A stretch of 64,000 bases of DNA. Source: a virus. Below, one piece after another: positions 1 to 64,000 of this stretch (its first letter is position 1; every line of letters starts with the position of its first letter). The notes beneath the pieces were generated by a model. The model was not told the origin of the DNA. It was given only the letters and a program-made list of their open reading frames with translations, and made no database searches. The stretch is from the IMG/VR virus record IMGVR_UViG_3300009176_000030, positions 1-64,000 of that record. The stretch is one strand, 5' to 3'. A program made the translations under genes and the position numbers.

Positions 1-2
1 AC

Positions 3-335
3 GAGGCGCTGCGCATCATCGAGGACAACGAATGGGAGTCATCGGTGTCCTACATTCGCGAGGTCGCAGACCGTGAGGCCCGCGACGCTGCCCACGACGC
101 CCATGAGCGACACGTCAACCTCAAAGCATCGTGCTACCTGTGCCGCATCGAAGCGGGCGCGCAGACCGATCGCCTAGAACCCGACGACGACACCGAATGC
201 GGCTGCGGGCACACGTTCGCGGAGCATGATCCGACCGGGCAATGCACCGGCACGGGTGCCACGCTTGACCCGATCTACGGCATCCCACCCGATGAGGAGT
301 GCGCCTGCTCCGCGCTCGTGGCGGACGTACAGTGA
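3..335 (+). CDS. 5'-truncated Cys-rich phage protein
   Basis: The frame is open from the first bases of the window, so the gene starts outside it; 110 codons are visible. The second half has clustered cysteines (CYLC, then CGCGH, then a C-A-C pair near the end), which suggests a small zinc-binding fold. I do not recognise the family. The stop overlaps the GTG start of the next gene (GTGA), the coupling used all along this arm. Confidence 0.6.
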   Translation, partial: EALRIIEDNEWESSVSYIREVADREARDAAHDAHERHVNLKASCYLCRIEAGAQTDRLEPDDDTECGCGHTFAEHDPTGQCTGTGATLDPIYGIPPDEECACSALVADVQ

Positions 336-952
336 AAGTCTTGATCGCTTGCGAGTTTTCGGGCATCGTGCGCGATGCCTTCCTCGTCCGCGGGCACGAC
401 GCTATCTCGTGCGATCTGCTCCCGAGTGAGCGACCCGGACCGCATATCCAGGGCGACGTGCTCGATCTGCTCTACCGGCCCGGTGGGGAGCCGACCGCGT
501 TCGCTGACACGCTCGACTTGATGATCGCGCACCCGCCATGCACCTACCTCTCGAACAGCGGGGTACGCTGGCTGTACGGCGGCAAGGGCACCGTCCGCGA
601 TCCCGAGCGCTGGGACCGGATGATCGAGGCCGCCGGTTTCTTCGCATCGCTGCTCCACGCCCCGGTGCCACGCATCGCCGTGGAGAACCCGATCATGCAC
701 CGCTACGGGCGCGAGGCCATCGGCCCGCACGCGCTCGTGACCACAGTCCAGCCGTGGCAGTTTGGGACGCCCGAAACGAAAGCCACGCAACTCTGGCTCG
801 ACAATCTCCCGCCGCTCGTGCCGACGAACATCGTGGAGGGGCGCACGCCGCGCGTGCATTTCGCCTCTCCTGGACCCAACCGCTGGGCCGAGCGCTCCCG
901 TACCGATCCGAATATCGCAGCCGCGATGGCTGACCAGTGGGGTGACCTATGA
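332..952 (+). CDS. DNA cytosine methyltransferase-like protein
   Basis: A 206-residue protein, probably a SAM-dependent C5-cytosine methyltransferase or a degenerate relative. The N-terminus (VLIACEFSGIVRDAF) fits methyltransferase motif I, HPPCTYLS near residue 60 contains the Pro-Cys of motif IV with the catalytic cysteine, and VENPIM near residue 120 fits the ENV-type motif VI. It is much shorter than bacterial Dcm-type enzymes and I see no clear target-recognition region, as in many phage-encoded short forms. I chose GTG at 332 because it overlaps the upstream stop and is followed at once by the motif I strand. Modifying phage DNA against host restriction is the likely role, but this is inference. 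Confidence 0.7.
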   Translation: MKVLIACEFSGIVRDAFLVRGHDAISCDLLPSERPGPHIQGDVLDLLYRPGGEPTAFADTLDLMIAHPPCTYLSNSGVRWLYGGKGTVRDPERWDRMIEAAGFFASLLHAPVPRIAVENPIMHRYGREAIGPHALVTTVQPWQFGTPETKATQLWLDNLPPLVPTNIVEGRTPRVHFASPGPNRWAERSRTDPNIAAAMADQWGDL

Positions 953-1152
953 CCTTCGCCGGATTGTCCCTGCGCGACCGTAGGGAGTACGAACAGGCCA
1001 CCGCAGCCGAGGCCGGATTGCGGGCCGTGGTCGATACCATGCCCGGTTGGCTGTACGACATGAGCGATCTAGGGACCATCGTGGACGACCTGAATGCCGC
1101 GCGCAGTCACTATGAGCGCGCGCACCCTACCGAGGAAAGGATCGTGCTCTGA
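949..1152 (+). CDS. Small hypothetical protein, 67 aa
   Basis: Starts at ATG in an ATGA overlap with the methyltransferase-like gene. It is hydrophilic and probably helical, rich in Arg, Glu and Ala, with no cysteine cluster or membrane segment. I do not recognise it. The tight coupling on both sides supports it as a real gene. Confidence 0.6.
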   Translation: MTFAGLSLRDRREYEQATAAEAGLRAVVDTMPGWLYDMSDLGTIVDDLNAARSHYERAHPTEERIVL

Positions 1153-1263
1153 ATGGATGACGGCTGGGGCGCGCTGCTCGTCCTGCTATTGATCTTCGGT
1201 CCGGTCGCGTTCCTGCAATGGCGCGATCACCGGACCGGCAAGTACCGAAACTGGGAGGACTGA
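1153..1263 (+). CDS. Small single-span membrane protein, 36 aa
   Basis: A 36-codon frame beginning MDDGWGALLVLLLIFGPVAF and ending QWRDHRTGKYRNWED. One hydrophobic segment (about residues 6-21) is followed by a basic, aromatic tail, the shape of a single-span inner-membrane peptide. It fills the gap between two genes exactly: its ATG directly follows the upstream stop and its stop directly precedes the next ATG. Function unknown. Confidence 0.6.
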   Translation: MDDGWGALLVLLLIFGPVAFLQWRDHRTGKYRNWED

Positions 1264-1917
1264 ATGTCTTACGTGGATACGACGCAGCGCGTCGGCAATC
1301 TCATCGTCCAGGTCGTGAACGACGAGAGTGCGTACGCCTCGAACCCTCGCGACAACGACAACCTAGCCCATATCTACGGCTCGCACCGGCACTACACGAT
1401 CGCTGACGGCGAGCCGCCCGCTGACGAGATGCGCGCCTTGGAGCGTGGCGGCATCCGACTCCTCTATCGCTGGCTCCGTCGCTATCAGGGGCTCGTGGCA
1501 TTCACGAAACTGGGCATGTACGACCATTCGGGGGTCACGTTCTACGCGGTCCCGCTAGGCGACAACGGGCACCACGTCTTTGACTCGGCAGGCTGGGACA
1601 GCGGCGTGACCGGCTACGGCTACATCACGACGGCCGACCTGGAGCGCATGGGATCGCCCGCCGACAAGGCTGAGGAGTATCTGCTCGCGGAGATTGCCGA
1701 GTACGCCTCATGGTCGGAGGGCGATGTCTGGGGCTGGACTGTGACGCAGCCGTGCGATCACGAAGATGAGCACGACACCGACGAGGAGGTCGCCGACTGC
1801 CCGCATTCGGAGACGCTTGACTCGTGCTGGGGCTACATCGGTGAGCGCGAGTACGTCCTGTCCGAGGGTGTCTCGACGGCCGAGTACCTGAATGCGCACC
1901 CGGCGGTGCCCGCATGA
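1264..1917 (+). CDS. Conserved-looking phage protein of unknown function, 217 aa
   Basis: A mixed alpha/beta soluble protein. Distinctive stretches are the aromatic GWDSGVTGYGYITT, EGDVWGWTV and DSCWGYIGER, with an acidic His/Cys segment between them (CDHEDEHDTDEE). I associate this kind of sequence with unannotated proteins common in large actinophage-like genomes, but I cannot name a family. The ATG directly follows the stop of the 36-codon gene. No catalytic motif is evident. Confidence 0.7.
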   Translation: MSYVDTTQRVGNLIVQVVNDESAYASNPRDNDNLAHIYGSHRHYTIADGEPPADEMRALERGGIRLLYRWLRRYQGLVAFTKLGMYDHSGVTFYAVPLGDNGHHVFDSAGWDSGVTGYGYITTADLERMGSPADKAEEYLLAEIAEYASWSEGDVWGWTVTQPCDHEDEHDTDEEVADCPHSETLDSCWGYIGEREYVLSEGVSTAEYLNAHPAVPA

Positions 1918-2165
1918 TGACCACCGTACCCGACGGCAAGCTGCTCGTCGGTGACTGGCGTCATCGCTTGGGGTCCAAGACGGACGCGCATCTCTACCAC
2001 GCAACGCACGGCGCGCGGGCAGGCACCCGGCTATTCGCTGATCTGCCCCCGATCTGCGGCAAGCACATCAAGCGGAAAGACACCGTGCCTGTCAGTCGCG
2101 GGCGACCGTGTACCGACTGCCTGGTCAATGCCATCACCGGAAGGGACTACTCGAATGTGCGGTAA
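1914..2165 (+). CDS. Small hypothetical protein, 83 aa
   Basis: Starts in an ATGATGA overlap with the upstream gene. It contains ICGKHI and PCTDCL, two possible half-sites of a zinc-binding fold, in a basic context. No family recognised. Confidence 0.55.
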   Translation: MMTTVPDGKLLVGDWRHRLGSKTDAHLYHATHGARAGTRLFADLPPICGKHIKRKDTVPVSRGRPCTDCLVNAITGRDYSNVR

Positions 2166-2454
2166 CGCGGCTGACGATCCATCCATGCACGACGATCCGC
2201 ACCACTGGTCGCACTGGTGCTTGACGCCCGAGTGTTGCCATCGCCGTCGTCATCACGTCATGCCCCGCGGCGACTGCGCTGACTGCCAAGCCGCGGGCTG
2301 GGTGCCCGCAACGTTGGGCGCTCCGCATATCCCCGGCACCGACTACTACGATGGCCGGGACGGATCAATCGAAGCCGACGACGACGACGAGGACCGCATC
2401 GCTGCGGAGGACGCGATCTTGAAGGGCATTCGTGCCGGTAACGCAGACGCTTGA
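2155..2454 (+). CDS. Cys/His-rich small protein, 99 aa
   Basis: Begins MCGNAADDPS and overlaps the upstream gene by 11 bases in another frame. The centre holds a dense Cys/His patch (CLTPECCHRRRHH, then CADC), a probable zinc-binding module, followed by an acidic run (EADDDDED). The start is the ATG at 2155; the frame is also open further upstream, but that would lie wholly within the neighbouring gene. Confidence 0.55.
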   Translation: MCGNAADDPSMHDDPHHWSHWCLTPECCHRRRHHVMPRGDCADCQAAGWVPATLGAPHIPGTDYYDGRDGSIEADDDDEDRIAAEDAILKGIRAGNADA

Positions 2455-2486
2455 TCGCCTGGCACAATCTCATACGCACTTGCCCC

Positions 2487-2506
2487 TTGACGCGGGTGAG
2501 ATAATG
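2487..2506 (+). promoter_or_regulatory. Bipartite TTGAC-N8-GATAATG element
   Basis: TTGAC at 2487-2491 and GATAATG at 2500-2506 are separated by 8 bases, inside the 87-base gap between genes ending at 2454 and starting at 2542. This is one of the few gaps in a densely overlapped arm. The same arrangement recurs at 12612 and 36366. The two halves resemble bacterial -35 and -10 boxes, but the spacing is about half the normal 17 bases, so promoter function is unproven. Confidence 0.4.
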
Positions 2507-2541
2507 GTTACGAAGGTACTGACTTACTGAGAGGTACGGAC

Positions 2542-2676
2542 ATGGCTCACTGCCGACGATGCGGGAAGCGCATCCATCGCACGCACTGGACGTGGAACGG
2601 CTGGAAGCACTTTGCGTTCTACGAACGCGATGGCTGGACGGCCGAGGATCGCGACCATGAGGCTTCGCCCCGATGA
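2542..2676 (+). CDS. Small zinc-ribbon-like protein, 44 aa
   Basis: A 44-codon frame starting MAHCRRCGKRIHRTHWTWNG with a CxxC knuckle and several His and Trp residues. GAGAGG lies 12 bases upstream. It ends in an ATGA overlap with the next gene. It resembles the gene at 3035 (CRHCGKEI), so the two may be paralogous small zinc knuckles. Confidence 0.6.
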   Translation: MAHCRRCGKRIHRTHWTWNGWKHFAFYERDGWTAEDRDHEASPR

Positions 2677-3038
2677 CCGACGACTACGCGATGCAAGATG
2701 CCAACGGCGTTGATCTGGGCTATCCCGGTCCCGATGGCGTGCTCTACTACCGCGGCAAGGAGGTCAGCGCCGCCGAGTGGCCGAGTATCCAGCGAGACAT
2801 CGCCGCCCAGCGATCCGCGATCATGCTCCCGCTGTCGGTGCCCGATGCGATCCGGCTGCACGGCTACCTGACCACGACGATCGCGCGCGATACGCACAAG
2901 CTGAACCTCCTGGTCAGCCTGCGCATCGGCATCACCGACACACCCGATCTGTCCGAGGACCTGCTGGCGGCCAACATCCGCAACGACGGCAAGGTGCTCG
3001 ACAACCTGACCATGCTGATCTACGGAGGCACCGAATGA
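2673..3038 (+). CDS. Hypothetical protein, 121 aa
   Basis: An acidic soluble protein. The N-terminus (MTDDYAMQDANGVDLGYPGPDG) precedes a mostly helical body with LHGYLTTTIARDTHKLN. No known family or catalytic motif seen. It is coupled by ATGA overlaps on both sides. Confidence 0.6.
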   Translation: MTDDYAMQDANGVDLGYPGPDGVLYYRGKEVSAAEWPSIQRDIAAQRSAIMLPLSVPDAIRLHGYLTTTIARDTHKLNLLVSLRIGITDTPDLSEDLLAANIRNDGKVLDNLTMLIYGGTE

Positions 3039-3172
3039 CCTGTCGGCACTGCGGCAAGGAGATCACCTACGGCTGGTCTACCGGCTGGCGACATACGACC
3101 ACGCTGTCGATGTGGTGCGACGCTGCCGGGTTGAAGCAAGCGGAACCGAAGCGCATCCAGGTCGTCCGATGA
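3035..3172 (+). CDS. Small zinc-knuckle protein, 45 aa
   Basis: A 45-codon frame starting MTCRHCGKEITYGWSTGWRH, with a CxxC pair and a later Trp-Cys-Asp that could complete a zinc site. It overlaps both neighbours by four bases. Similar in size and motif to the protein encoded at 2542. Confidence 0.55.
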   Translation: MTCRHCGKEITYGWSTGWRHTTTLSMWCDAAGLKQAEPKRIQVVR

Positions 3173-3189
3173 CCGACCGCACCCCAACG
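3167..3189 (+). repeat. 23-base repeat shared with 63300-63322 (inverted)
   Basis: These 23 bases cover the start codon and first codons (MTDRTPT) of the gene at 3169. They are identical to the reverse complement of 63300-63322, which covers the start of the gene at 63320. This is part of a set of matches linking two adjacent left-arm genes to two adjacent right-arm genes. Confidence 0.85.
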
Positions 3190-3459
3190 TGGACTGGGCG
3201 GTATTTTGTCCGGGCTGCCACGCTCCGTGACGCGCTGCCGCGAGCAAGGGACCGGGCCGCCGAGGATCACGCGGACACACCGCGAGACGCAATGATGACG
3301 CCATCGTTCAGTGCGCGGTACGTCGCAGGCAAGCTGGACATCGTGTACGGCTATGACGTGACCGTGATCGGCAAGCCCCGCGAGAACCAGCCATCCGCTG
3401 CCGAGCGGAAGGCCGTACGACACTACAACGGCGGCATTGATCGTCAAAAGCAGCCATGA
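3169..3459 (+). CDS. Hypothetical protein, left copy of an MTDRTPT gene
   Basis: A 96-residue protein starting MTDRTPTWTGRYF; the middle is a short beta-rich region (YVAGKLDIVYGYDVTVIG). ATG at 3169 overlaps the upstream stop (ATGA) and is preferred over the longer frame. The first bases are identical to those of the gene at 63078-63320, but the bodies differ. It is followed by the left copy of the DEGLRRAA gene in the same order as in the right arm. Confidence 0.6.
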   Translation: MTDRTPTWTGRYFVRAATLRDALPRARDRAAEDHADTPRDAMMTPSFSARYVAGKLDIVYGYDVTVIGKPRENQPSAAERKAVRHYNGGIDRQKQP

Positions 3460-4046
3460 ACGACGAGGGACTGCGGCGGGCGGCACTTGACGACCCGCGA
3501 ACGGAATGCACCCACAGGGACGAGCGCGGCTCCACGGTCATGCACGTCCGCGACGACCGTTACGAATGCGCTGTCTGCGGGGAACGGTTTACGCTGATCC
3601 AGGCCGCCCTCGCCGCCCGCTCCGAACCGCGAGGGGATGGCGTCAACGATGCCGTGTGCGCTGTCTGCGGGCGCGACATCTTCCGCCCGTGGATCGATGG
3701 CGTTCAGGAGCCGTGGAAGCATTGGGTCGAGTCGGTCCCGGATGGTCACAAGGCAACGCCCGAACCGCGAGGGGAGGGGCTGCGAGTCGCTATCGAGGTC
3801 ATGTGGGACAACCACGAGGACGCTGCCGACCATTGCGGGTACAGCGAACGGTCGTTTCAGCGGGACATCGCCGCCGTTATCGAGGCCGCCACACCGCCAG
3901 CCCCGGCGCTGGACGGAATGAGCGACATACGCGCACAAGTGGAGGGGCTGCGTGCTAACCCTCCGACACCTGAGGGCATGTTGTGGAACGCGGCCATTGA
4001 TGCCGTTCTAGAACTCCTCGCCCCGGAGCGGCAGGAGGAGAAATGA
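3456..4046 (+). CDS. Modular hypothetical protein, left copy of a DEGLRRAA gene
   Basis: A 196-residue protein beginning MNDEGLRRAALDD. Residues about 35-50 hold CAVCGERF and residues about 68-74 CAVCGRD, two zinc-knuckle halves. EPRGDG and EPRGEGLR repeat as linkers and ATPPAPA forms a Pro-rich linker before a helical C-terminus ending LLAPERQEEK. The start, the EPRGEGLR linker, the ATPPAPA linker and the ending all recur in the right-arm protein at 62548-63081, while the intervening domains differ. It looks like a scaffold into which different small domains have been exchanged. Function unknown. Confidence 0.65.
   Translation: MNDEGLRRAALDDPRTECTHRDERGSTVMHVRDDRYECAVCGERFTLIQAALAARSEPRGDGVNDAVCAVCGRDIFRPWIDGVQEPWKHWVESVPDGHKATPEPRGEGLRVAIEVMWDNHEDAADHCGYSERSFQRDIAAVIEAATPPAPALDGMSDIRAQVEGLRANPPTPEGMLWNAAIDAVLELLAPERQEEK
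3461..3484 (+). repeat. 24-base repeat shared with 63053-63076 (inverted)
   Basis: Encodes DEGLRRAA near the start of the gene at 3456. It is identical to the reverse complement of 63053-63076, near the start of the gene at 62548-63081. Confidence 0.85.
3760..3786 (+). repeat. 27-base repeat shared with 63015-63041 (inverted)
   Basis: Encodes the EPRGEGLR linker. It is identical to the reverse complement of 63015-63041. A shorter match (about 18 bases) to the same unit lies at 3620-3637 inside the same gene, so the linker is repeated within the left copy too. Confidence 0.85.
3885..3907 (+). repeat. 23-base repeat shared with 62717-62739 and 62861-62883 (inverted)
   Basis: Encodes the ATPPAPA linker. 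The same 23 bases occur twice, inverted, in the right-arm gene. In that gene they flank an interchangeable central segment. Confidence 0.85.
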
Positions 4047-4246
4047 CCCACGAGGATCACGAGAAGTTTCACGGCTCATGCGATGAATGTCGTGCCGAGA
4101 TGGCCGCATCCAATCGAGAGGCAGGGGGCTACCGCGCCGAACGTGAACGGCAGCAATCGCTGGCGCTCGCCCGGCAAGACCTGGACATGGCCGGTATCGA
4201 TGAATGGCCGGAGTTGATGGACGCCATCCAGCGTCGCCTGAAGTAA
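4043..4246 (+). CDS. Small hypothetical protein, 67 aa
   Basis: Starts MTHEDHEKFHGSCDECRAEM with a CxxC pair flanked by His, then a charged helical segment. ATGA overlap with the upstream gene. Possibly zinc-binding; no family recognised. Confidence 0.55.
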   Translation: MTHEDHEKFHGSCDECRAEMAASNREAGGYRAERERQQSLALARQDLDMAGIDEWPELMDAIQRRLK

Positions 4247-4257
4247 GAGGGAGAAAC

Positions 4258-4875
4258 GTGACTACCGCAACCAAGGCAACGGCAATCGCTCCGGTCAGCA
4301 ATGACGCGGAGGACGACATCTCGGCAGCCAGCCCGTACACCGTACGGGTGACCATCCGTGGGTCATCGGACATCCTGTTTCACCGCTGGTCGAACGAGGC
4401 CGTCGCTGAGAAGGCAGCAGCAGCGAAGGGCTCCAAGACCAAGAAGTCCGACAACTTGGAGTCCTACGTCTACCGCTGTGACAACGGCAATCTCGGACTG
4501 CCCGGCGAGTACCTGCGACAGGCGATCATCCACGCGGCCAAGTATCGTCAGGACCCACGATCACCGCGCAAGTCCGCGATGGACCTGTTCAAAGCAGGCG
4601 TCGTTTCACTAACACAATGCGCCGATCTCGGGGTCCAGGATGCCGACTACATCGACCGGCGACGCGTGCTCATCCAGCGATCCGCGATCACCCGTGAGCG
4701 ACCGGCCCTGCGTGAGGGCTGGCAGGCGACGATCGAGTTGATGGTGCTCACGCCTGAGTACATCGACAAGACAACCCTTATCGAGGTCATCACGAATGCC
4801 GGGCGCCTGATCGGCGTCGGTGACTTCCGGCCCACCTATGGCCGGTTCAGCATCATCGCGTTCAACACCGACTAA
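4258..4875 (+). CDS. Conserved-type phage protein upstream of ssb, 205 aa
   Basis: GTG at 4258 is preceded by AGAGGGAG at a good distance. The N-terminal 30 residues are low-complexity; then comes an alternating beta/alpha region with RVTIRGSSDILFHRW, a basic patch (KGSKTKKSD), LGLPGEYLRQAIIHAAKY and a C-terminal GVGDFRPTYGRF glycine/aromatic motif. The compact Gly-Asp-Phe-Arg-Pro motif near the C-terminus faintly recalls RRM-like RAMP folds of nucleic-acid-binding proteins, but I cannot assign it. Its place directly before the repeat tract and ssb points to a role in replication or recombination (inference). Confidence 0.65.
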   Translation: MTTATKATAIAPVSNDAEDDISAASPYTVRVTIRGSSDILFHRWSNEAVAEKAAAAKGSKTKKSDNLESYVYRCDNGNLGLPGEYLRQAIIHAAKYRQDPRSPRKSAMDLFKAGVVSLTQCADLGVQDADYIDRRRVLIQRSAITRERPALREGWQATIELMVLTPEYIDKTTLIEVITNAGRLIGVGDFRPTYGRFSIIAFNTD

Positions 4876-5242
4876 GGCGAGCCGGGCCATGACGTGCATT
4901 GGCGAGGCGTGTCTAGGTGAGACGTGCCTTGGCATGGATGGGTCAGGCGCGGCGAGGCTGGCAACGGTCAGGTGAGGTTTGCCAAGCCGGTGCGTGGTTT
5001 GGGTAAGACGGGGCAAGCCTAGGCATGGCTGGGCGAGGCGCGGCATGACAAGCAGAGGAGAGGCATGGCACGGTGGGCTACGGTAGCGCTCGCAATGGCT
5101 GGGCAAGCCGAGCCAAGGACCGGCGTGGTAAGTCGTGGTACGGCTAGGCAAGACGGGGCAGGGAGAGGCAAGCAAAGCCCTGGCGCGGCGAGATTTGGCC
5201 GGGCATGGTGAGGCAACCAATCAACACACAGAGGGAGTCGAA
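4876..5242 (+). repeat. Non-coding tract with 5-base GGC periodicity
   Basis: A 367-base gap, the largest in the left arm. From about 4880 to 5215 the sequence falls into 5-base units in which a GG or GGC recurs in phase, with the other bases varying (for example GGCAT GGCTG GGCGA GGCGC near 5030). It is a degenerate, diverged microsatellite-like ladder, not an exact repeat. Five bases is half a DNA turn, so GG steps alternate faces of the helix. Both strands are free of stops over long stretches because of this periodicity, so open frames here should not be taken as genes. It sits directly upstream of ssb. Confidence 0.75.
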
Positions 5243-5533
5243 GTGAACACAATCTCTAGAGTTTTCGTTGTCGGACAGGTCACTGAGCGCGAGCGAAAGA
5301 AGATCAACGATCGAAACTTGGCCGAGTTCAGGCTGGCCGATTTTGGCTTGAAACTCAACGCATGGGGCGATCTCGCGGTGAAGGTGCCGGAGTCCGGCGT
5401 CGTCATGGTCGAGGGCTCGATCAAGACCCGCAGCTACACGAACAAGGAAGGCCAGGATCGGCAGTCCACCGAGATCACCGTGTCGTCCATCGAAGTGCTC
5501 GATGTCGGCAGCGACGACGACCTGCCGTTCTGA
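5243..5533 (+). CDS. ssb: Single-stranded DNA-binding protein, short form
   Basis: A 96-residue OB-fold type protein, far shorter than the roughly 160-180 residues of bacterial SSB. It starts MNTISRVFVVGQVTERERKK, has the beta strand VVMVEGSIKTRSYTN typical of the SSB core, and ends in DDDLPF, which matches the acidic SSB tail (DDDIPF in E. coli) that recruits replication and repair partners. The flexible linker is almost absent. GTG at 5243 has GAGGGAG 7 bases upstream. It lies next to the repeat tract and ahead of the AAA+/VWA pair. Confidence 0.85.
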   Translation: MNTISRVFVVGQVTERERKKINDRNLAEFRLADFGLKLNAWGDLAVKVPESGVVMVEGSIKTRSYTNKEGQDRQSTEITVSSIEVLDVGSDDDLPF

Positions 5534-5769
5534 TGCAAGAGCCCACCAACGATATGCGCGTGACCGTAGACGGCACGACGCATCCGATCCATGATCGCGT
5601 CTCCAGCCTGAAGGCCGTCTTGGTCTATGCCAGCGGCGAGATCGCGGAGGTTCAGGTCGCCAAGACCAAGGGCGCCCTGAACGTCGTCATCGCGGGGGAT
5701 CACGAAATCCTCCGCAATGACAAAAACGGCTACCTGACCATCCGCGTGTGGCCTACCGCCAAGTCCTAG
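5533..5769 (+). CDS. Small hypothetical protein, 78 aa
   Basis: Begins MQEPTNDMRVTVDGTTHPIH, coupled to ssb by a TGATG junction. Predicted almost entirely beta-strand. Position suggests it is co-expressed with SSB; no family recognised. Confidence 0.6.
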   Translation: MQEPTNDMRVTVDGTTHPIHDRVSSLKAVLVYASGEIAEVQVAKTKGALNVVIAGDHEILRNDKNGYLTIRVWPTAKS

Positions 5770-5778
5770 GGAGTACCG

Positions 5779-6936
5779 ATGCCGAAGCGCCGCGCCGTTC
5801 CTGACGCACCTGAAATCTTCGCACCCGAGCCGGGTGGCGATGCCGAGTTCGATGCCACCTTCGAGAAGATCACCGAGACGTACACGTCTGCCGGGGAGCG
5901 GGTCGATGCCGCCGAGGCCGAGCGTCGTCGGCACCTGACAGCCCGTGCCCTGAGCAAGTATTCGGGCAAGACGTATGCGCCGGGCCAGAAGACGTACGTC
6001 AATGACGGACGGGAGTGGCCGGTTCCCGACGATCAGATGGTGCCGCCCGAGCCGGACGTGCTCATTATTCCCGGCAAGCCGACCGAGCCGTACTGGTACG
6101 ACGATCCGACCGACGCGATGATCCTCGACCACTACATCCTTGCCCGGCGCGAGTTGGGCAACGTGATGCACGGCGCCCTGCTCATCACGGGTGAGGCTGG
6201 CTACGGCAAGACGATGAGCGTGCGCAAGTCGGTCGAGCGGCTGAACGACCAAGGCGCCGGGCTGCGCCTGTTCAAGATGGACTGCGCCACGGTGACCGAT
6301 CCGGGCAAGTGGTTCGGCCGCCGTGAGGCCGACGAGACGGGTACGCACTTCGTCCCGTCGGACTTCTGGATCAGCGTCGAGCGCGGCGATGTGGTCCTGC
6401 TCGACGACGTGATGAAGGTCCATCCCCACATCCACAACTCGATCACGTCCCTGCTCGACGGCTCGGAAGCGGTGGACATCAGCGATCTCAACGAGACGCT
6501 GCACCGCCATCCCAAGACGGTGTTCATCGCGACCGCCAACGAGGGCGCCAAGTACGGCGGCCAGCACCGCATGGACTGGTCGATGCGGGAACGGTTCAGT
6601 ACGACCCTGCGCCGTGAGCCGCCGCCCGAGGACGAGGAGATCAAGGTCCTCGTCTCAGCCACCAACTGCGACGAGGATGCCGCGTCAGTCCTTGTTGCGA
6701 TCGCCCGCAAGACGCGCGACATGCATCTCGGTGGTGATCTTCGGAGCGCCATCAGCACCCGGACCCTGGTCGCCGCCGCGCAGTGGGTCGGCTTCGGGAT
6801 GCGCGAATGGGACGCGCTCAACATCACCGCGGTCCAGGAGTTCGACGGCGATGCCTCGGGCATGGTCGGTGCAGAGTCCGACCGCCAGAAGGTGCTCGGC
6901 ATCATGGAAGGAAAGCTCGGCCGTGCCCGCCGATGA
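5779..6936 (+). CDS. MoxR/CobS-type AAA+ ATPase
   Basis: A 385-residue AAA+ protein. The Walker A is GEAGYGKT (residues 138-145), Walker B is VVLLDD (205-210), a sensor 1 strand is FIATANEG (249-256), and MRERF (269-273) fits the arginine-finger region. The first 100 residues are a hydrophilic extension. MoxR-type ATPases work with VWA-domain partners to remodel proteins or insert metals; phage members are often labelled CobS. The next large gene encodes exactly such a VWA partner, with one small gene between, so the two most likely form a complex. The target is unknown. GGGAG lies upstream of the ATG. Confidence 0.85.
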   Translation: MPKRRAVPDAPEIFAPEPGGDAEFDATFEKITETYTSAGERVDAAEAERRRHLTARALSKYSGKTYAPGQKTYVNDGREWPVPDDQMVPPEPDVLIIPGKPTEPYWYDDPTDAMILDHYILARRELGNVMHGALLITGEAGYGKTMSVRKSVERLNDQGAGLRLFKMDCATVTDPGKWFGRREADETGTHFVPSDFWISVERGDVVLLDDVMKVHPHIHNSITSLLDGSEAVDISDLNETLHRHPKTVFIATANEGAKYGGQHRMDWSMRERFSTTLRREPPPEDEEIKVLVSATNCDEDAASVLVAIARKTRDMHLGGDLRSAISTRTLVAAAQWVGFGMREWDALNITAVQEFDGDASGMVGAESDRQKVLGIMEGKLGRARR

Positions 6937-7186
6937 TCTGAAGTTTGGCGACGTGATTCGGTTCCGGTTCGGTGGTTCCAACGTGACCGCCATGGTTGTC
7001 GCAACGAGCGTCGATCGGTTCGTGGAGACCGACGAAGGCACCTCGATGACACCGGAGAACGTCACCCAGAAGGTGATCGTCTTTGGACTGGCAAACGATG
7101 GCAATCCCGCCGATTACGGTTCCTTCCATAACGTCGGCGAGACGGCAACGTTCATCACCGAAGAAGGCTACGAGGTCCTGCCGTGA
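6923..7186 (+). CDS. FGDI-family small beta protein, 87 aa
   Basis: GTG at 6923 overlaps the ATPase gene by 14 bases. It begins MPADDLKFGDVIRFRFGGSN and is mainly beta-strand. The (K/R)(F/Y)G(D/E)I motif near the start recurs in proteins encoded at 8967, 9616, 16516 and 17704. It is wedged between the two halves of the ATPase/VWA pair, so it may be an accessory of that complex (inference). Confidence 0.6.
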   Translation: MPADDLKFGDVIRFRFGGSNVTAMVVATSVDRFVETDEGTSMTPENVTQKVIVFGLANDGNPADYGSFHNVGETATFITEEGYEVLP

Positions 7187-8976
7187 GCCTGTCCGGTCGG
7201 TGGGCGGGTTCGACCCATCGCGCGTTGCAAGCCGAGATCACGACCATCCAGCGGCTCGCCCTGGCCTTGGGTCCGGTGCGCTCGGTGATCCGGGTGATCG
7301 ATGACCACGTCCCGCCGATGACGGTCAACTGGGCACAGGTCGGCAAGGACGACAAGGGTCGCCCGATGTCGATCTCGTACACCGATTTCGAGAACGCCCG
7401 TGTCGCGATCAACCCGATCCCGGTCATGGAGTTCGGGCTTGTCAATCCGGGCAAGGCAATCGACATCAGCACCGGCTTCGCCATGCACGAGGCCGCCCAC
7501 GGCAAGCACAGCCGGGACAAGTTCCAAGCCCTCCTCGATCGTGAGTACATCGGGCACGAGGGCGCGACGCATCGTGATATCCCGGCCTTCCGCCCGATGC
7601 GCGTCGCGTGCTACCTGCTCAACCTGGTCGAGGATGTTCGGATCGAAGATGCCACCTCAAAGGATTGGCCGGGCTTCGGTGCGTACTTCGATGCCGTGCT
7701 CGATTGGGTGTGGGGCGAGATGCGCCAGCACCACGATGTTCCGATCACGGTGGGGAAGACGGTCGCCGATCGACTGAAGGTCGTCTTCCTTGCCTGCCGC
7801 TATCCGGCCAACGTCCCTGCCGAGTTCGATGATCCGGCCGAGATCGCCTGGTGGCAGGCGTGGCAGCACGATTATCTGTCCGAGACAACGGACGTGCGCG
7901 AGACGATCCGGCGCGGGCTCGATCGACTCGCCGGACGCCCCGAGACACAGGCCGAGATGGACAAGATGGCCCGTGACGAAAAGCGCGAGGAGGCCGCCGG
8001 GGAGCGACTGCGCGCCCAGATCGAGCGGCTCATGCGCGAAGGCATCCCCGGCACGTATCAGGTGTGCATCGGTGACAACGGCGACATGCGACCGCTGACT
8101 GCCGAGGAGGCCGAGGGCGTGGACAAACTGGTCCGCGAAGGTCTCATCGTCATCGAGCCGGTCATCATGTCCGCCGGGGCAGCTTGCGCCGAGATCAGGG
8201 TCTCAAAGCCCGAGGAGACGGCCGACTCACGGCGGGCCTACATCGGCAAGCCCACCGCCACCGTCGAGGCGCTGCGGGCGGCGCTCGTGTTCCGCCAGGA
8301 GTTGCCGCGCTACGACATCAAGTTGCAGAAATCAGGTGAGTTGGACGACACCGAACTGCACCGCTGGTCGATGGGCGACAACCGCATCTTCACCGAGCGC
8401 GTGATCGAAGGTCGCCCCGACGTGCTGATGGGCCTGCTCGTTGATCTGTCGGGCTCGATGGCATGGGGCTCGAAACTGCCGACCGCCCAGCGTCTTGCCC
8501 AGTTGATGTTGTGGGCGCTGCATGACCAAGTTGGAGTGACGACGAGGGTCTGGGGTCATACCGGCGATCTCGGTACGTCGGGCTCGGATATCTACCGGCT
8601 GTGGGAGCCGGGCGATCCGTTGACCCGGCTGGGCCTGATCGATGATCTCGACCACGCCGACAACTACGACTCGTTCGCCATCAACTACTGCCTCAGCCAG
8701 ATGGTCGATGCGCCGGAGCCCCAGAAGGTCCTCGTCGTCCTGTCCGACGGGCTGCCTGCCGGGCATGGCTACGGCGGGCAGGCTGCCGCGCATCACGTCC
8801 GGCAGGTGACCGACTGGGGACGGCGCAACGGCATCAACGTCATCCAGATCGCGATCGATCGGAACCTTCAGATCGAGGACCAGGTGGAGATGTTCGGTGC
8901 CGAGAACGTCATCCCGTACACGAGCGATGCCGATCTCCCCAAGCAGTTGACGAAGGTGATGCTGAAGTGGGCATAA
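7183..8976 (+). CDS. VWA protein with HExxH metallopeptidase-like domain (CobT-like)
   Basis: A 597-residue protein. The N-terminal half has HEAAH (residues 102-106) and, about 45 residues on, NLVEDVRIED, which together look like a zinc metallopeptidase site with a downstream acidic ligand. A charged helical stretch (about 255-290) follows. The C-terminal half is a VWA domain with MIDAS DLSGSM (421-426) and a later VLSDG (519-523). This architecture (putative metallopeptidase plus VWA) is known next to MoxR ATPases in bacteria, and phage relatives are often called CobT. It is coupled to the small FGDI gene by ATGA-type overlap. Whether it cleaves proteins is unproven. Confidence 0.8.
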   Translation: MSLSGRWAGSTHRALQAEITTIQRLALALGPVRSVIRVIDDHVPPMTVNWAQVGKDDKGRPMSISYTDFENARVAINPIPVMEFGLVNPGKAIDISTGFAMHEAAHGKHSRDKFQALLDREYIGHEGATHRDIPAFRPMRVACYLLNLVEDVRIEDATSKDWPGFGAYFDAVLDWVWGEMRQHHDVPITVGKTVADRLKVVFLACRYPANVPAEFDDPAEIAWWQAWQHDYLSETTDVRETIRRGLDRLAGRPETQAEMDKMARDEKREEAAGERLRAQIERLMREGIPGTYQVCIGDNGDMRPLTAEEAEGVDKLVREGLIVIEPVIMSAGAACAEIRVSKPEETADSRRAYIGKPTATVEALRAALVFRQELPRYDIKLQKSGELDDTELHRWSMGDNRIFTERVIEGRPDVLMGLLVDLSGSMAWGSKLPTAQRLAQLMLWALHDQVGVTTRVWGHTGDLGTSGSDIYRLWEPGDPLTRLGLIDDLDHADNYDSFAINYCLSQMVDAPEPQKVLVVLSDGLPAGHGYGGQAAAHHVRQVTDWGRRNGINVIQIAIDRNLQIEDQVEMFGAENVIPYTSDADLPKQLTKVMLKWA

Positions 8977-9218
8977 CGCACACGTTCCGCGGGGCCAAGG
9001 ACCATCAGGCGTGGCGGTTCGGGGACATCCTGATCTTCGGGGAGAACAAAGCAAGCGAAGCCTCTCTGAAGATCATGTTCATTGCGCATCGCCCTCATGG
9101 CGCCTTCTCTAGTCTCAATCTCAGCGGGTTCACGGGGATCAGAAGCGGGAACTCGAACGGTGATGTAGTTGGCTATCGATCCCCGAACGAATGGACCCGT
9201 ATCGAGAAAGCGCCATGA
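8967..9218 (+). CDS. FGDI-family small beta protein, 83 aa
   Basis: GTG start overlaps the end of the VWA gene. WRFGDILIFGENK near residue 16 carries the family motif, followed by beta strands (LKIMFIAHR). Similar to the proteins encoded at 6923, 16516 and 17704; role unknown. Confidence 0.55.
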   Translation: MGITHTFRGAKDHQAWRFGDILIFGENKASEASLKIMFIAHRPHGAFSSLNLSGFTGIRSGNSNGDVVGYRSPNEWTRIEKAP

Positions 9219-9619
9219 CGTACCGACAGATGGCCGAGACGCTGGGCGTGACGTTCTGCGGCGGCGAGTGCGGCATCACCGTGATGAGCCACGACAAGGG
9301 GTTCACCTTCCTGGAGGTCATCCACTGGCGCGAGCGACGGTTCACCCGGCGCGGGGCCAAGACGTTCCTGATGCTCATCGCCCGGCAGAAGCGCCTGCTC
9401 GATCCCGAGTTCCTGCACATCGGAGAGTTCGATTGGATGTACGAGTACAACGACTCGGTCATGGCCCAACGGATGGCCGGGCAGTTGGGCTTCCGCATTC
9501 CGGCGCACCTGTTCGACATCGAACGGAACCGATGTGCCCGGCTCGCCCACAAGCGGGGCGTGAAGCTCTCGAAGTACCCGGCGATCTATGCATGGGCATA
9601 CGACTGGCTCGACCGATGA
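9215..9619 (+). CDS. Hypothetical protein, 134 aa
   Basis: Starts MTYRQMAETLGVTFCGG; ATGA overlap fixes the start. Mixed alpha/beta with LIARQKRLLDPEFLHIGEFD and a basic C-terminus. No family recognised. Confidence 0.6.
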   Translation: MTYRQMAETLGVTFCGGECGITVMSHDKGFTFLEVIHWRERRFTRRGAKTFLMLIARQKRLLDPEFLHIGEFDWMYEYNDSVMAQRMAGQLGFRIPAHLFDIERNRCARLAHKRGVKLSKYPAIYAWAYDWLDR

Positions 9620-10161
9620 GGCGCGAGTACCGACTGTGGTGGAAGCGTGAGGGCAACGTCTCGCCGCGCTCCAAGCGGTTCACCAACATGAAGCGGCTCA
9701 ACGGCTACCTCCGGGCGCTGACTGCCACGACCGCCGAGGAACGGTACGGCGACAAGGTTGACCAGCAATGGCACTGCTCGGGTTCGTCGGGTGATGGCTA
9801 TTCGGAGCCGTACGAGCCGTGCTACAAGAACTGCGAGGGCAAAACCTGGCGACAGAAGTTCGAGGACGAGAAGGCGAACTATGCCCTCATCGGCGCTCTC
9901 ACTGAGGTCAGAATCGAGAGCCGCGAACTGCCAGCGTGGACCACGGAGACGACCATGAGCGAGAGCGAGGACTTCAAGTTCGGCGAGATCATCCGCCTTT
10001 CCGACGACTATCTCGCCGCGGTGCCGACCGGCCATAAGGACACCCGCTTGATGGTCATCGACCAGAAGTTCGGCCTGCTCCTGCGCCGAGACAGTCGCGA
10101 TAAGTACGTCGAGGGAATACGCGGCTACAACCATTTCCTGTGGACGAAGACCGATGACTAA
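9616..10161 (+). CDS. Two-part protein: basic N-domain plus FGEI domain
   Basis: A 181-residue protein starting MRREYRLWWKREGNVSPRSK in an ATGA overlap. The first about 110 residues are basic with a Cys pair (CYKNC). The last 65 start MSESEDFKFGEIIRLSDDYL, which matches the free-standing FGDI proteins of this arm. It is therefore either a fusion of two neighbouring genes or two products, since the internal ATG at 9956 begins exactly at the second domain. Confidence 0.55.
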   Translation: MRREYRLWWKREGNVSPRSKRFTNMKRLNGYLRALTATTAEERYGDKVDQQWHCSGSSGDGYSEPYEPCYKNCEGKTWRQKFEDEKANYALIGALTEVRIESRELPAWTTETTMSESEDFKFGEIIRLSDDYLAAVPTGHKDTRLMVIDQKFGLLLRRDSRDKYVEGIRGYNHFLWTKTDD

Positions 10162-10435
10162 GCCCGTCCCCCAACGCCTTCTCCTCGAACGGCTGAAGCG
10201 CCTGATCGATCTCGCCTCGGCCAAGGGTGCCTCGGCATCCCGAGACCAGGCGAAGTACGAACTGCGCGAACTGCTGAACACCGAGCACTGGCAGACCGTC
10301 TACATCTACTACAACCTTGCCGTGCGGCGCTGCCGCTACCTGCGCTCGATTGGCTACCCCGTGCCCGGCAAGTACCTGTACGCCAGCGAGAACGACGTGC
10401 AGCGGATCATCGCGCATAACGAGAAGGAGAGGTGA
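10154..10435 (+). CDS. Small helical protein, 93 aa
   Basis: Starts MTKPVPQRLLLERLKRLIDL, basic and helical, with YIYYNLAVRRCRYLRSIGYP. Overlaps the upstream gene by eight bases. Possibly nucleic-acid-binding from its charge; no family recognised. Confidence 0.6.
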   Translation: MTKPVPQRLLLERLKRLIDLASAKGASASRDQAKYELRELLNTEHWQTVYIYYNLAVRRCRYLRSIGYPVPGKYLYASENDVQRIIAHNEKER

Positions 10436-11025
10436 ATATCTGGTCTCCGATCTGGGGCCATCCGACCTACATCAACGGACGAACCCTGACCCCAGCCGAG
10501 GCCGCGCTGCACTGGGCCGGTCAACTGGAGGAACAGGGTAAATCTCCGAGGAAGATCGTCTACTCGACGTGGATATGGGTCCGATCCAAGGGCTCAGTCT
10601 GGCACCGTTCAGCCTGCCAGCACTTGGATGGGACATGGACAACCGACTGCAACGTCAGCCACAACCTGGTGGCCGATGAGATCGCCTACGAGATGCCCGC
10701 CTGTTCGGGCTCGAACAATGCGACCGAGCAGTTCGAGGGACGTTACCGAGTACGAGTGTGCCATCACTGCCGAAGTTACGAAGCCAGAGATGAAGACGAA
10801 AGGTGCCAGTACGTGACGAAGATGAGTGAGCCGAAAGAGAAGATCGAAGTCATCGTCGAGGTGGCAGGCAAGCGCTACCGAGGGCGGCTGAAGCAGATGG
10901 TTCAACGCCATGACGAGACGAGTTGGCGCCCCGGCGACGGGGACATGCCCGAACTCGGGCAGGTCGTCCTCGACATCCTGATGACCGTGGACAAGACCGA
11001 ACCCCTGACCAAGGCGCGCCGATGA
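10432..11025 (+). CDS. Hypothetical Cys/His-containing protein, 197 aa
   Basis: GTG start in a GTGA overlap. Residues about 45-130 contain several His and Cys residues including HRSACQHLDG and CHHCRSYEARDEDERC, a likely zinc site. The last 65 residues (from EKIEVIVEVAGKRYRGRL) form a separate beta-rich unit. No family recognised. Confidence 0.6.
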   Translation: MNIWSPIWGHPTYINGRTLTPAEAALHWAGQLEEQGKSPRKIVYSTWIWVRSKGSVWHRSACQHLDGTWTTDCNVSHNLVADEIAYEMPACSGSNNATEQFEGRYRVRVCHHCRSYEARDEDERCQYVTKMSEPKEKIEVIVEVAGKRYRGRLKQMVQRHDETSWRPGDGDMPELGQVVLDILMTVDKTEPLTKARR

Positions 11026-11213
11026 GCGCACCGCAGATGTGGTCGCTCGAATGGGACGATGGGCGGAAGGAACGATTCTGGGGAACGATTACCCTGGAGG
11101 GTTCATTTGTCCGCCTCGTTCACTACACGGGCGGCGTAGCGGGTATGCCGCGCCCTGACCGCGAACAGGTGGTTCGCGCCGAGAAGCTGCGCGGGTGGGA
11201 GACGGACCGATGA
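11022..11213 (+). CDS. Small hypothetical protein, 63 aa
   Basis: Begins MSAPQMWSLEWDDGRKERFW; beta-rich with a basic tail. ATGA overlaps on both sides. Confidence 0.55.
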   Translation: MSAPQMWSLEWDDGRKERFWGTITLEGSFVRLVHYTGGVAGMPRPDREQVVRAEKLRGWETDR

Positions 11214-11581
11214 CCAACTGGCGCACTCCCGAAACGCTGGCCGCAGTTCAGAAGCTCGCTGACATCGGCGACCTAGCCATCGAGTACGTCGAGGCGATGG
11301 AAGCGGACTGGCTCGAAGTCAAGGACCCACATGAAACCGACGACGACCTGGAGCCGTCGTGGATCGCCTTTCGCAATGAGGTTCGCCGCCTCGCCGCCGA
11401 GGCCCGGCAACTGTGGCCCGACATGCCAGCCCAACAGACACGGTTGCACTGGACGGCAGGCAGCGATGTCGTCATCAGCGATACGGGAATATCCCACACC
11501 GAACAGTGCCTCGCGCGAAAGCGGGAAGGTCGCTATCACAGCGCGTGCCTATGCTCATGTCACGATGACTCCCAGCGATGA
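11210..11581 (+). CDS. Hypothetical protein, 123 aa
   Basis: Begins MTNWRTPETLAAVQKLADIG, helical and acidic, with a C-terminal HTEQCLARKREGRYHSACLC stretch that could bind zinc. The start is set by the ATGA overlap. No family recognised. Confidence 0.6.
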   Translation: MTNWRTPETLAAVQKLADIGDLAIEYVEAMEADWLEVKDPHETDDDLEPSWIAFRNEVRRLAAEARQLWPDMPAQQTRLHWTAGSDVVISDTGISHTEQCLARKREGRYHSACLCSCHDDSQR

Positions 11582-12006
11582 CCGATGAACTCGTCCCCGA
11601 GTGGACTGGCCCTTGCTGGATGTCGCCCAATAAGCCAAGTTCAGATGGTTATGTGCGGATCAAGGTAAAACACCACAAGTCCTTGGTTCATCGGACATTA
11701 TTCGAGGCCGTATTTGGTCCAGTACCACAAGGACTAGAACTGGATCATCTCTGCCGGAATCGGGCCTGCGCAAACCCTTGGCATCTAGAGGCAGTCAGCC
11801 ATACGGTGAACATGCGGAGGGGATCGAAAAATCGGGCAGTCGGGCCTCGCCTGTCGCCTCAGTGTCGCCGCGGCCATCTGTTCACTGTCGAGAATACGAT
11901 CATTCGCCATCCCCTCATCGATGGAACACGACGTAACCATCGTCTATGTCGGACCTGCGATAACGCCAAGCAACGTGAACGTCGCCAGCGAACGGATGCC
12001 AAGTGA
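11578..12006 (+). CDS. HNH endonuclease
   Basis: A 142-residue HNH_3-type nuclease. The core is YVRIKVKHHKSLVHRTLFEA followed by LELDHLCRNRACANPWHLEA, with the His of LDH, the Asn of NRAC and the His of WHLE as catalytic and metal residues. A Cys-containing C-terminal part (CRRGHL, CRTC) resembles a zinc knuckle. The gene is noticeably less GC-rich than its neighbours, which fits a mobile free-standing homing-type nuclease. It is still coupled by ATGA overlaps. Confidence 0.85.
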   Translation: MTDELVPEWTGPCWMSPNKPSSDGYVRIKVKHHKSLVHRTLFEAVFGPVPQGLELDHLCRNRACANPWHLEAVSHTVNMRRGSKNRAVGPRLSPQCRRGHLFTVENTIIRHPLIDGTRRNHRLCRTCDNAKQRERRQRTDAK

Positions 12007-12719
12007 GCGACGGCGAGATCATTCTGTCCCACAGTTCGATCGCCGAATACTGGAAGTGCCACCACCGGTACTACCTGAACAGCGTCCTGCGGTTGCCGGG
12101 CGTCGGCAATCTGGCGATGGCGCTCGGCACAGCGGTTCATGCCGCGGCGGAAGCCATCTACACGTCGCCCCTGAAGCCTCTAGCGGTGCTCAGGCGCTCG
12201 TTCGCCGCCGAGACTGCCGGATTGCCCGCCCAAGAGATGAGCGATGATCCTGGGGCATTGGGCGACGGGGAGACGATGCTCGCGACCTACCAGCGCGAGG
12301 TCGTGCCGACGTTCCATCCGACCATGAACGAGCGGGCCTTCACCGTCCGGGCCGAGGAGGTGCTGCTGACGGGCATCATCGACGCGGCCGACGACGAGGA
12401 TGTCCACGACACCAAGACCACCTCGCTCATCAGCAAGTTCCATCCCGAGTCGTACCAGGTCCAGATGACGATCTACCACTGGGGTTACACCGCGATCACC
12501 GGCCATGCCCCGAAGCGGCTCCTGCTCGATGTGCTGCCGCGCGGCGGCAAGGTTCGCTACCGACAGGTCGAGGTCAAGCCCGCGCATGGTGAGGTCCGAG
12601 ACCTCGTGCGCTTGACTGCTCATGGGATAATGCAACGGGACTGGACCCCGACTGGGGCTCTGTCCGGTGCTTGTGCCTACTGTCCGTTCCGTACGTCATG
12701 TGAGTTCTCGAATGTTTGA
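12003..12719 (+). CDS. PD-(D/E)XK exonuclease, RecB/Cas4-like
   Basis: A 238-residue nuclease. LGTAVHAAAE (residues 41-50) gives the conserved His, GIIDAAD (124-130) the first Asp, DTKTT (136-140) the D-x-K pair, and QVQMTIYHWGY (152-162) the QxxxY motif. CAYCPFRTSCEF at the C-terminus provides Cys residues as in iron-sulfur Cas4/AddB-like nucleases. It probably resects double-strand ends for phage recombination together with the large protein encoded at 13382. Start is GTG in a GTGA overlap. Confidence 0.85.
   Translation: MSDGEIILSHSSIAEYWKCHHRYYLNSVLRLPGVGNLAMALGTAVHAAAEAIYTSPLKPLAVLRRSFAAETAGLPAQEMSDDPGALGDGETMLATYQREVVPTFHPTMNERAFTVRAEEVLLTGIIDAADDEDVHDTKTTSLISKFHPESYQVQMTIYHWGYTAITGHAPKRLLLDVLPRGGKVRYRQVEVKPAHGEVRDLVRLTAHGIMQRDWTPTGALSGACAYCPFRTSCEFSNV
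12612..12632 (+). promoter_or_regulatory. Bipartite TTGAC-N9-GATAATG element
   Basis: TTGAC at 12612-12616 and GATAATG at 12626-12632, 9 bases apart, inside the 3' end of the nuclease gene and about 80 bases before the next start. Same halves as at 2487 and 36366. It could drive the genes from 12712 onward, but lying inside a coding frame it may also be chance. Confidence 0.3.
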
Positions 12720-12975
12720 GTCCGGCGCATCCAGCCTGCTCGTCACGGTCAAGATCAGCGGGCCGCAGGGTATCGCGACCAGGAACCTCTACCACGTGCC
12801 GCGGATTGGGGATCACGTCTCGTTCCCGGCCGACGACCACGAGGAGGGCGGCGTCTACTGGACCGTGGTCGGCACCGTGCGCTCCGTGCTCTGGATGGAC
12901 GAGTACATCCACGTTGACGTGACCATGGGCGAGAAGTTGGACGCCGAGGCCAAGACGTTGAGGGGATTGAGTTGA
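12712..12975 (+). CDS. Small beta-rich protein, 87 aa
   Basis: Begins MFESGASSLLVTVKISGPQG at ATG 12712, which overlaps the nuclease stop by eight bases. Several strands (VYWTVVGTVRSVLW, YIHVDVTMG) suggest a small barrel. No family recognised; placed between nuclease and candidate annealing protein. Confidence 0.55.
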   Translation: MFESGASSLLVTVKISGPQGIATRNLYHVPRIGDHVSFPADDHEEGGVYWTVVGTVRSVLWMDEYIHVDVTMGEKLDAEAKTLRGLS

Positions 12976-13382
12976 GCGACGACGACAGGACATACGAGGT
13001 CGTCTTCACCGACGGCAGGCACCAGCGGATCACCGTGCCCGCCGCATGGAAGGTCTCGTTCGGAGCGATCGTACCAGCCGCCAAGGCTTCCTCATCCGGC
13101 TACGGCGGCTGGGGTCTGCGGGTCTGGGAGGCGACCGACAAGCAGCGCGCCGTGTACTCGGGCGTGACCGAGTTCTGGGATATCTCGATCCCGGTCCAGG
13201 TAAAAGCCGCGCGCAAGTTCGGCACCGACGAATGGCTGCTCGATGACGGCACGTTCAAGGATGAGGAAGTCGAACGGCAGTGGAAGCCCGAGAGCGAGAT
13301 CGGCCGTCCGCCACAGGATGTCGATGAAGACGAGCCGGTCGGACTGATCGGCATGAGGCCGCGCAAGAACAGGAGTTTCTGA
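12972..13382 (+). CDS. Hypothetical protein, 136 aa
   Basis: TTG start in an overlap with the upstream stop; begins MSDDDRTYEVVFTDGRHQRI. The first 80 residues look like a small beta domain, then an acidic tail (DVDEDEP). The acidic tail may interact with recombination partners, but this is speculation. Confidence 0.55.
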   Translation: MSDDDRTYEVVFTDGRHQRITVPAAWKVSFGAIVPAAKASSSGYGGWGLRVWEATDKQRAVYSGVTEFWDISIPVQVKAARKFGTDEWLLDDGTFKDEEVERQWKPESEIGRPPQDVDEDEPVGLIGMRPRKNRSF

Positions 13383-14767
13383 TGACTACCGAAGTCGAGC
13401 GACTACCGTGGGAAACAGACGAGGACCCGTCCAGCATGGGAACAGATACACCGAATGAACCGATCGACGAGATCACCGAGGGAGAGATCGTGAGCGAGCG
13501 TGCCATCGCCATCGTGCCGCCGCAACATCATGTGGTGGTCGGCATGGGCACGCTCGCCGAAATGACCGAGGAGGAGTTCGAGGCCAAGCTGCTCATCATG
13601 GAGAAGGGCCAGGCTCGCCTGCGCCTGATCCAGGAGCGCCTGCTCGTGGCTGGCGAGGACTACGGTCGAGTGCAGGGCATCGACAAGCCGTTCCTGCATC
13701 AGCCCGGTGCCGAGAAACTGGCGAACTTCTACGGTCTCGCCGTCCGTCAGGAAGCCGAGCGGATCGAGGGCACGCGCGCCACGGTCACCATCGACGGAGT
13801 GACCATGGCCGCCCAGCCGGGCGAGTGGCTGTCGCCACCGTTCGCGTACCACGTCAAGTCGTACGTCCACCTCGGCGACTTCGACGGGCCGATCGTGGCG
13901 CAGGGCTTCGGCGAGGCGAACGTCTGGGAAGACAAGTACCGCTACCGCTGGGAGAACCCCAAGTGCCCCAACTGCGGGCGTGAAGGGCTCATCAAGCGCA
14001 AGTCCCCGCCGAACCTCGCGGGCAAGTGGAACTGCCCATCATGGCAGAACAAGGGCGGCTGTAATGCCGTGTTCGAGCCCAACGACGAGCGGATCGGCGT
14101 CGCCCGCAAGGTCGAGTACGAGAACCCCTACTCGAACGCCGAGACGATCCTGCTGATGGCGGCCAAGCGCTCGCTGGTGTCGTCGATCAGGCGCGCCACC
14201 GGCACGTCGGGACTGTTCACACAAGATGAGGACTCACCGTCGGTCCGGGCACAGGCGGGCGATGCGTTCGGTGATGACGGCGAGGCGCCGAAGATCGAGA
14301 ACGTCCCGAACGTGGTGGCCGCGGCGGGCGGCAAGGAGGCCCTGGCCTCGACCGTCCAACTGCGCGAACTGGTCGAACTCTCCCGCGAGCGCGACCTCGG
14401 CGCATCGGGCATCGCGGCGGTAATGAAGCGGCTGTTCGGCAAGGACATCGGCGAGACCCAGAAGGCCGTCAGCGATGCCGCCAAGGCACTGACTGGCGAC
14501 AAGATCGGGAAACTACTCAACGCCATTCGGACGGGGGAGGTGCCCGAGGAGATAACCGTCACGGCGACTCGCAAGGTCGAAACTGGCGGCACTGAGCCGA
14601 CCGGCACACCCTGGTCTGGTGATCCCGGCGCCCTGCTGGAGAATGGCGAGCGCGACGGTCCGCCGGATGACTTCCTCGATCCACCGAAGCCGAAGCGTGG
14701 TCGTCCACCCGGCTCGAAGAACAAGCCGAAGGATGCGTTCATCGACGACCAGGATGAGACGCCGTGA
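13382..14767 (+). CDS. Candidate recombination or ssDNA-annealing protein with zinc ribbon and AT-hook
   Basis: A 461-residue protein. Residues about 1-50 are acidic; the core has KFLHQP-type YGLAVRQEAERIEG strands; residues about 198-230 form a zinc ribbon (CPNCGREG, later CPSW and C); then NPYSNAETILLMAAKRSLV and TGTSGLFTQDED, which resembles the end of the DNA-binding core in several phage annealing proteins. The C-terminus carries KRGRPPGSKNK, an AT-hook, also found in the 61662 gene. Neighbouring PD-(D/E)XK nuclease and RusA support a recombination role, but I cannot assign a named family with certainty. Confidence 0.55.
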   Translation: MTTEVERLPWETDEDPSSMGTDTPNEPIDEITEGEIVSERAIAIVPPQHHVVVGMGTLAEMTEEEFEAKLLIMEKGQARLRLIQERLLVAGEDYGRVQGIDKPFLHQPGAEKLANFYGLAVRQEAERIEGTRATVTIDGVTMAAQPGEWLSPPFAYHVKSYVHLGDFDGPIVAQGFGEANVWEDKYRYRWENPKCPNCGREGLIKRKSPPNLAGKWNCPSWQNKGGCNAVFEPNDERIGVARKVEYENPYSNAETILLMAAKRSLVSSIRRATGTSGLFTQDEDSPSVRAQAGDAFGDDGEAPKIENVPNVVAAAGGKEALASTVQLRELVELSRERDLGASGIAAVMKRLFGKDIGETQKAVSDAAKALTGDKIGKLLNAIRTGEVPEEITVTATRKVETGGTEPTGTPWSGDPGALLENGERDGPPDDFLDPPKPKRGRPPGSKNKPKDAFIDDQDETP

Positions 14768-15117
14768 TGGCAACCGATGTCGCGATTGAGGACGTAAAGG
14801 CCCTGCTCGACATGGCGACGAGTTCCATGGACTGGGGCTCAGGCTTTCTGGACCATGATGAGGTCGCGGTGCTGCGGCGCGTGGCAGTCGCTATCGGGTC
14901 GGACCCAATCGATGCCACGCCCAACGAATGGCGCAGCCAGTACGCCCATGCATACAAGCCCACGATGAGGTCTGTGTGGGAGCCGTATAACCCGCTCACG
15001 GCACCGCGTCCCAAGCGACTGCCAGACATCGAAGTCTGCGAGCACTGTCCGCTGAACGAATCTGATCCCATCCATCACGGTATCGACAATCTTCCGACCG
15101 GCGAGGAGACCCCATGA
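14764..15117 (+). CDS. Hypothetical protein, 117 aa
   Basis: GTG at 14764 (or ATG at 14767) overlaps the upstream stop. N-terminal helix IEDVKALLDMATSSMDWG, later CEHCPLNESDPIHHG, a possible zinc site. No family recognised. Confidence 0.55.
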   Translation: MMATDVAIEDVKALLDMATSSMDWGSGFLDHDEVAVLRRVAVAIGSDPIDATPNEWRSQYAHAYKPTMRSVWEPYNPLTAPRPKRLPDIEVCEHCPLNESDPIHHGIDNLPTGEETP

Positions 15118-15413
15118 CCCTACCCAAGACTGACCAGGAGCGGGCGCACGACAACTACCTGCGGACGCCGCGGCCGTTCTCATTCGTCCGTCCCAAGTTC
15201 CACCGCGATACGGCCGAATGGCTGCTCGATCTGCTGACCGAGGAGAAGGAAGCCGAGTTCAAGCTGCTCGCCAAGTACCGCACCGAAGGTCGATTGGAGG
15301 AGGACCCGGACGTGTTGGATACGCGGGCGAACCTGAACTATTGCATCACGATCATCAAGGACCTGGAGCGGGGGCTCATCGACATGGTCGGCCCAAGGCC
15401 AGAGGGCGACTAG
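15114..15413 (+). CDS. Hypothetical helical protein, 99 aa
   Basis: Begins MTLPKTDQERAHDNYLRTPR; strongly helical with charged heptads (LLDLLTEEKEAEFKLLAKY). ATGA overlap at the start. No family recognised. Confidence 0.55.
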   Translation: MTLPKTDQERAHDNYLRTPRPFSFVRPKFHRDTAEWLLDLLTEEKEAEFKLLAKYRTEGRLEEDPDVLDTRANLNYCITIIKDLERGLIDMVGPRPEGD

Positions 15414-15415
15414 CG

Positions 15416-15514
15416 ATGAGCCACGAGAGGCAAGTCGAAGCGGCCTTGGGCGCCATCCTTGGAATGCAGATTGCTATTTTCATGGTCCTAATCACTATGG
15501 CCGTGACAAGGTGA
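15416..15514 (+). CDS. Small single-span membrane peptide, 32 aa
   Basis: Begins MSHERQVEAALGAILGMQIA and ends IFMVLITMAVTR, one hydrophobic span with a charged N-terminus. It lies just after a stop and ends in a GTGA overlap with the next gene. Too short to assign. Confidence 0.5.
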   Translation: MSHERQVEAALGAILGMQIAIFMVLITMAVTR

Positions 15515-15714
15515 TCGAGAAGCGCACCTACAACGAGGCGCGCGCAGGCTACGACGTGGAAGGCCCGTGCTGGAATTGCGGCTCGCCCATTCGCTACTTC
15601 GTGGACGAAGACGGCACACCGCGAGACATTCGGAGGATCACCGATGCATCCGACGCCGCCGCAACGCAGCCCGTTGATCCGCAAGCGTCGGTGGCATCCG
15701 ACGCCGAAGCCTAG
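15511..15714 (+). CDS. Small zinc-ribbon protein, 67 aa
   Basis: GTG start. Contains EGPCWNCGSPIRYFVDEDG, one CxxC knuckle, then an Ala/Asp-rich tail that overlaps the start of the next gene by 71 bases. The long overlap is unusual here; the tail may be the less constrained partner. Confidence 0.5.
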   Translation: MIEKRTYNEARAGYDVEGPCWNCGSPIRYFVDEDGTPRDIRRITDASDAAATQPVDPQASVASDAEA

Positions 15715-16006
15715 AGAACCATTCCCCGATGGCCTATGGGACTACATCATGGAACGCGACAAGGATTGCATCTTCGCCGTGCTGCCTGACCATCGCTGCC
15801 AGGGCTTCGGGAGGGATACCGTCGAACATGTCCCCGACGAGAACCGGAAGGGCATCGGCATGAGGCGCGAGATCGCCGCACCCGATGACAAGTTCCACCT
15901 CGTTCGGGCATGCCTCGATGCGAACGTCAATGGCTATGCCAGCGCACACCGAGACTTTGCCCGCGCCCACATCGCGAGGAAAGAGCATGTCGAAACTTCC
16001 GGCTAA
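15644..16006 (+). CDS. HNH-like nuclease, 120 aa
   Basis: ATG at 15644 has GGAGGATCACC just upstream. After a basic N-terminus (LIRKRRWHPTPKPRE), LWDYIMERDKDCIFAVLPDH and TVEHVPDENRKGIGMR give a Cys, an acidic-His pair and basic residues in the order seen in compact HNH folds, with NVNGYASAH at the end. It lies directly before a clear HNH gene. I rate it as a probable divergent HNH enzyme. Confidence 0.6.
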   Translation: MHPTPPQRSPLIRKRRWHPTPKPREPFPDGLWDYIMERDKDCIFAVLPDHRCQGFGRDTVEHVPDENRKGIGMRREIAAPDDKFHLVRACLDANVNGYASAHRDFARAHIARKEHVETSG

Positions 16007-16523
16007 GTTACGCGCCTCTCTTTCCGATCGTTTCTGGTCTCACGTCGAGAAAGGCGATGGCTGCTGGCTGTGGACCGGCACGACTGGAGGGTCAGGCAAG
16101 CAAGCCTACGGCAAGATTTCACGAGGGCGCCGCGGTGAGGGTCGCGTTCACGCGCACCGACTGTCTTGGGAGATTGCCTATGGAGCCGTCCCTGAAGGCA
16201 TGTGGGTCCTACATCACTGTGATACCCCAAGATGTGTTCGACCCGACCACCTATTCCTTGGGACGCAAACCGATAACATGGCCGATGCGCGATCCAAGGG
16301 CCGCTTTCCGACCGGCGAGCGACACTGGGGACACCGGCTTACCGAAGATGATGTCGCCCGGATAAGGGTGCTGCACAAATCGGGCGCACTGCTGAAAGAC
16401 ATCGCCGCTCGGTTCGATGTATCGAGGGCCACGATTGGCGACATTATCAGCGGTCGAACGTGGTGTACCGACGCCAAGAACCGGCAGGCGTGCCGCGATT
16501 ACGCGCTGTCATTCGATGCCTGA
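15987..16523 (+). CDS. HNH homing-type endonuclease with C-terminal HTH
   Basis: A 178-residue protein. CWLWTGTTGGSGKQAYGKIS and HAHRLSWEIAYGAVP are typical of HNH_3 nucleases, followed by VLHHCDTPRCVRPDHLFLGT with the catalytic His-Asn/Asp-His arrangement. Residues about 125-165 (LTEDDVARIRVLHKSGALLK, then IAARFDVSRATIGDIISG) form a helix-turn-helix that would bind the target. This two-part design is that of free-standing homing nucleases. It overlaps neighbours on both sides. Confidence 0.85.
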   Translation: MSKLPAKLRASLSDRFWSHVEKGDGCWLWTGTTGGSGKQAYGKISRGRRGEGRVHAHRLSWEIAYGAVPEGMWVLHHCDTPRCVRPDHLFLGTQTDNMADARSKGRFPTGERHWGHRLTEDDVARIRVLHKSGALLKDIAARFDVSRATIGDIISGRTWCTDAKNRQACRDYALSFDA

Positions 16524-16737
16524 GATCGAGTTCGGCCGCATCGGGAAGATGACCGAGCCGGATGGTGATTTCACGTTCATGGTCCTAAGTGAAGACCCCA
16601 ATCTGAGTTTCTACGTGAACCCGGTCGCCAGCGTTCTCATCCTGAGTGGCGATGTTCTCTGGGAAGGTCGGCACATGCGCTTCGGGGATATCGGACCGGT
16701 CGCCGTCCGCCGCGGGGAGATTGAGTGGCTGGAATGA
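16516..16737 (+). CDS. FGDI-family small beta protein, 73 aa
   Basis: Begins MPEIEFGRIGKMTEPDGDFT and later has MRFGDIGPVAVRRGEIEWLE, so the motif is present near both ends. All-beta. Overlaps the HNH gene by eight bases and RusA by four. Confidence 0.55.
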   Translation: MPEIEFGRIGKMTEPDGDFTFMVLSEDPNLSFYVNPVASVLILSGDVLWEGRHMRFGDIGPVAVRRGEIEWLE

Positions 16738-17087
16738 ACTGGTCGATCCTGATCCCTGGCCCGATCCCATCGGTCAACCACATCTACGGCTACCGGGAAG
16801 GCCGGGTCTACAAGAAGCCCGGCATCGAGGCGTTCCAGACCGTCGTCGTCCATCTGACGAAGCTCGCCAAACCCGCAGGCTGGGAACCTGCCCGCCAGAT
16901 ACGACTCTCGTACGCCTTCAACCTCAACCGCAAGGCCGACTGCGACAACCTGCTGAAGATGATGAACGACGCGATCGCGCTGGCGCTCGGCATCGACGAC
17001 GATCGCTTCCTGCCGTGCGCGATCAGCAAGGTAACCGGCGTGAAGTTCCCGTTCGTCGAAGTCGTGGTGGAGAACGTCGATGAGTGA
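16734..17087 (+). CDS. rusA: RusA-family Holliday junction resolvase
   Basis: A 117-residue protein, the usual RusA length. The start IPGPIPSVNHIYGY and the catalytic block DCDNLLKMMNDAIALALGID (residues 69-88), with Asp69, Asp71, Lys75 and Asp79, match the family; a further DDD follows at 88-90. RusA dimers cut four-way junctions made during recombination or late replication, clearing the concatemer for packaging. ATG at 16734 overlaps the upstream stop. Confidence 0.9.
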   Translation: MNWSILIPGPIPSVNHIYGYREGRVYKKPGIEAFQTVVVHLTKLAKPAGWEPARQIRLSYAFNLNRKADCDNLLKMMNDAIALALGIDDDRFLPCAISKVTGVKFPFVEVVVENVDE

Positions 17088-17307
17088 CCGTTGGGAATAC
17101 GGGACGATCCTGCGTCGAACCGATCAGGCAATCCGCGAGGAGGCTACCCGTCCCGAGGAGATCGCCAAGGCCCGACTCATGGTGATACACGACTTCGGGC
17201 TGGATGGCTTTCTCGGTATGGCCCTCAATGAGACTCGTTATCAGCGGCGTCTTGACATCAAGCCCAACTGGACGAAAAGCGGATGGATGCCGGTGGTTGA
17301 TGAGTAG
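17080..17307 (+). CDS. Small hypothetical protein, 75 aa
   Basis: Begins MSDRWEYGTILRRTDQAIRE; helical and basic. Overlaps RusA by eight bases. No family recognised. Confidence 0.55.
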   Translation: MSDRWEYGTILRRTDQAIREEATRPEEIAKARLMVIHDFGLDGFLGMALNETRYQRRLDIKPNWTKSGWMPVVDE

Positions 17308-17707
17308 GAAGGTCGCCGTGGTCGGCTCGACCTCGTTCGAGATCACCACGCCCATCGGCGCGCAGATCGTTGATCTCGTCCGGCATCTCGGCGATGTGTT
17401 GCTGCTGACCCGCGGCACGGGTGAGGTCGAGCACTTCATCGCGACCATCGCCCCGCTGCTCGACCTGCGCTGCTTCGCCTACCCGGCGCAAGGCGGCGCA
17501 GACAACTGGATACGCGACGTGGAACTGGTGCGTGACGCAGACGAGGTGATCGCCATCGTCAGCCGGGCAGACCTCGAAGCCAAGCGCGAGACGGGCACCT
17601 TGCATGTAGTCGAGAAGGCGCTCGACCAAGAGAAACCGGTTCGGATGTATACCGAAGTCGCAGGATCACTCGTGTATGCTGCCGCGAGTCAAGAGGAGGT
17701 CGGATGA
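17300..17707 (+). CDS. SLOG/DprA-like Rossmann protein
   Basis: A 135-residue protein starting MSRKVAVVGSTSFEITTPIG, a Rossmann-type first strand and glycine loop. VLLLTRGTGEVEHF, a central RDVELVRDADEVIAIV and a C-terminal GTLHVVEKALDQEKPVRMYT follow the pattern of SLOG-fold proteins (LOG, DprA, TIR-related), where this pocket binds nucleotides or nucleotide sugars. Phage SLOG-like proteins are not well studied; a role in nucleotide signalling or counter-defence is a guess. ATG at 17300 overlaps the upstream stop. Confidence 0.6.
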   Translation: MSRKVAVVGSTSFEITTPIGAQIVDLVRHLGDVLLLTRGTGEVEHFIATIAPLLDLRCFAYPAQGGADNWIRDVELVRDADEVIAIVSRADLEAKRETGTLHVVEKALDQEKPVRMYTEVAGSLVYAAASQEEVG

Positions 17708-18033
17708 AGCCCGAGGGAGTTCTTCTCGGTGAAACCTATTTCCCCACTGGCGTCGATCTTGCCAACGGCGATAGCGTGAGCATGACTGTTTCTTGGTCGT
17801 CTGACGGCACGGTCTCCATCGGCGGGATAGCAGTCGATACACCGTGGAAGTACGGAGACATCCTCCAGTTCGATAACATCGATGACGTGGACTTTCTCTA
17901 TCTCTGCCCAGCCGAAGACCCTGATGCCGTCGATCCGATCTGGGTGATGAGCCTGACCGAAGGCGGCGGTTGGTCGTTGGGCTCTATCGTTGTTCGCAAC
18001 CGTCGAATCTTCCATCGCGTGGAGGCTGTGTGA
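17704..18033 (+). CDS. FGDI-family beta protein, 109 aa
   Basis: Begins MKPEGVLLGETYFPTGVDLA; WKYGDILQFDNIDDVDFLYL near residue 55 carries the family motif. All-beta. GAGG lies upstream of the ATG. Confidence 0.55.
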   Translation: MKPEGVLLGETYFPTGVDLANGDSVSMTVSWSSDGTVSIGGIAVDTPWKYGDILQFDNIDDVDFLYLCPAEDPDAVDPIWVMSLTEGGGWSLGSIVVRNRRIFHRVEAV

Positions 18034-18515
18034 CTCTAGCCGTCGAGATGCGCCGCCTGGAGAAGGAAAGCCGCTACATGCTCGGCAGCCGCGGGCAGAA
18101 CGATATCGAGTCTGAGGCACCGGAACGTATCCACTCGCGCGAGACGGATGCCGGGGGCAGTCCCGAGTGGCATCCGCGCTTCGAGCAATGGCTGGTCGAT
18201 TCAGGCGTCTGTTTCTGCGAGCCGAACGAGAAGGGTCCGCATCACTACCCGTGCAATCTCGTCCGCGCGAAACTTCGCCAGCCGACGAACCACGGCCACC
18301 CCCGCCGATTGAAGCGCGCGTTCCGCCAGCTACGCGACATCGACCCGATCGCCTACGACATCGTGTGGCTCTTGGTCGGCAGGCACATGCCGTGGCTTGA
18401 CGTGTGCGTCAAGATCAATGATGAGCGTGTCCGGCGCGGCCAGGAGCCCTTCGAGGACCACGAGATGTCTGTCTTCGCGATCAGTGGCGTCGCCCTGTTG
18501 AGCGCGGCGTTCTGA
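18030..18515 (+). CDS. Hypothetical protein, 161 aa
   Basis: GTG in a GTGA overlap. Contains CFCEPNEKGPHHYPC, a Cys/His cluster, and a helical C-terminus with IDPIAYDIVWLLVGRHMPW. Possibly zinc-binding; no family recognised. Confidence 0.55.
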   Translation: MTLAVEMRRLEKESRYMLGSRGQNDIESEAPERIHSRETDAGGSPEWHPRFEQWLVDSGVCFCEPNEKGPHHYPCNLVRAKLRQPTNHGHPRRLKRAFRQLRDIDPIAYDIVWLLVGRHMPWLDVCVKINDERVRRGQEPFEDHEMSVFAISGVALLSAAF

Positions 18516-18856
18516 TGTCCAAGGCGAAAATCATCGTGGGCGAGACAGGGAATGGCGGCGGCAGGCTCATCTCGCAAGAGGTCATCGATCGGATGGCCCG
18601 TGAAGTCGCCACGAAACTCTCGGTACCGCTCTATATAGGCCATCCAAGGACCCCAGCCAAGGGCATCGTCCACGAATGGAAGGACGAGTTGTATCCCTTC
18701 GGCACCGTCCTGCGGGAACGCGGCAGTAACCAGCGGGTCATGGTGATCGCTCGACGAGCCTATGCGCGATACGTCGATGTCCTGTTCCTAGACGGACCAG
18801 TGACAACTGGGACGATCCCCGAGATGCACATCGGCAACTGGATCGAGGAGGCATGA
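18515..18856 (+). CDS. Hypothetical protein, 113 aa
   Basis: Begins MSKAKIIVGETGNGGGRLIS; alpha/beta with a glycine-rich first loop that is not a Walker A. Ends just as the lipoprotein gene starts (ATGA overlap). No family recognised. Confidence 0.55.
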   Translation: MSKAKIIVGETGNGGGRLISQEVIDRMAREVATKLSVPLYIGHPRTPAKGIVHEWKDELYPFGTVLRERGSNQRVMVIARRAYARYVDVLFLDGPVTTGTIPEMHIGNWIEEA

Positions 18857-19341
18857 AAATACCCCGACAGCCACGACCGGGGGGTGTCGTGACCATCGGG
18901 GCGACAGTGTTCCTGCTGATTGGATGCCGTCAGATAGCGGCGGCGCCCGTAGAGGCTCCGCAGACGGCGATAGCGGTGATGGCGGCGCCAGCGCCCGTTC
19001 CGACGACTACGGCCGTTCTCGGGGCATCTGTGACGCTCTCAGGGGTCGCTACGTGGTATGACTGGCACACCGGAGAGGCTGCGGCGGGACCGCGGCTCCG
19101 TCAGGCGCTCGGCGTACATTGGCGAGGCCAATCTGTAACTGTGTGCGCCGGGAGTTGCATCCGCGTCAAGTTGACCGATTGGTGCGCCTGTTCATCGGCG
19201 CGCCTGATCGATCTCGACGACCAATCGTTCGCTCGACTGGCGAAGTTGTCGGCTGGTGTCGTGAAGATCACGATCACACTGGGCAAGCCTGTGCCGAAGC
19301 CTGCCCCGCTGCCGACCGGGCCGCCGACCGATACCGACTAG
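18853..19341 (+). CDS. RlpA-like double-psi beta-barrel lipoprotein
   Basis: A 162-residue exported protein. The N-terminus is basic, then VVTIGATVFLLIGC, a signal with a lipobox-like end (Cys near residue 25). After a Pro/Ala linker, GVATWYDWHTGEAAAGPRL starts the barrel, with VTVCAGSCIRVKLTDWCACS and LIDLDDQSFARLAKLSAGV completing the RlpA pattern. RlpA-type domains bind or cleave peptidoglycan glycan strands. As the last gene of the left arm it may act in entry, superinfection control or lysis. Its stop shares the CTAG of the opposing gene. Confidence 0.75.
   Translation: MKIPRQPRPGGVVTIGATVFLLIGCRQIAAAPVEAPQTAIAVMAAPAPVPTTTAVLGASVTLSGVATWYDWHTGEAAAGPRLRQALGVHWRGQSVTVCAGSCIRVKLTDWCACSSARLIDLDDQSFARLAKLSAGVVKITITLGKPVPKPAPLPTGPPTDTD
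19338..19341. other. Convergent stop codons sharing one CTAG
   Basis: The rightward gene stops with TAG at 19339-19341 and the leftward gene with TAG at 19340-19338; both use the palindrome CTAG. There is no intergenic space and no hairpin terminator here, so transcripts from the two arms must run into each other's coding strands. Confidence 0.9.
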
Positions 19342-19793
19342 GGCTTCTTGGCTGCCTTGGCTGCCTTGGCTGCCTTGGCTGCGACCATAGTGTCCTTCTC
19401 GACCTTCTCCTGGGCCACAAGACGATCGGCGAGGATTTGCTGAAGTTCGGTGATCCTCGCATCGCCGTCCTCGATCGCCTTCCGCGTCTCGGTGTCGTCG
19501 GGGTTCTTGCGCAGTGATGCGACGAGCAGACGAGTCGCGGTCAGTTCAGCCTGCCGCGCGGCCGTCATGTCGCTGTTGACCAAGGTGTGGATTTGGTTGA
19601 GCGTCTGGGCGGTGGATGCCCGGTCGTCGGCAGCAGCAGCGGCGACCTGCTCGACCCGCGCGGCGACCTCGTCCTGCCTCGCCCAGTCCTCTTTCTTCTC
19701 GGCGCGTCGCTGGCGCCCCGTCAGGATGGAAAGGATGACCGGCGCGATGACCGACACGATCAGTGCGACGGCAATGGTCTCGTTACTATCCAT
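19338..19793 (-). CDS. Membrane-anchored coiled-coil protein, last lysis-cassette gene
   Basis: A 151-residue protein with one N-terminal membrane span (IAVALIVSVIAPVILSILTG), then a long charged helix (about 30-130) and a tail of AKAAKAAKAAKK made by four copies of a 9-base unit. The topology, with a short outside end and a long cytoplasmic or periplasmic helix, resembles Rz/spanin-like or holin-regulating proteins. It ends at the convergence point with the left arm. Confidence 0.6.
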   Translation of the reverse strand: MDSNETIAVALIVSVIAPVILSILTGRQRRAEKKEDWARQDEVAARVEQVAAAAADDRASTAQTLNQIHTLVNSDMTAARQAELTATRLLVASLRKNPDDTETRKAIEDGDARITELQQILADRLVAQEKVEKDTMVAAKAAKAAKAAKKP

Positions 19794-19971
19794 TCCTCAC
19801 CTCTAAGAGAGAACCGCATTCCGGGCACTGCTTCGGAGGACGCTTGATTCCCTCTTGGTGAACGAGAAACCCGACGTAGTCTGCCCGGACAACCCAGCCG
19901 AGCCGTCGTTCAGACGTACGTACTACGCGATAGCGGGGATGGCAGTCGGGACAGCGCAGGACCGTTACCAC
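19786..19971 (-). CDS. Small zinc-ribbon protein, 61 aa
   Basis: Begins MVTVLRCPDCHPRYRVVRTS and ends with KQCPECGSLLEVRNG, giving two CxxC knuckles about 40 residues apart, a classic zinc ribbon. It lies within the membrane-protein cluster and overlaps both neighbours. Confidence 0.65.
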   Translation of the reverse strand: MVTVLRCPDCHPRYRVVRTSERRLGWVVRADYVGFLVHQEGIKRPPKQCPECGSLLEVRNG

Positions 19972-20186
19972 TAGTGGTTTCCATTGATCCGCCGCCCGGC
20001 CATGTAGCCAACCAGGGCCGCGATGATGACACTGATGATGCGCCCGATGGCATCAACCGCGCGGACGATATCCTGCGTCGGGTTGGTCAGCGTGATGTAG
20101 AGGATCGTGAGCGAGGTCGCGATCACAACCGCCGCCACGACGAGGACGAGGATCAAGGCGACCAGGTCAGCCGTTTGGCGCGGCAA
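19971..20186 (-). CDS. Small membrane protein, 71 aa
   Basis: Two hydrophobic spans (VALILVLVVAAVVIATSLTI and IGRIISVIIAALVGYMAG) separated by a short loop, with a basic C-terminus. Holin-like in size and shape. Overlaps the zinc-ribbon gene by one base. Confidence 0.6.
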   Translation of the reverse strand: MPRQTADLVALILVLVVAAVVIATSLTILYITLTNPTQDIVRAVDAIGRIISVIIAALVGYMAGRRINGNH

Positions 20187-20204
20187 AGCCTGGTCGCCTT
20201 CTCA

Positions 20205-20363
20205 TCAGAGGATGTGCGCTGCTGCGAAGAAGGCCAGCCCGAGCGGCAGGAAGGCCACACCGAGTTTGCTGTCCACGCCGAACGCGGCGAGCACGAACAG
20301 GATGATCGCGATGACGGTGAGCAACAGGCTCACGCCAGCAGATCGGACTCGTTCCTGAACCAT
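20205..20363 (-). CDS. Small two-span membrane protein, 52 aa
   Basis: Begins MVQERVRSAGVSLLLTVIAI, with spans at about 9-27 and 32-50. AAAGGAGGAG lies just upstream of the ATG, one of the best ribosome sites in the cassette. A second holin or antiholin candidate. Confidence 0.6.
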   Translation of the reverse strand: MVQERVRSAGVSLLLTVIAIILFVLAAFGVDSKLGVAFLPLGLAFFAAAHIL

Positions 20364-20375
20364 GATCTCCTCCTT

Positions 20376-20693
20376 TTACTTGACCGGCTTCGGCTCCTTC
20401 TGGCCCGCATTGGGCGGGATCGCCGTGACGTTGGTGTTCGCGACCTTGGTGACGTTGGGCTCACCCGCAGGGGTGGTCACGTTGTAGGCATCCCCGACGT
20501 TCAGGGTGGGCGGCTGTCCGGCAACGAGGGCGATCAGGGCGCCGAGCAGCAGCCCGAGCGCACCGAGGACCGTCGCAACCGACTGAGGCTCCACACCGGG
20601 CAGGAGGTGGAGCGACGTGATCGCGATCTGGGCGAAGCCCAGCGTTGCCGTGACGAGGCCGAGCCAGAGGTTGGTGGGTCGTCCAAGGATCAT
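20376..20693 (-). CDS. Holin-like membrane protein, 105 aa
   Basis: Two N-terminal spans (LWLGLVTATLGFAQIAI and VATVLGALGLLLGALIALVA) and a Pro/Asn-rich soluble tail of about 45 residues. Placed directly after the predicted muramidase gene, as holins usually are. Which of the three small membrane proteins forms the pore cannot be told from sequence. Confidence 0.65.
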   Translation of the reverse strand: MILGRPTNLWLGLVTATLGFAQIAITSLHLLPGVEPQSVATVLGALGLLLGALIALVAGQPPTLNVGDAYNVTTPAGEPNVTKVANTNVTAIPPNAGQKEPKPVK

Positions 20694-20709
20694 TCTGTTT
20701 CCCTCCTCA

Positions 20710-21438
20710 TCACTGATCGTGGAAGACGGTATTCATGTCGCTGACACGAATCCACTTGTTGATGTGGACGCCGCTCAGAATCTTCCGAAAGACGGTGGTC
20801 GTGATGACCGCCGACTTCGGCCCTGGCGCGTTCTTCTTGTTCTGCTCCGGTCCGACCCACGCCTTGAAGCGGTAGCCGTTGGCATACGGGATCGGCCGCA
20901 GGACACCGGCCGAATCCTGGAACCAGATGCGCGCGAGGCCGGTCGCATCGACCCAGCCCGTGGCGCCCGCTGGCTGCGCGCCGATCGAGGCCGGAGCCCC
21001 GGCGATCGGATCGACGTAGACCGACTCGTAGCAATCGACCCCGCCACCGCCGTAGCCCGACGTGCTGATGGCCTGGAAGAAGGCGTGCGGGTCGTCGGCG
21101 GCGATCGCCCCGCGGACCTCGGCGTAGCGCGGCAGTTTGTGGAGCAGCGTGCCGTAGGCGTCGGCGCCCATCTCCGGCGTCGCGAACGTCACGATCGGGT
21201 TGCTCGGCTGGGGGTTGGTTGAGAGGTCCGGCACGGTGTAGGCGTAGCCGATCGCCTTGGCCGCGTCCTCCGACAGGTTGCCGGGGTTGTTGCGGGCCGG
21301 TGGATAGGCATCGTTCGAGCCGATCTCGCAGCGCCACTGGGCCAAGATGGCGTTGATGATCTTCTGGCTCGTCGTGCCGAGAATGGCCGCGGCTCGCATC
21401 GCGAGCACGTTGTAGCGCGGATCGTCGAAGGCGCTCAT
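20710..21438 (-). CDS. Muramidase/glucosaminidase-like cell-wall hydrolase
   Basis: A 242-residue protein. IINAILAQWRCEIGSNDAYP (catalytic Glu near residue 38) and NNPGNL, FATPEMGADAYGTLLHK and FFQAISTSGYGGGG follow the lysozyme-like glucosaminidase pattern in which a crystal of small loops surrounds one Glu. The last about 80 residues are a beta-rich unit that may bind the wall. It is followed by holin-like genes, so it is a good endolysin candidate alongside the cysteine peptidase-like protein at 21590. Confidence 0.7.
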   Translation of the reverse strand: MSAFDDPRYNVLAMRAAAILGTTSQKIINAILAQWRCEIGSNDAYPPARNNPGNLSEDAAKAIGYAYTVPDLSTNPQPSNPIVTFATPEMGADAYGTLLHKLPRYAEVRGAIAADDPHAFFQAISTSGYGGGGVDCYESVYVDPIAGAPASIGAQPAGATGWVDATGLARIWFQDSAGVLRPIPYANGYRFKAWVGPEQNKKNAPGPKSAVITTTVFRKILSGVHINKWIRVSDMNTVFHDQ

Positions 21439-21590
21439 GTGCCATCTCCCGCTTCGCCGTCCTTCACGTCAGTCGGCAGGTCCGCCGCGGCGGCTTCGGG
21501 CTCCTCGACATGGGCGGCCAGGGCCGCCTTGGACTCATCGGGCAGCGGTCCGTCGATCACTGCGCCGTCCACGATCGGATCGTCTGACAT
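21435..21590 (-). CDS. Small acidic protein, 51 aa
   Basis: Begins MSDDPIVDGAVIDGPLPDES and is Asp/Glu/Ala-rich throughout. It starts at the last base of the upstream stop and ends in an ATGA overlap with the muramidase gene, so it fits the operon exactly. Possibly a disordered linker or inhibitor; unknown. Confidence 0.5.
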   Translation of the reverse strand: MSDDPIVDGAVIDGPLPDESKAALAAHVEEPEAAAADLPTDVKDGEAGDGT

Positions 21591-22447
21591 CAGTTACCTC
21601 CCTCTCCGGTTATCCCGGCTGCGCTGATCCAATAGACGCCGGTCTCGTCACCGTACCACCTGATCCGGCCGTCAACCTTGTCTCCGTTGACCCATTGATA
21701 GGCGATGAACGTCTGGCCGACCTTCAGGACCGGGTTGGTCTTGATCGGCGCGTACTTCAGGCCCGGCCCGCCGCGCAGTCGCCGGGCGATTTCGGACGAG
21801 CCCGGCTTGCCCTTCAGGTGATCGGGCGACGGGATGGTCCTGACCGCACCATATCGGAGTCGAACGTGCGGCTCGGTGTCGGGGAAGATGCCGCAGTAGA
21901 CGCCGCTGATACCCATGCTTTTCAGTGTCCGCGGATCGTTCTCGCCCCACGGATGGAGGGCGTGCGCGAACGCCATCACCTTGCTCCACGGCCACCACTC
22001 GGGGCCATCGCTCCATGGGTCATAGACGTAGGATCGATCGGGGTGACCGCCCGTGCCCCCACTGGTCTGATTGAGCCAGATGTTGTGATTGACATTGCCT
22101 TTGCCGATGGCCGAGCAGTTGCCTGCCAAATCTACGCCGCGCCCCGACTGGAGGCTCAGGGCGACCGTGGTCGGGCTGGCGACATTAGGCCCGGTGTGAA
22201 CGAGGACCTGGACGCCGTGCAGCGCCGCGACGTGGGCGTTCTGCTCGATCGTCGTTCCGCCCGAGGTGTCCTTCGGCGTGATCTCGTTGCGGACCATGCA
22301 GCCCGTCAGGCGGACTTTGCCGAGCGTGCTCTTGTCGATGCCCATGGCAAACGACAGGCAGGTGCAGTTCTTCCACCCGAGCAATTCATGGTCGATGACG
22401 CACGCCCCCGCTGGCCCCTCCTTCTGGAACCTCGGTTGCTGGGTCAT
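21590..22447 (-). CDS. Cysteine peptidase-like protein with C-terminal SH3-like domain
   Basis: A 285-residue protein. NCTCLSFAMGIDKSTLG near residue 28 places a Cys at the start of a helix, as in papain-like and C39 peptidases; GNVNHNIWLN (His near residue 121) and YVYDPWSDGP supply a His and an Asp. Residues about 230-280 (VGQTFIAYQWVNGDKVDGRI, then WYGDETGVYWI) form an SH3-like wall-binding domain. Probably an endolysin or a tail-associated peptidase. GGGAGG precedes the start. Confidence 0.65.
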   Translation of the reverse strand: MTQQPRFQKEGPAGACVIDHELLGWKNCTCLSFAMGIDKSTLGKVRLTGCMVRNEITPKDTSGGTTIEQNAHVAALHGVQVLVHTGPNVASPTTVALSLQSGRGVDLAGNCSAIGKGNVNHNIWLNQTSGGTGGHPDRSYVYDPWSDGPEWWPWSKVMAFAHALHPWGENDPRTLKSMGISGVYCGIFPDTEPHVRLRYGAVRTIPSPDHLKGKPGSSEIARRLRGGPGLKYAPIKTNPVLKVGQTFIAYQWVNGDKVDGRIRWYGDETGVYWISAAGITGEGGN

Positions 22448-22456
22448 AGCTCCCTC

Positions 22457-24010
22457 CTATGAACTGAGCGTGAGACAACGGGCGATCAGCGCAGACGTGC
22501 TGGCTGGCGCGACCGTCATCGTGAACTCCCCGGCGACGTTGTCGGATTCGGTGTAATCGGTGCCCTTGATGAGCAGCAGGCCGCCACCCGAGCCGACGTA
22601 GACGATGTAGACATCAAGCGTGCCCGAGATGTACCCGAACGGCAGGCTGAACACCGTGGTCGAGTTGTCGGGCACAGGGCTCGGGGTGAACTGGCCCATC
22701 GCACCGTAGATGGTCGAGGTGCTGCTGTCGTTCACGGCTCCGGCCGCAGACGCACTGACGGCGCCCGCGGAACCACCCCTGCTCTGGTTGGCGAGGATGA
22801 ACCGCCAGAGGGTGAACGGATCACCAAGTTGCAGGCCGAACGTGCCCTCGAACTGCACGACTCGGTCGCTCTCTCCGGCGCCGCCCTTGAAGGCGTCGGG
22901 GAACGACGTGCGCAGGCTGCGCAGGGGCAGGAGTTTGGTGACACCAAAGGTGTTCATCTCGATCGTGACGATATCACCCGCGATCAGGTGGTTCGGCACC
23001 CCTGACAACAGCGGAACGTCGGTGCTGAACCAGGTGAAGGTGAACTGCCACTGGCTGTACCGGAGCCCCTTCTGCTGACCGTAGATATCCGCGCCGGGAG
23101 GACCGTTGACGATCACGTCCGAGCGCGCATCGACCTGATCCTGGATCGAATACTTCTTCTCGCCGAAGTGCGTCTCGGCCACCTGCCAGCGTCCGTAGGT
23201 TGACTCGCTGGTAGCGTCTTCCGTGCGTGAGAAGACCGTCCCACCGGAGGGTCCGGCAAATGGTGATCCGCCCCACACCAGCGCGTCATTGACGATGAAC
23301 GTGCCATCCTCCTGCCCTTCGACCTGCCGGAAGCCGTAGGTCGCGCCCTGGTAAGAGGCCGGGCTGGCGGTGATCGCGGTCTTGTTCGGTTGATCCGAGA
23401 AGCCCCAGCGCTTCTCTACGTCCTCGAACGCCTTGTAGATGAAGTTCTTGCTGCCGTCGATGTACCAGATCGCCCCGCCGAAGAACGAGATTTGCTCGAA
23501 CTCGGTACGCAACTTCGCGCCCTGCTGGACTGAGTCCCCGGCGGTCGGCATGGTCACGATGTCCTCGATGCCGGTGGTCGTGAAGTCCGAGCAGTCGGTG
23601 AAGTTGTCCACGAGGTCGCGCAGGATGCCACCATCGGTCGTGTCGGTCACGGTGATCTGTGAGAGGTAGTCCGAGGTGTCGCGCCAGACCCGCTTGTCGA
23701 AGATGACGTTGTAGTCGGTGCCGCGCAGGGTCCACGTCCGCAACTGGTAGGCGGACAGGTTGTTGGTATCGGCGGCGGGCGCCATGTGGCCCATGCTGAC
23801 CTGGGTGATGTAGCCACCGAACATCCTGACCCCATCGACGGTCAGGCTGATCTCCTTGCCGGTCGAGAACGACAGCGTCCGGTTCGGGTCGCGGAGCACG
23901 ATCGAGAACGAGCCCGGCACACCGCCGAAGTTCTGCTCGAAGTTGCACTGCTGAAACATGCACGACGACGTGCGGTCGGTGCCGTCGATGACGATGGCGA
24001 CAGTGGACAT
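22457..24010 (-). CDS. Tail-tip hub protein 2 (paralogue of the 24025 gene)
   Basis: A 517-residue protein. It opens with VAIVIDGTDRTSSCMFQQCN and GKEISLTVDGVRMFGGYITQ, the strand pattern of a tail-hub domain, continues with IWYIDGSKNFIYKAF, SDQPNK and YGFRQVEG, and ends in a separate beta domain with LLIKGTDYTES. About 400 residues correspond one-to-one with residues about 226-600 of the 1362-residue neighbour. The pair likely forms layers of the tail tip. It is followed directly by the peptidase-like gene. Confidence 0.7.
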   Translation of the reverse strand: MSTVAIVIDGTDRTSSCMFQQCNFEQNFGGVPGSFSIVLRDPNRTLSFSTGKEISLTVDGVRMFGGYITQVSMGHMAPAADTNNLSAYQLRTWTLRGTDYNVIFDKRVWRDTSDYLSQITVTDTTDGGILRDLVDNFTDCSDFTTTGIEDIVTMPTAGDSVQQGAKLRTEFEQISFFGGAIWYIDGSKNFIYKAFEDVEKRWGFSDQPNKTAITASPASYQGATYGFRQVEGQEDGTFIVNDALVWGGSPFAGPSGGTVFSRTEDATSESTYGRWQVAETHFGEKKYSIQDQVDARSDVIVNGPPGADIYGQQKGLRYSQWQFTFTWFSTDVPLLSGVPNHLIAGDIVTIEMNTFGVTKLLPLRSLRTSFPDAFKGGAGESDRVVQFEGTFGLQLGDPFTLWRFILANQSRGGSAGAVSASAAGAVNDSSTSTIYGAMGQFTPSPVPDNSTTVFSLPFGYISGTLDVYIVYVGSGGGLLLIKGTDYTESDNVAGEFTMTVAPASTSALIARCLTLSS

Positions 24011-24024
24011 TCAGCCCCCTCCCA

Positions 24025-27000
24025 TCATCCGGCGATCAAGTACAGGGACCAGTAGCAGACGCGAGCCACGCCGGTCGGTGGGGTATCGAAGACGATCGTA
24101 CCGAGCCCCCCGTCCTCCGTGTACGCCGAGGCGGGCTGGAGGAGGCCGTTGAGGAAGACCTGCGCCGAATACTGGACGAAGCTGGCCGACATCTGCAACG
24201 ACGTGGTGGCGGGATCGAAGTCCTCGCAGACCCAAGCGTTGAGTGAGACGCCAGAACCGGCCGGAATCGGCGTGCTGCAACCGGGGAACCCGTCGATATC
24301 GAGGACCTCGATACGCCAGTCGGGCGTGGCGGGGTTGGTGGTGAAGGCCGTAATCTCCAAGAGCGCTGGCACGGTGATGGGGGACCCGCCGAAGTTCGGG
24401 TAGTCCGTGTAGGCGGGGGCGGCGTCGTTCTCGTAGTAGGCACGAATCTTGTAATCGGTCGAGGTCATCAGAATCTCGACCCAGAACCACTGGTCGGCAG
24501 GGTCAGTTGTGCCCAGCGGGAAGGTCGTCCCACCGCTCGAACCGCCACCACCGGCCCTGGCGTTGACGACACCGAGGTCGATCACGTTGGGCGAGCCGCC
24601 CGAGGTGTAGTGGAAGGTGGCAGCCGTTGAGCCTGGCGTCCCGCTGGCACCGCTTTCTCGACTAACAGCAGACATCCAGAACTGGATGCTCCCTGTCTGC
24701 GATGCCCCGACGATCTTGATGAGCGCCCGCAGATGGATCGGATACGTAAACGGCAGAACGAGTATCTGGCTCGTGAAACTGGTGCCTGACACACTGGTCG
24801 GCAGCAGCCGACCCTCGGTCCCGTTCACGCTCGCCATGCTGCCGCGGCTGCCGACCGTCCAAGCCGTCCCGTAGTCGCTGGTTCCCCAGCCACCGGCAGC
24901 AACAGTCCGTGTGTACGTGTCGGTCGGACCATCGCACGCCAAGTAGCACGGCCGCACGGCGTAGTCGAAGTCGATGAAATCAATCGCCAATGTCCGGCCC
25001 GCCGTACCTCGACCGTGCAGTTCGACATCGAACTCGGTGTCGTTGCCCGCAAGCACCGTGCCGCCCGTATCATCGGCGTCGATCAGCCACGGGGTCGGCT
25101 CGACCTCGGCGGCACGCCAGACCTTCACCCGCGAGTAGGAGCCGGGCAGCACATCCCAGCGCATGTTGTACAGGTCGGTCGTCCATGTGAATGCCTGGTC
25201 GTGCTGCGTAGAGGTGTCCTGTGTCCACACCGATACCCGGCCGAAACCGGCGCTGCTGATATAGCACTCGACCTGTGGCCCCGCCACGAAACTCCCGCCG
25301 CCATAGATGGTGAACATCTGCGACAGGAACTCGCTGATGGCGCCGTTCCCAAGCGCGGACGCGATGAACGATGTCCGCATCGAGAATGCCCCGCCATAGA
25401 ACGGTGCCGCTGGCGCATCGCTACCGAAGAACTCAACCCAGTTCGTGGTGGATTGAAGCGCGCTCGAACTGCCGGACAGGGTGAACACGCCCTGCGAGCC
25501 GTTGACGCTCAGTCGAGTTGCAGTTACCTGCCACTGATGACCGCTCGGGGTTGTCGTTCCCCAACTTCCGGCTGGCACCGTTCGATTGAAGTTCTCGAAC
25601 TGGATATCCGCACAACGGTCGCGTGTGAAGTCGATCTGGCCCCAAGCCCCGGTCGCCGTCGCGCTCGGGTTGCTGTTGGTGACGGAGGTGAACAAGGCGC
25701 CGTTCGTGTTGATGTAGCCCGAACCGCCAGCACCGTAGATCAGCCAATCGGGCTCGGTGGTGCCGTGCTCCCACGCCTTGACCCGCCATTGCTTACTGGC
25801 GGCAGTCCCGGTCCAGTTGACGTAGAGCTTGATGTCGTAGGCCACGCCCGAGGTGAGGGTCATCGGATACGCCGTGCCGTCTTGATCCTGAAGCACCTGA
25901 CCGGCGTAGTCGAGGCGTGCGAACACGCTATACGTGCTGAAGATGACATCGCGCACGCCGATCGTCATCACGCCCAGCGCCGCAGCCTCGGTCATGGTGA
26001 ACGTGGTGGACAGCGTCCAGCCCGTCGTGTCCATCCACGGCCCGCTGATGAACGGCGAGATCGAGGGAGGAGTGGACTGGACGCCGACGATCTTCAGCGT
26101 GCCTGCGTCAACGACAACGATCCCCTGCGTGCCATTCACGGACCAAGTGCCGTTCAGGATGCTGGTCGAGTACGCCAAGCCGAAGCCTGGGAACGCATTG
26201 CCCCAGCCGGTCGGCATGGTGCGCTCGAAGCTGTCAAAGAGGGTCGTCAGTTCGCAGTCCTGACAACCAGCGGGGGTCGGCTGTGGCAGCGGGAAGTTGA
26301 ACGGCGGAAAACCGAACGGCGGGAAGTGGAAATTGAACATGAACGGGTCGAAGAAGTTGAACGGCGTGTCGATCTCGTGGCTGAGGGTCAGGGTGTACTT
26401 CGGCGCGGTCGGTGCCTCGAAGTCGATCTCCATCTTGCGGATCGGGATCACATCGTTGAAGCCGAAGGTGTTGCTCGTGAAGTTCACCTTGTCGGCCACG
26501 CGAAGGCCCTGCTGGTAGGTCGTGACCATAACTGCCGGGCGATCGTTCTTGGCGCCGCGCTTTGACTGCGGCGAGCCGTCGATGATCGACGCCGCGATCC
26601 GGTTGATGGTCGATTGCAGGTACACCCCGAAACTGGTCTGTCCCATCTGCCACAGCCCGTGGGTGGCTTGGCTCGTCGCGTCCGTATCGCGCACGAAGAC
26701 CGGTGTCTGGGAGCCGTAGCCGACGCCCCAGCACATCACGTCGTTGGCAAGGTTCGTGCCGTCGAGCAGGATTTCCATCTCGCGATAGCCGAACGAGGTC
26801 ACATGGTTGGGCTGGTCCGACAACGCGAACGGGGCGTTGGGCGTATCGACATCGGTGTAGACGAAGTTCTTGTCGGGGTCGATGTAGTAGATGGCCGCGG
26901 GCAGGCTGGCGATCGACTGCATCGCCTGACCCCAGGTATCACTGCCCTCCCATGCGCGACCCTCCTGCGTCCACGTCGTATCGGCCACGTTCTCCACGTA

Positions 27001-28113
27001 GGTCGTCGTATCCAGCCCGTCGCCCGACAGGTCGAGCCAGTCGGCGAACAACTGCTGGATGGCGGTCACGTCGGCGGTGTGCGGCGGCAGGAGCGGAGCC
27101 ATGATGTGTGCCCCGTTCGCCTGATCGAACACGATCCGCTTGGCGAGCAGGATGTTGATGTCCGAGCCGACGATGTCGAAGAACCGGGTCGGGCCGAAGT
27201 CGTCCACGTTGAGCGCCGGGAAGACGTAGATGCGGTTCACGCTGGCGATGAAGCCACGCCATTCGGTCCGGCCGCCGATGGTGAGTACGATCTCCTGGCC
27301 GACCGTGAAGGACTCCGTGCTGGCGTCGTCGCGGACTCGGAACTTGCACTGCCCGGCCACGCCGTTCACCTGTGACTCGAAGTGCATCGACGCGATGACC
27401 ACCGAATCGGTCAGGACAGATAGACCACCAATGGTCAGATCGAACTCGCTCAACCCGCCCGGCGTGAATGGATCAGCAGGGACATACGGGACCACGACGC
27501 TGACGCGCTCGTTGACGATCGGCACCAACTCGGCCACCGCTCGCAGGAACGTGCCAACCCTCGTCACCGCAGTAGAGATCGAGGAGATCGAGTCAGCCAC
27601 CGTCCGGTTGATCGTTCGGACCTGCGTCACGGCTTCGGTCAGGGTCGCGAGACTGTCAGCGACGGTTCGCACGATAGCGGCCGCGACAGTGGCAACGACC
27701 GCCTCGGTCAGGGTGCTGACGGAGTCGGCGACCGTACGAGAGAGGGTTCGTATCCCGACCACGGCTTCGGTCAGGGTCGCGAGCGACGCTGATGCCGTGC
27801 GCGCGTAGGTTGCTACTCGGGTCGGGCTCTCGGTCAGGGTCGAGAGGGAATCCGCTGCCGTACGAGAGATTGCCCCGCCACTCTCGTCGAAAATACCCGA
27901 GTCGAAGATGCCGGTGTCGAAAATACCGGGGATATCAGTCGTTCCAGCGACCGACTCGGTGATTGAGGAGACCGAGTCGCCAGCGCTTCGGACGTAGGTC
28001 GCAACACGAGTCGGGCTCTCGCTGAGGGTCGCAATGGAGTCGGCGGCTGTAACTCCAGCCCCGCTCTCATCGAAGATACCGGAATCGAAGATGCCGGGAT
28101 CAAAGATTCCCAT
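24025..28113 (-). CDS. Tail-tip protein: heptad repeats, hub domain, three lectin-like modules
   Basis: A 1362-residue protein in five parts. Residues 1-20 and about 64-80 carry a GIFD-x-GIFD motif repeat. About 20-220 hold eight or nine 21-residue ADSISSITE-type heptad repeats, as in the 43697 gene. About 226-600 form a hub domain shared with the 22457 gene (YYIDPDKNFVYTD, LSDQPNHV). Three tandem modules of about 210-220 residues follow (starting near 617, 834 and 1057), each with an F-x-RT-x-P-x-GWG start and a SVNG-x-QG or SVNGTEG core, probably carbohydrate-binding. The last 60 residues are a small beta domain. The most likely receptor-binding protein. Confidence 0.75.
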   Translation of the reverse strand: MGIFDPGIFDSGIFDESGAGVTAADSIATLSESPTRVATYVRSAGDSVSSITESVAGTTDIPGIFDTGIFDSGIFDESGGAISRTAADSLSTLTESPTRVATYARTASASLATLTEAVVGIRTLSRTVADSVSTLTEAVVATVAAAIVRTVADSLATLTEAVTQVRTINRTVADSISSISTAVTRVGTFLRAVAELVPIVNERVSVVVPYVPADPFTPGGLSEFDLTIGGLSVLTDSVVIASMHFESQVNGVAGQCKFRVRDDASTESFTVGQEIVLTIGGRTEWRGFIASVNRIYVFPALNVDDFGPTRFFDIVGSDINILLAKRIVFDQANGAHIMAPLLPPHTADVTAIQQLFADWLDLSGDGLDTTTYVENVADTTWTQEGRAWEGSDTWGQAMQSIASLPAAIYYIDPDKNFVYTDVDTPNAPFALSDQPNHVTSFGYREMEILLDGTNLANDVMCWGVGYGSQTPVFVRDTDATSQATHGLWQMGQTSFGVYLQSTINRIAASIIDGSPQSKRGAKNDRPAVMVTTYQQGLRVADKVNFTSNTFGFNDVIPIRKMEIDFEAPTAPKYTLTLSHEIDTPFNFFDPFMFNFHFPPFGFPPFNFPLPQPTPAGCQDCELTTLFDSFERTMPTGWGNAFPGFGLAYSTSILNGTWSVNGTQGIVVVDAGTLKIVGVQSTPPSISPFISGPWMDTTGWTLSTTFTMTEAAALGVMTIGVRDVIFSTYSVFARLDYAGQVLQDQDGTAYPMTLTSGVAYDIKLYVNWTGTAASKQWRVKAWEHGTTEPDWLIYGAGGSGYINTNGALFTSVTNSNPSATATGAWGQIDFTRDRCADIQFENFNRTVPAGSWGTTTPSGHQWQVTATRLSVNGSQGVFTLSGSSSALQSTTNWVEFFGSDAPAAPFYGGAFSMRTSFIASALGNGAISEFLSQMFTIYGGGSFVAGPQVECYISSAGFGRVSVWTQDTSTQHDQAFTWTTDLYNMRWDVLPGSYSRVKVWRAAEVEPTPWLIDADDTGGTVLAGNDTEFDVELHGRGTAGRTLAIDFIDFDYAVRPCYLACDGPTDTYTRTVAAGGWGTSDYGTAWTVGSRGSMASVNGTEGRLLPTSVSGTSFTSQILVLPFTYPIHLRALIKIVGASQTGSIQFWMSAVSRESGASGTPGSTAATFHYTSGGSPNVIDLGVVNARAGGGGSSGGTTFPLGTTDPADQWFWVEILMTSTDYKIRAYYENDAAPAYTDYPNFGGSPITVPALLEITAFTTNPATPDWRIEVLDIDGFPGCSTPIPAGSGVSLNAWVCEDFDPATTSLQMSASFVQYSAQVFLNGLLQPASAYTEDGGLGTIVFDTPPTGVARVCYWSLYLIAG

Positions 28114-28142
28114 GGGAACCCTCCCCCCAGCTTAGGGACGTA

Positions 28143-28616
28143 TCACGCGATCTGGACTGCGGTGATCGTAGAAACGTTATTGCCGACGCCGTTGAACCCA
28201 GCAGCGGCGAGGATCAGGTTGCCGTTGACCTGGCTCGTGGCACTCGCCTTGAACGTCTTGGACCCGTTCCCCGTCACCTTTGCCATCAAGGCCAGCGAGT
28301 TGTTCCCACCGGCCACGCAGAACCCGACCGCCGAAGCGTAGGTGGTTCCCGAGCTATCGCGTATCTGCACCGTCTGTGTCGCCGACGATGCACTCGACAT
28401 GGCAATGGACACAAAGATGAGCCATGTTCCGGTAGCAAGCGCGCCAGTGACCGGTCCGTCGTACCACGTTCCCGCCGTGGTCATGGTCACGTCTGCGGCT
28501 AGTTGCGTCATCGACGACGACAGGCTGACGACATGGTCCGCGTTCCATTCGGCCTTGTGGATTTCGCCGGTCCCCGAGTCGGTCCCAGACGCGACGGTGG
28601 CGTGAGTAACGGTCAT
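28143..28616 (-). CDS. Tail fibre-like protein, 157 aa
   Basis: Begins MTVTHATVASGTDSGTGEIH, followed by KAEWNADH, a sequence pattern common at the start of phage fibre proteins, and then a Gly/Ser/Thr-rich beta region. It resembles the 206-residue protein encoded at 48663 in composition. It lies between the tape measure and the tail tip. Confidence 0.6.
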   Translation of the reverse strand: MTVTHATVASGTDSGTGEIHKAEWNADHVVSLSSSMTQLAADVTMTTAGTWYDGPVTGALATGTWLIFVSIAMSSASSATQTVQIRDSSGTTYASAVGFCVAGGNNSLALMAKVTGNGSKTFKASATSQVNGNLILAAAGFNGVGNNVSTITAVQIA

Positions 28617-31600
28617 TAGTTCACTCCTCGCATACCCTTCAAGGCACCCTCGCGTCCGATCACCTTGGTCACCGCTCGGGCGATCGCGTCGATGTCGGAG
28701 TCGTTGCGAACATACACGTCGCCGAAGTTGACCGTCGTGTCACCACCGCCACCGCCGAGCATCGCCGCGGTATGCGGGTTGCGCAGGACGGCTACCGTCT
28801 CGTTCCGGTCGTTCTCGCCCACGGTCATCATGCCGACCGGTCCGCCACCCGTGTTGAACAGCGCACCACCCGCAGCACCACCGACCTTGTTGCCCTGGTC
28901 GTGGTAGCCGCCCGATGTCTGCGCCCCGGCAAACGACGCGGCGTAACTGTTGAGATAGGTAATCGTCCTCGACAGGTACGTGTTGAAGGCATCGGCGGCG
29001 TACTTCGACGCTCCGAACATCGCCTTACCTGCTGCGGTCTCCAACGCTGTCATCTGCGCGAAGTCGTGGTTGATGACTGCATCGACCTGACTGAGATACG
29101 TCCCGACCGCGGCGACCTGCTGCTGCTGGAGTTGCTGTGCGCGCTCCAATTCGGCGGTCTTGACCTTGACATCGATGGTGACCTGACGGCCTTGAAGCAG
29201 GAGGCCGATCTGTCGCGCGAGATCGGCCCCCTGCCGGAGATTCTGGATATCGACGATCTGCACCTGATTGCCGAACATCTGGCGCTGGATGTCGAGTTGC
29301 TTCTGGGCGTAGTCGGCCTCGATCTGGGCTTCCTTGATGTTGGCCTGTCGCTCCTCCGGGGTAACGCCCGGTGCCTGGAACCCGGCCAGTGCGGTCTGGA
29401 AGTTGATCTGGCGCTGCTGGAGGTTGAACTGGAGCAACTGGCCCTGCCGGGACAGGACGAGGTTCTGCCGTTCGAGCACGCCCAGATACGACTGCCCGGC
29501 GCCGAAGTTCTTGCCGGTCAGGCCCCCGATGTCAGCCAGCGAGCGGCGGGCGATGAACAACTGGTAGTTGTACTGGGCGACCTGATAGGCGGCCTGCTCA
29601 TTGACGATGCTGGTCTGGAGCCCGGCGATCTGCTTGCCGGTCGCGACCACGCCATTGAGCGCCGACTGGAACGCCACACCGGCCGCCGAGCCGAAGTTCT
29701 TGATGAGTTCCGGCTTGTACGTTTCCTCCAGCACCTTCAGGCCAGCCGCGTAATTCGCGTTCAACTGGTCCTGAAGTTGATTGGCCCCCTTCAGGTCGGT
29801 GTTGATGCGCTCCTGCTCCTTGCGGTTCGCCGCAACGATCCCGGTGTTCGTGGGCAGAAGCGGCTGGGCGAGGTTCTGAAGTGACTGCTGCGCGGGAAGT
29901 TGAGTGAACTGCTGGAACTGCTGCTGACGCTGCGTGCTCGCAAGGAACGCCGGGCGCTCGTAGGCGAACTGTTGCTGAAGCGCCGGGACGGATGCCGCGG
30001 CTTCTCGTTCGCGCTGCCGCTCGTTTGCCTGCGCCAAACGGCTGAGGGTCGCCGTATCAGGGATGCTGGCGCCGACGCTGATCTGCTCCAGCGCCTTCTT
30101 GTACTCCTCGGCGGTCTGGGCGACGGCGCCGTTGACCTTCAGGATCAGCCCGGTCGTCTCGGCCAGTTGCACGCCGTACGTGTCCCCAGCCTGCACCGCA
30201 CGCTGTTCGGCCGCTGCCAGTTCGTCGGTCGAACGGGCGTAGGCGTAAGTGACCGTCGCCGTCCGACCCAGCGCCTCGCCGCCACGCTTGGAGGCGTCTT
30301 CGAGGTTCTTGACATAGGCGTCGATGGCATTGCGCTGGCCGGGCTTCAGCGACGACTGGAACGCAGACTCGGGCGGTGTCGGCGGACCAATCTGATTCTC
30401 AGGTGGGGCGGGCGTCTTGGGGAACGCCACACCGAGGCCGATTCCCGCCAGGCCGCCGAGCGGACCGAGACCCCGAATGGCGTCGCCGACCCCGCCCGCA
30501 ATATCGGTTGCTGTGCCAAGCGGCCCGCGGTCGTTGCCCTGCCGGATCGGCTGCTCCTGGCGGGTAACAAAGTCGCGGAAGGCGGGCTGGCTCAGGAAGT
30601 CGAGAGCCTTGCCGATGTCGTCGAACGGACCCTTGCCCTGCGTCTTGCTGAGACCGCCGAGGTCACCTGCGATCAGTTCGGAGACGCCCTTACCGCCGCC
30701 CAACTGCTGGGCGAGGAACGATGTCCCGGCCACCCCTCCGAAGCCGCCAAACAGCCCTTGCGGAGCCTGCTGGTTGGTTCCGGTCGATGCTCGGAACAGG
30801 TCGGATGCCTGCTGCTGCGCGATTGCCCCGGCTTTGACCTGGGTCGTCAGTTTCAGTTGCGTCGAGAGATAGTCGGAGGTCGTCGCCGATAGGCCAGCCG
30901 TGGCAGCCTGCTGGGCGAGCACCGCATCGACGTTGCCCTTCTGGGCAACGGTCTGCTGGGCGAGCGCGCTGGTGACGGCGGTGGACTTCGCCGCGAAACC
31001 ACCCTGCATGTCGATGAAGTCGCCCAGTGCCGGACCGATAGCCGACAGCGCAACATCAACGCCCTTCAGGGCCAGCGAGAAGCCGACCGTGGCGACGCCG
31101 ATGCCGACGAACGTCCGAATGGCCGCCGACGGACCAGAGAACGACTGGACGCGCTCCAGTGCCTTCGCCCGCTCGTTCTCGGCCGCGGTCAGTTCCTCGG
31201 TCGCCTGACGGGTGGCCGTCCGGCTCTTTAGGACATCGGGCTCCCGCAGGCGATCCTGCGAGATGCGCACCTTCTCGTTAGCCGCGGCCAGTGCCGCCTG
31301 CGCCTCAACCCGCTGACGACCGCCCGCGAGGAAACCGCCGAGGCTGGACTCGAAGGTCCGCAGGGTCCGACCGGCGGTGAAGGTCTGGGCCTCCGAACTG
31401 GCGATCCGCTCGGCCTCGCGCCGGGCGACATCCTCCTCGGTCCGACGAACGGCTGGGCCGCGACCGCGCGCTGTCGTAGCGGGTCCGCGAGTCTGAGCCG
31501 TCGCCTCATCGCGGGATATCTGGAGCGACTGGCGACGTTCCTCACGTTGGTCGGCAAGGCGCCGCGTTCGCGCCCGACGAGCCTCTGCCTCGGCGGCGAG

Positions 31601-33178
31601 GTTGACGGGCTGCTGCGCCGCGCCAGACAGGAGGGCCGCGCGCTGTGCCTCGGAGCGCCGGAACGCCTCGATCTCCTGCGGCGAGCGCTGACGACCGGCG
31701 AACCCGGTGGATTGCGGCTGATTCCCCTCCTCGTGCTGCGCTTCATAGGAGAGTTCGGTCAGGCGGCGCTGCTCGTCGGCCTTCGCCGAGATGCCTGCGG
31801 CTCGGTCAGCCCGTGCAGCCTGATCGTCGAAGTACGACGTGGCGAGTGCAGCGAGATTGTCATAGTGACGACCTTGGGTGGTGAGTTCAACCCGGCGGGC
31901 GCGCTCGGACTCGCTGAATGCCCGCTGCGCTGCCGTTCGTCGAGACTGCTGAACGCGCGCCTGATGACGGTCACCCTCGCGCAGTTCGTTGGCCGCCATC
32001 CGGGTCTGGAACCCGAGACGACCCTGCTCCTCCTCACCCATCTCGGCGGCAATCGCGGTCCGATCGATGTTCTTGCGACGTGGCGCTGAACGCGCAGCAG
32101 GAGTCGTAGCCCTAGGTTGCTCATCGTCACCGGGGGGCGGGGCACTGGCTCGTGCCCGACTGCCGCCGCGGCGCCCGCCGTCGCCCCCGGCAGCAGCCTG
32201 TGTGACGTTCTTGGCAAGCGGAGCCGGACGAGCGGCATTGACCCGGAGTCGTTCGAGTTCCCGTTCGGCAGTCGCCGCCGCAGCCGGATCGACCACGACC
32301 TTGATGGGGACATTCTCCAGCCCCGCCAAGGAGCCTTTGAACTGGGCGTAGAACTCCTCCGTATCGCGCTTGGCCTGCTCGGTCGAGACCGGGATGACGA
32401 TCGGCTCGATCGGCGTTCGAGTTGTCTGGGTCAGCGCGGCTTGGTCTGCTCGCGCTGCCGCCCGCTGGCGAGTTGACCGCTGCCTCGTGACATTCGCTTC
32501 CTCGGTGGCCTCCTCGGCAGCCGCCGCACGAATGGCTGCACGCCGCGATCGAACCGGCGCAACGGGCGCCGCAGGAGCCGGAGCAACCGGACGTGTCGCC
32601 GCTACCGGCGGGCGCTCGACCTCGATGTGGATGATGGCTGCCTTCTGGGCCGCAGCCATCTCGGTCTTGAACTCGCCCAGGAATACGTTGAGTTGTTCCT
32701 TGGCCTCGCTCGTACTGACCGCGAGGACCAATGGCTCTGCCGCAGGCGAGGCGTGAACGTCCTGAACAAACTCGGCCTGCTGCGATCGAGCAGCCTGCTG
32801 GACGGTTTCGCCTAGATGCCCAAGACCCTCGGCCTGCTCACCTAGCTGCTCACGAATAGCCTTTTCGAGGCTGTCATAGGCACTGGCGCCAGCGCCCCCG
32901 GCTGGCGCCATTCGCTCGTACGCCATCTGCGCATACGACTGGGGCGGTGGCTGCCGACGAGGAGGAGGTTGAGGAACGACAGCCTGCGCTTGTGCCGTCT
33001 GGGTTGTGCGGGCCTGCGTGGGCGTGGCGACATGCGGTTGAATGGTGAGCGCCGCCGACATCTTCGCGGCGGCGGCCTGCATCTTGCCGAGGAGGGCTTC
33101 GAGTTGCGCGTCCACCCCTGCTTGGGAGATGGATGCTTCGACTGAAATCCCGCCTACGCGCTCTGCTTCGTCAGCCAC
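28616..33178 (-). CDS. Tape measure protein
   Basis: A 1520-residue protein, directly after the frameshifted chaperone gene as is standard. The N-terminal 600 residues are Ala/Gln/Arg-rich helices; a hydrophobic stretch near residues 685-715 (TFVGIGVATVGFSLAL) may cross the host membrane; the C-terminal third is Gln-rich coiled coil. At about 0.15 nm per helical residue the tail would be near 230 nm (known rule for this family, approximate). No transglycosylase or peptidase motif is evident in it. Confidence 0.9.
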   Translation of the reverse strand: MADEAERVGGISVEASISQAGVDAQLEALLGKMQAAAAKMSAALTIQPHVATPTQARTTQTAQAQAVVPQPPPRRQPPPQSYAQMAYERMAPAGGAGASAYDSLEKAIREQLGEQAEGLGHLGETVQQAARSQQAEFVQDVHASPAAEPLVLAVSTSEAKEQLNVFLGEFKTEMAAAQKAAIIHIEVERPPVAATRPVAPAPAAPVAPVRSRRAAIRAAAAEEATEEANVTRQRSTRQRAAARADQAALTQTTRTPIEPIVIPVSTEQAKRDTEEFYAQFKGSLAGLENVPIKVVVDPAAAATAERELERLRVNAARPAPLAKNVTQAAAGGDGGRRGGSRARASAPPPGDDEQPRATTPAARSAPRRKNIDRTAIAAEMGEEEQGRLGFQTRMAANELREGDRHQARVQQSRRTAAQRAFSESERARRVELTTQGRHYDNLAALATSYFDDQAARADRAAGISAKADEQRRLTELSYEAQHEEGNQPQSTGFAGRQRSPQEIEAFRRSEAQRAALLSGAAQQPVNLAAEAEARRARTRRLADQREERRQSLQISRDEATAQTRGPATTARGRGPAVRRTEEDVARREAERIASSEAQTFTAGRTLRTFESSLGGFLAGGRQRVEAQAALAAANEKVRISQDRLREPDVLKSRTATRQATEELTAAENERAKALERVQSFSGPSAAIRTFVGIGVATVGFSLALKGVDVALSAIGPALGDFIDMQGGFAAKSTAVTSALAQQTVAQKGNVDAVLAQQAATAGLSATTSDYLSTQLKLTTQVKAGAIAQQQASDLFRASTGTNQQAPQGLFGGFGGVAGTSFLAQQLGGGKGVSELIAGDLGGLSKTQGKGPFDDIGKALDFLSQPAFRDFVTRQEQPIRQGNDRGPLGTATDIAGGVGDAIRGLGPLGGLAGIGLGVAFPKTPAPPENQIGPPTPPESAFQSSLKPGQRNAIDAYVKNLEDASKRGGEALGRTATVTYAYARSTDELAAAEQRAVQAGDTYGVQLAETTGLILKVNGAVAQTAEEYKKALEQISVGASIPDTATLSRLAQANERQREREAAASVPALQQQFAYERPAFLASTQRQQQFQQFTQLPAQQSLQNLAQPLLPTNTGIVAANRKEQERINTDLKGANQLQDQLNANYAAGLKVLEETYKPELIKNFGSAAGVAFQSALNGVVATGKQIAGLQTSIVNEQAAYQVAQYNYQLFIARRSLADIGGLTGKNFGAGQSYLGVLERQNLVLSRQGQLLQFNLQQRQINFQTALAGFQAPGVTPEERQANIKEAQIEADYAQKQLDIQRQMFGNQVQIVDIQNLRQGADLARQIGLLLQGRQVTIDVKVKTAELERAQQLQQQQVAAVGTYLSQVDAVINHDFAQMTALETAAGKAMFGASKYAADAFNTYLSRTITYLNSYAASFAGAQTSGGYHDQGNKVGGAAGGALFNTGGGPVGMMTVGENDRNETVAVLRNPHTAAMLGGGGGDTTVNFGDVYVRNDSDIDAIARAVTKVIGREGALKGMRGVN

Positions 33179-33191
33179 ATCTCACCTCCCT

Positions 33192-33862
33192 TCAGAACTG
33201 CTTATCGCCCGCCGGATCAACGACAGTATCGCCCGGCTTGGGTTGCTTCCGGCCCGGCGTCGGAACACCGCGTTTGGCTGCTTCGATGGCTTCGTTCTGC
33301 GCCTCGATCGTGCGCACGGCGAACTCACGCATCCGCCGGAACTCGACCTCGGGCAGCAGTTTCAGTGCCGCAGGTGTCATCTTCCAGAACAGGGCCACGT
33401 TGGCACGTTCGACCCAGCGATCTTCGAGGTAGCCTCCGAGGAGGCGCTGCCCGCCGGGTAGCTGCGCCTTGCGCAGCTTTGCTGCCTCAGCGGGCGTTAG
33501 GAGTTTCCCTCGGCGTCGGCATCCTTCAGCAGGTTCAGTTCGTCCCACGCCCGCAGGAGGGTGACGAGTTTCGCGCCCGCCCACTTGCCCATGTCGTCGA
33601 TGCTCGTCGGAGGACTGACGATGCTGGTCGCGAGATTCAGCCGCGAGTTGAGCCGCCCGTTGAACCGCTGGGTCTGCTCGTTGTAGGCAGCGTCGTAAGC
33701 GTCGTCGCCTTCGTCCACGGTGACCTGCCGGAGCCGGTACGTCGTCCCCTCGTAGTTGAGTTCCCCCCAGCGCAGGCCCTTGTAGGGCTCCTCGGTATAG
33801 GTCCCGGTCGCGCTGAAAATCTTGCTGGGCTTCTCGGCTTCCGCCGCTGCCGTCTTCGCCAT
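33192..33862 (-). CDS. Tail assembly chaperone, frameshifted long form (gpGT-like)
   Basis: A -1 shift at the slippery site 33503-33509 would join the first 120 codons of the 121-residue protein at 33497 to a second frame ending at 33192. In that frame the sequence continues LLTPAEAAKLRKAQLPGGQR, giving about 223 residues. The downstream frame has no good start of its own within the overlap. The layout, a short gene, an overlapping -1 frame and then the tape measure, is the lambda G/GT arrangement. Confidence 0.8.
33497..33862 (-). CDS. Tail assembly chaperone, short form (gpG-like)
   Basis: A 121-residue protein starting MAKTAAAEAEKPSKIFSATG and ending in the 0 frame just after the slippery site. 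Chaperones of this kind bind the tape measure before tail-tube polymerisation. AGAGGGAGA precedes the ATG. Confidence 0.8.
   Translation of the reverse strand: MAKTAAAEAEKPSKIFSATGTYTEEPYKGLRWGELNYEGTTYRLRQVTVDEGDDAYDAAYNEQTQRFNGRLNSRLNLATSIVSPPTSIDDMGKWAGAKLVTLLRAWDELNLLKDADAEGNS
33503..33509 (-). other. Programmed -1 frameshift site GGGAAAC
   Basis: Read on the minus strand this is G GGA AAC, an X-XXY-YYZ heptamer in the right phase, four codons including the stop before the end of the short frame. Lambda uses GGGAAAG at the same place. The -1 frame stays open from there to 33192. Confidence 0.85.
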
Positions 33863-33878
33863 GATGTCTCCCTCTCTG

Positions 33879-34253
33879 CTAGCGGTGCAGGTGACCCGTG
33901 GTCACACCGCTCTCCGTGTACATGATGTCTTCGAGCGTCAGGACGCCGCCTTCGTAGCGCCATTCCTTCCAGCCCAGGATGTCGAACCGCTGATGGCCGA
34001 GACGTGGCGAGTTGAACTCGATCACGACGCGCTTCTGGAGCGGTATGCCGTTGTGTTTCAGGTTCATCAGGGGCTCACTGACCCATGAAAATTGCGCCCT
34101 GAAACGAAGCAGAGGCGTCGTGCCGTCCGGCTTCGTTCCAGAGCGCCTGATGTTCCAGCGAGAGATGATCGCGACCTTGGCACCTGCCGCGGCCGTGATG
34201 TAACCAGCGTCTCCCTGGATGACGGCTTCACTGCCGCCGGTAGGACCCAGCAC
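33879..34253 (-). CDS. Tail-associated protein, 124 aa
   Basis: Begins MLGPTGGSEAVIQGDAGYIT; beta-rich with a short helical centre. It lies between the presumed tail-tube gene and the chaperones. No family recognised; a minor tail or tube-associated role is inferred from position. Confidence 0.6.
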   Translation of the reverse strand: MLGPTGGSEAVIQGDAGYITAAAGAKVAIISRWNIRRSGTKPDGTTPLLRFRAQFSWVSEPLMNLKHNGIPLQKRVVIEFNSPRLGHQRFDILGWKEWRYEGGVLTLEDIMYTESGVTTGHLHR

Positions 34254-34295
34254 TCAGCACCTCCCTCGTGACTGATTGCGAGGAGTATAGGGCTG

Positions 34296-34312
34296 CGCTC
34301 TCGATGAGAGCG
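34296..34312. other. Short perfect hairpin after the tail-tube gene
   Basis: A 7-bp stem (CGCTCTC with GAGAGCG) and 3-base loop lies just downstream of the tail-tube stop on the minus strand. No T-run follows, so it may slow RNA decay or pausing and not terminate. TATACT, a -10-like box, lies 8 bases further on for the leftward strand, with no matching -35. Confidence 0.4.
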
Positions 34313-34318
34313 ACCCGA

Positions 34319-34750
34319 TTACGCGGTGAAGACGACCCAGTTGGACGCGGCCCGGAAGTTGCCGTTGATCGAGCACATTCCGTTGAGGTTCACGTCCACC
34401 GTGGCGTCGAGGAACCCGGAGCCGTGGGCGACTTCGTGAACGCCGATCGATGAGGCGCCCACGCCGCTGTCGGCGTACAGGTAGAGCATCTGCGCCCCGA
34501 GGGAGGCAGCGTTGAGGAGCAGGTCGCCCGAGAGATCGAGCAGGCCCGTGTAGGTGCCCTGAGCGTCACGAAGACCGGCGAACCAGCGCTTGTTCGTGTC
34601 GCTGAAGGCCGAGCCGTCGTAGAACTCGCGAGACGAGTTGTACGTCCACTGGGTCTTCGCGGCGACGAGCGTGCCGCCGCCACTGATCGGGCCACCGATG
34701 ACGATCGCGCCGTTGATTCCTGCTGCCCGCAGGTCGGCATTTGCAGCCAT
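34319..34750 (-). CDS. Major tail (tube) protein candidate
   Basis: A 143-residue protein, all-beta, starting MAANADLRAAGINGAIVIGG with SGDLLLNAASLGAQMLYLYA and a C-terminal NGNFRAASNWVVF. Size, beta content and place between tail terminator and chaperones fit a tube subunit. AAAGGAT lies upstream. The assignment is by position and fold type, not by a motif. Confidence 0.65.
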   Translation of the reverse strand: MAANADLRAAGINGAIVIGGPISGGGTLVAAKTQWTYNSSREFYDGSAFSDTNKRWFAGLRDAQGTYTGLLDLSGDLLLNAASLGAQMLYLYADSGVGASSIGVHEVAHGSGFLDATVDVNLNGMCSINGNFRAASNWVVFTA

Positions 34751-34762
34751 AGCAATCCTTTC

Positions 34763-35227
34763 TTATGCGATGTCGGAATCGGCGGTGAAGATGAGGGAGC
34801 GCAGCGCGGGGTTGCTTTGCGCGACCTTGACTTCGAGAACGCCTCCGACCTCGTAGATGGGTTTGCCCTGCGGGTCCTCGTCTTGCAGCGATAGGCTGCT
34901 CGTAAAGAGGCACGACAGGCTCGTTTGCCCGGTCACGGTGAGCCGCTGTTGGTTCAGCGTCGTGAACGCAAGCTGAAAGGCGCTAGCTGCGTCTTCCTGG
35001 GTTTTCGCGAAGATCAGCACATCCACCCCTAGGATGTTGACCACGCCCGTCCAGTCGAGCAACGCCGGAGCGTAGTGCAACTGGAGAATGCCGCGTGGGT
35101 ATGCTGTCTCCGGCGGGGCGAAACCCTCAGCCCAATCTCCCAACAACTGGTCTTTGAGGACCAGGTTGGCACGGAGTTGGCGAATAAGGGCCTGCCGGAC
35201 ACTAGGCCAGGGAATGACGAGAGCCAT
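34763..35227 (-). CDS. Tail terminator-like protein
   Basis: A 154-residue alpha/beta protein; SVRQALIRQLRANLVLKDQL at the start and VVNILGVDVLIFAKTQEDAA with GGVLEVKVAQSNPALRSLIF at the end follow the DUF3168/gpU-like pattern of terminators that cap the tube. Position next to the neck protein supports it. Confidence 0.65.
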   Translation of the reverse strand: MALVIPWPSVRQALIRQLRANLVLKDQLLGDWAEGFAPPETAYPRGILQLHYAPALLDWTGVVNILGVDVLIFAKTQEDAASAFQLAFTTLNQQRLTVTGQTSLSCLFTSSLSLQDEDPQGKPIYEVGGVLEVKVAQSNPALRSLIFTADSDIA

Positions 35228-35230
35228 CTG

Positions 35231-35980
35231 CTATCGCCCTCCGAAGGCTCGACGTAGGTTGGTAGCGAACAGGTCTACGAGATGCTGTCGCTGTCCATGA
35301 AGTGCGGGCAGGAGGAACGGCTGGGCCGCGGTCCTGACCGTTGGGAACTCGACGAACTTGGCGTACCGGATGCCCGCCGTCACGGTGACCGACTGGCCGT
35401 TGCCGGTCTGGATGGCGCCGCCGGATTCGATCGACGCCTTCAGCGCGCCGCCGACATGCACACTGGTCGCCTCGCCCACGCCCGTCTCGGCACGGTGGAT
35501 GGAGGCTCCTGAGCGGGCCTCGCTGCGTCCACGGCTGGTCATCGCCTCGCTGGCGCCGGGACCCGGCTCGAACCCGCCCCCACGCAGCCGTGAAGCCCCT
35601 GAGACGGACGTAAACCGTCCGCCCTGCTCGATCCCCAGGAACCGCAGTTCGCGCGTCCTGGAGAGCGTATTGGCCGAGCCCGGTCGGCGTATCTGGACCT
35701 TGGCGTAGTTAGCGATGTGAGCCACCGCCCGGCGGCGCTTGAAATCGTTGGGCGCGACATGACCGTAGTAGTTGTTGGCGCGCTGGGTGGCGATCGCTTT
35801 CTCGGCCGGAGTGAGCGAGCGGTACTTGCGCTTATAGCCCTTCTTCTCACGGAACGCCTTGCGGATCGGCGCTCGGCTCCGGGCATCCGCGGCGATCATG
35901 TCGCCGATCTCGTCCAGTGTCGTCTCGGCCGCCTGGTTGATGAGTTCCTTGATGAGGGGGATGTTCAGGAACGCGCCCAT
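35231..35980 (-). CDS. HK97 gp10-like neck protein
   Basis: A 249-residue protein. The N-terminal helix ELINQAAETTLDEIGDMIAA and the C-terminal GIRYAKFVEFPTVRTAAQPF, then LLPAL, are characteristic of gp10-type neck proteins. It is longer than usual; about 90 central residues (Gly/Arg/Ser-rich, around 95-185) look like an insertion. Coupled to the preceding gene by a one-base overlap. Confidence 0.75.
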   Translation of the reverse strand: MGAFLNIPLIKELINQAAETTLDEIGDMIAADARSRAPIRKAFREKKGYKRKYRSLTPAEKAIATQRANNYYGHVAPNDFKRRRAVAHIANYAKVQIRRPGSANTLSRTRELRFLGIEQGGRFTSVSGASRLRGGGFEPGPGASEAMTSRGRSEARSGASIHRAETGVGEATSVHVGGALKASIESGGAIQTGNGQSVTVTAGIRYAKFVEFPTVRTAAQPFLLPALHGQRQHLVDLFATNLRRAFGGR

Positions 35981-36351
35981 CAGACCAGCCTGCGGAGCGC
36001 GACCGAGAGCGAGGTCGGGTAGGTGTTATCGACGTTGGTGTTCTGGGCGAAGTAGTCGCTACCGCCGATGACGATCTTGTCACCTGGGTTGATATTGGTG
36101 CCGATCGGGACGAGCAGTCGGAACAACTCGCTCAGGCTCTCACCGCCATTGATGACCGACAGCGTGACCGGGTTCGGGGTGATCTCATACAGCCAGCCGA
36201 GCACCGTCGAGGACGGAGAGGCGGGATAGCCCGTCTCCTGCCCGTCGGGAGTCTGGATGGTCGAGCGGTTGTAGATGTAGACCGTCGTCTTCAGGCCCGA
36301 CAGGACGAGGTCTTGCAGAGCCGCCAGTTCTGATTCGCTGATGAGGGACAT
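35980..36351 (-). CDS. Head closure protein candidate
   Basis: A 123-residue, mostly beta protein with TTVYIYNRSTIQTPDG and a NPGDKIVIGGSDYFAQ strand pair, as in head-completion stoppers of siphoviruses. It precedes the gp10-like gene. Assignment rests on order and fold type. Confidence 0.6.
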   Translation of the reverse strand: MSLISESELAALQDLVLSGLKTTVYIYNRSTIQTPDGQETGYPASPSSTVLGWLYEITPNPVTLSVINGGESLSELFRLLVPIGTNINPGDKIVIGGSDYFAQNTNVDNTYPTSLSVALRRLV

Positions 36352-36365
36352 CGACCACCTCCCCC

Positions 36366-36385
36366 TTGACGACAGAACGATAATG
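36366..36385 (+). promoter_or_regulatory. Bipartite TTGAC-N8-GATAATG element, rightward
   Basis: TTGAC at 36366-36370 and GATAATG at 36379-36385, 8 bases apart as at 2487. It points rightward, against the surrounding late genes, and a strong terminator follows 155 bases later, so together they may form a short transcription unit. Confidence 0.45.
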
Positions 36386-36540
36386 CTTGGGCCGTTGGGC
36401 GCTCAGTCCGCGGGCTGCTAACCCTCTAGGGCGGTACGTCAAGCCGTCCTGCCGCACTTATTTCATAGAGTGCCCGGACCAATACCGGGTATCGCGGGAG
36501 GAGGTGCTGCCTATCTACCCCACAGAATCACCCGTGTCAC
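36386..36540 (+). ncRNA. Candidate small RNA between head genes
   Basis: The 232-base gap 36352-36583 has no convincing protein gene on either strand. Its rightward strand begins with the promoter-like element at 36366 and ends in the terminator at 36541-36578, giving a possible transcript of about 150-190 bases. It contains local hairpins (for example GCACT with AGTGC near 36458-36477) and an anticodon-arm-like GGGCTGCTAACCC. Expression is unproven. Confidence 0.4.
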
Positions 36541-36578
36541 AAAGCCCCACTCGAAGGTCAACCCGAGTGGGGCTTTTA
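36541..36578. terminator. Strong hairpin terminator, bidirectional
   Basis: A perfect 13-bp stem (36541-36553 with 36564-36576) and 10-base loop, with TTTT on the rightward side and TTT on the leftward side. It ends the rightward candidate RNA and could also end the leftward transcript after the glycosyltransferase gene that stops at 36584. Confidence 0.8.
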
Positions 36579-36583
36579 CGTGG

Positions 36584-37570
36584 TTAGACCACGTCGGCCC
36601 GGCGGGCCACGATGCGGAGGCAGTTCTCGCAGGACTTCCCGGCCGGGAGTTTGGCGACGACATCGCCGTAGATCACCCGGCCGCACATCGTCTTGTACCT
36701 GTTCTCGACGCGCGCCGGGCTGGCAATGGCGTGCCACGATCGGCCGAGGACCCACTTGATGTCCTTGATCGGCTTCTTCTTCTTGCGGAACTCGCAGCCT
36801 TCGTCCACGAGGCGGCGCATCTGCGACGGGTTGCGGGTCGCCCGGTTGTAGGCATTCGACAGTTCGTCGTTGCGGGCAGCGTCCTGACCCGACCAGGCGC
36901 GTGTCTTGTAGTTCTTGCCGATGACCGGGTGCCACAGGTGGAGCACATCGTTCTGGGTGGTCTTGTGCTTGCCGTACAGCGTGTCCAGCGCCCGCAGGAT
37001 CGCGACATCCTCGCCGCCCCAGCCCTTGAACCGCTCGTCGAAGCAGCCAAGGACCTCCAGCGCCTCGCGCGGGAAGATGGTCACCATGGCGCCGTAGCGA
37101 TGGCCGTAGCCGCTTTTCATGCCGTCGCCATCGAGATCGCCGGGCAGCGGCGGTGACGGGAACCGCAAGGGATCGGACGGCTTGGACGCGAGGACCCGCT
37201 GCGTCGCACCCCGGTTGAGCCGGTAGAGGTGACGGTACGGGACGTACCACAGGTGGTTGGCGAGTTCTTCGAGGATGCGGTCGGCGCAGCGGTCGAGGAT
37301 GGAACCCGGCATGTAGGTATCGGCGTCCAGCACCACGAGGACCCGACCACGGGCGCGGCTCGCGGCATCGTTGAGCGCTTCGGTCTTGCAGAACGGCCTG
37401 CCACGGCTCTTGCCGATGATGATCTCGGCATCCGGTAGTTCGCGCTTCCAGTAGCGGCGCACCCACGCGAAGGCTCGCTGGCGCTCCTTGTTGTCCGACC
37501 GGAACGGGATGAGCAGGCTCATCTTCGGTCGGCGCGGATGCGGCTTGGGAGGCTTTACCGGCTTAGGCAC
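36584..37570 (-). CDS. GT-A glycosyltransferase with C-terminal zinc-ribbon-like tail
   Basis: A 328-residue protein. SLLIPFRSDNKERQ starts the GT-A fold, VVLDADTYMPG holds the DxD metal site and FKGWGGEDVAILRA is the galactosyltransferase-type acceptor loop. The last 50 residues (WHAIASPARVENRYKTMCGR, later CENCLRI) form a Cys-based module resembling the free-standing protein encoded at 61979. It may transfer a sugar to a virion or wall component. It sits among head genes and overlaps the pyruvyltransferase gene by eight bases. Confidence 0.8.
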   Translation of the reverse strand: MPKPVKPPKPHPRRPKMSLLIPFRSDNKERQRAFAWVRRYWKRELPDAEIIIGKSRGRPFCKTEALNDAASRARGRVLVVLDADTYMPGSILDRCADRILEELANHLWYVPYRHLYRLNRGATQRVLASKPSDPLRFPSPPLPGDLDGDGMKSGYGHRYGAMVTIFPREALEVLGCFDERFKGWGGEDVAILRALDTLYGKHKTTQNDVLHLWHPVIGKNYKTRAWSGQDAARNDELSNAYNRATRNPSQMRRLVDEGCEFRKKKKPIKDIKWVLGRSWHAIASPARVENRYKTMCGRVIYGDVVAKLPAGKSCENCLRIVARRADVV

Positions 37571-38306
37571 GGGCCATGGTGAAGATCGCCTTCACCTCCT
37601 CCAAGACATCGAACAGTTCGTACTGCTTCTCCATGACGACGTTCCTGTCCGCCTGCTCGGTGACGCCGATCTGGAACGGCATGTGCAGGCTCGCGGTGTA
37701 GTCCAGCCACTTGAACAGCCCTCCCTCCTGGTGTTCGTGACTCAGTGCCCGCGGCGAGATTTCGATGCGGCGAGGGATGCTGAAGGCGTCGGCGAGGACG
37801 ATGCCGTGGAGCGACGAGGAGACGATCTTCTTGCAGCGCCCGATGTCGCGGATGACTTCGAGCGGGTCTCCGGTGACACGGATGATCTTTGGGTTGAACT
37901 TGGTGAACCGAGGGTCGTGCTCCAGCGTCGTGTCCGTCCAGTGGGGGATGAGCCCCAGGTTGTAGCGCTTGTCCTCGACCTTGACCAGTTCGTCGGCCAG
38001 CAGGCCCGGATCGGCCAGGACGAAATCGCCCCTCAATCCCTGCGCCGACAACGGCCCTCGAACCGCGAGGACGACGGCGTTGGGCAGTGACAGTTTCGTC
38101 CTCGCGTGGAGCAGCCCGGCGCCCGCGATCACGCCGCCCCAATCCGAGGGAAGCTGGTCGAGGACTGAGCCAGCCATCACCAACTCGGCGTCCTCGGGCG
38201 CGGCCCACTCCGAGGTCAGGCGCATGAACCGCGTGAGGATGAGCCCGGTCAGGGCGTCTCCGAAGTTGGGCCTGCCTTTCCAGAAGTAGGTCTTGACCGG
38301 CTTCAT
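37563..38306 (-). CDS. Polysaccharide pyruvyltransferase family protein
   Basis: A 247-residue protein. WKGRPNFGDALTGLIL at the start and KKIVSSSLHGIVLADAFSIP (with its SSLHG signature) are diagnostic of the family that adds ketal pyruvate to glycans or makes related transfers. It is shorter than bacterial members, which is common in phages. Coupled to the following GT-A gene, suggesting they act on the same glycan. Confidence 0.85.
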   Translation of the reverse strand: MKPVKTYFWKGRPNFGDALTGLILTRFMRLTSEWAAPEDAELVMAGSVLDQLPSDWGGVIAGAGLLHARTKLSLPNAVVLAVRGPLSAQGLRGDFVLADPGLLADELVKVEDKRYNLGLIPHWTDTTLEHDPRFTKFNPKIIRVTGDPLEVIRDIGRCKKIVSSSLHGIVLADAFSIPRRIEISPRALSHEHQEGGLFKWLDYTASLHMPFQIGVTEQADRNVVMEKQYELFDVLEEVKAIFTMARA

Positions 38307-38320
38307 CGATCCCCCCGTTG

Positions 38321-39226
38321 TTAGGCAACGCTTCCGATCGCAAATCCTGTCAGGAGTGACGCGGCGGGACCGGGGATGGTCACCCCGTTCTTGGTCACAT
38401 AGCCGCCGGGGTTCATCTGCGTGATCGCGACTTCGGCCACGCGGACGCTCTGGAGCCCGATCATGCCGCGCTGGGCGATGCGCGACTGGCCGAGCATGTC
38501 GGTCGCGATGATCGAGGTCGCCGTCTCGATGGCCGACGGCAAGGTGTACGTGTACGAAACCGTCGCCAGATCGTCGGGCACCGGTTCGGCGGCATCGGTG
38601 AAGGTGATCGTCCCGTCATCGGTGTTGACCGTGTAGTCCGACGGATCGATCTCGACACCGGCCACCGTGACCGTCACGTCGCCGCCTTCGAGCCAACTGC
38701 CATGGCTTGCCATGTAGAGGTTCGGACTGACGGCTTCGAGCACGTCCTCCGTGGATGTGAACTGCCAGCCGTAGGTGTAACTGGTCAGGGTGAACGGCTC
38801 GTACAGACCGAACCAGAAACCGAGCGGCGGGTAGCCGATGATCGTCGGCTGGCTGGCGACGATCTCGACGAAGCCCGAGGTCGAGTTGACCATCAGGTCG
38901 GATGGCTGAAGGGTGATCGAGTACGAGTTGGTGTACTGGATCGAGAACGCCGTCAGGGTTCGGATCGGGCGGTGGGAGAGGAACACCCGGCGCGCGCCCG
39001 GCTCGTTGAGGAGCGGGCTCGGCGGCTGCCAGATGTGCTGCTCGTTGGTGATCGTGCCGCCCCGGAAGTCGTGCTTCTGGGGCTGGAGCCCGGCGTTGCA
39101 GAAGGTATCGACCACGGCCGACGCTGCGACGAGTTTGTTGCGCAGCGACAGTTTCGTGCCGGTGTCAGCGATGCCAAATCCGCCGTGGATGTAGCGGAGG
39201 GGACTGACGTAACTTTGCAAGGCCAT
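38321..39226 (-). CDS. Head-tail adaptor candidate with added beta domain
   Basis: A 301-residue protein, first gene after the capsid gene apart from the rightward unit. It has an N-terminal mixed region, then a long beta region; GVEIDPSDYTVNTDDGTITF belongs to a small beta module also seen at the C-termini of the tail-tip proteins at 22457 and 24025. The last 70 residues are helical with QSRIAQRGMIGLQSVRVAEV. ATG at 39226 is chosen for GGAAGGAGAG upstream. The connector role is by position. Confidence 0.55.
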   Translation of the reverse strand: MALQSYVSPLRYIHGGFGIADTGTKLSLRNKLVAASAVVDTFCNAGLQPQKHDFRGGTITNEQHIWQPPSPLLNEPGARRVFLSHRPIRTLTAFSIQYTNSYSITLQPSDLMVNSTSGFVEIVASQPTIIGYPPLGFWFGLYEPFTLTSYTYGWQFTSTEDVLEAVSPNLYMASHGSWLEGGDVTVTVAGVEIDPSDYTVNTDDGTITFTDAAEPVPDDLATVSYTYTLPSAIETATSIIATDMLGQSRIAQRGMIGLQSVRVAEVAITQMNPGGYVTKNGVTIPGPAASLLTGFAIGSVA

Positions 39227-39308
39227 CACGCACTCTCCTTCCGCGCAGTTTTGTGCTCGACTGCCCACGATCGATGCGCGGCAGATGACCGCTAACGAGG
39301 AGAGTCAG

Positions 39309-39473
39309 ATGGCAGAGAAGAACGAGTTTCAGAAGCAGGCCGACAAACAGGCCGAGTCCGTCAAGGATATCCCTGCTCATAGCAACGAGCAGGCCGTGAC
39401 CCGCGACACGACCCCGTCGGTCGAGCGCCCCGGCCACGAGACGGAGCATCCCGATCGGCCGAAGGTGCAGTGA
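39309..39473 (+). CDS. Small hydrophilic protein, first gene of a rightward unit
   Basis: A 54-residue, very polar protein (MAEKNEFQKQADKQAESVKD) with no hydrophobic core, probably disordered. GAGGAGAG lies just upstream of the ATG at 39309; an alternative in-frame ATG at 39285 lacks one. It runs against the surrounding late genes and is coupled to the next gene by TGATG. Confidence 0.55.
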   Translation: MAEKNEFQKQADKQAESVKDIPAHSNEQAVTRDTTPSVERPGHETEHPDRPKVQ

Positions 39474-39718
39474 TGCCGACCGCGACGAAGCAGCAGCACA
39501 AGACCAGCAAGACCCAGTCGAGCACTGACGGCAAGTCCGCCACCGACAACGTGTTCGGTCTCGACGACGAGACGTGGACCCGGCTGAAGCAGCAAGCCGC
39601 CCAGTCGGGGGTCTCGACCTCCGACATGATGAAGCAGTACATCGTCAACGCGATCGGCGCCCCGGCGCCCGAAGGCGCTTGGCATTCAGGCCAGGAGACT
39701 GATCCCAGCCTGAAGTAA
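39473..39718 (+). CDS. Ribbon-helix-helix-like small protein
   Basis: An 81-residue protein with a polar N-terminus and a core NVFGLDDETWTRLKQQAAQS followed by GVSTSDMMKQYIVNAI, which fits a beta-strand plus two helices of the RHH/CopG DNA-binding fold. It is the only DNA-binding-regulator-like protein seen in the window. It ends just before a strong terminator. A regulator of late genes or a moron-type passenger are both possible. Confidence 0.6.
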   Translation: MPTATKQQHKTSKTQSSTDGKSATDNVFGLDDETWTRLKQQAAQSGVSTSDMMKQYIVNAIGAPAPEGAWHSGQETDPSLK

Positions 39719-39732
39719 CTTCCTATTCAATC

Positions 39733-39773
39733 AGCCCCGCCTCGTCATTCTGGGAACGAGGCGGGGCTTCTTT
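39733..39773 (+). terminator. Hairpin terminator of the rightward two-gene unit
   Basis: A perfect 12-bp GC-rich stem (39733-39744 with 39757-39768) and 12-base loop followed by TCTTT. No T-run on the other strand, so it acts rightward. Its stem is similar in sequence to that at 36541. Confidence 0.8.
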
Positions 39774-39775
39774 GT

Positions 39776-39832
39776 GGCGGGCAAGAACCAGACGGCGTCA
39801 GAGGGAGGACGCCGGGGCACCTGGTTCCCGCC
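39776..39832. other. Long structured element downstream of the capsid gene
   Basis: Two nested stems: GGCGTC with GACGCC (39794-39799, 39808-39813), and GAACCAG with CTGGTTC (39785-39791, 39821-39827) extended by GGCGG with CCGCC. It lies in the 3' region of the capsid transcript on the minus strand, next to the terminator of the opposite unit, and may protect or separate the capsid message. Confidence 0.5.
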
Positions 39833-39865
39833 CACCATGAATGGAGCAGGCTTTCCCTCTGGTGA

Positions 39866-41191
39866 CTACGAGGTGGCCTGGTTGGCCCGGAGCTTCACGT
39901 TGTACGGAAGCGACGTGACCGCGAGGCCGACCATGTAGTAGATGATGAACAGCCGAGTGAGTTGGCCGTTCACGCCCGGCGGAATCTCGATCACGGTCGG
40001 ACCCGGCGAACCGAGGTACGGCATCGTGACCGTGGACTCGTTGAGGACGTAGATGTCGGCGACCGTCTCGCCGCCATTGAAGGGGCCGTCACTGTTGGTG
40101 GTGACGTAGGTCCCGATCGAGTCGCCCGGCACCGTGACGAGCGGAAGCTCACCCTGGTTGGTCATCACCGCGGGGACGCGGACGCCCGGCACGAACTCCA
40201 TGCGATCGACGGTCCGCTGGATCGTCAACTGCGCATTGGCGAACTGCTGGCCTTCTGCGGCGCGAGCGAAGATCACCGTGGGCGGAACACCGACGGCGTC
40301 GGTGATCGCCGTGGCAGCCTCGCCGAAGGCGATGTTGAACGAGTTGGGGTTGCTGGTGAGATACGGGCTGAAGTTGACGGCGCCCGTGATGTTGAGGATC
40401 GAGCGCAGCCCGGTGAAGCCGTTGGCGTCATAGGCGCCAGCCTCACTGTTCGAGGTCCCACCGGAGTTCGACGCATTGCCCTGGAAGATCGTCTTCTGAG
40501 TCTTGTGCGCCATCGCGATGAGACCGTTCTGGATTTCAAGCTGCTGCGGGTTCCACGACATGCCGCCCGCCTGCACCGCGAACTGCTCCTTGAACGACAC
40601 GCCTCGGCGGGTGTTCTGGATGGCGATGTTCGTGGTCTGCGGGACGTAGGTCGAGTTGTCGTCCGTGACAGTCCCCAGTTCCGCCATGAACACCGCATCA
40701 CCATAGGCGGTGATCTGGCGCCATGCGTGGACGGCGCCGTTGGCAGGCACCTTGGGGATGCGATCGTAGGCGGGGAACGCCTTGACGAACTGGGTGTAGA
40801 GGATCGGGTCGAGGTCCTGCCGGACCAGCGCCGAGCCGCCCGACAAGTCGAGCAGGTTGGTCAGCACCGGGTCGTCGCCAGCGATGTCCATGAGCCCGCG
40901 GCTTCCGGCCATCCACTGAGCGATCGGCACGCCCTTGGCTTCCTTGGACCCGAGTTGCAGGTAGAACAGGTGCGCAAGCTCCTGCTCCGACAGGCCCATC
41001 ATGCCGCGCTGGAGGAAGATGCGATCCTCCTCGTTCAGCACGCCCCGCAGCGACGGCTGCGTGGTGCTCGTCGGGGCTTCCTCCCCGGCCGCCCTGAGCG
41101 CCGCGCCAGAAACGGCAACGTCGTTCGTTCGATCGAACGTCGTGCCGAACTGGTCGAGCGCGTTCAGGACGTTTTTGAGGTCATAACTCAT
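39866..41191 (-). CDS. Major capsid protein, HK97 fold
   Basis: A 441-residue protein directly after the protease gene (ATGA overlap), where the capsid gene belongs. After a short N-terminal helix, ILYTQFVKAFPAYDRIPKVP and an E-loop-like GVSFKEQFAVQAGGMSWNPQ are followed by a P-domain helix region (QTKNQ-type LIAMAHKTQKTIFQGN) and a C-terminal beta part. No large delta domain is visible; the protease-linked acidic region upstream probably provides scaffold. Confidence 0.85.
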   Translation of the reverse strand: MSYDLKNVLNALDQFGTTFDRTNDVAVSGAALRAAGEEAPTSTTQPSLRGVLNEEDRIFLQRGMMGLSEQELAHLFYLQLGSKEAKGVPIAQWMAGSRGLMDIAGDDPVLTNLLDLSGGSALVRQDLDPILYTQFVKAFPAYDRIPKVPANGAVHAWRQITAYGDAVFMAELGTVTDDNSTYVPQTTNIAIQNTRRGVSFKEQFAVQAGGMSWNPQQLEIQNGLIAMAHKTQKTIFQGNASNSGGTSNSEAGAYDANGFTGLRSILNITGAVNFSPYLTSNPNSFNIAFGEAATAITDAVGVPPTVIFARAAEGQQFANAQLTIQRTVDRMEFVPGVRVPAVMTNQGELPLVTVPGDSIGTYVTTNSDGPFNGGETVADIYVLNESTVTMPYLGSPGPTVIEIPPGVNGQLTRLFIIYYMVGLAVTSLPYNVKLRANQATS

Positions 41192-42444
41192 TCCTTCTCC
41201 TTGGTGGACCGTGCGATGTATGCGGTGACGCGGGGATCGAGACCCGGATAGCGAGCCGTGAACTCCTCAACGTGCCCGACCGCCTGACGGCGAAGGGGCA
41301 GTTGCATGACCCTCTTGATCGCTTCCGTGGCGTCCTTCTCCACGTCTGAGAGCCGGTCGTAGCCCGCCTTGACCTCTTTGAGTTCGTCCTTCAGGCTCGC
41401 GTTTTCATCACGGAGCCGTCCGACTTCCTCGACGAGTGCCTTGGTGTGCGCGACCAGCGCTGCCACATCCTCGACCTCGACGCCTGCTTGCTGCTCGATG
41501 ACAGGGTCAGCATCGTCTTCGGTCGCGGGCGCTGTCTCAGGGGTCGCCGCATCGGCTTCCTGACCACCCGGAGTGGTGTCGTCTTCGGTGGCGTCCGCAG
41601 ACGCCTCGATGGTGGGTTCGTCTGTGGTGGTTGATTCTACGGGTTCGCTAGGCGTGGCAACGATCTCGGGCTCGACACCGCCGCCAACGACTACCGGCTC
41701 GGGCGAGACAGTGCCGCCGCTGGAGATCGTGATCGTCGTGCCGGTGTCAGAGCCAGACGCCGAGGTGGTCGGCTTCACGACCCACTGCTGGAGGACTTCG
41801 CCATTGGCGGCGACGACCTGCTCCTCGGCGGGCTCCTCGGGCTCGTCGTCGGCCAGGGCTTCGTCTTCGGGCACGTCAGCCGCGGCGACGGACGCCTTGT
41901 AGGCCCACGAGCGCTGGTTCTTGGGAATGCCCACGATGGACGCCTCCTTGCCGACGATGCTGTCGATGAGCATCCCGCCGGTATCCTTGTCGCGGCTGTG
42001 CTTCTTGACGATCGCGCCGATCGAGGTGCCGAACTTCACGTAACCACCTGCAATGGACTCGTGCAACTGGACGGCCCGCGGGTTGGGCTCGTTGACCACG
42101 CCGCCGATGACGAGGTCCCAGATCGGGGCATTGGTCCGCTCGTCCTTGGCTTCGGTCTGGACGATCTCGGCGGTATCGGATGTGCCGAAGACCTTGTCCA
42201 CGACGTTCGTGTAGTCGTGGTCCATGAAGATCGTCAGACCGTTGCGGAAGTCATCACGCAACTGCTGAAGCGCCTTCAGGCTGATGGTGTTGCCCGCGAG
42301 GTCCGTGACCGTCGATGAGGCAACCGCCTTGAACCTGCGAGGCGCGTTGTCCTGCCCGCCATCAGCGGTCAGGGCGTTGGTGATGAAACGAAACTCTCCG
42401 GGGGCGAGCGGCGGCATCTTCGGAGCCGCCTGGGGTCCTGCCAT
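41188..42444 (-). CDS. Prohead protease with scaffold-like extension
   Basis: A 418-residue protein. Residues 1-190 are an HK97-type protease: FMDHDYTNVVDKVFGTSD carries the catalytic His, GGYVKFGTSIGAIV the Ser, and EASIVGIPKNQRSWAYKA the final strand. Residues about 190-330 are acidic and low in complexity; about 330-385 form a coiled coil (VEEVGRLRDENASLKDELKE). This is a fusion of protease and scaffold in one chain. The start is ATG at 42444 with AAAGGAG upstream. Confidence 0.8.
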   Translation of the reverse strand: MAGPQAAPKMPPLAPGEFRFITNALTADGGQDNAPRRFKAVASSTVTDLAGNTISLKALQQLRDDFRNGLTIFMDHDYTNVVDKVFGTSDTAEIVQTEAKDERTNAPIWDLVIGGVVNEPNPRAVQLHESIAGGYVKFGTSIGAIVKKHSRDKDTGGMLIDSIVGKEASIVGIPKNQRSWAYKASVAAADVPEDEALADDEPEEPAEEQVVAANGEVLQQWVVKPTTSASGSDTGTTITISSGGTVSPEPVVVGGGVEPEIVATPSEPVESTTTDEPTIEASADATEDDTTPGGQEADAATPETAPATEDDADPVIEQQAGVEVEDVAALVAHTKALVEEVGRLRDENASLKDELKEVKAGYDRLSDVEKDATEAIKRVMQLPLRRQAVGHVEEFTARYPGLDPRVTAYIARSTKEKE

Positions 42445-42467
42445 TTCGGCTCCTTTCCTGTGCCGCG

Positions 42468-43685
42468 TCAGACCGCGACCTTGATGGGGATTTCCTTGGG
42501 GAGAAAGCCGATCTCTCTCGCCCGTTCGACTTCTCTCTCGATAGCCGCCGCCATTCGATCGGCGGCGATGTCCCAACTGAACTTGGCCGCCTGGGCGACG
42601 GCCTTCTCGCGGAGCTTCCGGCGGGAGCCTGCTCCGAGATACAAACGCTCGATGGCCTCGGTGAATGCCGAGATGTCCGGCAGGCATTGGTCCTGACCCA
42701 TCGGGGTAGTGATTCGCATCAACGGCGGGATCAGGATTCCACCGTCGCCCACGACCTCGGTTGTCGCCGAGCAGTCGGTCGCGATGACCGGCGTCCCCGC
42801 GGCCATGGCCTGGAGGTTGTTGAGCCCGAAGCCTTCGCCCCAACTGGTCGAGACGAAGATGTCCGCGGCGGAAAAGAGCGTCGCAAGAGCTTCCTCGTTC
42901 CAGCCGACGTAACCGGTGAGATTTTGGCTGAACGACACCCGATCTCGGATGTCCTCATCGTTGAAGCGCAGGGCATCGAGGTCGTAGCCATCGTCCGCTC
43001 GGTTGGCGCAATGGAAGTGAACGTCGATGTCCTTGTGGCGGCGCAGGATCGGCCGGAGGGCCTTCCACGTCGCCGGGTAATCCTTGCGCAGGCTGTTCTT
43101 GTCCACGCGCAGGATGAGGAAGCGGTCGGGGTCGTAGCCGAGCAGTTCCTTGGATTGCTTCTTGTCGCGCGGACGGAAGACACTGGTGTCCACGCCATGC
43201 CAGATCACGTCGGCCTCGGTCATCGAGGTGTCGCGGCCGAACTTCGTCATGGCGATCCGCAGCACCCGGCCAATGAGTACATCCCACGAGCCGGGGTTGT
43301 CGTAGCCGTCGATGGGCATGTACGCGACGATCGGAACACGGTAGACATCCGTCCCGGTCGTCACCCCGCGCCAGATCGCCAAGTTCTCGTCGAACGGACT
43401 GGCGAGCAGGCTGTCTCTGACCACGGCGGGATCGTTGATGAACACGATGACATCCGGCATCAACGCCCCAACCAGTTCGATGTAGCGGCTCTTGCCGTAC
43501 AGGTCGGGCTGCAACTTCTGGGTCGGCAGGTAGAGCTTCTGCGGCGTGTCCCAGTGGTCGCCGCGCCAGTTGATCGCCAGCGTGTGGATGTCCCACCCTC
43601 GGTTGGCGAGCCGGTCGAAGATGTTTTGCGTGACCGTCCCGAAGCCCGAGTGGACGGCCATGTCTGCGATGACGAGAACCCTCAC
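42468..43685 (-). CDS. GT-B (GT4-like) glycosyltransferase
   Basis: A 405-residue protein. VRVLVIADMAVHSGFGTVTQ begins the first Rossmann half; FVSTSWGEGFGLNNLQAMAA and GTPVIATDCSATTEVVGDGG are the EX7E-type donor-binding region of GT4 enzymes. GTG at 43685 follows AGAGGGAG. It lies between the heptad-repeat fibre gene and the protease gene, so its substrate is likely made nearby in time and place. Confidence 0.9.
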   Translation of the reverse strand: MRVLVIADMAVHSGFGTVTQNIFDRLANRGWDIHTLAINWRGDHWDTPQKLYLPTQKLQPDLYGKSRYIELVGALMPDVIVFINDPAVVRDSLLASPFDENLAIWRGVTTGTDVYRVPIVAYMPIDGYDNPGSWDVLIGRVLRIAMTKFGRDTSMTEADVIWHGVDTSVFRPRDKKQSKELLGYDPDRFLILRVDKNSLRKDYPATWKALRPILRRHKDIDVHFHCANRADDGYDLDALRFNDEDIRDRVSFSQNLTGYVGWNEEALATLFSAADIFVSTSWGEGFGLNNLQAMAAGTPVIATDCSATTEVVGDGGILIPPLMRITTPMGQDQCLPDISAFTEAIERLYLGAGSRRKLREKAVAQAAKFSWDIAADRMAAAIEREVERAREIGFLPKEIPIKVAV

Positions 43686-43696
43686 GAGAACTCCCT

Positions 43697-46513
43697 CTAT
43701 CTGCTGCGCACCGTCACCGGGATGGGAACGGCGGTCGTCTGCCGAGACTGGTCGCTGAACACGACGAGGAACTGTGCCTGGCATTCCCCGTCGAAGTCGA
43801 GGTCTTCTGGCTGGAGTTCGTAACTGACCGTGCCCGCCGCTGCGCTGATGATGTCGCACTCGGCGTTGATCCGGTAGCGCCGGTCCGAGATCAGGCGCAA
43901 CTGGAAGAACACGGTGGCGTCGGTCAGGTTGACCGGATCGCCGGTCACGGTGTCGGTCAGGGCGGCCTGGATGAGGGGCGCGGTGTCGTTCTCGACGAGG
44001 ATGTCTGTCACGGCCTCCCCATTCACGGTGATGTGCGCGCTGATGGACGGGATTGTGACCGCCGCCACGATTCGCCGTGCGATGACAGTGATGGCCCCAG
44101 CGATCGTCGCGAGATTGAGCGTCGCCGCCTGCTGGCGGATGGTCACCGCAGCCGAGAATGCCGCGATCGTGATCGTCGCGCCGATCGCGTGGATCGTCTT
44201 GATGAGCGCCGAAACGGTCTCGGTGATCGTCGGGATGCTGTCGGCCAGCGTCCGCACGAACGTTCCGACTCGCGCCACCGTCTCGGAGATGGCCGAGATG
44301 GAGTCCGAGACGAAGCGGTTGACGATGACGACCCGGTTGACCGACTCGCTGATGGAGGCGATGGAGTCCGAGACCGTACGGACGATCGAGGTGAAGACCT
44401 GGGCGACCACGGCTTCCGTGATCGAGACGATGGAGTCGGCGGCCGTACGGGTGGCGGTGAGGACTCGTACGGCCGCCTCGGAGATTGCTGAGACCGCATC
44501 TGCCGCGGACCGATTGAACGTGGCAACGCGGCTGACGGACTCGGTGATCGCGCTGATCGAGTCGGACACCGTCCGAGTGATGGCCGCGAGCGATGCCGCG
44601 ACCTGCTCGGTGATGGCTGAGATCGAGTCGGCGACTGTGCGACTGAACGTCGCGGCCCGAGCGACCGCCTCCGAGATGGAGGGCAGGCTGTCGGCCTGTG
44701 TGCGGACGTAGGTCGCCACCCGGCTGACCGAGTCCGCGAGGCTGGTCACGCTGTCGGCCACGGAGCGGGCCGCAGTGAGGGCGCGAGTGACCGTCTCCGT
44801 AATCGTTGCGACGGTATCAGATACCGCCCGGCTGGCGGTCAGGGTACGACTGGCCGACTCAGTGATCGTACTGATGGAGTCGCTGACAGAACGAACGAAG
44901 TCGGCCGTCGTCGCGACGACCGATTCAGTGATCGATCCAAGCGTCTGCGACACGGTGCGGACGTAGGCAATCGCCGCCCGCACGACGGTTTCGGTGATGG
45001 ATGACAGGCTATCGGAGACTGCACGAGCGAGGGTTACCACCCGTGTCGCCGATTCAGAGATAGCACTCAGGCTGTCGGCGGATGTTCGCGTGCCAGTGAA
45101 AACCCTGACGACGCTATCCGTCAAGGTGCCGATAGAGTCGGCAACGGTCCGCGGCAACGAGAGAACGCGAGTGACGGCCTCAGTGAGCGTCGAGAGGCTG
45201 TCGGACGAGGTCCGGCTGCCGGTCCACGCCCGGCTGACGGTTTCCGTGATCGAGGAGAGCGTGTCCTGCGCGCTGCGGATGATGAACAGCGCGCCGTGAA
45301 CGACCGCCTCGGTGATGAACGAAACGCTGTCGGCCATGGTGCGAGCGAAGGTCCCGACCCTGGTCACAGCCTCGGTCAACGTCGGTAGCGAGTCGGCCGT
45401 TGTCCGAGCAAACGTGAGGACTCGCGTGACCGACTCCGTGATGGAGCCGAGCGTCTGGCTGACCGTCCGGGCGAACGTCCCAACCCGAGTCGGCGATTCA
45501 GTAAGCGTCGAGATCGAGTCGGCCACTGCGCGCGCTAGGCTCAGAACCCGCGTGACGGCTTCGGTGATCGACGAGAGTGAGTCCGCGACCGTCCGGCTCC
45601 CAACAAACACTCGGGTCACGGACTCTGTCAGGGTCGCAAGGCTGTCGGCAACAGTACGGATCAGCGAGAGAACTCGCGTCACCGCCTCGGTCAAGGTAGC
45701 GATGGAGTCAGCGACGGTCCTGTTGTAGGTGATCGTCCGGGCCACGGACTCGGTGATCGAACCGAGGGTCTGGGCCACGCTTCGGACGAACGTCCCGACT
45801 CGGGCCACGGCGTCGGAGATCGAACTCAGGCTATCCGCCGATGTTCGGGTCCCAGTGAAGATGCGCGCCACCGCTTCGGTGAGCGTTGCCAGACTATCGG
45901 CGCCGGTCCGCGTGAAGTTCATCGCCGCGCGGACGACGGCTTCCGTCAGGGTTGCCAGCGAGTCGGCTGCGGTCCTAGTTCCGGTGAAGACCCGTGCGAC
46001 CGTGTCGGTGATCGAGGAGATGCTGTCGGCAATCGTCCGGGTGACGGTCATGGCCGCCCGGACAACGGCTTCGGTCAGGGTAGCGATGGAGTCAGCGACG
46101 GTCCGGGCATAGGTGGCAACACGAGCGACAGATTCAGTTAGCGTGGCGATGGAATCGGCGGCCGTTCTGGTGCCCGTGAAAACCCGCGCCACCGTTGCGG
46201 TGATCGAGGAAATGGAGTCGGCGACGGTGCGAGGAAGCGTGAGCACCCTCGTCACAGCCTCGGTCAGGGTGGGCAAGCTGTCGGCGCCCGTACGAGCACC
46301 CGTGAAGACACGAGTCGCGGCTTCGGTCAGGGTGGCGATCGTCTCGCTGATCGTCCGAGAGAACGTGCCGACCCGGCTCGTGCTGTCGGTGATTGACGAG
46401 AGGCTGTCCGACGCGGTCGCGTTGAAGTTATTGCCGGTCGGGAGCGCCGGGATGACCGACGGCTTGGGCTGTTGCGGTTGAGGCGGGTGACGAAAGAGGC
46501 CGCGGCCCGCCAC
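43697..46513 (-). CDS. Long heptad-repeat fibre protein with C-terminal baseplate-like domain
   Basis: A 938-residue protein. Residues about 32-775 are about 35 tandem copies of a 21-residue unit such as TVADSISSITATVARVFTGT followed by R. Within each unit hydrophobics fall at positions 2, 6, 9, 13, 16 and 20, an exact heptad a/d pattern with three heptads per repeat, so a long coiled coil is predicted, of the order of 110 nm if fully helical. Seven or so units have one or two extra residues that would act as skips. Each repeat is rich in Ser and Thr. The C-terminal 110 residues (VTDILVENDTAPLIQAALTD, then VFFQLR) resemble a BppU-like beta domain. Confidence 0.75.
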   Translation of the reverse strand: MAGRGLFRHPPQPQQPKPSVIPALPTGNNFNATASDSLSSITDSTSRVGTFSRTISETIATLTEAATRVFTGARTGADSLPTLTEAVTRVLTLPRTVADSISSITATVARVFTGTRTAADSIATLTESVARVATYARTVADSIATLTEAVVRAAMTVTRTIADSISSITDTVARVFTGTRTAADSLATLTEAVVRAAMNFTRTGADSLATLTEAVARIFTGTRTSADSLSSISDAVARVGTFVRSVAQTLGSITESVARTITYNRTVADSIATLTEAVTRVLSLIRTVADSLATLTESVTRVFVGSRTVADSLSSITEAVTRVLSLARAVADSISTLTESPTRVGTFARTVSQTLGSITESVTRVLTFARTTADSLPTLTEAVTRVGTFARTMADSVSFITEAVVHGALFIIRSAQDTLSSITETVSRAWTGSRTSSDSLSTLTEAVTRVLSLPRTVADSIGTLTDSVVRVFTGTRTSADSLSAISESATRVVTLARAVSDSLSSITETVVRAAIAYVRTVSQTLGSITESVVATTADFVRSVSDSISTITESASRTLTASRAVSDTVATITETVTRALTAARSVADSVTSLADSVSRVATYVRTQADSLPSISEAVARAATFSRTVADSISAITEQVAASLAAITRTVSDSISAITESVSRVATFNRSAADAVSAISEAAVRVLTATRTAADSIVSITEAVVAQVFTSIVRTVSDSIASISESVNRVVIVNRFVSDSISAISETVARVGTFVRTLADSIPTITETVSALIKTIHAIGATITIAAFSAAVTIRQQAATLNLATIAGAITVIARRIVAAVTIPSISAHITVNGEAVTDILVENDTAPLIQAALTDTVTGDPVNLTDATVFFQLRLISDRRYRINAECDIISAAAGTVSYELQPEDLDFDGECQAQFLVVFSDQSRQTTAVPIPVTVRSR

Positions 46514-46516
46514 GGC

Positions 46517-46786
46517 TTACTTCCCGATCTTGGTCTTGACGTTCTCCGGCAGGAAACCGATGGCTGGGTGTTGCGGGTCGTCGGTCGAAATCTCCCACCT
46601 GGGCTCGCTCGTCTTACCGGTCACGATCCGCCCGAGGTCAGGATCGTCTTCGTAGACCGGCTCGATGTGGTCGAACTGACGGACAACGCCCTTGGCCGTC
46701 ACCTCCAAGTCACCATACATGAGGACGAGGGTCACCTTGGCGCCGTCCTCGACGGACTCACCATTTCGCGTCTTGAAGGAGGCCAC
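46517..46786 (-). CDS. Small structural-type protein, 89 aa
   Basis: GTG at 46786 overlaps the upstream stop, with GGAGG about eight bases before. Begins MASFKTRNGESVEDGAKVTL; beta-rich, ending GFLPENVKTKIGK. No family recognised. Confidence 0.55.
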   Translation of the reverse strand: MASFKTRNGESVEDGAKVTLVLMYGDLEVTAKGVVRQFDHIEPVYEDDPDLGRIVTGKTSEPRWEISTDDPQHPAIGFLPENVKTKIGK

Positions 46787-47280
46787 TACGTCACCTCCTC
46801 GAACTCCAAGTCCGCCGACCATCCGGTCAACGTCGTCGGGGTTCCCTGAAGCTGGAGGACGAACGACTGGTCGATACCGATCAGGGGGCGGTCCTCTGGC
46901 AGCCAGATGAACTCCCAGCCGTTGAGATTGTTGAAACCGCGCTGGCCCATCACCGTCAGTGTTCCGCCGCCATTGGCGCTGGAGTCCGTTCCACACGAGG
47001 AGGCTGCGTTGCTCGTGCTGCCCGCGATCGCCGAGGCAACCGCGCCGACAATGACCGGCGCCGGAGTGGTGCTGGTAAAGGTCCCGAACGCGCTCGCCTT
47101 CAGCCCCCAGCGAACACCCAACTCCTGGCTCGTCGAGGTGCCGTTCTGGCCGCAACTCATCCGATACAGGCGCAGGATCGAGGCGCGGCTCGACAGCGAC
47201 GTGGCCGCCCGGATCGTAATCATCTCCGAGTCGGCGATGATCGTCTGGTTCGCCATGGTGACCGTGTAGAGGCTAGACAA
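46786..47280 (-). CDS. Structural-type beta protein, 164 aa
   Basis: TTG at 47280 is preceded by GGAGG at good spacing, better than the internal ATG at 47256. The protein is all-beta with a Ser/Thr/Gly-rich centre and ends LIGIDQSFVLQLQGTPTTLT. It may be a decoration or head-fibre subunit; unassigned. Confidence 0.55.
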   Translation of the reverse strand: MSSLYTVTMANQTIIADSEMITIRAATSLSSRASILRLYRMSCGQNGTSTSQELGVRWGLKASAFGTFTSTTPAPVIVGAVASAIAGSTSNAASSCGTDSSANGGGTLTVMGQRGFNNLNGWEFIWLPEDRPLIGIDQSFVLQLQGTPTTLTGWSADLEFEEVT

Positions 47281-47295
47281 AGCGGACCTCCTTGG

Positions 47296-48111
47296 TCACT
47301 GCGCGACGAACGGTGGCATGGGGTTGACGTAGGGAAGGAACTGGCAGTTCGTCAGTCGAGCCGCGTAATGCGCTACCACCTGGCTTGGGTTCAGTGCGTA
47401 GTTGTAGATGGCAACTTCATCGATCGATCCGAACAACCACTCATCTGTCCCAGCCGCGCCGGACCCGATCTCGATGATGCCCGAGAAGGCGTTATTGAAG
47501 ATCGGAAACGGCGGATTGATGATAAGAGGTCCGGCATCTACGCCATCGATATAGAAGAAGGCGTAGGGGCCATCCTTGGTCGTAACGACATGGTGCCAGT
47601 TCGTGTCGGTGATCGTTGTCGTGGAGCTATACACGCCAGCTTCGCCACCCTGGGTCACGTTTAGGGTGTCATTCGCGCCAAAGAGAAGCGCCCATGAATC
47701 AAAGCCATTCTGGACGACCATGACCTCACCGATGGCGACAGCCGTCCGGGTTCGCTTGACCCAGCATTCGAGTGAGAAGACATCGCCTACGTTGTAGGCG
47801 GCGATGGCCGACGCCTCGGAGCGCCCACCGGGAGTGCTGAACGTGACGGCCGGGTTCGAGTCAGCGGTCAGGGCGCCGATCACGTTCAGGGTATACGTTC
47901 CGGCCAGCACCCCGTTGTTGGCGTTGGTCGAATAGTCGCGGACAGTCGTTCCCGACGTAGTGTCCATCCGCCAGTAGGCGATCGGATTATCGGACAGGAC
48001 GAGCGCCGAATAGCACGGCGAGACTTCGAGCAGGAGGACGCCTGTGCCGTCTTCCAGCAGGTAGCCGTCAGTGGCCGACGATTCCAGCAGATACCGATCG
48101 GGATTGGGCAT
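47296..48111 (-). CDS. LamG-type lectin domain protein
   Basis: A 271-residue protein. NPIAYWRMDTTSGTTVRDYS, FSLECWVKRTRTA and WHHVVTTKDGPYAFFYIDG, then GSIDEVAIYNYALNPSQV, is the concanavalin/LamG sandwich in order. The first 40 residues are a leader with a twice-repeated YLLE motif. Probably a virion surface protein that binds sugars. Confidence 0.8.
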   Translation of the reverse strand: MPNPDRYLLESSATDGYLLEDGTGVLLLEVSPCYSALVLSDNPIAYWRMDTTSGTTVRDYSTNANNGVLAGTYTLNVIGALTADSNPAVTFSTPGGRSEASAIAAYNVGDVFSLECWVKRTRTAVAIGEVMVVQNGFDSWALLFGANDTLNVTQGGEAGVYSSTTTITDTNWHHVVTTKDGPYAFFYIDGVDAGPLIINPPFPIFNNAFSGIIEIGSGAAGTDEWLFGSIDEVAIYNYALNPSQVVAHYAARLTNCQFLPYVNPMPPFVAQ

Positions 48112-48663
48112 CTACGAAACCGATGACAAGATGACCAGCGACGATGTCATCCGCTGATGCGCGGCGTTCAGGTGGGTGACGGCTGGTTGATGGAGGTGGC
48201 CCGTCTCCCGATCTAGAAGCCCTGTGATGATCGCCCAGTCGAGACGGCTCCAGTGGACCGGCTCGTCGGGCAGCGGGCAGGCTCCGAGTTTTGCCGGGTC
48301 GAACTTCGTGCAGCCAAGCTGGGTTCGGAACTGACCGAAGATGTAGTACGGGAACGCGCCCCACGCGCACTCGCACTCCCACAGTTCGCGAAGGGCGCCC
48401 GGCCACGGCAGGATGTCGTGCTCGACGATGATGAACGGCTGGCCCTCGGCCCACAGCGTACGGATCAGGCGGTCGTATGCGAAGTCGGCCGCCAGCGTGC
48501 CGTTCAGCCGCTCCCAGCGGGGACGAAAGCCCTGCATTTCAAGGTTGAGTTTCGTTGCCTTGTGAACGAGCGGTTCGCTGACATCGTTCGTGAACGGCAC
48601 GACGATGTTCGGCTGCACGTCGTCAGGATGGCTGTGGTCGCTGGCGAGCAGCAGGAACTCCAT
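48112..48663 (-). CDS. Glycosyltransferase-like protein, 183 aa
   Basis: Begins MEFLLLASDHSHPDDVQPNI; FIIVEHDILPWPGALRELWE gives an acidic E-H-D site like the DxD of GT-A enzymes, followed by WGAFPYYIFGQF and VHWSRLDWAIITG. Short for an enzyme but close in pattern to small phage glycosyltransferases. ATG at 48663 meets the end of the fibre gene. Confidence 0.6.
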   Translation of the reverse strand: MEFLLLASDHSHPDDVQPNIVVPFTNDVSEPLVHKATKLNLEMQGFRPRWERLNGTLAADFAYDRLIRTLWAEGQPFIIVEHDILPWPGALRELWECECAWGAFPYYIFGQFRTQLGCTKFDPAKLGACPLPDEPVHWSRLDWAIITGLLDRETGHLHQPAVTHLNAAHQRMTSSLVILSSVS

Positions 48664-49283
48664 CAGGCCACCTGAACCACCATGAGCGAACTCCCGGCCT
48701 TGACCGTCGAGGCTGCCGCGACCTCCGAAGCGTGGTTCAGTTGAAGATCGCCCGAGACGGTCACGATCATCGTCCCCTCCACGATCCACAGCATGTCAGA
48801 CGCGCCCGTGTCCGAGGATGCCGTCGGCCCGGCCACCTGGTTCACAGCACGCGACGCGATCGCGCTCATCAGGCCCACAGCAGCCGCGGTTGTCGCCTGG
48901 TCGGCGGCAAGGGAGGCAGCGGTCGATAGTTCCTGCGCGAAGTAGTGGTTGGCCTGGAACGTCGTCACGGTGCCCGAGTGGGTGACCGCGAACTTGACGC
49001 CGGTCGTGCTGAGTGCCGACTGGTAGCGGATCATGTACTTGAACGTGTATGTCCCAGCCCCGAGCGTCATGTCGAGGCCGGTGATCTTCGCCATCGTGGT
49101 CGTACTGTTAGCCCCAGCATCGCCTGTCAGTGCGATCACGCGCGGCAGACCGCGGGTCCGCAGATAGGTCTCGATCTGGGTGACGGTCAGCTTCTTCGAC
49201 GTGCCCGACTCGTTGATCGGAAGTTCGTTCGTTCCGGCCGCAGCAGACGCTGCGGTCAGCGCCGAGATTTTGGTATCGGCCAT
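48663..49283 (-). CDS. Fibre-like protein, 206 aa
   Basis: Begins MADTKISALTAASAAAGTNE, the usual start of phage head- or tail-fibre proteins, followed by LPINESGTSKKLTVTQIETY. The rest is Ala/Thr-rich beta sequence. It stands between the beta-helix protein and a glycosyltransferase. Confidence 0.65.
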   Translation of the reverse strand: MADTKISALTAASAAAGTNELPINESGTSKKLTVTQIETYLRTRGLPRVIALTGDAGANSTTTMAKITGLDMTLGAGTYTFKYMIRYQSALSTTGVKFAVTHSGTVTTFQANHYFAQELSTAASLAADQATTAAAVGLMSAIASRAVNQVAGPTASSDTGASDMLWIVEGTMIVTVSGDLQLNHASEVAAASTVKAGSSLMVVQVA

Positions 49284-51029
49284 CTACGGCACCAGCGGGA
49301 GACCGGCCGCCGTCAGGGCCGCAGTCGCATCGGCCTGGGTCATGTAGTTCGATCCTGTTCCACCGGGCACGGTCTGGAACGTCGCCATCGTGTGATAGCC
49401 ATTCCAGATGAAGCGCGGGTACTGGTTCTCCGAGGCCGATGAGCCGTCGGGGTTCGCATAGTAGAAGCGGTTGTTGAGTCCCCTGTTGTTACTGGCCGGG
49501 AGATAGATGATCGGCTGGTAGGTCGAACCTGCGGGCAGGCTGTATGCCCAGAACAGACCGAAGCGATCCTGACCAGCGACCATCTGCGTCTCGGCTACAA
49601 CATTGTCGTGAACGTAGTTACCGGTCACACCGGGCGAGTCGCCGCGATCCTCCTCGACCACGCTGATGCCGGTCTTGTTCCAAGCAACGGTGTTGCCGTA
49701 GACCTCGGCCGACTTTGACGTGTGGATCAGGATGCCCGCGCCCCAACCCCAAGAACCCCACGGGCCGAACCCGTTTCGATACGCGACGTTGTTGTAAATC
49801 TTCGAGGCGGTCGAGGTCTCGTCGTGGATGCCAACGGTGTCGTTATCGTGGACGCGGTTATTGCGATAGGTCGCATTAGCGCAGGAGACATCGAGCCACA
49901 GTCCGACGCCCGAGTCATACGACTCATTGCCGTCGAGCATGAGGTTGTCTTGCCCGGTGGCCTTCAGGTTGCCGCCATCGGCACCAGGATCGGGCTCGCC
50001 GGTCCGGTCGTTGTGGAACAGTTTGTTGCTGATGATGAGGTTGTGCTGCCCGCGACCGACGGTCGGGCTCGGTGCCGAAATCCGAAGGCCGAGGTGCTTC
50101 GCGTCGTGGATCGAGCAGTTGCGAATGATCGAGTCGATTGCGCCCGTCAGGTTGACATTGACGTAGGAGAAGCCGATGTCGCAGTCCTCCAGCACGAAGC
50201 GCTGGACGCCAAACGCGTTCTCAACCGAGCCCTGAACGTTGGTCCCGGCCGCGTACTGCATCTTGAAGCCACGGATCGTCACGTCGTTGCCCGTGATGTA
50301 GGCCCACGTCGGGCGCACCATGGCCCCCGACGTATCGCGCCCGTCGATGATCGCGCCCGCCTGCCCGACGAGCGTCACCGGCTTGGCGAAGCGAAGGGAC
50401 TCGCGATAGGTGCCTGCCGGAATGGTGATGGTCGCGCCTGGTGCCGCGGAATCGAGTAGCGGCTGGATGGCCGTGACTGGCGGTACCACGATCACCCCCA
50501 CGGGCGTAAGCGTGACGGAAGCGGTCTTGGGTCCCTCGCCCGCGGCGTTGACCGCCGACACGGTGAAGGCGTAGGCGGTGCCGTTGGTCAGACCGGTGAT
50601 GGTCGCGGTCAGGCCGGTCGGCGACGCTGCCAAGGTCCCGTTGCGGTAGACCCGATAGCCCGTGATCGGCGCACCACCGGTCGGGGCCTGCCACGCCAGG
50701 TTGACGACGGTGTCGCCGACGACGCCGGAGAGGGCCAGCGGCACAGTCGGCACAGTCGCGGTCGCCACAACGGCGAACGTGATGGGGCCGATCAGTGCCT
50801 TCTTGTTCGTCGAGTCGAAGACAGATGCCGTGTGGTTACTGATGGATGAGGTGGTCCCGATGGCGATCCCCGCATGGAGGGCGCCATCGAGACCGACTCG
50901 TCCCGTGAGAATGGTGGTGCCGTCAACGTGCAGGTTGATCCTCGTACCCGGCGCCAGACCGGCGACATCCGCATTGAGCGTCGCCGGGCGAGTCGTCGGG
51001 TTTGGGGTAACCGTGAGTGTCGGCATCAC
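49284..51029 (-). CDS. Ig/FN3 plus right-handed beta-helix protein (tailspike or depolymerase candidate)
   Basis: A 581-residue protein. About 1-95 form an Ig-like domain, about 96-180 an FN3 domain (VVNLAWQAPTGGAPITGYRV), and about 190-480 a right-handed beta-helix opening with ATITIPAGTYRESLRFAKPV and running through repeated VTIRGF, NLIISN and YRNNRVHD rungs. Such helices often cleave host polysaccharide. Catalytic acids cannot be fixed from sequence. It is separated from the tail-tip genes and lies among head genes, which is unusual for a tailspike. Confidence 0.75.
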   Translation of the reverse strand: MMPTLTVTPNPTTRPATLNADVAGLAPGTRINLHVDGTTILTGRVGLDGALHAGIAIGTTSSISNHTASVFDSTNKKALIGPITFAVVATATVPTVPLALSGVVGDTVVNLAWQAPTGGAPITGYRVYRNGTLAASPTGLTATITGLTNGTAYAFTVSAVNAAGEGPKTASVTLTPVGVIVVPPVTAIQPLLDSAAPGATITIPAGTYRESLRFAKPVTLVGQAGAIIDGRDTSGAMVRPTWAYITGNDVTIRGFKMQYAAGTNVQGSVENAFGVQRFVLEDCDIGFSYVNVNLTGAIDSIIRNCSIHDAKHLGLRISAPSPTVGRGQHNLIISNKLFHNDRTGEPDPGADGGNLKATGQDNLMLDGNESYDSGVGLWLDVSCANATYRNNRVHDNDTVGIHDETSTASKIYNNVAYRNGFGPWGSWGWGAGILIHTSKSAEVYGNTVAWNKTGISVVEEDRGDSPGVTGNYVHDNVVAETQMVAGQDRFGLFWAYSLPAGSTYQPIIYLPASNNRGLNNRFYYANPDGSSASENQYPRFIWNGYHTMATFQTVPGGTGSNYMTQADATAALTAAGLPLVP

Positions 51030-51036
51030 CGATCTC

Positions 51037-51900
51037 CTATCCGGCCGCAGGCAGCGTCCAGGTCCACGTCACGGCGAGCGAGTCGCCGGATGTGACCGAG
51101 GCGTCTGCGTTGAGGTTGGTGTTCGCCACGTCGATCCCTGCCGCCGTGGTGTTGGCCGCGGTAAACAGTCCGGCCTTGTGGATGTTCGCCAAGGTGGCGC
51201 CAGCCGCGAAGGTGTTGGACTGGGTGAAGGTCGTCGTGCCGCCCGTGTGAGCGAACGTCGCCTTCGCGCGGGTCAGGCCCGAGGCCGTCGTCTCCGAGGT
51301 CAGGACCGTGTCCGAGGTCGCCGGACCGGAGGTGTCGGTCGTGAGCCCGATGAACCGGGCCGGACCCATCGCCGGGACGATGATGTAGCCGTTGGTCGAG
51401 GCTGGGGTCGTGCCGGTCATGGTGTCGGCGGTCCCGACCCACCAGCCGTCCACGGTCAGGACGGTGGACGAGTTCGAGCCGATGTTGCCGTAGACCGGGG
51501 CCGTGGTCAGACCCGTCACCGGGCAGACGACGCGCATCCCCTTGTACTGGTCGGTGGTCATGCCGCCGCCCGACGGGGTGGCCGAGGTGGCGGACGAGGC
51601 GGTGAGCGCGCCGTCCTTGCCGAGCAGGCCGCCCATCGTGTTGTGCAGCCAGTCCATGCCGACGGTCGTCTTCAGATTGTGTGACCAGCCGAGATCGACG
51701 ATCTCGCCCGGCTTGCCGAACATGCCCGACGGGCCGCGCATGATGTAGGCGTGGACGAAGTTCGGGCCGAACTCCAGCTTCTCGCCCATGAACCGGCCCC
51801 TGGTAATCATCACGTTCACATCGTCATCGATGCGCTTGATGACTTCCATCTGGGAACCTGCGAGCCGCGGCTTGGGGCGGCCGAAACGAAGTAGATGCAC
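51037..51900 (-). CDS. Structural-type protein, 287 aa
   Basis: Begins MHLLRFGRPKPRLAGSQMEV; the N-terminal 90 residues include GFGPNFVHAYIMRG-type strands, and the rest is a Thr/Ser/Gly-rich beta region ending SGDSLAVTWTWTLPAAG. No family recognised. AAGGAGAAG precedes the start. Confidence 0.6.
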   Translation of the reverse strand: MHLLRFGRPKPRLAGSQMEVIKRIDDDVNVMITRGRFMGEKLEFGPNFVHAYIMRGPSGMFGKPGEIVDLGWSHNLKTTVGMDWLHNTMGGLLGKDGALTASSATSATPSGGGMTTDQYKGMRVVCPVTGLTTAPVYGNIGSNSSTVLTVDGWWVGTADTMTGTTPASTNGYIIVPAMGPARFIGLTTDTSGPATSDTVLTSETTASGLTRAKATFAHTGGTTTFTQSNTFAAGATLANIHKAGLFTAANTTAAGIDVANTNLNADASVTSGDSLAVTWTWTLPAAG

Positions 51901-51949
51901 GTTTCTTCTCCTTCTGCCGCCGCCTCAAACGGGGCCTGTCTGGGTTGAA

Positions 51950-52270
51950 CTACACGGCCACAAGAGACGTGTTTGCCACCGATGAGTCGTCGCTGGTCTT
52001 GCGGATGTGGATCGTCCACGTCCCCGAGGCAGGTGGGGTCCAGCCTTCCCACTGGCCCTTCCCGCCGTCGGGCGTGAAGACCTGGCTTCGGGCCGTGTCC
52101 TGACCGGCCAGTTCGGCGCTGAAGTAGTAGGTGACCGCCGGACTGGCGGGATAGTGCGTCGGGTCGTAGCCCGTCGAGGTGTTGGCCGGAAGCGCCGTGC
52201 TGGAGATGTGGACGGCGGTCTTCTTCGCGGTCACTGTGCTGCCGCCGTAGCGGACGGTAACGGTCGCCAT
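51950..52270 (-). CDS. Small beta-sandwich protein, 106 aa
   Basis: Begins MATVTVRYGGSTVTAKKTAV with GTWTIHIRKTSDDSSV near the end, an Ig-like sandwich. A capsid decoration or fibre subunit is plausible. ATG at 52270 has AGGAGG just upstream. Confidence 0.6.
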   Translation of the reverse strand: MATVTVRYGGSTVTAKKTAVHISSTALPANTSTGYDPTHYPASPAVTYYFSAELAGQDTARSQVFTPDGGKGQWEGWTPPASGTWTIHIRKTSDDSSVANTSLVAV

Positions 52271-52278
52271 GACTCCTC

Positions 52279-53022
52279 CTATTTGTTGGGTCTCGGCCAG
52301 GTGAGGTTTCGATAGCGCTCGGGGTCGAACCGCCAATCGCCGAGGTGGCCGCCTCGCTTGAATGGGGTGTCGAAGGTCTCGCCACCCTGCTTTTGACCGC
52401 CCCACTTCTGGGCGTAGTAGAGATCGTTCGCGCCGTGGGAGTTGCCGTTCCATGCCCGCATGGCCGGGTCGGCCATGATCGTTGCCGAGCCCTCGTGGGT
52501 GCCGGTGAAGCCGGTCTCGACCCGCGGCAACCCGGCGAGATCGATCCGGCGGGCGAAGTCAACGTCCTCGTCGTAGCCGTTGATGAAGTTCTCGTCGAAC
52601 GTCCCGACGACGTTGACGGTGTGCCGGGTGATCGCGAACGACGACATCCCGAACATGAAGTAGATGGCCGCGGCGCCGGGGTTGACCGACTCGTCCATGC
52701 TTTCCAGGTCCCCGGCGCCGAAGGTGAGATCGTGATTGACGATGAGCCACCACGGGGCGAACGGCGTGGCCCGCATCCCGAGGTTCCAACTGGTCGCGAC
52801 ACCGAGGTTGTGAGGCAGGCTGACGATTTCCACCTGACCGAGATTGGCGTTCCTTTGGCGCATGATCTCGGCCTCGCCGTCGCCCGGCAGGATGCTCCGC
52901 GCGAACAAGGCGCCGTTGTCGATGATGACGACCCTGTCGATCGGGTAGTCGATGCTGGCGAGCATCTTGTAGAGCAGTTCGGGCCGATTGAGAATCGGAA
53001 CGATGAGCGCCGGGACGCTCAT
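52279..53022 (-). CDS. GT2-family glycosyltransferase
   Basis: A 247-residue GT-A enzyme. PALIVPILNRPELLYKMLAS and VVIIDNGA open the fold, LGVATSWNLGM and WWLIVNHDLTFG give the acidic metal site, and GYDEDVDFARRIDLAGLPRV the acceptor region. It overlaps the GT gene at 53019 by four bases, so the two are co-translated. Confidence 0.9.
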   Translation of the reverse strand: MSVPALIVPILNRPELLYKMLASIDYPIDRVVIIDNGALFARSILPGDGEAEIMRQRNANLGQVEIVSLPHNLGVATSWNLGMRATPFAPWWLIVNHDLTFGAGDLESMDESVNPGAAAIYFMFGMSSFAITRHTVNVVGTFDENFINGYDEDVDFARRIDLAGLPRVETGFTGTHEGSATIMADPAMRAWNGNSHGANDLYYAQKWGGQKQGGETFDTPFKRGGHLGDWRFDPERYRNLTWPRPNK

Positions 53023-53795
53023 CGCTGGGTGATCCTAACAAAGTTGGCGAGTTGCTTGTAGAACTCGTCCTTCAGGTCCAGTTGCCGTTGCCGGGAGACC
53101 TGCGGGTCGAAATCTGGCGGTATCTCGTCCCAGCCCCAGCCCTCACCGATGGGCGCAAAGTTCTTCTTGAACTCGCCCTTCGTCATCTTGTCGCCGGGGA
53201 CCCACACGACCTTGCTGCCACACAGGCGGGCGATCTCGTTCATGGCGCTGACCGGATCGAACGAGTACATCACCCGCGACTCGTTGAGCGTCCTCGCCAA
53301 GTTCGTCCAGTCGCCGGTCAGGTGGCGGCTGATCTCGACCATGCCCTCCGGCAGCGGCCTCGTCACGGATTCCTTGCCGACCCAGTAGGTGTCGTACTTT
53401 CGTTCGAGCCCCTGGTCGTAGTAGCGGTCGAGTTCGATGGTCGGCAGGAACAGCATTCGTTCTTTCGGGAACCGTGGCGGGGTGAACATCCGCTGGAACG
53501 AGAACCATGAGCCGACCGGCTCGTAGTGGGCGTGCGCCCGGTTGAGCATCCAGCGGATGACGTTCTCGTCGGGGATGCCGGGGATCGGGTTGTTGGTGCA
53601 GATTTCCGGGTAGATCGCCAGCCAGTTCTCGTCGAACGGACCGTCGTAGTACGGGGTGTTCCACTCAGGGTTCACGCCGCGGAAGTAGACGTACGCCTCC
53701 TGCCCGGCCTCGTTGAGTTCGTGGCACAGCCGGTGCATCGTCTTCTGCCCGGCCGAGGCATCCATGTAGTCGTACGACCACACGATGTACTTCAT
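53019..53795 (-). CDS. Glycosyltransferase-like protein (GT-B type)
   Basis: A 258-residue protein. MKYIVWSYDYMDASAGQKTM and LCHELNEAGQEAYVYF fit the first half of a GT-B enzyme; MLFLPTIELDRYYDQGLERK and MYSFDPVSAMNEIARLCGSK fit the donor half. It is short for the class. Directly after the 58-codon gene and before the GT2 gene. Confidence 0.75.
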   Translation of the reverse strand: MKYIVWSYDYMDASAGQKTMHRLCHELNEAGQEAYVYFRGVNPEWNTPYYDGPFDENWLAIYPEICTNNPIPGIPDENVIRWMLNRAHAHYEPVGSWFSFQRMFTPPRFPKERMLFLPTIELDRYYDQGLERKYDTYWVGKESVTRPLPEGMVEISRHLTGDWTNLARTLNESRVMYSFDPVSAMNEIARLCGSKVVWVPGDKMTKGEFKKNFAPIGEGWGWDEIPPDFDPQVSRQRQLDLKDEFYKQLANFVRITQR

Positions 53796-53807
53796 CCCTC
53801 TATCCCT

Positions 53808-53984
53808 CTATTTCGTGGCCGCGAGTGTACCCCCTGGGTGGTCGCACGGGCGAGCCCTTGCAACGTGTCGGAGCATCACCCGGAACAGCACGACTTCGAG
53901 GTTCTTGACCTGATCGATGGTCAGGCCGTAGTGGGTCCCCACCGTGATGATCGCCAAGGCGCGGGTGGCAGCGCCGTCAGTCAC
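53808..53984 (-). CDS. Small protein, 58 aa
   Basis: GTG at 53984 overlaps the upstream stop (GTGA). Begins MTDGAATRALAIITVGTHYG with a helical centre (IDQVKNLEVVLFRVMLRHVA). It fills a gap otherwise left between the 159-residue gene and the glycosyltransferases. No family recognised. Confidence 0.5.
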   Translation of the reverse strand: MTDGAATRALAIITVGTHYGLTIDQVKNLEVVLFRVMLRHVARARPCDHPGGTLAATK

Positions 53985-54460
53985 GTCTGACTCCAGCCGA
54001 TCTCGAAGTCCTGGCTTTCGATCGATCCGCCTGACGCAGTCCCGGCCACCTGCTCCTGCACCACGATGTAGCGCGTCGTGTCGTTGTTGGCGTCGTAGAC
54101 GTTGGTGTCGAAGATGTATCGACGCCCGTCGGCCATCGTCGTCGTGGCGACGGTGCTCGCCGAAGCGGTCGGGGTTGCGGCGGTGTCGGTCACGCCCATC
54201 TTGATGACCACGCCGTCGGGCAGGTCGCCGTCACGCTCGATCCAGAAGTTCGTCAGCATGTGCCCGTTCGCGGCGTCAAGTTTGATCCGCATCCACTTCT
54301 CGAACGAGTTGGTGCCCGGCAAGACCTCGTTGTCCTCGCGGTTCTGCGTGGAGTTGACGGCGTTATCGACGCTGACGAGATCGATGCCGGTCATGCTTGT
54401 TGACTCCGTTCCGGCGTTCGTCCCGGTGTAGACCCGCAGGGTGGCGGTGGCGTCAGCCAT
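53981..54460 (-). CDS. Structural-type beta protein, 159 aa
   Basis: Begins MADATATLRVYTGTNAGTES; all-beta with MRIKLDAANGHMLTNFWIER and a C-terminal IESQDFEIGWSQT. The first gene after portal. A head-surface or fibre role is inferred from position. ATG at 54460 overlaps the portal gene by eight bases. Confidence 0.6.
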   Translation of the reverse strand: MADATATLRVYTGTNAGTESTSMTGIDLVSVDNAVNSTQNREDNEVLPGTNSFEKWMRIKLDAANGHMLTNFWIERDGDLPDGVVIKMGVTDTAATPTASASTVATTTMADGRRYIFDTNVYDANNDTTRYIVVQEQVAGTASGGSIESQDFEIGWSQT

Positions 54461-55985
54461 TCGGTGGCTTCTTGGCTGCCGGAGCGGGAGGAGCCGCCAC
54501 CGGCTTCGGGGCAGCAGCGGCGACCTTCGCGGCATTCTGGGCTGCCTTGTCGGCGTTGGCCGCATCGACTTCACCTTGCGCCTCGGCAACGTCGGTCTGG
54601 GTCTTGGCCGCGAGTTCGGCCAGTTGCTCCTCGCCGAGGTACTTGTTGGTGTTGAAGTCGAGCACGCCCTTGGGGGTGACGGCGATGAGGTGGTTGAAGA
54701 CGTTGTCCTCGTCTTCGGTCCGGCCAATCGGCTGACGACCGTCCATCGCGCGCGCCTCGTTGGGCGACTTGGTCGGGATGCCCGGCATCGCCACCCGGTT
54801 GATGTTCGCCTTCTGCTCGGTCTCGTTGAGGTTCAGCGCGGTGAACGCGAACTGGAGATTGTTCTCCCGGCCACCGAACGACTCGTCCCAGACGAACTCG
54901 CGGGTCAGGTAGCGCTGGACGCAATCGAGCAGGGGCCGCAGGCCGCGGTCCTCGGTGTTCTCCTGCTGCGCCGCGGCCGATGAGCGGTTCACATCGAAGG
55001 TGATGCCCAGGTCCATCGGGGAAAGACCGTAGACGGTGGCGATGCAGCGCAGCAGGAGGTCCTGCCACTGGCCGAACTGCATGTCCGCGTTCGAGTAGCC
55101 GAAGGGCATGAACGACGGGGCCTTGAAACCACCGATGATCGCCATCGCGCTCTGGCCGAAGACGTTGGACTGGAAGTAGCTGCGCGCTCGCTCCACGTCG
55201 GTATCGATCGCCGAGTCGCCGATGTTCAGCGCACCGTTGGGTGGGGCGCCCATGACCATCCGGCGGTTGTACTCCATGGCCTGGAGTTCGGAGTCGATGA
55301 CCGAGAGGAGGACCTGGATGGGACTGATCCCGAGTGCGCTGACGGTGCGCGGGTTGTCCATCAGATACATCATGTCGTCGTTGCGGAAGGACGCCCTGAC
55401 GCGCCCGTCGGGGACGTAGAAGTAGCGGGGCTTCCGAGGATCGGAGCCGTCCCACTTCTCGTCGATCGCGATGAACTCCGACGGTGTCGGCCACAGTTCG
55501 GCGATCTCGTCGCTGCCCGCATAGCGGACCTTCTCGACAGCCGCGCCGTCCATCACCAGCAGGTCCTCGACCACCTCCTGGAAGAACGAGTGGGCGCTGA
55601 TGTTCTTGGCGTTCGGGGTATCGAGTTTCGTCGCGATGCGCTTCGCCAGTCGCTTGTTGTCCTTGCCCTCGGGATCGAGTTTGACGATGTCCCAGTCCGC
55701 ACTGGCGATCTGGTCGCGCCTGATCTTGATCGCCGCCCGGACCCACGGCGTCAGGCTGAGGGCTCGATACGTCCGGGCGTTGCCCTGCCATGACAGCGCA
55801 GCATTCGTCGTCACCAACTGGAAGCCGCCGGTCTGGGTCACGACGTTCGGGTTGTTCTGCGGTCCCGAGCGCGGTGACGGCATAGCCCACGCCTGCATCC
55901 CCTCCCAGCCGGGGCCGGACAGGGTGACGAGTTGTGGAACGACGGGCGGGTTCTGGATGACGGCGGGGAGGCGTTGTTCGGTCAT
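54453..55985 (-). CDS. Portal protein
   Basis: A 510-residue HK97-type portal. WVRAAIKIRRDQIASADWDI, FFQEVVEDLLVMDGAAVEKV, YVPDGRVRASFRNDDMMYLM and GISPIQVLLSVIDSELQAME follow the family order, then the crown helices and an Ala/Pro/Lys-rich tail. It overlaps the terminase gene by four bases. Confidence 0.9.
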   Translation of the reverse strand: MTEQRLPAVIQNPPVVPQLVTLSGPGWEGMQAWAMPSPRSGPQNNPNVVTQTGGFQLVTTNAALSWQGNARTYRALSLTPWVRAAIKIRRDQIASADWDIVKLDPEGKDNKRLAKRIATKLDTPNAKNISAHSFFQEVVEDLLVMDGAAVEKVRYAGSDEIAELWPTPSEFIAIDEKWDGSDPRKPRYFYVPDGRVRASFRNDDMMYLMDNPRTVSALGISPIQVLLSVIDSELQAMEYNRRMVMGAPPNGALNIGDSAIDTDVERARSYFQSNVFGQSAMAIIGGFKAPSFMPFGYSNADMQFGQWQDLLLRCIATVYGLSPMDLGITFDVNRSSAAAQQENTEDRGLRPLLDCVQRYLTREFVWDESFGGRENNLQFAFTALNLNETEQKANINRVAMPGIPTKSPNEARAMDGRQPIGRTEDEDNVFNHLIAVTPKGVLDFNTNKYLGEEQLAELAAKTQTDVAEAQGEVDAANADKAAQNAAKVAAAAPKPVAAPPAPAAKKPPNG

Positions 55986-57625
55986 CGGCGCAACAGACCT
56001 CCCAGTTGTTGCTTCGTCCAGTCAGCGACGCGCGCCGCATTGGCTTGCGCCATCGCCTGCTCGAATGTCAGGAAGTCGGTATCGATTCCGGTCAGCATCT
56101 CGGCGACGTGGATCGGGACGTAGCGCGGGCCATCGACGAACTGGAGTTGCGCGTCGGTCGGCGGAAGCGGCGCCACGGTTGCCCCGGCGGCCCGAGGGGC
56201 CATCGTAACCGCCGCCATGGCGCCGGAGCCCGTGGCGAGGTCCATCGCCAGCCCCAGGGCATCGATGAGGTCGTCGTGGCCCTTGTCGAAGTTGACCATC
56301 TCGCGTTCGAGTTCGCGGTCGATCAGGTCGCGGTGGTGGTGGACGCGGTGGCTCTCGTACCTGGCGGCGGCGGCACGGGCTCGGACACGCTTGTCCACGT
56401 CCGCCCGGCGGCCGACGATTGGCATCGAGGTCTCACGCAGGAGGTCCTGGATGAGGATCGACTGGGCCTGGTTGTTCTCGATGATGATCTTGCTGACCGG
56501 GAAGCCGTGCGCGTGCGCCCAGTCGTACATACCCCGCACGAACTCGCGGTGACCGCCCTCGGTCTTGGTCCGCTGGTGGTGGAGGACCCAGTGCTCGTTG
56601 CGGTCATCCTTGGCGACGAGGACGCCTGCCGTCCAGTCGGCCCGCTCTCGGACCGAGGAGGCGAGGTCGATGCCGATCGTGAAGTGATACTTGCGATCCG
56701 CGGGCAGCGTGTCGAAGTACGCCTTGTCCCACCACTCGCGCTTGAAGATCGTACCCTCGCGCAGGCCCGAGATGTCGTTGCGGTACGAGCAGGCGAAGTT
56801 GTCCCAGCCTACGTCCTCACGCTCGGCATACAGCCGTTCGAGCGGCCAGACCTTGGGCCAGTAGGACTTCACCTCGCCGGTCTCGCTGTCTTCGACCAGC
56901 GCGTCGAGCACGAGGCTCGGCCACTTGTTCGAGTCCATCAACTTCTCGGGCAGGTCGCCCTCACACCATCGGGTACCGACATAGATCACCGTGCCGTCGG
57001 GGGTCAGGGTTGGCATCAGTGACTTCCAGAACCAGGTCTCGACCTTCTCGCGCTGGTCGATCGTGTAGGTGTTGTTCTCGTCGAGGATGTCGTCGAGGAA
57101 GATAAGGTCGAAGCGCTTTGAGACTGCGGTCGAGGAGTTCGCGCCGCCCGCGACCATCGTGCGGTCCTTGGATTGGCTCCACTTCGTCCCGTCACGCAGC
57201 CACTCGCTGTCGGTCCACTTGGCCGAGCCGCGGATGCTGCCGAACACCGACTTGAACTGCTCCGACTCGGAGAGCGTCCACTTGATGGCCGCCGACATCG
57301 CCTCGGCCTTCTTGTCCTTCTGGCTGAACAGCCCGATGCGCAGGTTCGGCCGGGTCGCGATCAGCCACGACAGGAGGGTCGTGTTGAGCCACTGGGTCTT
57401 GGCCGCGCCTCGTGGCGCGAGAATGACGCCACGCTTGCCCGCCGGATCGCCCTGTCGGCGGTCGAGGAGGTCGAGCGCGAAGTTGACCATCTGTCGATGG
57501 TGTTCCGCTGCCTCATAACCGAAGACGTACTCGCCGTAGACGAAGGGGTCAGTTTTGCTCAACTCCCGCTGGGCCTGACGAAGCATCAGTTCCAGCATGT
57601 CCCTGCTCGGGGCCGGTGCTGTCAT
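55982..57625 (-). CDS. terL: Terminase large subunit
   Basis: A 547-residue packaging ATPase-nuclease. Walker A is APRGAAKT (residues 70-77), Walker B DLIFLDD (173-179), and the nuclease half has TIGIDLASS (Asp near 320) and GHDDLIDALGLA near 460. ATG at 57625 follows AGGAGAGGAGG, so the 77-base overlap with the small subunit appears real. Confidence 0.95.
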   Translation of the reverse strand: MTAPAPSRDMLELMLRQAQRELSKTDPFVYGEYVFGYEAAEHHRQMVNFALDLLDRRQGDPAGKRGVILAPRGAAKTQWLNTTLLSWLIATRPNLRIGLFSQKDKKAEAMSAAIKWTLSESEQFKSVFGSIRGSAKWTDSEWLRDGTKWSQSKDRTMVAGGANSSTAVSKRFDLIFLDDILDENNTYTIDQREKVETWFWKSLMPTLTPDGTVIYVGTRWCEGDLPEKLMDSNKWPSLVLDALVEDSETGEVKSYWPKVWPLERLYAEREDVGWDNFACSYRNDISGLREGTIFKREWWDKAYFDTLPADRKYHFTIGIDLASSVRERADWTAGVLVAKDDRNEHWVLHHQRTKTEGGHREFVRGMYDWAHAHGFPVSKIIIENNQAQSILIQDLLRETSMPIVGRRADVDKRVRARAAAARYESHRVHHHRDLIDRELEREMVNFDKGHDDLIDALGLAMDLATGSGAMAAVTMAPRAAGATVAPLPPTDAQLQFVDGPRYVPIHVAEMLTGIDTDFLTFEQAMAQANAARVADWTKQQLGGLLRR

Positions 57626-58127
57626 CGGCCTCCTCTCCTGAGACCAACTGCTTCAGCAGCGGCATCATCTCGGCCAGCTTCTCGGGTGTCAGCGTCACGG
57701 CCTCCATGTCGATCACGGTCGGGCCGTTCTTGTTTGCCTGGTCAACGGCTTGGTCGCCCAAGAGCACGCGCATGGTAGCAACGATCGTCGCCACGTCGGT
57801 CGGCTTGGTGATCTTGATCTCGCCTGCGTCCAGTGCCTTCTCGGCGGCGTCGAGCATCTTGACTGACATCTCCAGCATCCGGTCACGGATGAGGGTCTGG
57901 GTCTCGGCCCAACGATCGGTCATCGCGTCGAGGACCTTCTCGCCCACCGTCGTTCGGATTTCCTTGCGCTTGCCGTACCACCCGCCGCGTCGAGCCATAT
58001 CCGCCACATGCGACCGGGAGATGCCGTGCTGGTCGGACAGTTGGGTCAACGAGATCGGTGGCGTGGACGAGTCGTACACGTACTCTCGTTCGAGCAGTGC
58101 GGGATCGACCTTCCTAGCCCTGGTCAT
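57549..58127 (-). CDS. terS: Terminase small subunit
   Basis: A 192-residue protein. Residues about 25-50 (ISLTQLSDQHGISRSHVADM) form a helix-turn-helix for DNA recognition; the middle is helical for oligomer formation; the C-terminus is acidic, for contact with the large subunit. Directly upstream of terL. Confidence 0.8.
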   Translation of the reverse strand: MTRARKVDPALLEREYVYDSSTPPISLTQLSDQHGISRSHVADMARRGGWYGKRKEIRTTVGEKVLDAMTDRWAETQTLIRDRMLEMSVKMLDAAEKALDAGEIKITKPTDVATIVATMRVLLGDQAVDQANKNGPTVIDMEAVTLTPEKLAEMMPLLKQLVSGEEADDSTGPEQGHAGTDASSGPAGVEQN

Positions 58128-58320
58128 CGAATGTCTCTAGGTCGCCCTTATCAATCCCGCCGGTCAGGCATTCTTTGTGAACCGGGGCGCGCATCCCTTC
58201 TTCTCGATGACCATGCGCGGGCCAAACCCATCCGATGTCGTCGGCTCCGATTATTCCGCAGATTGCGCAATAAAGCGGAAAGTGGGCTGGCCTTCCAAGA
58301 AGTCGATCATTCTTGGTCAT
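58114..58320 (-). CDS. Small Cys-containing protein, 68 aa
   Basis: Begins MTKNDRLLGRPAHFPLYCAI with CAIC and later HKEC, a possible zinc site. Overlaps terS by 14 bases. No family recognised. Confidence 0.5.
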   Translation of the reverse strand: MTKNDRLLGRPAHFPLYCAICGIIGADDIGWVWPAHGHREEGMRAPVHKECLTGGIDKGDLETFDDQG

Positions 58321-58340
58321 TTCCTATTTTCCCTCACCCG

Positions 58341-58444
58341 AGTAGCAGTAGCAGTAGCACCTAAAGGAATCAGTAGCGCTACTACGAGCGCGCTACTGGA
58401 TATCCCTTTAGGCAGTAGCACTGCTTCTGGTAGCAGTGCTACTG
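58341..58444. repeat. Iterated AGTAGC hairpin region, possible origin
   Basis: Three direct AGTAGC copies (58341-58358) are followed by two hairpins. The first pairs CCTAAAGG and CAGTAGCGC (58360-58367, 58371-58379) with GCGCTACTG and CCTTTAGG (58390-58398, 58405-58412). The second has a perfect 13-bp stem (58413-58425 with 58432-58444). All carry the same CAGTAGC core. It lies just past the helicase gene's end and before terS. Multiple core copies in both orientations next to primase and helicase genes fit a replication origin or a protein-binding site. Confidence 0.6.
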
Positions 58445-59845
58445 AGTAATAGGGAGTGCTTCCCATGATCCTGATGGTAGACGAGAGAACCATGATTCCT
58501 TGTAGCGATAGAGGCACGCCTTGACCGATCCCGTGTTGTACCCCGTCTGGACGGCGATCTCCTCGATGGTCAGGTGCCCGGCCGTCAGGGCGTTGTGGAT
58601 GACGACGCGCATCGCCACGCCGCCGATCGGAACGCCGGGGCTCGGATAACCAGCCTGCTCACCAACCTCGTCGGCGTGGAAGGTGATCCTCTGATAGACC
58701 CCGATATCGCTGAACGGAGGATCGAACTCGATCCTGATCGCCTGGGGTGGCTGGCGGGGAGCCAGCGCATCGGGCTTCGTGTTACGCATAACGACGACGC
58801 GGCTGCCGATCTCCTCGCGCCTCTCGTCGGAATAAAGCGAGTAGGAGCCGCGGGCGTTGTCGCGCTTGCGGACCGAACCGTACTCGCGCTCGGCGCCGCC
58901 CTTCATGTTCGCTCCGGGGACGTGGTCGATGAGGATGTTCGTCGTGTTGAACGAGCGCAGGATTTCGTATAGCTCATCGATCGGGGCCGACAGGTTGTCG
59001 CCGTGGTCCCGTTGGGCTCGGCCGACGGGGCTGACGACCACCACTTCGATGCCGTTCTCGACGATGTACGCCCCGATCGGGTCGGCAACGTCGTGGAGCG
59101 GTCGGCTCTGGCGCTTGTAGTGGTAGGTCGCGAGGAGGTCGATGTCGTAGGCGTTGCAGATAGCGCCGAGGCGGACTTCTTCTTCCTCCTGGCCCTCGTC
59201 CCAGTCGAGGACAAGGCAGGAGTACCGACGTGACGGCCACCAGCCGGGGATGATCTCAACACCGGAGCACAGGGAGGCGATAAGACCGTCGGCGATGGTC
59301 GTCTTGCCTGCCGAGCCGGGGCCAAACAGGGAGATGGTGCGCCTCTCGCGGACACGACTGGCGAAGATGAACGGTGGAGCCTCGGTCTTGATGGCCGGTC
59401 GGCCGCTGATCGTCGCGGTACCGTTCCTTCCGCCTGCTGCTGCTTCTCTAGCGCGGGCGATGAGATAGGTGATGCGTCGCTGCCAATCGAGTTCGGCACC
59501 GCCGAGTGTCGTGTGCAGACGCTTGACGCACTGGTTGAAGTTCGTCCCGCCGTTGACGCCGACCGCGTGGCTGAAGACGAAATCTCCCAGATCAGGAAAC
59601 GAGGCGTCGGCGCCGGGGGCATGGACCTCCAGCAGGGCCGACGGATCGCGCGCCCCGAAATCCAGACGGGAAACGGTCAGTCTCCACGATTTGTCAGCGG
59701 CTTCGAGACCGTACGACCGAAATCCGGCACGGATGAAATCACACTCAAACAGCGCGTCACCGGGCGCTGCGTGCCAGTTGCCGTTGGCAGCTTCCTCGGC
59801 GATCTCGACCTTGGCGATGGCGAGGGCTTCCTCGAAGGCCGTCAT
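58439..59845 (-). CDS. RepA-like RecA-fold ATPase (replicative helicase candidate)
   Basis: A 468-residue protein. The core has Walker A GPGSAGKTT near residue 175, a Walker B-like LVLDWDEGQ near 217, and VVVVSPVGRAQ further on, as in RepA/AAA_25 hexameric helicases. The first 150 residues are a separate domain and the last 70 (LTIEEIAVQTGYNTGSVKAC) form a helix-turn-helix. With the prim-pol gene immediately upstream (four-base overlap) it likely forms the primase-helicase pair. Confidence 0.8.
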   Translation of the reverse strand: MTAFEEALAIAKVEIAEEAANGNWHAAPGDALFECDFIRAGFRSYGLEAADKSWRLTVSRLDFGARDPSALLEVHAPGADASFPDLGDFVFSHAVGVNGGTNFNQCVKRLHTTLGGAELDWQRRITYLIARAREAAAGGRNGTATISGRPAIKTEAPPFIFASRVRERRTISLFGPGSAGKTTIADGLIASLCSGVEIIPGWWPSRRYSCLVLDWDEGQEEEEVRLGAICNAYDIDLLATYHYKRQSRPLHDVADPIGAYIVENGIEVVVVSPVGRAQRDHGDNLSAPIDELYEILRSFNTTNILIDHVPGANMKGGAEREYGSVRKRDNARGSYSLYSDERREEIGSRVVVMRNTKPDALAPRQPPQAIRIEFDPPFSDIGVYQRITFHADEVGEQAGYPSPGVPIGGVAMRVVIHNALTAGHLTIEEIAVQTGYNTGSVKACLYRYKESWFSRLPSGSWEALPITQ

Positions 59846-60663
59846 GCGCTGATGCCCTCGGCGTCATACGCCGATCGGATCGTGGCGTGAACTTCGTGCT
59901 CGTCGAGCCCTGCCTGAAGACCTGCCGCGGCGAGAACGTTGCCAGCCTGCTTGGCCGGGACGTTTTCCTCCAGCGCGGTCCGCATCGCCCAGTACAGGTA
60001 GTTGTTCCGGCCACCCTCACCGGCATGGATGACCGCGCCACCCAGTTGCCCCAGGACGGCCGCGATCTCGTCGGGACTGGTCAGACGGCTCTTGAACCGG
60101 TGAACGGCCGCCTTGGGCCGTTCTAGGAGCCCACGGAGCCAGTGATCGTCCTCCAGCCGCGGCAGGGCCATCTTCGGGGGTGCGTAGGTCCAGCGGTACG
60201 GCGCATCGGTCACGGACGGCGCCACGACGATGAAACCGCCCGCGGACTTCAGTTCGCCGATATGTGTGCCGTTCAGATGTAGTTGGCGGGTGCGGTTGAC
60301 GCCGGTCGGCTGGGTCAGGAGGTGCGTCCCGCCGCGCCCAGTCTGGGCGAGGGGAGCCTCGGGGAACCAGTGCTTGTTCTCGTGCATCCACGCTGTCAGC
60401 GCGGGCAGGTGCTCGACCTCGATATCCCAGGCGTCGAATGCCTCGCCGCAGACGATCCCGATGTTGCGGGTCGGATCGGCGGTGAAGTATTGGCGGACCA
60501 TCTTCTCGTCGGTGGTCGCCCCCTCGGGCCAGCCCTTGTAGATCGGTCGCTTCTCGCCGGGCCAGACGGGGAACACTCGCCACGAAAGGCGGGCATAACC
60601 CAACGCCCAATCAACAGTCGTCAGAACCACGGGTGACGGTTCATGTGTCGGCCTCGTGACCAA
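59842..60663 (-). CDS. Prim-pol-type DNA primase/polymerase
   Basis: A 273-residue protein. WALGYARLSWRVFPVWPGEK and RPIYKGWPEGATTDEKM open the bifunctional prim-pol domain, with NIGIVCGEAFDAWDIEVEHL (the acidic D-x-E metal pair) and QTGRGGTHLLTQ the His motif, then GGFIVVAPS. The last 60 residues are a helical bundle. The start is uncertain: TTG 60663 and GTG 60630 both lack a ribosome site, and GTG 60630 gives a length before the domain that is closer to the usual. Confidence 0.85.
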   Translation of the reverse strand: MVTRPTHEPSPVVLTTVDWALGYARLSWRVFPVWPGEKRPIYKGWPEGATTDEKMVRQYFTADPTRNIGIVCGEAFDAWDIEVEHLPALTAWMHENKHWFPEAPLAQTGRGGTHLLTQPTGVNRTRQLHLNGTHIGELKSAGGFIVVAPSVTDAPYRWTYAPPKMALPRLEDDHWLRGLLERPKAAVHRFKSRLTSPDEIAAVLGQLGGAVIHAGEGGRNNYLYWAMRTALEENVPAKQAGNVLAAAGLQAGLDEHEVHATIRSAYDAEGISA

Positions 60664-60971
60664 AGGAAGGAGGTTTGGACCGGAGGGTCACACTCCGGTC
60701 CGCCACCTCGAAAGGGCGCCGCGGATCAGGCGGTACCCTGCATCATAGGGAGGGCTGTCAAACTCAGATTCAAGCCCAGATTTCGGGCAAAGCGGTAGTA
60801 ATGCATTACAAAACGGCCGCAACTCGGCCGGAGGACACCTCGGGAAGGCATACTGACCCTACCTCCCCCGAAAGTCAATACGGCTGTTCTCCGTCGCCCA
60901 GTGAAGCACATCGACCGAGGCCACTGGCATGACCAAGTCGGCGGAGGTTTCGACCGAGATGCCGATGTGCT
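60664..60971. other. Non-coding leader upstream of the primase gene
   Basis: About 308 bases without a convincing gene. It contains a 9-bp hairpin (GGACCGGAG with CTCCGGTCC, about 60677-60701), a 12-base palindrome GTAATGCATTAC near 60800, two CGGCCG copies 5 bases apart, and a 13-bp inverted repeat (60901-60913 with 60963-60975). This is the richest set of possible protein-binding sites in the right arm and probably controls the replication genes. Confidence 0.6.
60741..60761 (-). promoter_or_regulatory. TTGAC-N9-TATGATG element upstream of primase
   Basis: Read leftward, TTGAC (60761-60757), 9 bases, then TATGATG (60747-60741). It is a variant of the rightward element found at 2487, 12612 and 36366, and lies about 80-110 bases before the primase start. 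A second possible pair with normal spacing, TTGACT and CAGTAT, lies further upstream (about 60881-60853). Confidence 0.35.
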
Positions 60972-61298
60972 TCACCGGGAGACGGAGCCCATTCTGTCCC
61001 AAACTGACGGATGTTCGGCCCTCCAGTCGATGTACTCGGCGATACGGGCATTCAGTTCCTCTCGCAGTCGCTCCGTCCGATCACGCTCGAACTCGGCCCG
61101 GATGACCGAGCCGAGGTGCTGGCCGCAGTAACCCTTGTCGGCGACCTTCTCGACCGCCCAGTGCGGGCATGGATGCGGTTCGCCCTTCGCTTCGATCATC
61201 TCCGAGCACTGGCCTAGCGCGACCTTGCGCGCGAGATCGCACGCCTTCTTCGTCGGGTACCCGCAGATGACCCCGTTATGGGTGTGGGTCTTCGGCAT
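60972..61298 (-). CDS. Cys/His-containing protein, 108 aa
   Basis: Begins MPKTHTHNGVICGYPTKKAC; later HPCPHWAVEKVADKGYCGQH, Cys and His spaced for zinc, then a charged helix. No family recognised, though GYCGQH-type small proteins are common in phages. Confidence 0.6.
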   Translation of the reverse strand: MPKTHTHNGVICGYPTKKACDLARKVALGQCSEMIEAKGEPHPCPHWAVEKVADKGYCGQHLGSVIRAEFERDRTERLREELNARIAEYIDWRAEHPSVWDRMGSVSR

Positions 61299-61662
61299 CG
61301 GAGGGCTCGATCAGTGGTTGGGCCGGATCGCTGTGCTTGTGGGTCGCGGATATGGCGAATATCTCCGAGCGCCTGACCTCGTAGGTATCACGGTGGCGGA
61401 TGCTCTCGATGACCTTGATGCCGATCGCGAGCTTCCCGATCTTGATGAGACCATCATCGATTTCGCCCTCGACCATCAGCGCGCCGCCCTCGCGGTAGAC
61501 GCGCCCGTGGCCGAGCGCATCCTTGATGTCGTGCGAGAACTCGCGCCAGATCGGGTAGTCCTTGTCGGGGTCAAACTCCACCCCTGCTGGATTGATGAGG
61601 TTGCCGTCACGATCCGTCTGCTCGTCGAACGGCCGGACGAGCACGGCCTTGAACCTTGTCAT
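61276..61662 (-). CDS. Hypothetical protein, 128 aa
   Basis: Begins MTRFKAVLVRPFDEQTDRDG with an all-beta first half (GALMVEGEIDDGLIKIGKLA). It faintly recalls the N-terminal strands of prohead-protease folds but lacks the catalytic residues. Overlaps the next gene by 23 bases. Confidence 0.55.
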   Translation of the reverse strand: MTRFKAVLVRPFDEQTDRDGNLINPAGVEFDPDKDYPIWREFSHDIKDALGHGRVYREGGALMVEGEIDDGLIKIGKLAIGIKVIESIRHRDTYEVRRSEIFAISATHKHSDPAQPLIEPSDAEDPHP

Positions 61663-61982
61663 CAGACGGCCGTGATGCGGATGAGGTTCATGTCCACGTC
61701 GTATTCGACGTAGCGAACACGACCGGCCATCCCGCCGACCCGGATGACATCGTTGAGTTGCGGGATCGGCCAGCCCTGCGGCCAGGCGGTGGGCGAAATC
61801 TGCGTCGCGGCAGACAATCCCGCATTGAAGATGACGACCACGTTGATGCTGTACGGACCCGCCGTGAAGGACTCGACCGATGCCGGTTCGAGGTAGGGAA
61901 TGCCGGTGAGTTCGATGGCGCGCTGCGTCTGGGTCTTGTTCTTGCTGCCCGGTGGGCGACCGCGGCGCTTCGGCTCGGTCAT
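61662..61982 (-). CDS. AT-hook protein, 106 aa
   Basis: Begins MTEPKRRGRPPGSKNKTQTQ, an AT-hook for minor-groove binding, the same motif as near the end of the 461-residue protein at 13382. The rest is beta-rich (INVVVIFNAGLSAATQIS). ATG at 61982 is in an ATGA overlap. Confidence 0.65.
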   Translation of the reverse strand: MTEPKRRGRPPGSKNKTQTQRAIELTGIPYLEPASVESFTAGPYSINVVVIFNAGLSAATQISPTAWPQGWPIPQLNDVIRVGGMAGRVRYVEYDVDMNLIRITAV

Positions 61983-62212
61983 GCGCAGTTCTCGCAAAGC
62001 TGCGGCTGCCCGATCATCCGGGTCAGCGGCTCGACCTCGGAGATGTCGAGCCCGTAGCCGCCCGATAGGGTCTTGGGCTGCATCCGGCGCCCGCATTTCG
62101 TGATCGCATCACCGGCCACGATCGACTCGACAACGTGCCATTTGCTCCTCGCGACGAACACCGCGTCGGTGTTGACTCGAACACGCCTGATCCAATCGCC
62201 GATCTTCATCAT
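61979..62212 (-). CDS. Small zinc-binding protein related to the GT tail, 77 aa
   Basis: Begins MMKIGDWIRRVRVNTDAVFV; WHVVESIVAGDAITKCGRRM and a final QLCENCA give a CGR...CENC zinc site. The same W-H, C-G-R, C-E-N-C order ends the glycosyltransferase at 36584. Confidence 0.6.
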   Translation of the reverse strand: MMKIGDWIRRVRVNTDAVFVARSKWHVVESIVAGDAITKCGRRMQPKTLSGGYGLDISEVEPLTRMIGQPQLCENCA

Positions 62213-62424
62213 GCTCCCTCAGTTTCCTTTCGGCCCCAGCCGCCATACCAGCCGTAATCCGACCGGAGCATGGCGCGCATCGCCTTGAAGTCACTCCACG
62301 CCGCAGCTTCGACGGCGCGCTGCTCGACGAGCCGGTTCGGGTCCTTGTAGCACGTCTGGCACAGCCAGGATTCCATGTAGCGTCCTTCCCGACCACAGCG
62401 GACGCAGACCTCGATCCTAGACAT
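62209..62424 (-). CDS. Small zinc-ribbon protein, 71 aa
   Basis: Begins MSRIEVCVRCGREGRYMESW with LCQTCYKDPNR, two CxxC knuckles. A helical, Trp-rich tail follows. ATG at 62424 overlaps the end of the 44-codon gene by eight bases. Confidence 0.65.
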   Translation of the reverse strand: MSRIEVCVRCGREGRYMESWLCQTCYKDPNRLVEQRAVEAAAWSDFKAMRAMLRSDYGWYGGWGRKETEGA

Positions 62425-62551
62425 AATCCACCCGTTCGTCCTCACGCCACGCGCCCGGCATGATCGGCTCGTGGTATGCAGTCGCAACCAAGGCGATCCC
62501 GGCAATGACGATCGCCGCCACAATCAGTAGGAATACATCGCGGCGGCTCAC
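62417..62551 (-). CDS. Small single-span membrane protein, 44 aa
   Basis: GTG at 62551 overlaps the upstream stop (GTGA). Begins MSRRDVFLLIVAAIVIAGIA, one span, then an acidic tail. It fits exactly between its neighbours. Confidence 0.55.
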   Translation of the reverse strand: MSRRDVFLLIVAAIVIAGIALVATAYHEPIMPGAWREDERVDYV

Positions 62552-63081
62552 GTCGTCTCCTGCCGATCCGGGGCGAGGGCGGCGTCCAGCATGGAGCGCG
62601 CCAGCACGACCGCCTCATCGCGCATCGTCTCGCGCCAGCCGGTCATCATCCACCGGTTGTACTCGGGGATATGGAACATCATCCAATCCGCGAGTCTGTC
62701 TGCTGCCACGTCCGGCGCCGGGGCTGGCGGTGTGGCGGCGTCGGGGAAGGAGCCATCATCCCACGCATCGTGCGGACCCTCCCATGGCCCGTAGTAGCCG
62801 TCGGGGGTCTTATGGTCGTGGAGGAACGTCACCTTGCAATCAACGGCGGGCCACTCTTGCGCCGGGGCTGGCGGTGTGGCGGCCACACGTTCGTAAAGGT
62901 GCCGTTTCAGGTAGCCGACGGTCATGGCGAATACGGTCATGTCGCGGTTCGTCGCCTTGTCATTCGGGAATACGTGACCCCACGTCAGCGGTTCCAGCGC
63001 CCCGACTAACGCCTCTCGCAGCCCCTCCCCTCGCGGTTCGGAGACGGCCACCGCCGCCCGCCGCAGTCCCTCGTCGCTCAT
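62548..63081 (-). CDS. Modular hypothetical protein, right copy of a DEGLRRAA gene
   Basis: A 177-residue protein, MSDEGLRRAAVAVSEPRGEG at the start, ATPPAPA linkers twice, and ALAPDRQETT at the end, matching the left-arm protein at 3456. The segments between (for example KVTFLHDHKTPDGYYGPWEG) are different. See the repeats at 62717, 62861, 63015 and 63053. Confidence 0.65.
   Translation of the reverse strand: MSDEGLRRAAVAVSEPRGEGLREALVGALEPLTWGHVFPNDKATNRDMTVFAMTVGYLKRHLYERVAATPPAPAQEWPAVDCKVTFLHDHKTPDGYYGPWEGPHDAWDDGSFPDAATPPAPAPDVAADRLADWMMFHIPEYNRWMMTGWRETMRDEAVVLARSMLDAALAPDRQETT
62717..62739 (-). repeat. 23-base linker repeat, copy 1
   Basis: Reverse complement identical to 3885-3907 and direct copy of 62861-62883. 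Encodes ATPPAPA. Confidence 0.85.
62861..62883 (-). repeat. 23-base linker repeat, copy 2
   Basis: Identical to 62717-62739. The two copies bracket a 121-base central segment, which could be lost or swapped by recombination between them. Confidence 0.85.
63015..63041 (-). repeat. 27-base linker repeat shared with 3760-3786
   Basis: Reverse complement of the left-arm copy; encodes EPRGEGLR. Confidence 0.85.
63053..63076 (-). repeat. 24-base start repeat shared with 3461-3484
   Basis: Reverse complement of the left-arm copy; encodes DEGLRRAA just after the start codon. Confidence 0.85.
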
Positions 63082-63320
63082 GGCCGGGCCTCACGGGAGA
63101 GGGCTTCGGTGGCCGTCCTCACAGACCATTCGTCACCACCCGCCTTGATGAGTTGCAGTGCCGCCACCAGCGGGGCGCGGGCTTCGGCCTCGACATCCGC
63201 GACCTGCTGATCGGCGCTTTCCTCATCGAAGCCGAGCGCCTGTAGGCCCGCGCTCAGAAACGCGCCATTGGCCGTTGTCGGGTGTCGTCCCGCCTCCGTC
63301 GTTGGGGTGCGGTCGGTCAT
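63078..63320 (-). CDS. Hypothetical protein, right copy of an MTDRTPT gene
   Basis: An 80-residue protein beginning MTDRTPTTEAGRHPTTANGA, then an acidic helical region. ATG at 63320 is supported by the identical start of the left-arm gene at 3169. It overlaps the DEGLRRAA gene by four bases, the same order and overlap as on the left. Confidence 0.6.
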   Translation of the reverse strand: MTDRTPTTEAGRHPTTANGAFLSAGLQALGFDEESADQQVADVEAEARAPLVAALQLIKAGGDEWSVRTATEALSREARP

Positions 63321-63322
63321 CG
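63300..63322 (-). repeat. 23-base start repeat shared with 3167-3189
   Basis: Reverse complement of the left-arm copy, spanning the start codon. Confidence 0.85.
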
Positions 63323-63526
63323 CCGTAGACCCGTTTCGGTTCGTTCGAGGTCGCTCACGGCGTCGTAGAGCGCCCGCTGGTTCCATGAACATGACGCCGA
63401 GGATCGCCAGAACTCACCAGTGTCCGTCTCGACGGTCCTCATACCAAACAGGTTCTTCGCGGCCTCGTAGACACGTTCGAGCATCTCCGCTCGGTCCATA
63501 GGGGTTTCTGGGGTATTTCTGCTCAT
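63317..63526 (-). CDS. Small hypothetical protein, 69 aa
   Basis: Begins MSRNTPETPMDRAEMLERVY; helical and charged, with SWNQRALYDAVSDLERTE. ATG at 63526 is in an ATGA overlap. No family recognised. Confidence 0.55.
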   Translation of the reverse strand: MSRNTPETPMDRAEMLERVYEAAKNLFGMRTVETDTGEFWRSSASCSWNQRALYDAVSDLERTETGLRR

Positions 63527-63840
63527 ATTCCACCAAAATCGTGTATTACCAGGAGGTTTGCGGTCGTTCCGAGCAATCCGAGGGCGTAGAAGACGAGGAA
63601 AGCGGGCCAAACTGGCTTCGTGGTGATCCTTGTTATCAGCGCCAGGGCCACGGCGACGAGTGCGATCTCGGTTGCGGCGACCATTCCGAAGCCGCCGAGG
63701 CGGTATGCGCCGACCATCAGGACGTTCTGCTCGGCTTCGAGCGGGACGCCGTGCAGAACGAGGGCTGACCAGAACGTCAGCACATCCATCGAGTGGGCGA
63801 GGATGAGCGCCGCGACCATGAAGCCCGGCCGAAGCGTCAT
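63523..63840 (-). CDS. Multi-span membrane protein, 105 aa
   Basis: Begins MTLRPGFMVAALILAHSMDV; three or four hydrophobic spans, including EIALVAVALALITRITTKPV and WPAFLVFYALGLLGTTANLL. Such proteins near genome ends are often host-modifying, but function is unknown. Confidence 0.6.
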   Translation of the reverse strand: MTLRPGFMVAALILAHSMDVLTFWSALVLHGVPLEAEQNVLMVGAYRLGGFGMVAATEIALVAVALALITRITTKPVWPAFLVFYALGLLGTTANLLVIHDFGGI

Positions 63841-63989
63841 GGCTTCCTCGGCGGGAGCAGGAGATAGGTAGTCACGAAGAACCCGGCACACGCCCATGAT
63901 GGGCCTCCGGTGACCGACACGATCGCAGCTACGCCTGCCGCCACGATGGCCGACGACACGGCGTTGAGGAAGATGGCACGTTTGCTCAC
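63837..63989 (-). CDS. Small membrane protein at the window edge, 50 aa
   Basis: GTG at 63989; begins MSKRAIFLNAVSSAIVAAGV with two short spans, ending in a ATGA overlap with the next gene. The frame stays open to the edge, so a start further out is possible, although GTGA-type coupling favours this one. Confidence 0.5.
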   Translation of the reverse strand: MSKRAIFLNAVSSAIVAAGVAAIVSVTGGPSWACAGFFVTTYLLLPPRKP

Positions 63990-64000
63990 TGTCGTTCGAC

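Follow-up and report, generated by a model that had tools for sequence, protein, structure and literature searches.

In our analysis, the sugar-enzyme genes that interrupt the late operon of a tailed phage (70 kb, described as soil-type) most likely serve to glycosylate its virion proteins with glycans that are strain-specific and can be exchanged; acceptors and glycan chemistry are predicted. The window, i.e. the whole stretch of DNA analysed, comprises 64,000 nucleotides (positions 1 to 64,000 of IMG/VR record IMGVR_UViG_3300009176_000030). A preliminary description had proposed virion glycosylation by a single set of six enzymes. The glycosylation part is supported by the shared operon, by the fixed places of two glycosyltransferases (GT4 and GT2), by look-alikes in unrelated phages and by sugar-precursor genes in relatives. 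The single set is not supported by our data: comparison of gene order revealed several layers with different distributions instead, and a scenario with a single pathway for the six enzymes was rejected because they are distributed differently across relatives.

Results and Discussion

The late operon

All six candidate sugar-enzyme open reading frames were confirmed where they had been described, on the minus strand and inside one head/tail operon, which has the following landmarks:

57549, TerS, late-operon landmark
55982, TerL, late-operon landmark
54453..55985, minus strand, portal protein (phrog_2662/phrog_12, 1e-38), upstream landmark of the cassette slot
41188..42444, minus strand, prohead protease fused to a scaffold-like part (sequence reading and weak scaffold profile matches; the profile covers the scaffold-like part only)
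39866..41191, minus strand, major capsid protein, MCP (phrog_752, 1e-7)
38321, adaptor, structural landmark
35231, neck, structural landmark
34319, MTP, structural landmark

The distance from portal end to protease start, given earlier as about 12 kb, was measured as 12.0 kb. Intergenic gaps do not exceed 49 nt throughout the TerS-to-MCP stretch, and promoter and terminator scans of the operon returned matches at or below chance level. The portal is 80-89% identical to those of relatives G001-G003 and 59% identical to that of G004; orthologues of the protease adjoin the MCP in relatives. Zero matches were obtained with the MCP against viral contigs, with DNA against phage records and with TerL in bacterial and archaeal genomes, the last leaving the phage without a host or prophage link.

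Of the enzyme identities originally assigned, those of GT2 (52279), GT4 (42468) and a pyruvyl transferase-like protein (37563) are borne out by Pfam/PHROG profiles and that of a GT-A enzyme (36584) falls just below the cut-offs, so that four of the six have support at or near cut-off; the remaining two (53019 and 48112) are without profile match. None of the six carries a clear membrane segment (highest 19-residue hydropathy 1.67), which fits cytosolic acceptors.

A constant core of two glycosyltransferases

42468..43685, minus strand, GT4 glycosyltransferase of the core, adjoining the protease on its upstream side (PF13692 4e-18, PF00534 3e-14)
52279..53022, minus strand, core GT2 glycosyltransferase (PF00535 3e-5; phrog_29879 3e-37)
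51950..52270, minus strand, small Ser/Thr-rich (27%) protein directly behind GT2, no Pfam match

The longest reading frame of GT4 begins at a GTG at 43859, a start judged to lie too far upstream. GT4 possesses the E-G-F-G motif (WGEGFGL is invariant across 5 homologues), and its closest solved structure is chlorovirus B736L (9e-17). GT2 passes the PF00535 cut-off (24.3 bits against 23.3) and has conserved NHD and YDED motifs. In 9 viral contigs (window, G001, G004, L022, L023, L034, L035, L037 and L040) GT4 immediately precedes the protease, and a homologue of the candidate acceptor 51950 lies directly behind GT2 in 9/9 orthologues, the window's own included. Both enzymes are retained wherever the relatives' contigs cover their place, the exceptions being L039 (GT4 retained, a different GT at the GT2 place), L023 (GT2 divergent) and L030. 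GT4 before the protease and GT2 before 51950 are the constant core across relatives. Several relatives were found by GT queries, which forces the presence of a GT in them; G001-G004, found by portal query, are free of this bias. Beyond the relatives, GT4 and GT2 look-alikes occur among the head genes of phiPsal1 and S-CBS4, a GT4 among those of Mae-JY09, and GT4 plus GT2 behind the MCP of L119 and L120.

An exchangeable cassette between portal and GT2

53981..54460, minus strand, small Ser/Thr-rich (21%) protein bordering the cassette slot on its upstream side
53019..53795, minus strand, putative GT-B-like glycosyltransferase, the cassette content of this phage

Homologues of 53981, a possible decoration protein, are found in nearly all slot-bearing relatives. 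The neighbouring 53019 is 92% identical in G001 and gives way to other genes in G002, G003, G004, L023, L039, L112 and L114. Slot contents in relatives include epimerases (1e-40 and 1e-41), a DegT aminotransferase (1e-74), an AsnB-like protein (Asn_synthase, 2e-49), an SGNH protein (5e-27) and a cytidylyltransferase (CTP_transf, 9e-14), all by Pfam, and further Pfam matches to hexapeptide acyltransferase, methyltransferase and several other GTs; every cassette gene found is either a GT or a sugar-metabolism gene. The portal of L112 is 55-57% identical to those of G002/G003 and 70% to that of G004, but its cassette proteins share 79-87% identity with those of G002/G003 and 27-52% with those of G004. 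G001 has a portal 93% identical to that of G002, yet its cassette is of the window type. The portal-GT2 cassette is swapped as a whole block among relatives. One relative by TerL and portal (L030) has no cassette behind the portal.

Epimerase, DegT, acyltransferase, AsnB-like and pyruvyltransferase genes are typical of bacterial surface-polysaccharide loci, and serotype conversion by phage GTs is known (PMC4691112). The enzymes might accordingly alter the polysaccharide of the host cell surface, during lysogeny or the late phase of infection, with receptor masking, superinfection exclusion or serotype conversion as the effect. We consider this unlikely: neither the six enzymes nor the scanned cassettes include a lipid-carrier enzyme, a flippase or a membrane GT, the membrane GT plus flippase of gtr-type serotype conversion being absent from the Pfam scans; no integrase was found among the window proteins scanned; and the genes are embedded among head genes, with GT4/GT2 beside protease, MCP or neck in unrelated phages as well.

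The adhesin region and candidate acceptors

51037..51900, minus strand, Ser/Thr-rich (22%) structural-type protein, no Pfam match
49284..51026, minus strand, Fn3 and beta-helix adhesin in an exchangeable slot (PF13229 2e-20, PF00041 2e-12)
48663..49283, minus strand, Ser/Thr-rich (24%) fibre-type protein, coupled to 48112
48112..48663, minus strand, putative small GT-A-like enzyme with E-H-D motif
47296..48111, minus strand, LamG/ConA-like protein in the adhesin slot (PF13385 1e-17), replaced in G001
43697..46513, minus strand, repetitive Ser/Thr-rich (29%) coiled fibre of 938 aa with a BppU_N-like C-terminal part

The beta-helix, LamG and Ser/Thr-rich fibre proteins are thus present as first described. 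Their pairing with the enzymes finds little support in G001, in which beta-helix and LamG proteins are replaced (a glycosyl-hydrolase-like protein, PF11790, stands in place of 49284), yet the putative GT-B, GT2, GT4 and a homologous coiled fibre remain. Enzyme-structural gene pairing holds for 48112 alone among the six: it travels with 48663, both genes are gone in G001, and a 48663 homologue lies directly in front of a 48112 homologue also in L030 and L031, which makes 48663 a candidate acceptor for 48112. Homologues of 51037 (37-97% identical) occur in most relatives, those of the fibre 43697 in G001, G003, L022 and L023. Ser/Thr content is 21-29% in the small linked proteins and the fibre versus 10-15% in TerL, portal, MCP and MTP. 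Such a composition is common among phage surface proteins.

The motif VEHDILPWPGA of 48112 is invariant across 3 homologues, and its E-H-D stretch gave one weak profile alignment to the N-H-D stretch of GT2 (P=0.0023, probability 12%). Neither 48112 nor 53019 had a single Pfam match even at E=10; 53019 was also without matches in PHROG and PDB, and its profile comparison with GT4 yielded nothing. AlphaFold2 models built on 2-3 sequences were useless (mean pLDDT 36 for 53019, about 36-37 for 48112), so that a fold search was not meaningful for either. Given the zero Pfam matches and these models, "GT-B" and "E-H-D GT" stay readings of the sequence.

The pyruvyltransferase-like/GT-A pair

37563..38306, minus strand, polysaccharide pyruvyl transferase-like (PST-like) enzyme, first gene of the pair (PF04230 8e-10)
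36584..37522, minus strand, GT-A enzyme, GT2/GT7-like, second gene of the pair (DAD and GWGGED motifs; phrog_1721 9e-18)

By score (39.6 bits, cut-off 25.3) 37563 is a member of PF04230, as are 17/17 scanned members of its family, in which NFGD, R83-G84, D99-P100 and SSLHG are conserved; transfer of pyruvate from PEP to a sugar is a prediction, and a PDB search with pyruvyltransferase profiles gave zero matches. The GT-A enzyme lies just under both cut-offs, PF00535 (1e-4, 22.7/23.3) and PF02709 (1e-4, 21.9/23), which are matched by 21/22 and 19/22 of the pair's GT-A members, respectively; its motifs (DXD, GWGGED) are conserved in at least 21/22. Its PDB matches (beta-1,4-galactosyltransferases, chondroitin synthase) and its actinobacteriophage GT homologues are weak. 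Family membership of 37563 and the GT7-like motif of its partner make pyruvylation plausible. The two genes are adjacent in 28/28 other viral loci found, plus Tunturi_5, and their divergence is correlated across 22 clusters including the window (r=0.83; 0/2000 permutations). The pair is missing from both relatives covering its slot and present in many unrelated phages. In Tunturi_5 it lies outside the structural genes, near a DNA methyltransferase gene, so the pair may have a different target.

The position in Tunturi_5 would suit enzymes that glycosylate (hyper-modify) phage DNA against nucleases, a well-known use of phage GTs (Pyle et al. 2024, as cited in PMC12619734). Such modification requires a hydroxylated base, however, and the scanned non-late window proteins, a set that covers part of the small early genes, include no hydroxymethylase, TET/JBP or modified-nucleotide enzyme. 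They also include no sugar enzyme; in relatives, sugar-precursor genes lie in the cassette slot. The location among virion genes and the exchange of sugar chemistry suit a surface better than DNA, and we regard DNA modification as highly improbable.

Four layers with different distributions, and a PST/GT-A pair and a 48112 present in some phages only, are also what unrelated passenger genes (morons) would produce in tolerant late-operon gaps, with separate targets and no common virion glycosylation. Against this speak the retention of GT4 and GT2 in relatives covering their place, save for the three exceptions, and the restriction of the cassette contents found to sugar metabolism and GTs; we judge this reading very unlikely.

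Proposed mechanism and significance

Under virion glycosylation, the machinery would be made along with the particle, and virion proteins would receive their glycans in the cytoplasm of the host late in infection. GT4 and GT2 would start or build a conserved inner glycan part on one or more structural proteins, and cassette enzymes would provide and attach variable outer sugars. The enzyme 48112 would act on 48663, and the PST/GT-A pair would add a galactose-type sugar and then pyruvylate it. The probable benefit would be a changeable particle surface (particle recognition, adsorption, stability). More tentatively, and with somewhat less than even confidence, we propose that the virion operon of tailed phages harbours glycan "serotype" loci that can be exchanged, consisting of constant core transferases and horizontally swapped cassettes, by which near-identical phages may display different surfaces, some with a pyruvylated (acidic) sugar from a virus-specific two-gene module.

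If true, phages would vary their particle surface by gene-block swap, as bacteria vary capsules and O-antigens, with bearing on phage ecology, adsorption and particle recognition. The arrangement of GT4 before the protease, GT2 before a small Ser/Thr-rich protein and a PST-like/GT-A pair also offers a genomic marker for finding cultured phages. What looks new, beside the virion glycosylation already known from mycobacteriophages, are the exchangeable cassette and the virus-specific pair. A search that mostly covered literature outside subscription papers found no published description of precursor cassettes, or of a PST-GT pair, in the virion operons of phages.

Comparison with known systems

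Linkage of GT genes to virion genes, a mark of phage virion glycosylation, is present here. In phiPsal1 and S-CBS4, homologous GT4 (25-27%) and GT2 (30-34%) genes likewise lie between portal, protease, MCP and neck. Their order is GT4-(methyltransferase)-GT2, and these phages have no precursor cassette beyond the methyltransferase and no pyruvyltransferase pair. Mycobacteriophages carry glycans on capsid and tail tube (Freeman et al. 2023, via PMC11256854 and PMC12619734) and, as here, encode their own GTs, which are tied to virion-protein glycans. As far as these two sources tell, they have GTs only, whereas here there are also an exchangeable precursor/modifying block in the relatives' operon and a pyruvyltransferase-GT pair. 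Chloroviruses and mimivirus (PMC4691112) also combine their own GTs with nucleotide-sugar enzymes for autonomous glycosylation. They are eukaryotic giant viruses, whereas here a tailed phage holds the genes in its virion operon and swaps them as cassettes; the parallel would be one of working principle, with no claim of common descent. Bacterial O-antigen and capsule loci, finally, share the constant flanks and the exchanged middle of sugar-synthesis and transfer genes; they differ in having polymerase, flippase and lipid-carrier enzymes, none of which was seen here, where the flanks are virion genes.

Results

The window makes up most of an IMG/VR viral contig of 70,378 bases. A DNA search of 50,697 phage records returned no close match to it, the matches listed for its terminase reach no more than about 26% identity, and no terminase relative was found in bacterial or archaeal genomes. 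Six candidate sugar-enzyme open reading frames were located where the preliminary description had placed them, and the spacing of about 12 kb that it claimed between portal and protease was measured as 12.0 kb.

Enzyme genes (minus strand) and neighbouring proteins, by window coordinate
53019, minus: putative GT-B
52279, minus: GT2
48112, minus: putative small E-H-D enzyme
42468, minus: GT4
37563, minus: polysaccharide pyruvyl transferase family protein
36584, minus: GT-A
53981, 51950, 51037, 48663: Ser/Thr-rich proteins
49284..51026: beta-helix protein
47296..48111: LamG protein
43697..46513: coiled fibre

Profile searches support GT2, GT4, the pyruvyltransferase family protein and GT-A, the last of which falls narrowly under two curated cut-offs, though the majority of its relatives match. 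53019 and 48112 matched no profile in these searches, and structure prediction, run for these two, gave models of low mean confidence (36). GT-B and E-H-D enzyme are at best plausible readings of these two sequences.

From TerS through MCP all genes lie on one strand with intergenic gaps of at most 49 bases, and co-transcription of the six enzyme genes with the head genes is therefore very probable. Between MCP and adaptor, a gap of 639 bases holds two small plus-strand genes (39309-39473 and 39473-39718), and contigs L022 (9535-10128) and L034 (13973-14587) each have three small opposite-strand genes at this place. The early region encodes a CbbQ/MoxR-type AAA ATPase (5779-6936; G004 homologue 46%) and a CobT-type VWA protein (7183-8976; 56%).

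Related viral contigs were fetched by portal, GT-B, GT4, GT2 and 48112 queries, their genes called by a simple codon-usage script and compared by BLAST. The portal query yielded G001 (15 kb; its longest alignment with the window has about 87% DNA identity), G002 (6 kb), G003 (14 kb) and G004 (69 kb, portal 59%); the others are L022, L023, L034-L040, L112, L114, L030 and L031. L008 (99.995%) and the window represent a single virus. Several relatives fetched via glycosyltransferase queries were bound to carry such genes; this bias does not apply to the four portal-fetched ones, each of which contains the core GT2 and a cassette between 53981 and GT2. In L030 (portal 50%) the portal is not followed by a cassette.

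Contents of the cassette between 53981 and GT2
Window, G001: GT-B candidate
G002, G003, L112: 291-aa protein, NAD-dependent epimerase, second GT2
G004: epimerase, asparagine-synthase-like protein, candidate GT, SGNH hydrolase, hexapeptide acyltransferase, GT2
L034: set largely matching that of G004
L023: DegT aminotransferase, hexapeptide protein, GT
L114: GT-like genes, methyltransferase
L040: cytidylyltransferase

The cassette moves independently of the backbone, since the L112 portal is 55-57% identical to those of G002/G003 and 70% to that of G004, yet its cassette proteins are 79-87% identical to G002/G003 and only 27-52% to G004; likewise, G001 shares the window's cassette although its portal and that of G002 are 93% identical. 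The relatives' cassettes belong to families that make sugar precursors or modify sugars. The precursor genes looked for after the preliminary description were thus found at this spot in relatives, and none was seen in the window's genome as far as scanned.

GT4 and GT2 form a constant core, with catalytic stretches invariant among the compared homologues. GT4 immediately precedes the protease in the window, G001, G004, L022, L023, L034, L035, L037 and L040, and 51950 lies directly behind GT2 in nine of nine orthologues (window, G001-G004, L034, L040, L112, L114). At the GT2 place L023 has a divergent GT2 and L039 another GT-like gene. Among solved structures, the closest to GT4 is that of B736L from a chlorovirus; chloroviruses glycosylate their own capsids (PMC4691112).

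The enzymes had also been described as paired with adhesins. G001 has a glycosyl-hydrolase-like protein, two secreted-type proteins and a different ConA-like protein in place of the beta-helix protein, 48663, 48112 and LamG, and GT-B, GT2, GT4 and the coiled fibre are all kept despite this replacement, which argues against such pairing for most enzymes. The exception is 48112, which in the window, L030 and L031 abuts or overlaps, at its start, the end of a 48663 homologue; in L031, genes for a GT2, an epimerase and an asparagine-synthase-like protein come next. Adhesin-slot proteins of the relatives L009 (4871-6022), L020 (8858-10072) and L016 (13435-14511) have a common N-terminal part (VVAPNPAPPSTLVAVAGSGF...) and otherwise differ (hydrolase-like, beta-helix-like), a pattern resembling the exchange of domains on a shared anchor.

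The pyruvyltransferase/GT-A pair lies between adaptor and neck in the window; it is absent from this place in G004 and L022, and the whole 69-kb G004 has no pyruvyltransferase match. A profile built from three sequences found 28 viral loci on contigs of up to 463 kb (22 clusters at 90% identity, including the window and phage Tunturi_5), and in all 28 the gene order is the same, with a GT-A gene 6-141 bases downstream. The divergence of both proteins is correlated (r=0.83, 0/2000 permutations). Seven relatives from cellular genomes (27-46% identical) lack a neighbouring GT-A gene. PF04230 was matched by 17 of 17 scanned pyruvyltransferases and GT7 by 19 of 22 GT-A members, with weak PDB matches. 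The GT7 family contains beta-1,4-galactosyltransferases, and we infer that the pair would transfer a galactose-type sugar and then pyruvylate it. Its target is the least certain of all, because its neighbours vary between phages: terminase and portal (L121), portal (L133), terminase (L125), endolysin (L124), a primase-like gene (L128) and a DNA methyltransferase (Tunturi_5). Upstream of the pair in L123 (1791-4530) are a GT2-like gene and a two-part protein, the first part matching phrog_61 (2OG-Fe(II) oxygenase) and the last a DNA methyltransferase profile.

Discussion

All six enzymes lack a clear membrane segment, and neither they nor the scanned cassettes include a flippase or lipid-carrier enzyme; given this, a cytosolic protein would be the simplest acceptor. 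Ser+Thr content is 21-29% in the enzymes' neighbours 51950, 53981, 51037, 48663 and the fibre versus 10-15% in terminase, portal, MCP and MTP; the former are candidate glycan acceptors. Overall, what the preliminary description observed holds, and its interpretation is supported in part.

Similar enzymes occur among the head genes of other phages: MCP-GT4-methyltransferase-GT2-neck in Pontimonas phage phiPsal1, MCP-GT4-GT2 in L119 and L120, and GT4 one gene behind MCP in Microcystis phage Mae-JY09. Synechococcus phage S-CBS4 (portal-GT4-GT2-methyltransferase-...-protease) resembles the window in that glycosyltransferase genes separate portal from protease. GT4 lies outside the head genes in Tetrasphaera phage TJE1 and S-EIV1. 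In L119 (8664-9323) and L120 (3428-4090), unrelated HK97-type phages, an MptE-like protein follows GT4-GT2 behind MCP (in L119 by PF01973, 1.6e-6, under the cut-off).

Mycobacteriophage capsid and tail tube are reported to carry glycans (Freeman 2023, as cited in PMC11256854 and PMC12619734). The system proposed here would work in the manner of known virion glycosylation in phages and probably represents a new form of it, distinguished by a biosynthesis block that can be exchanged and by an enzyme pair specific to viruses.
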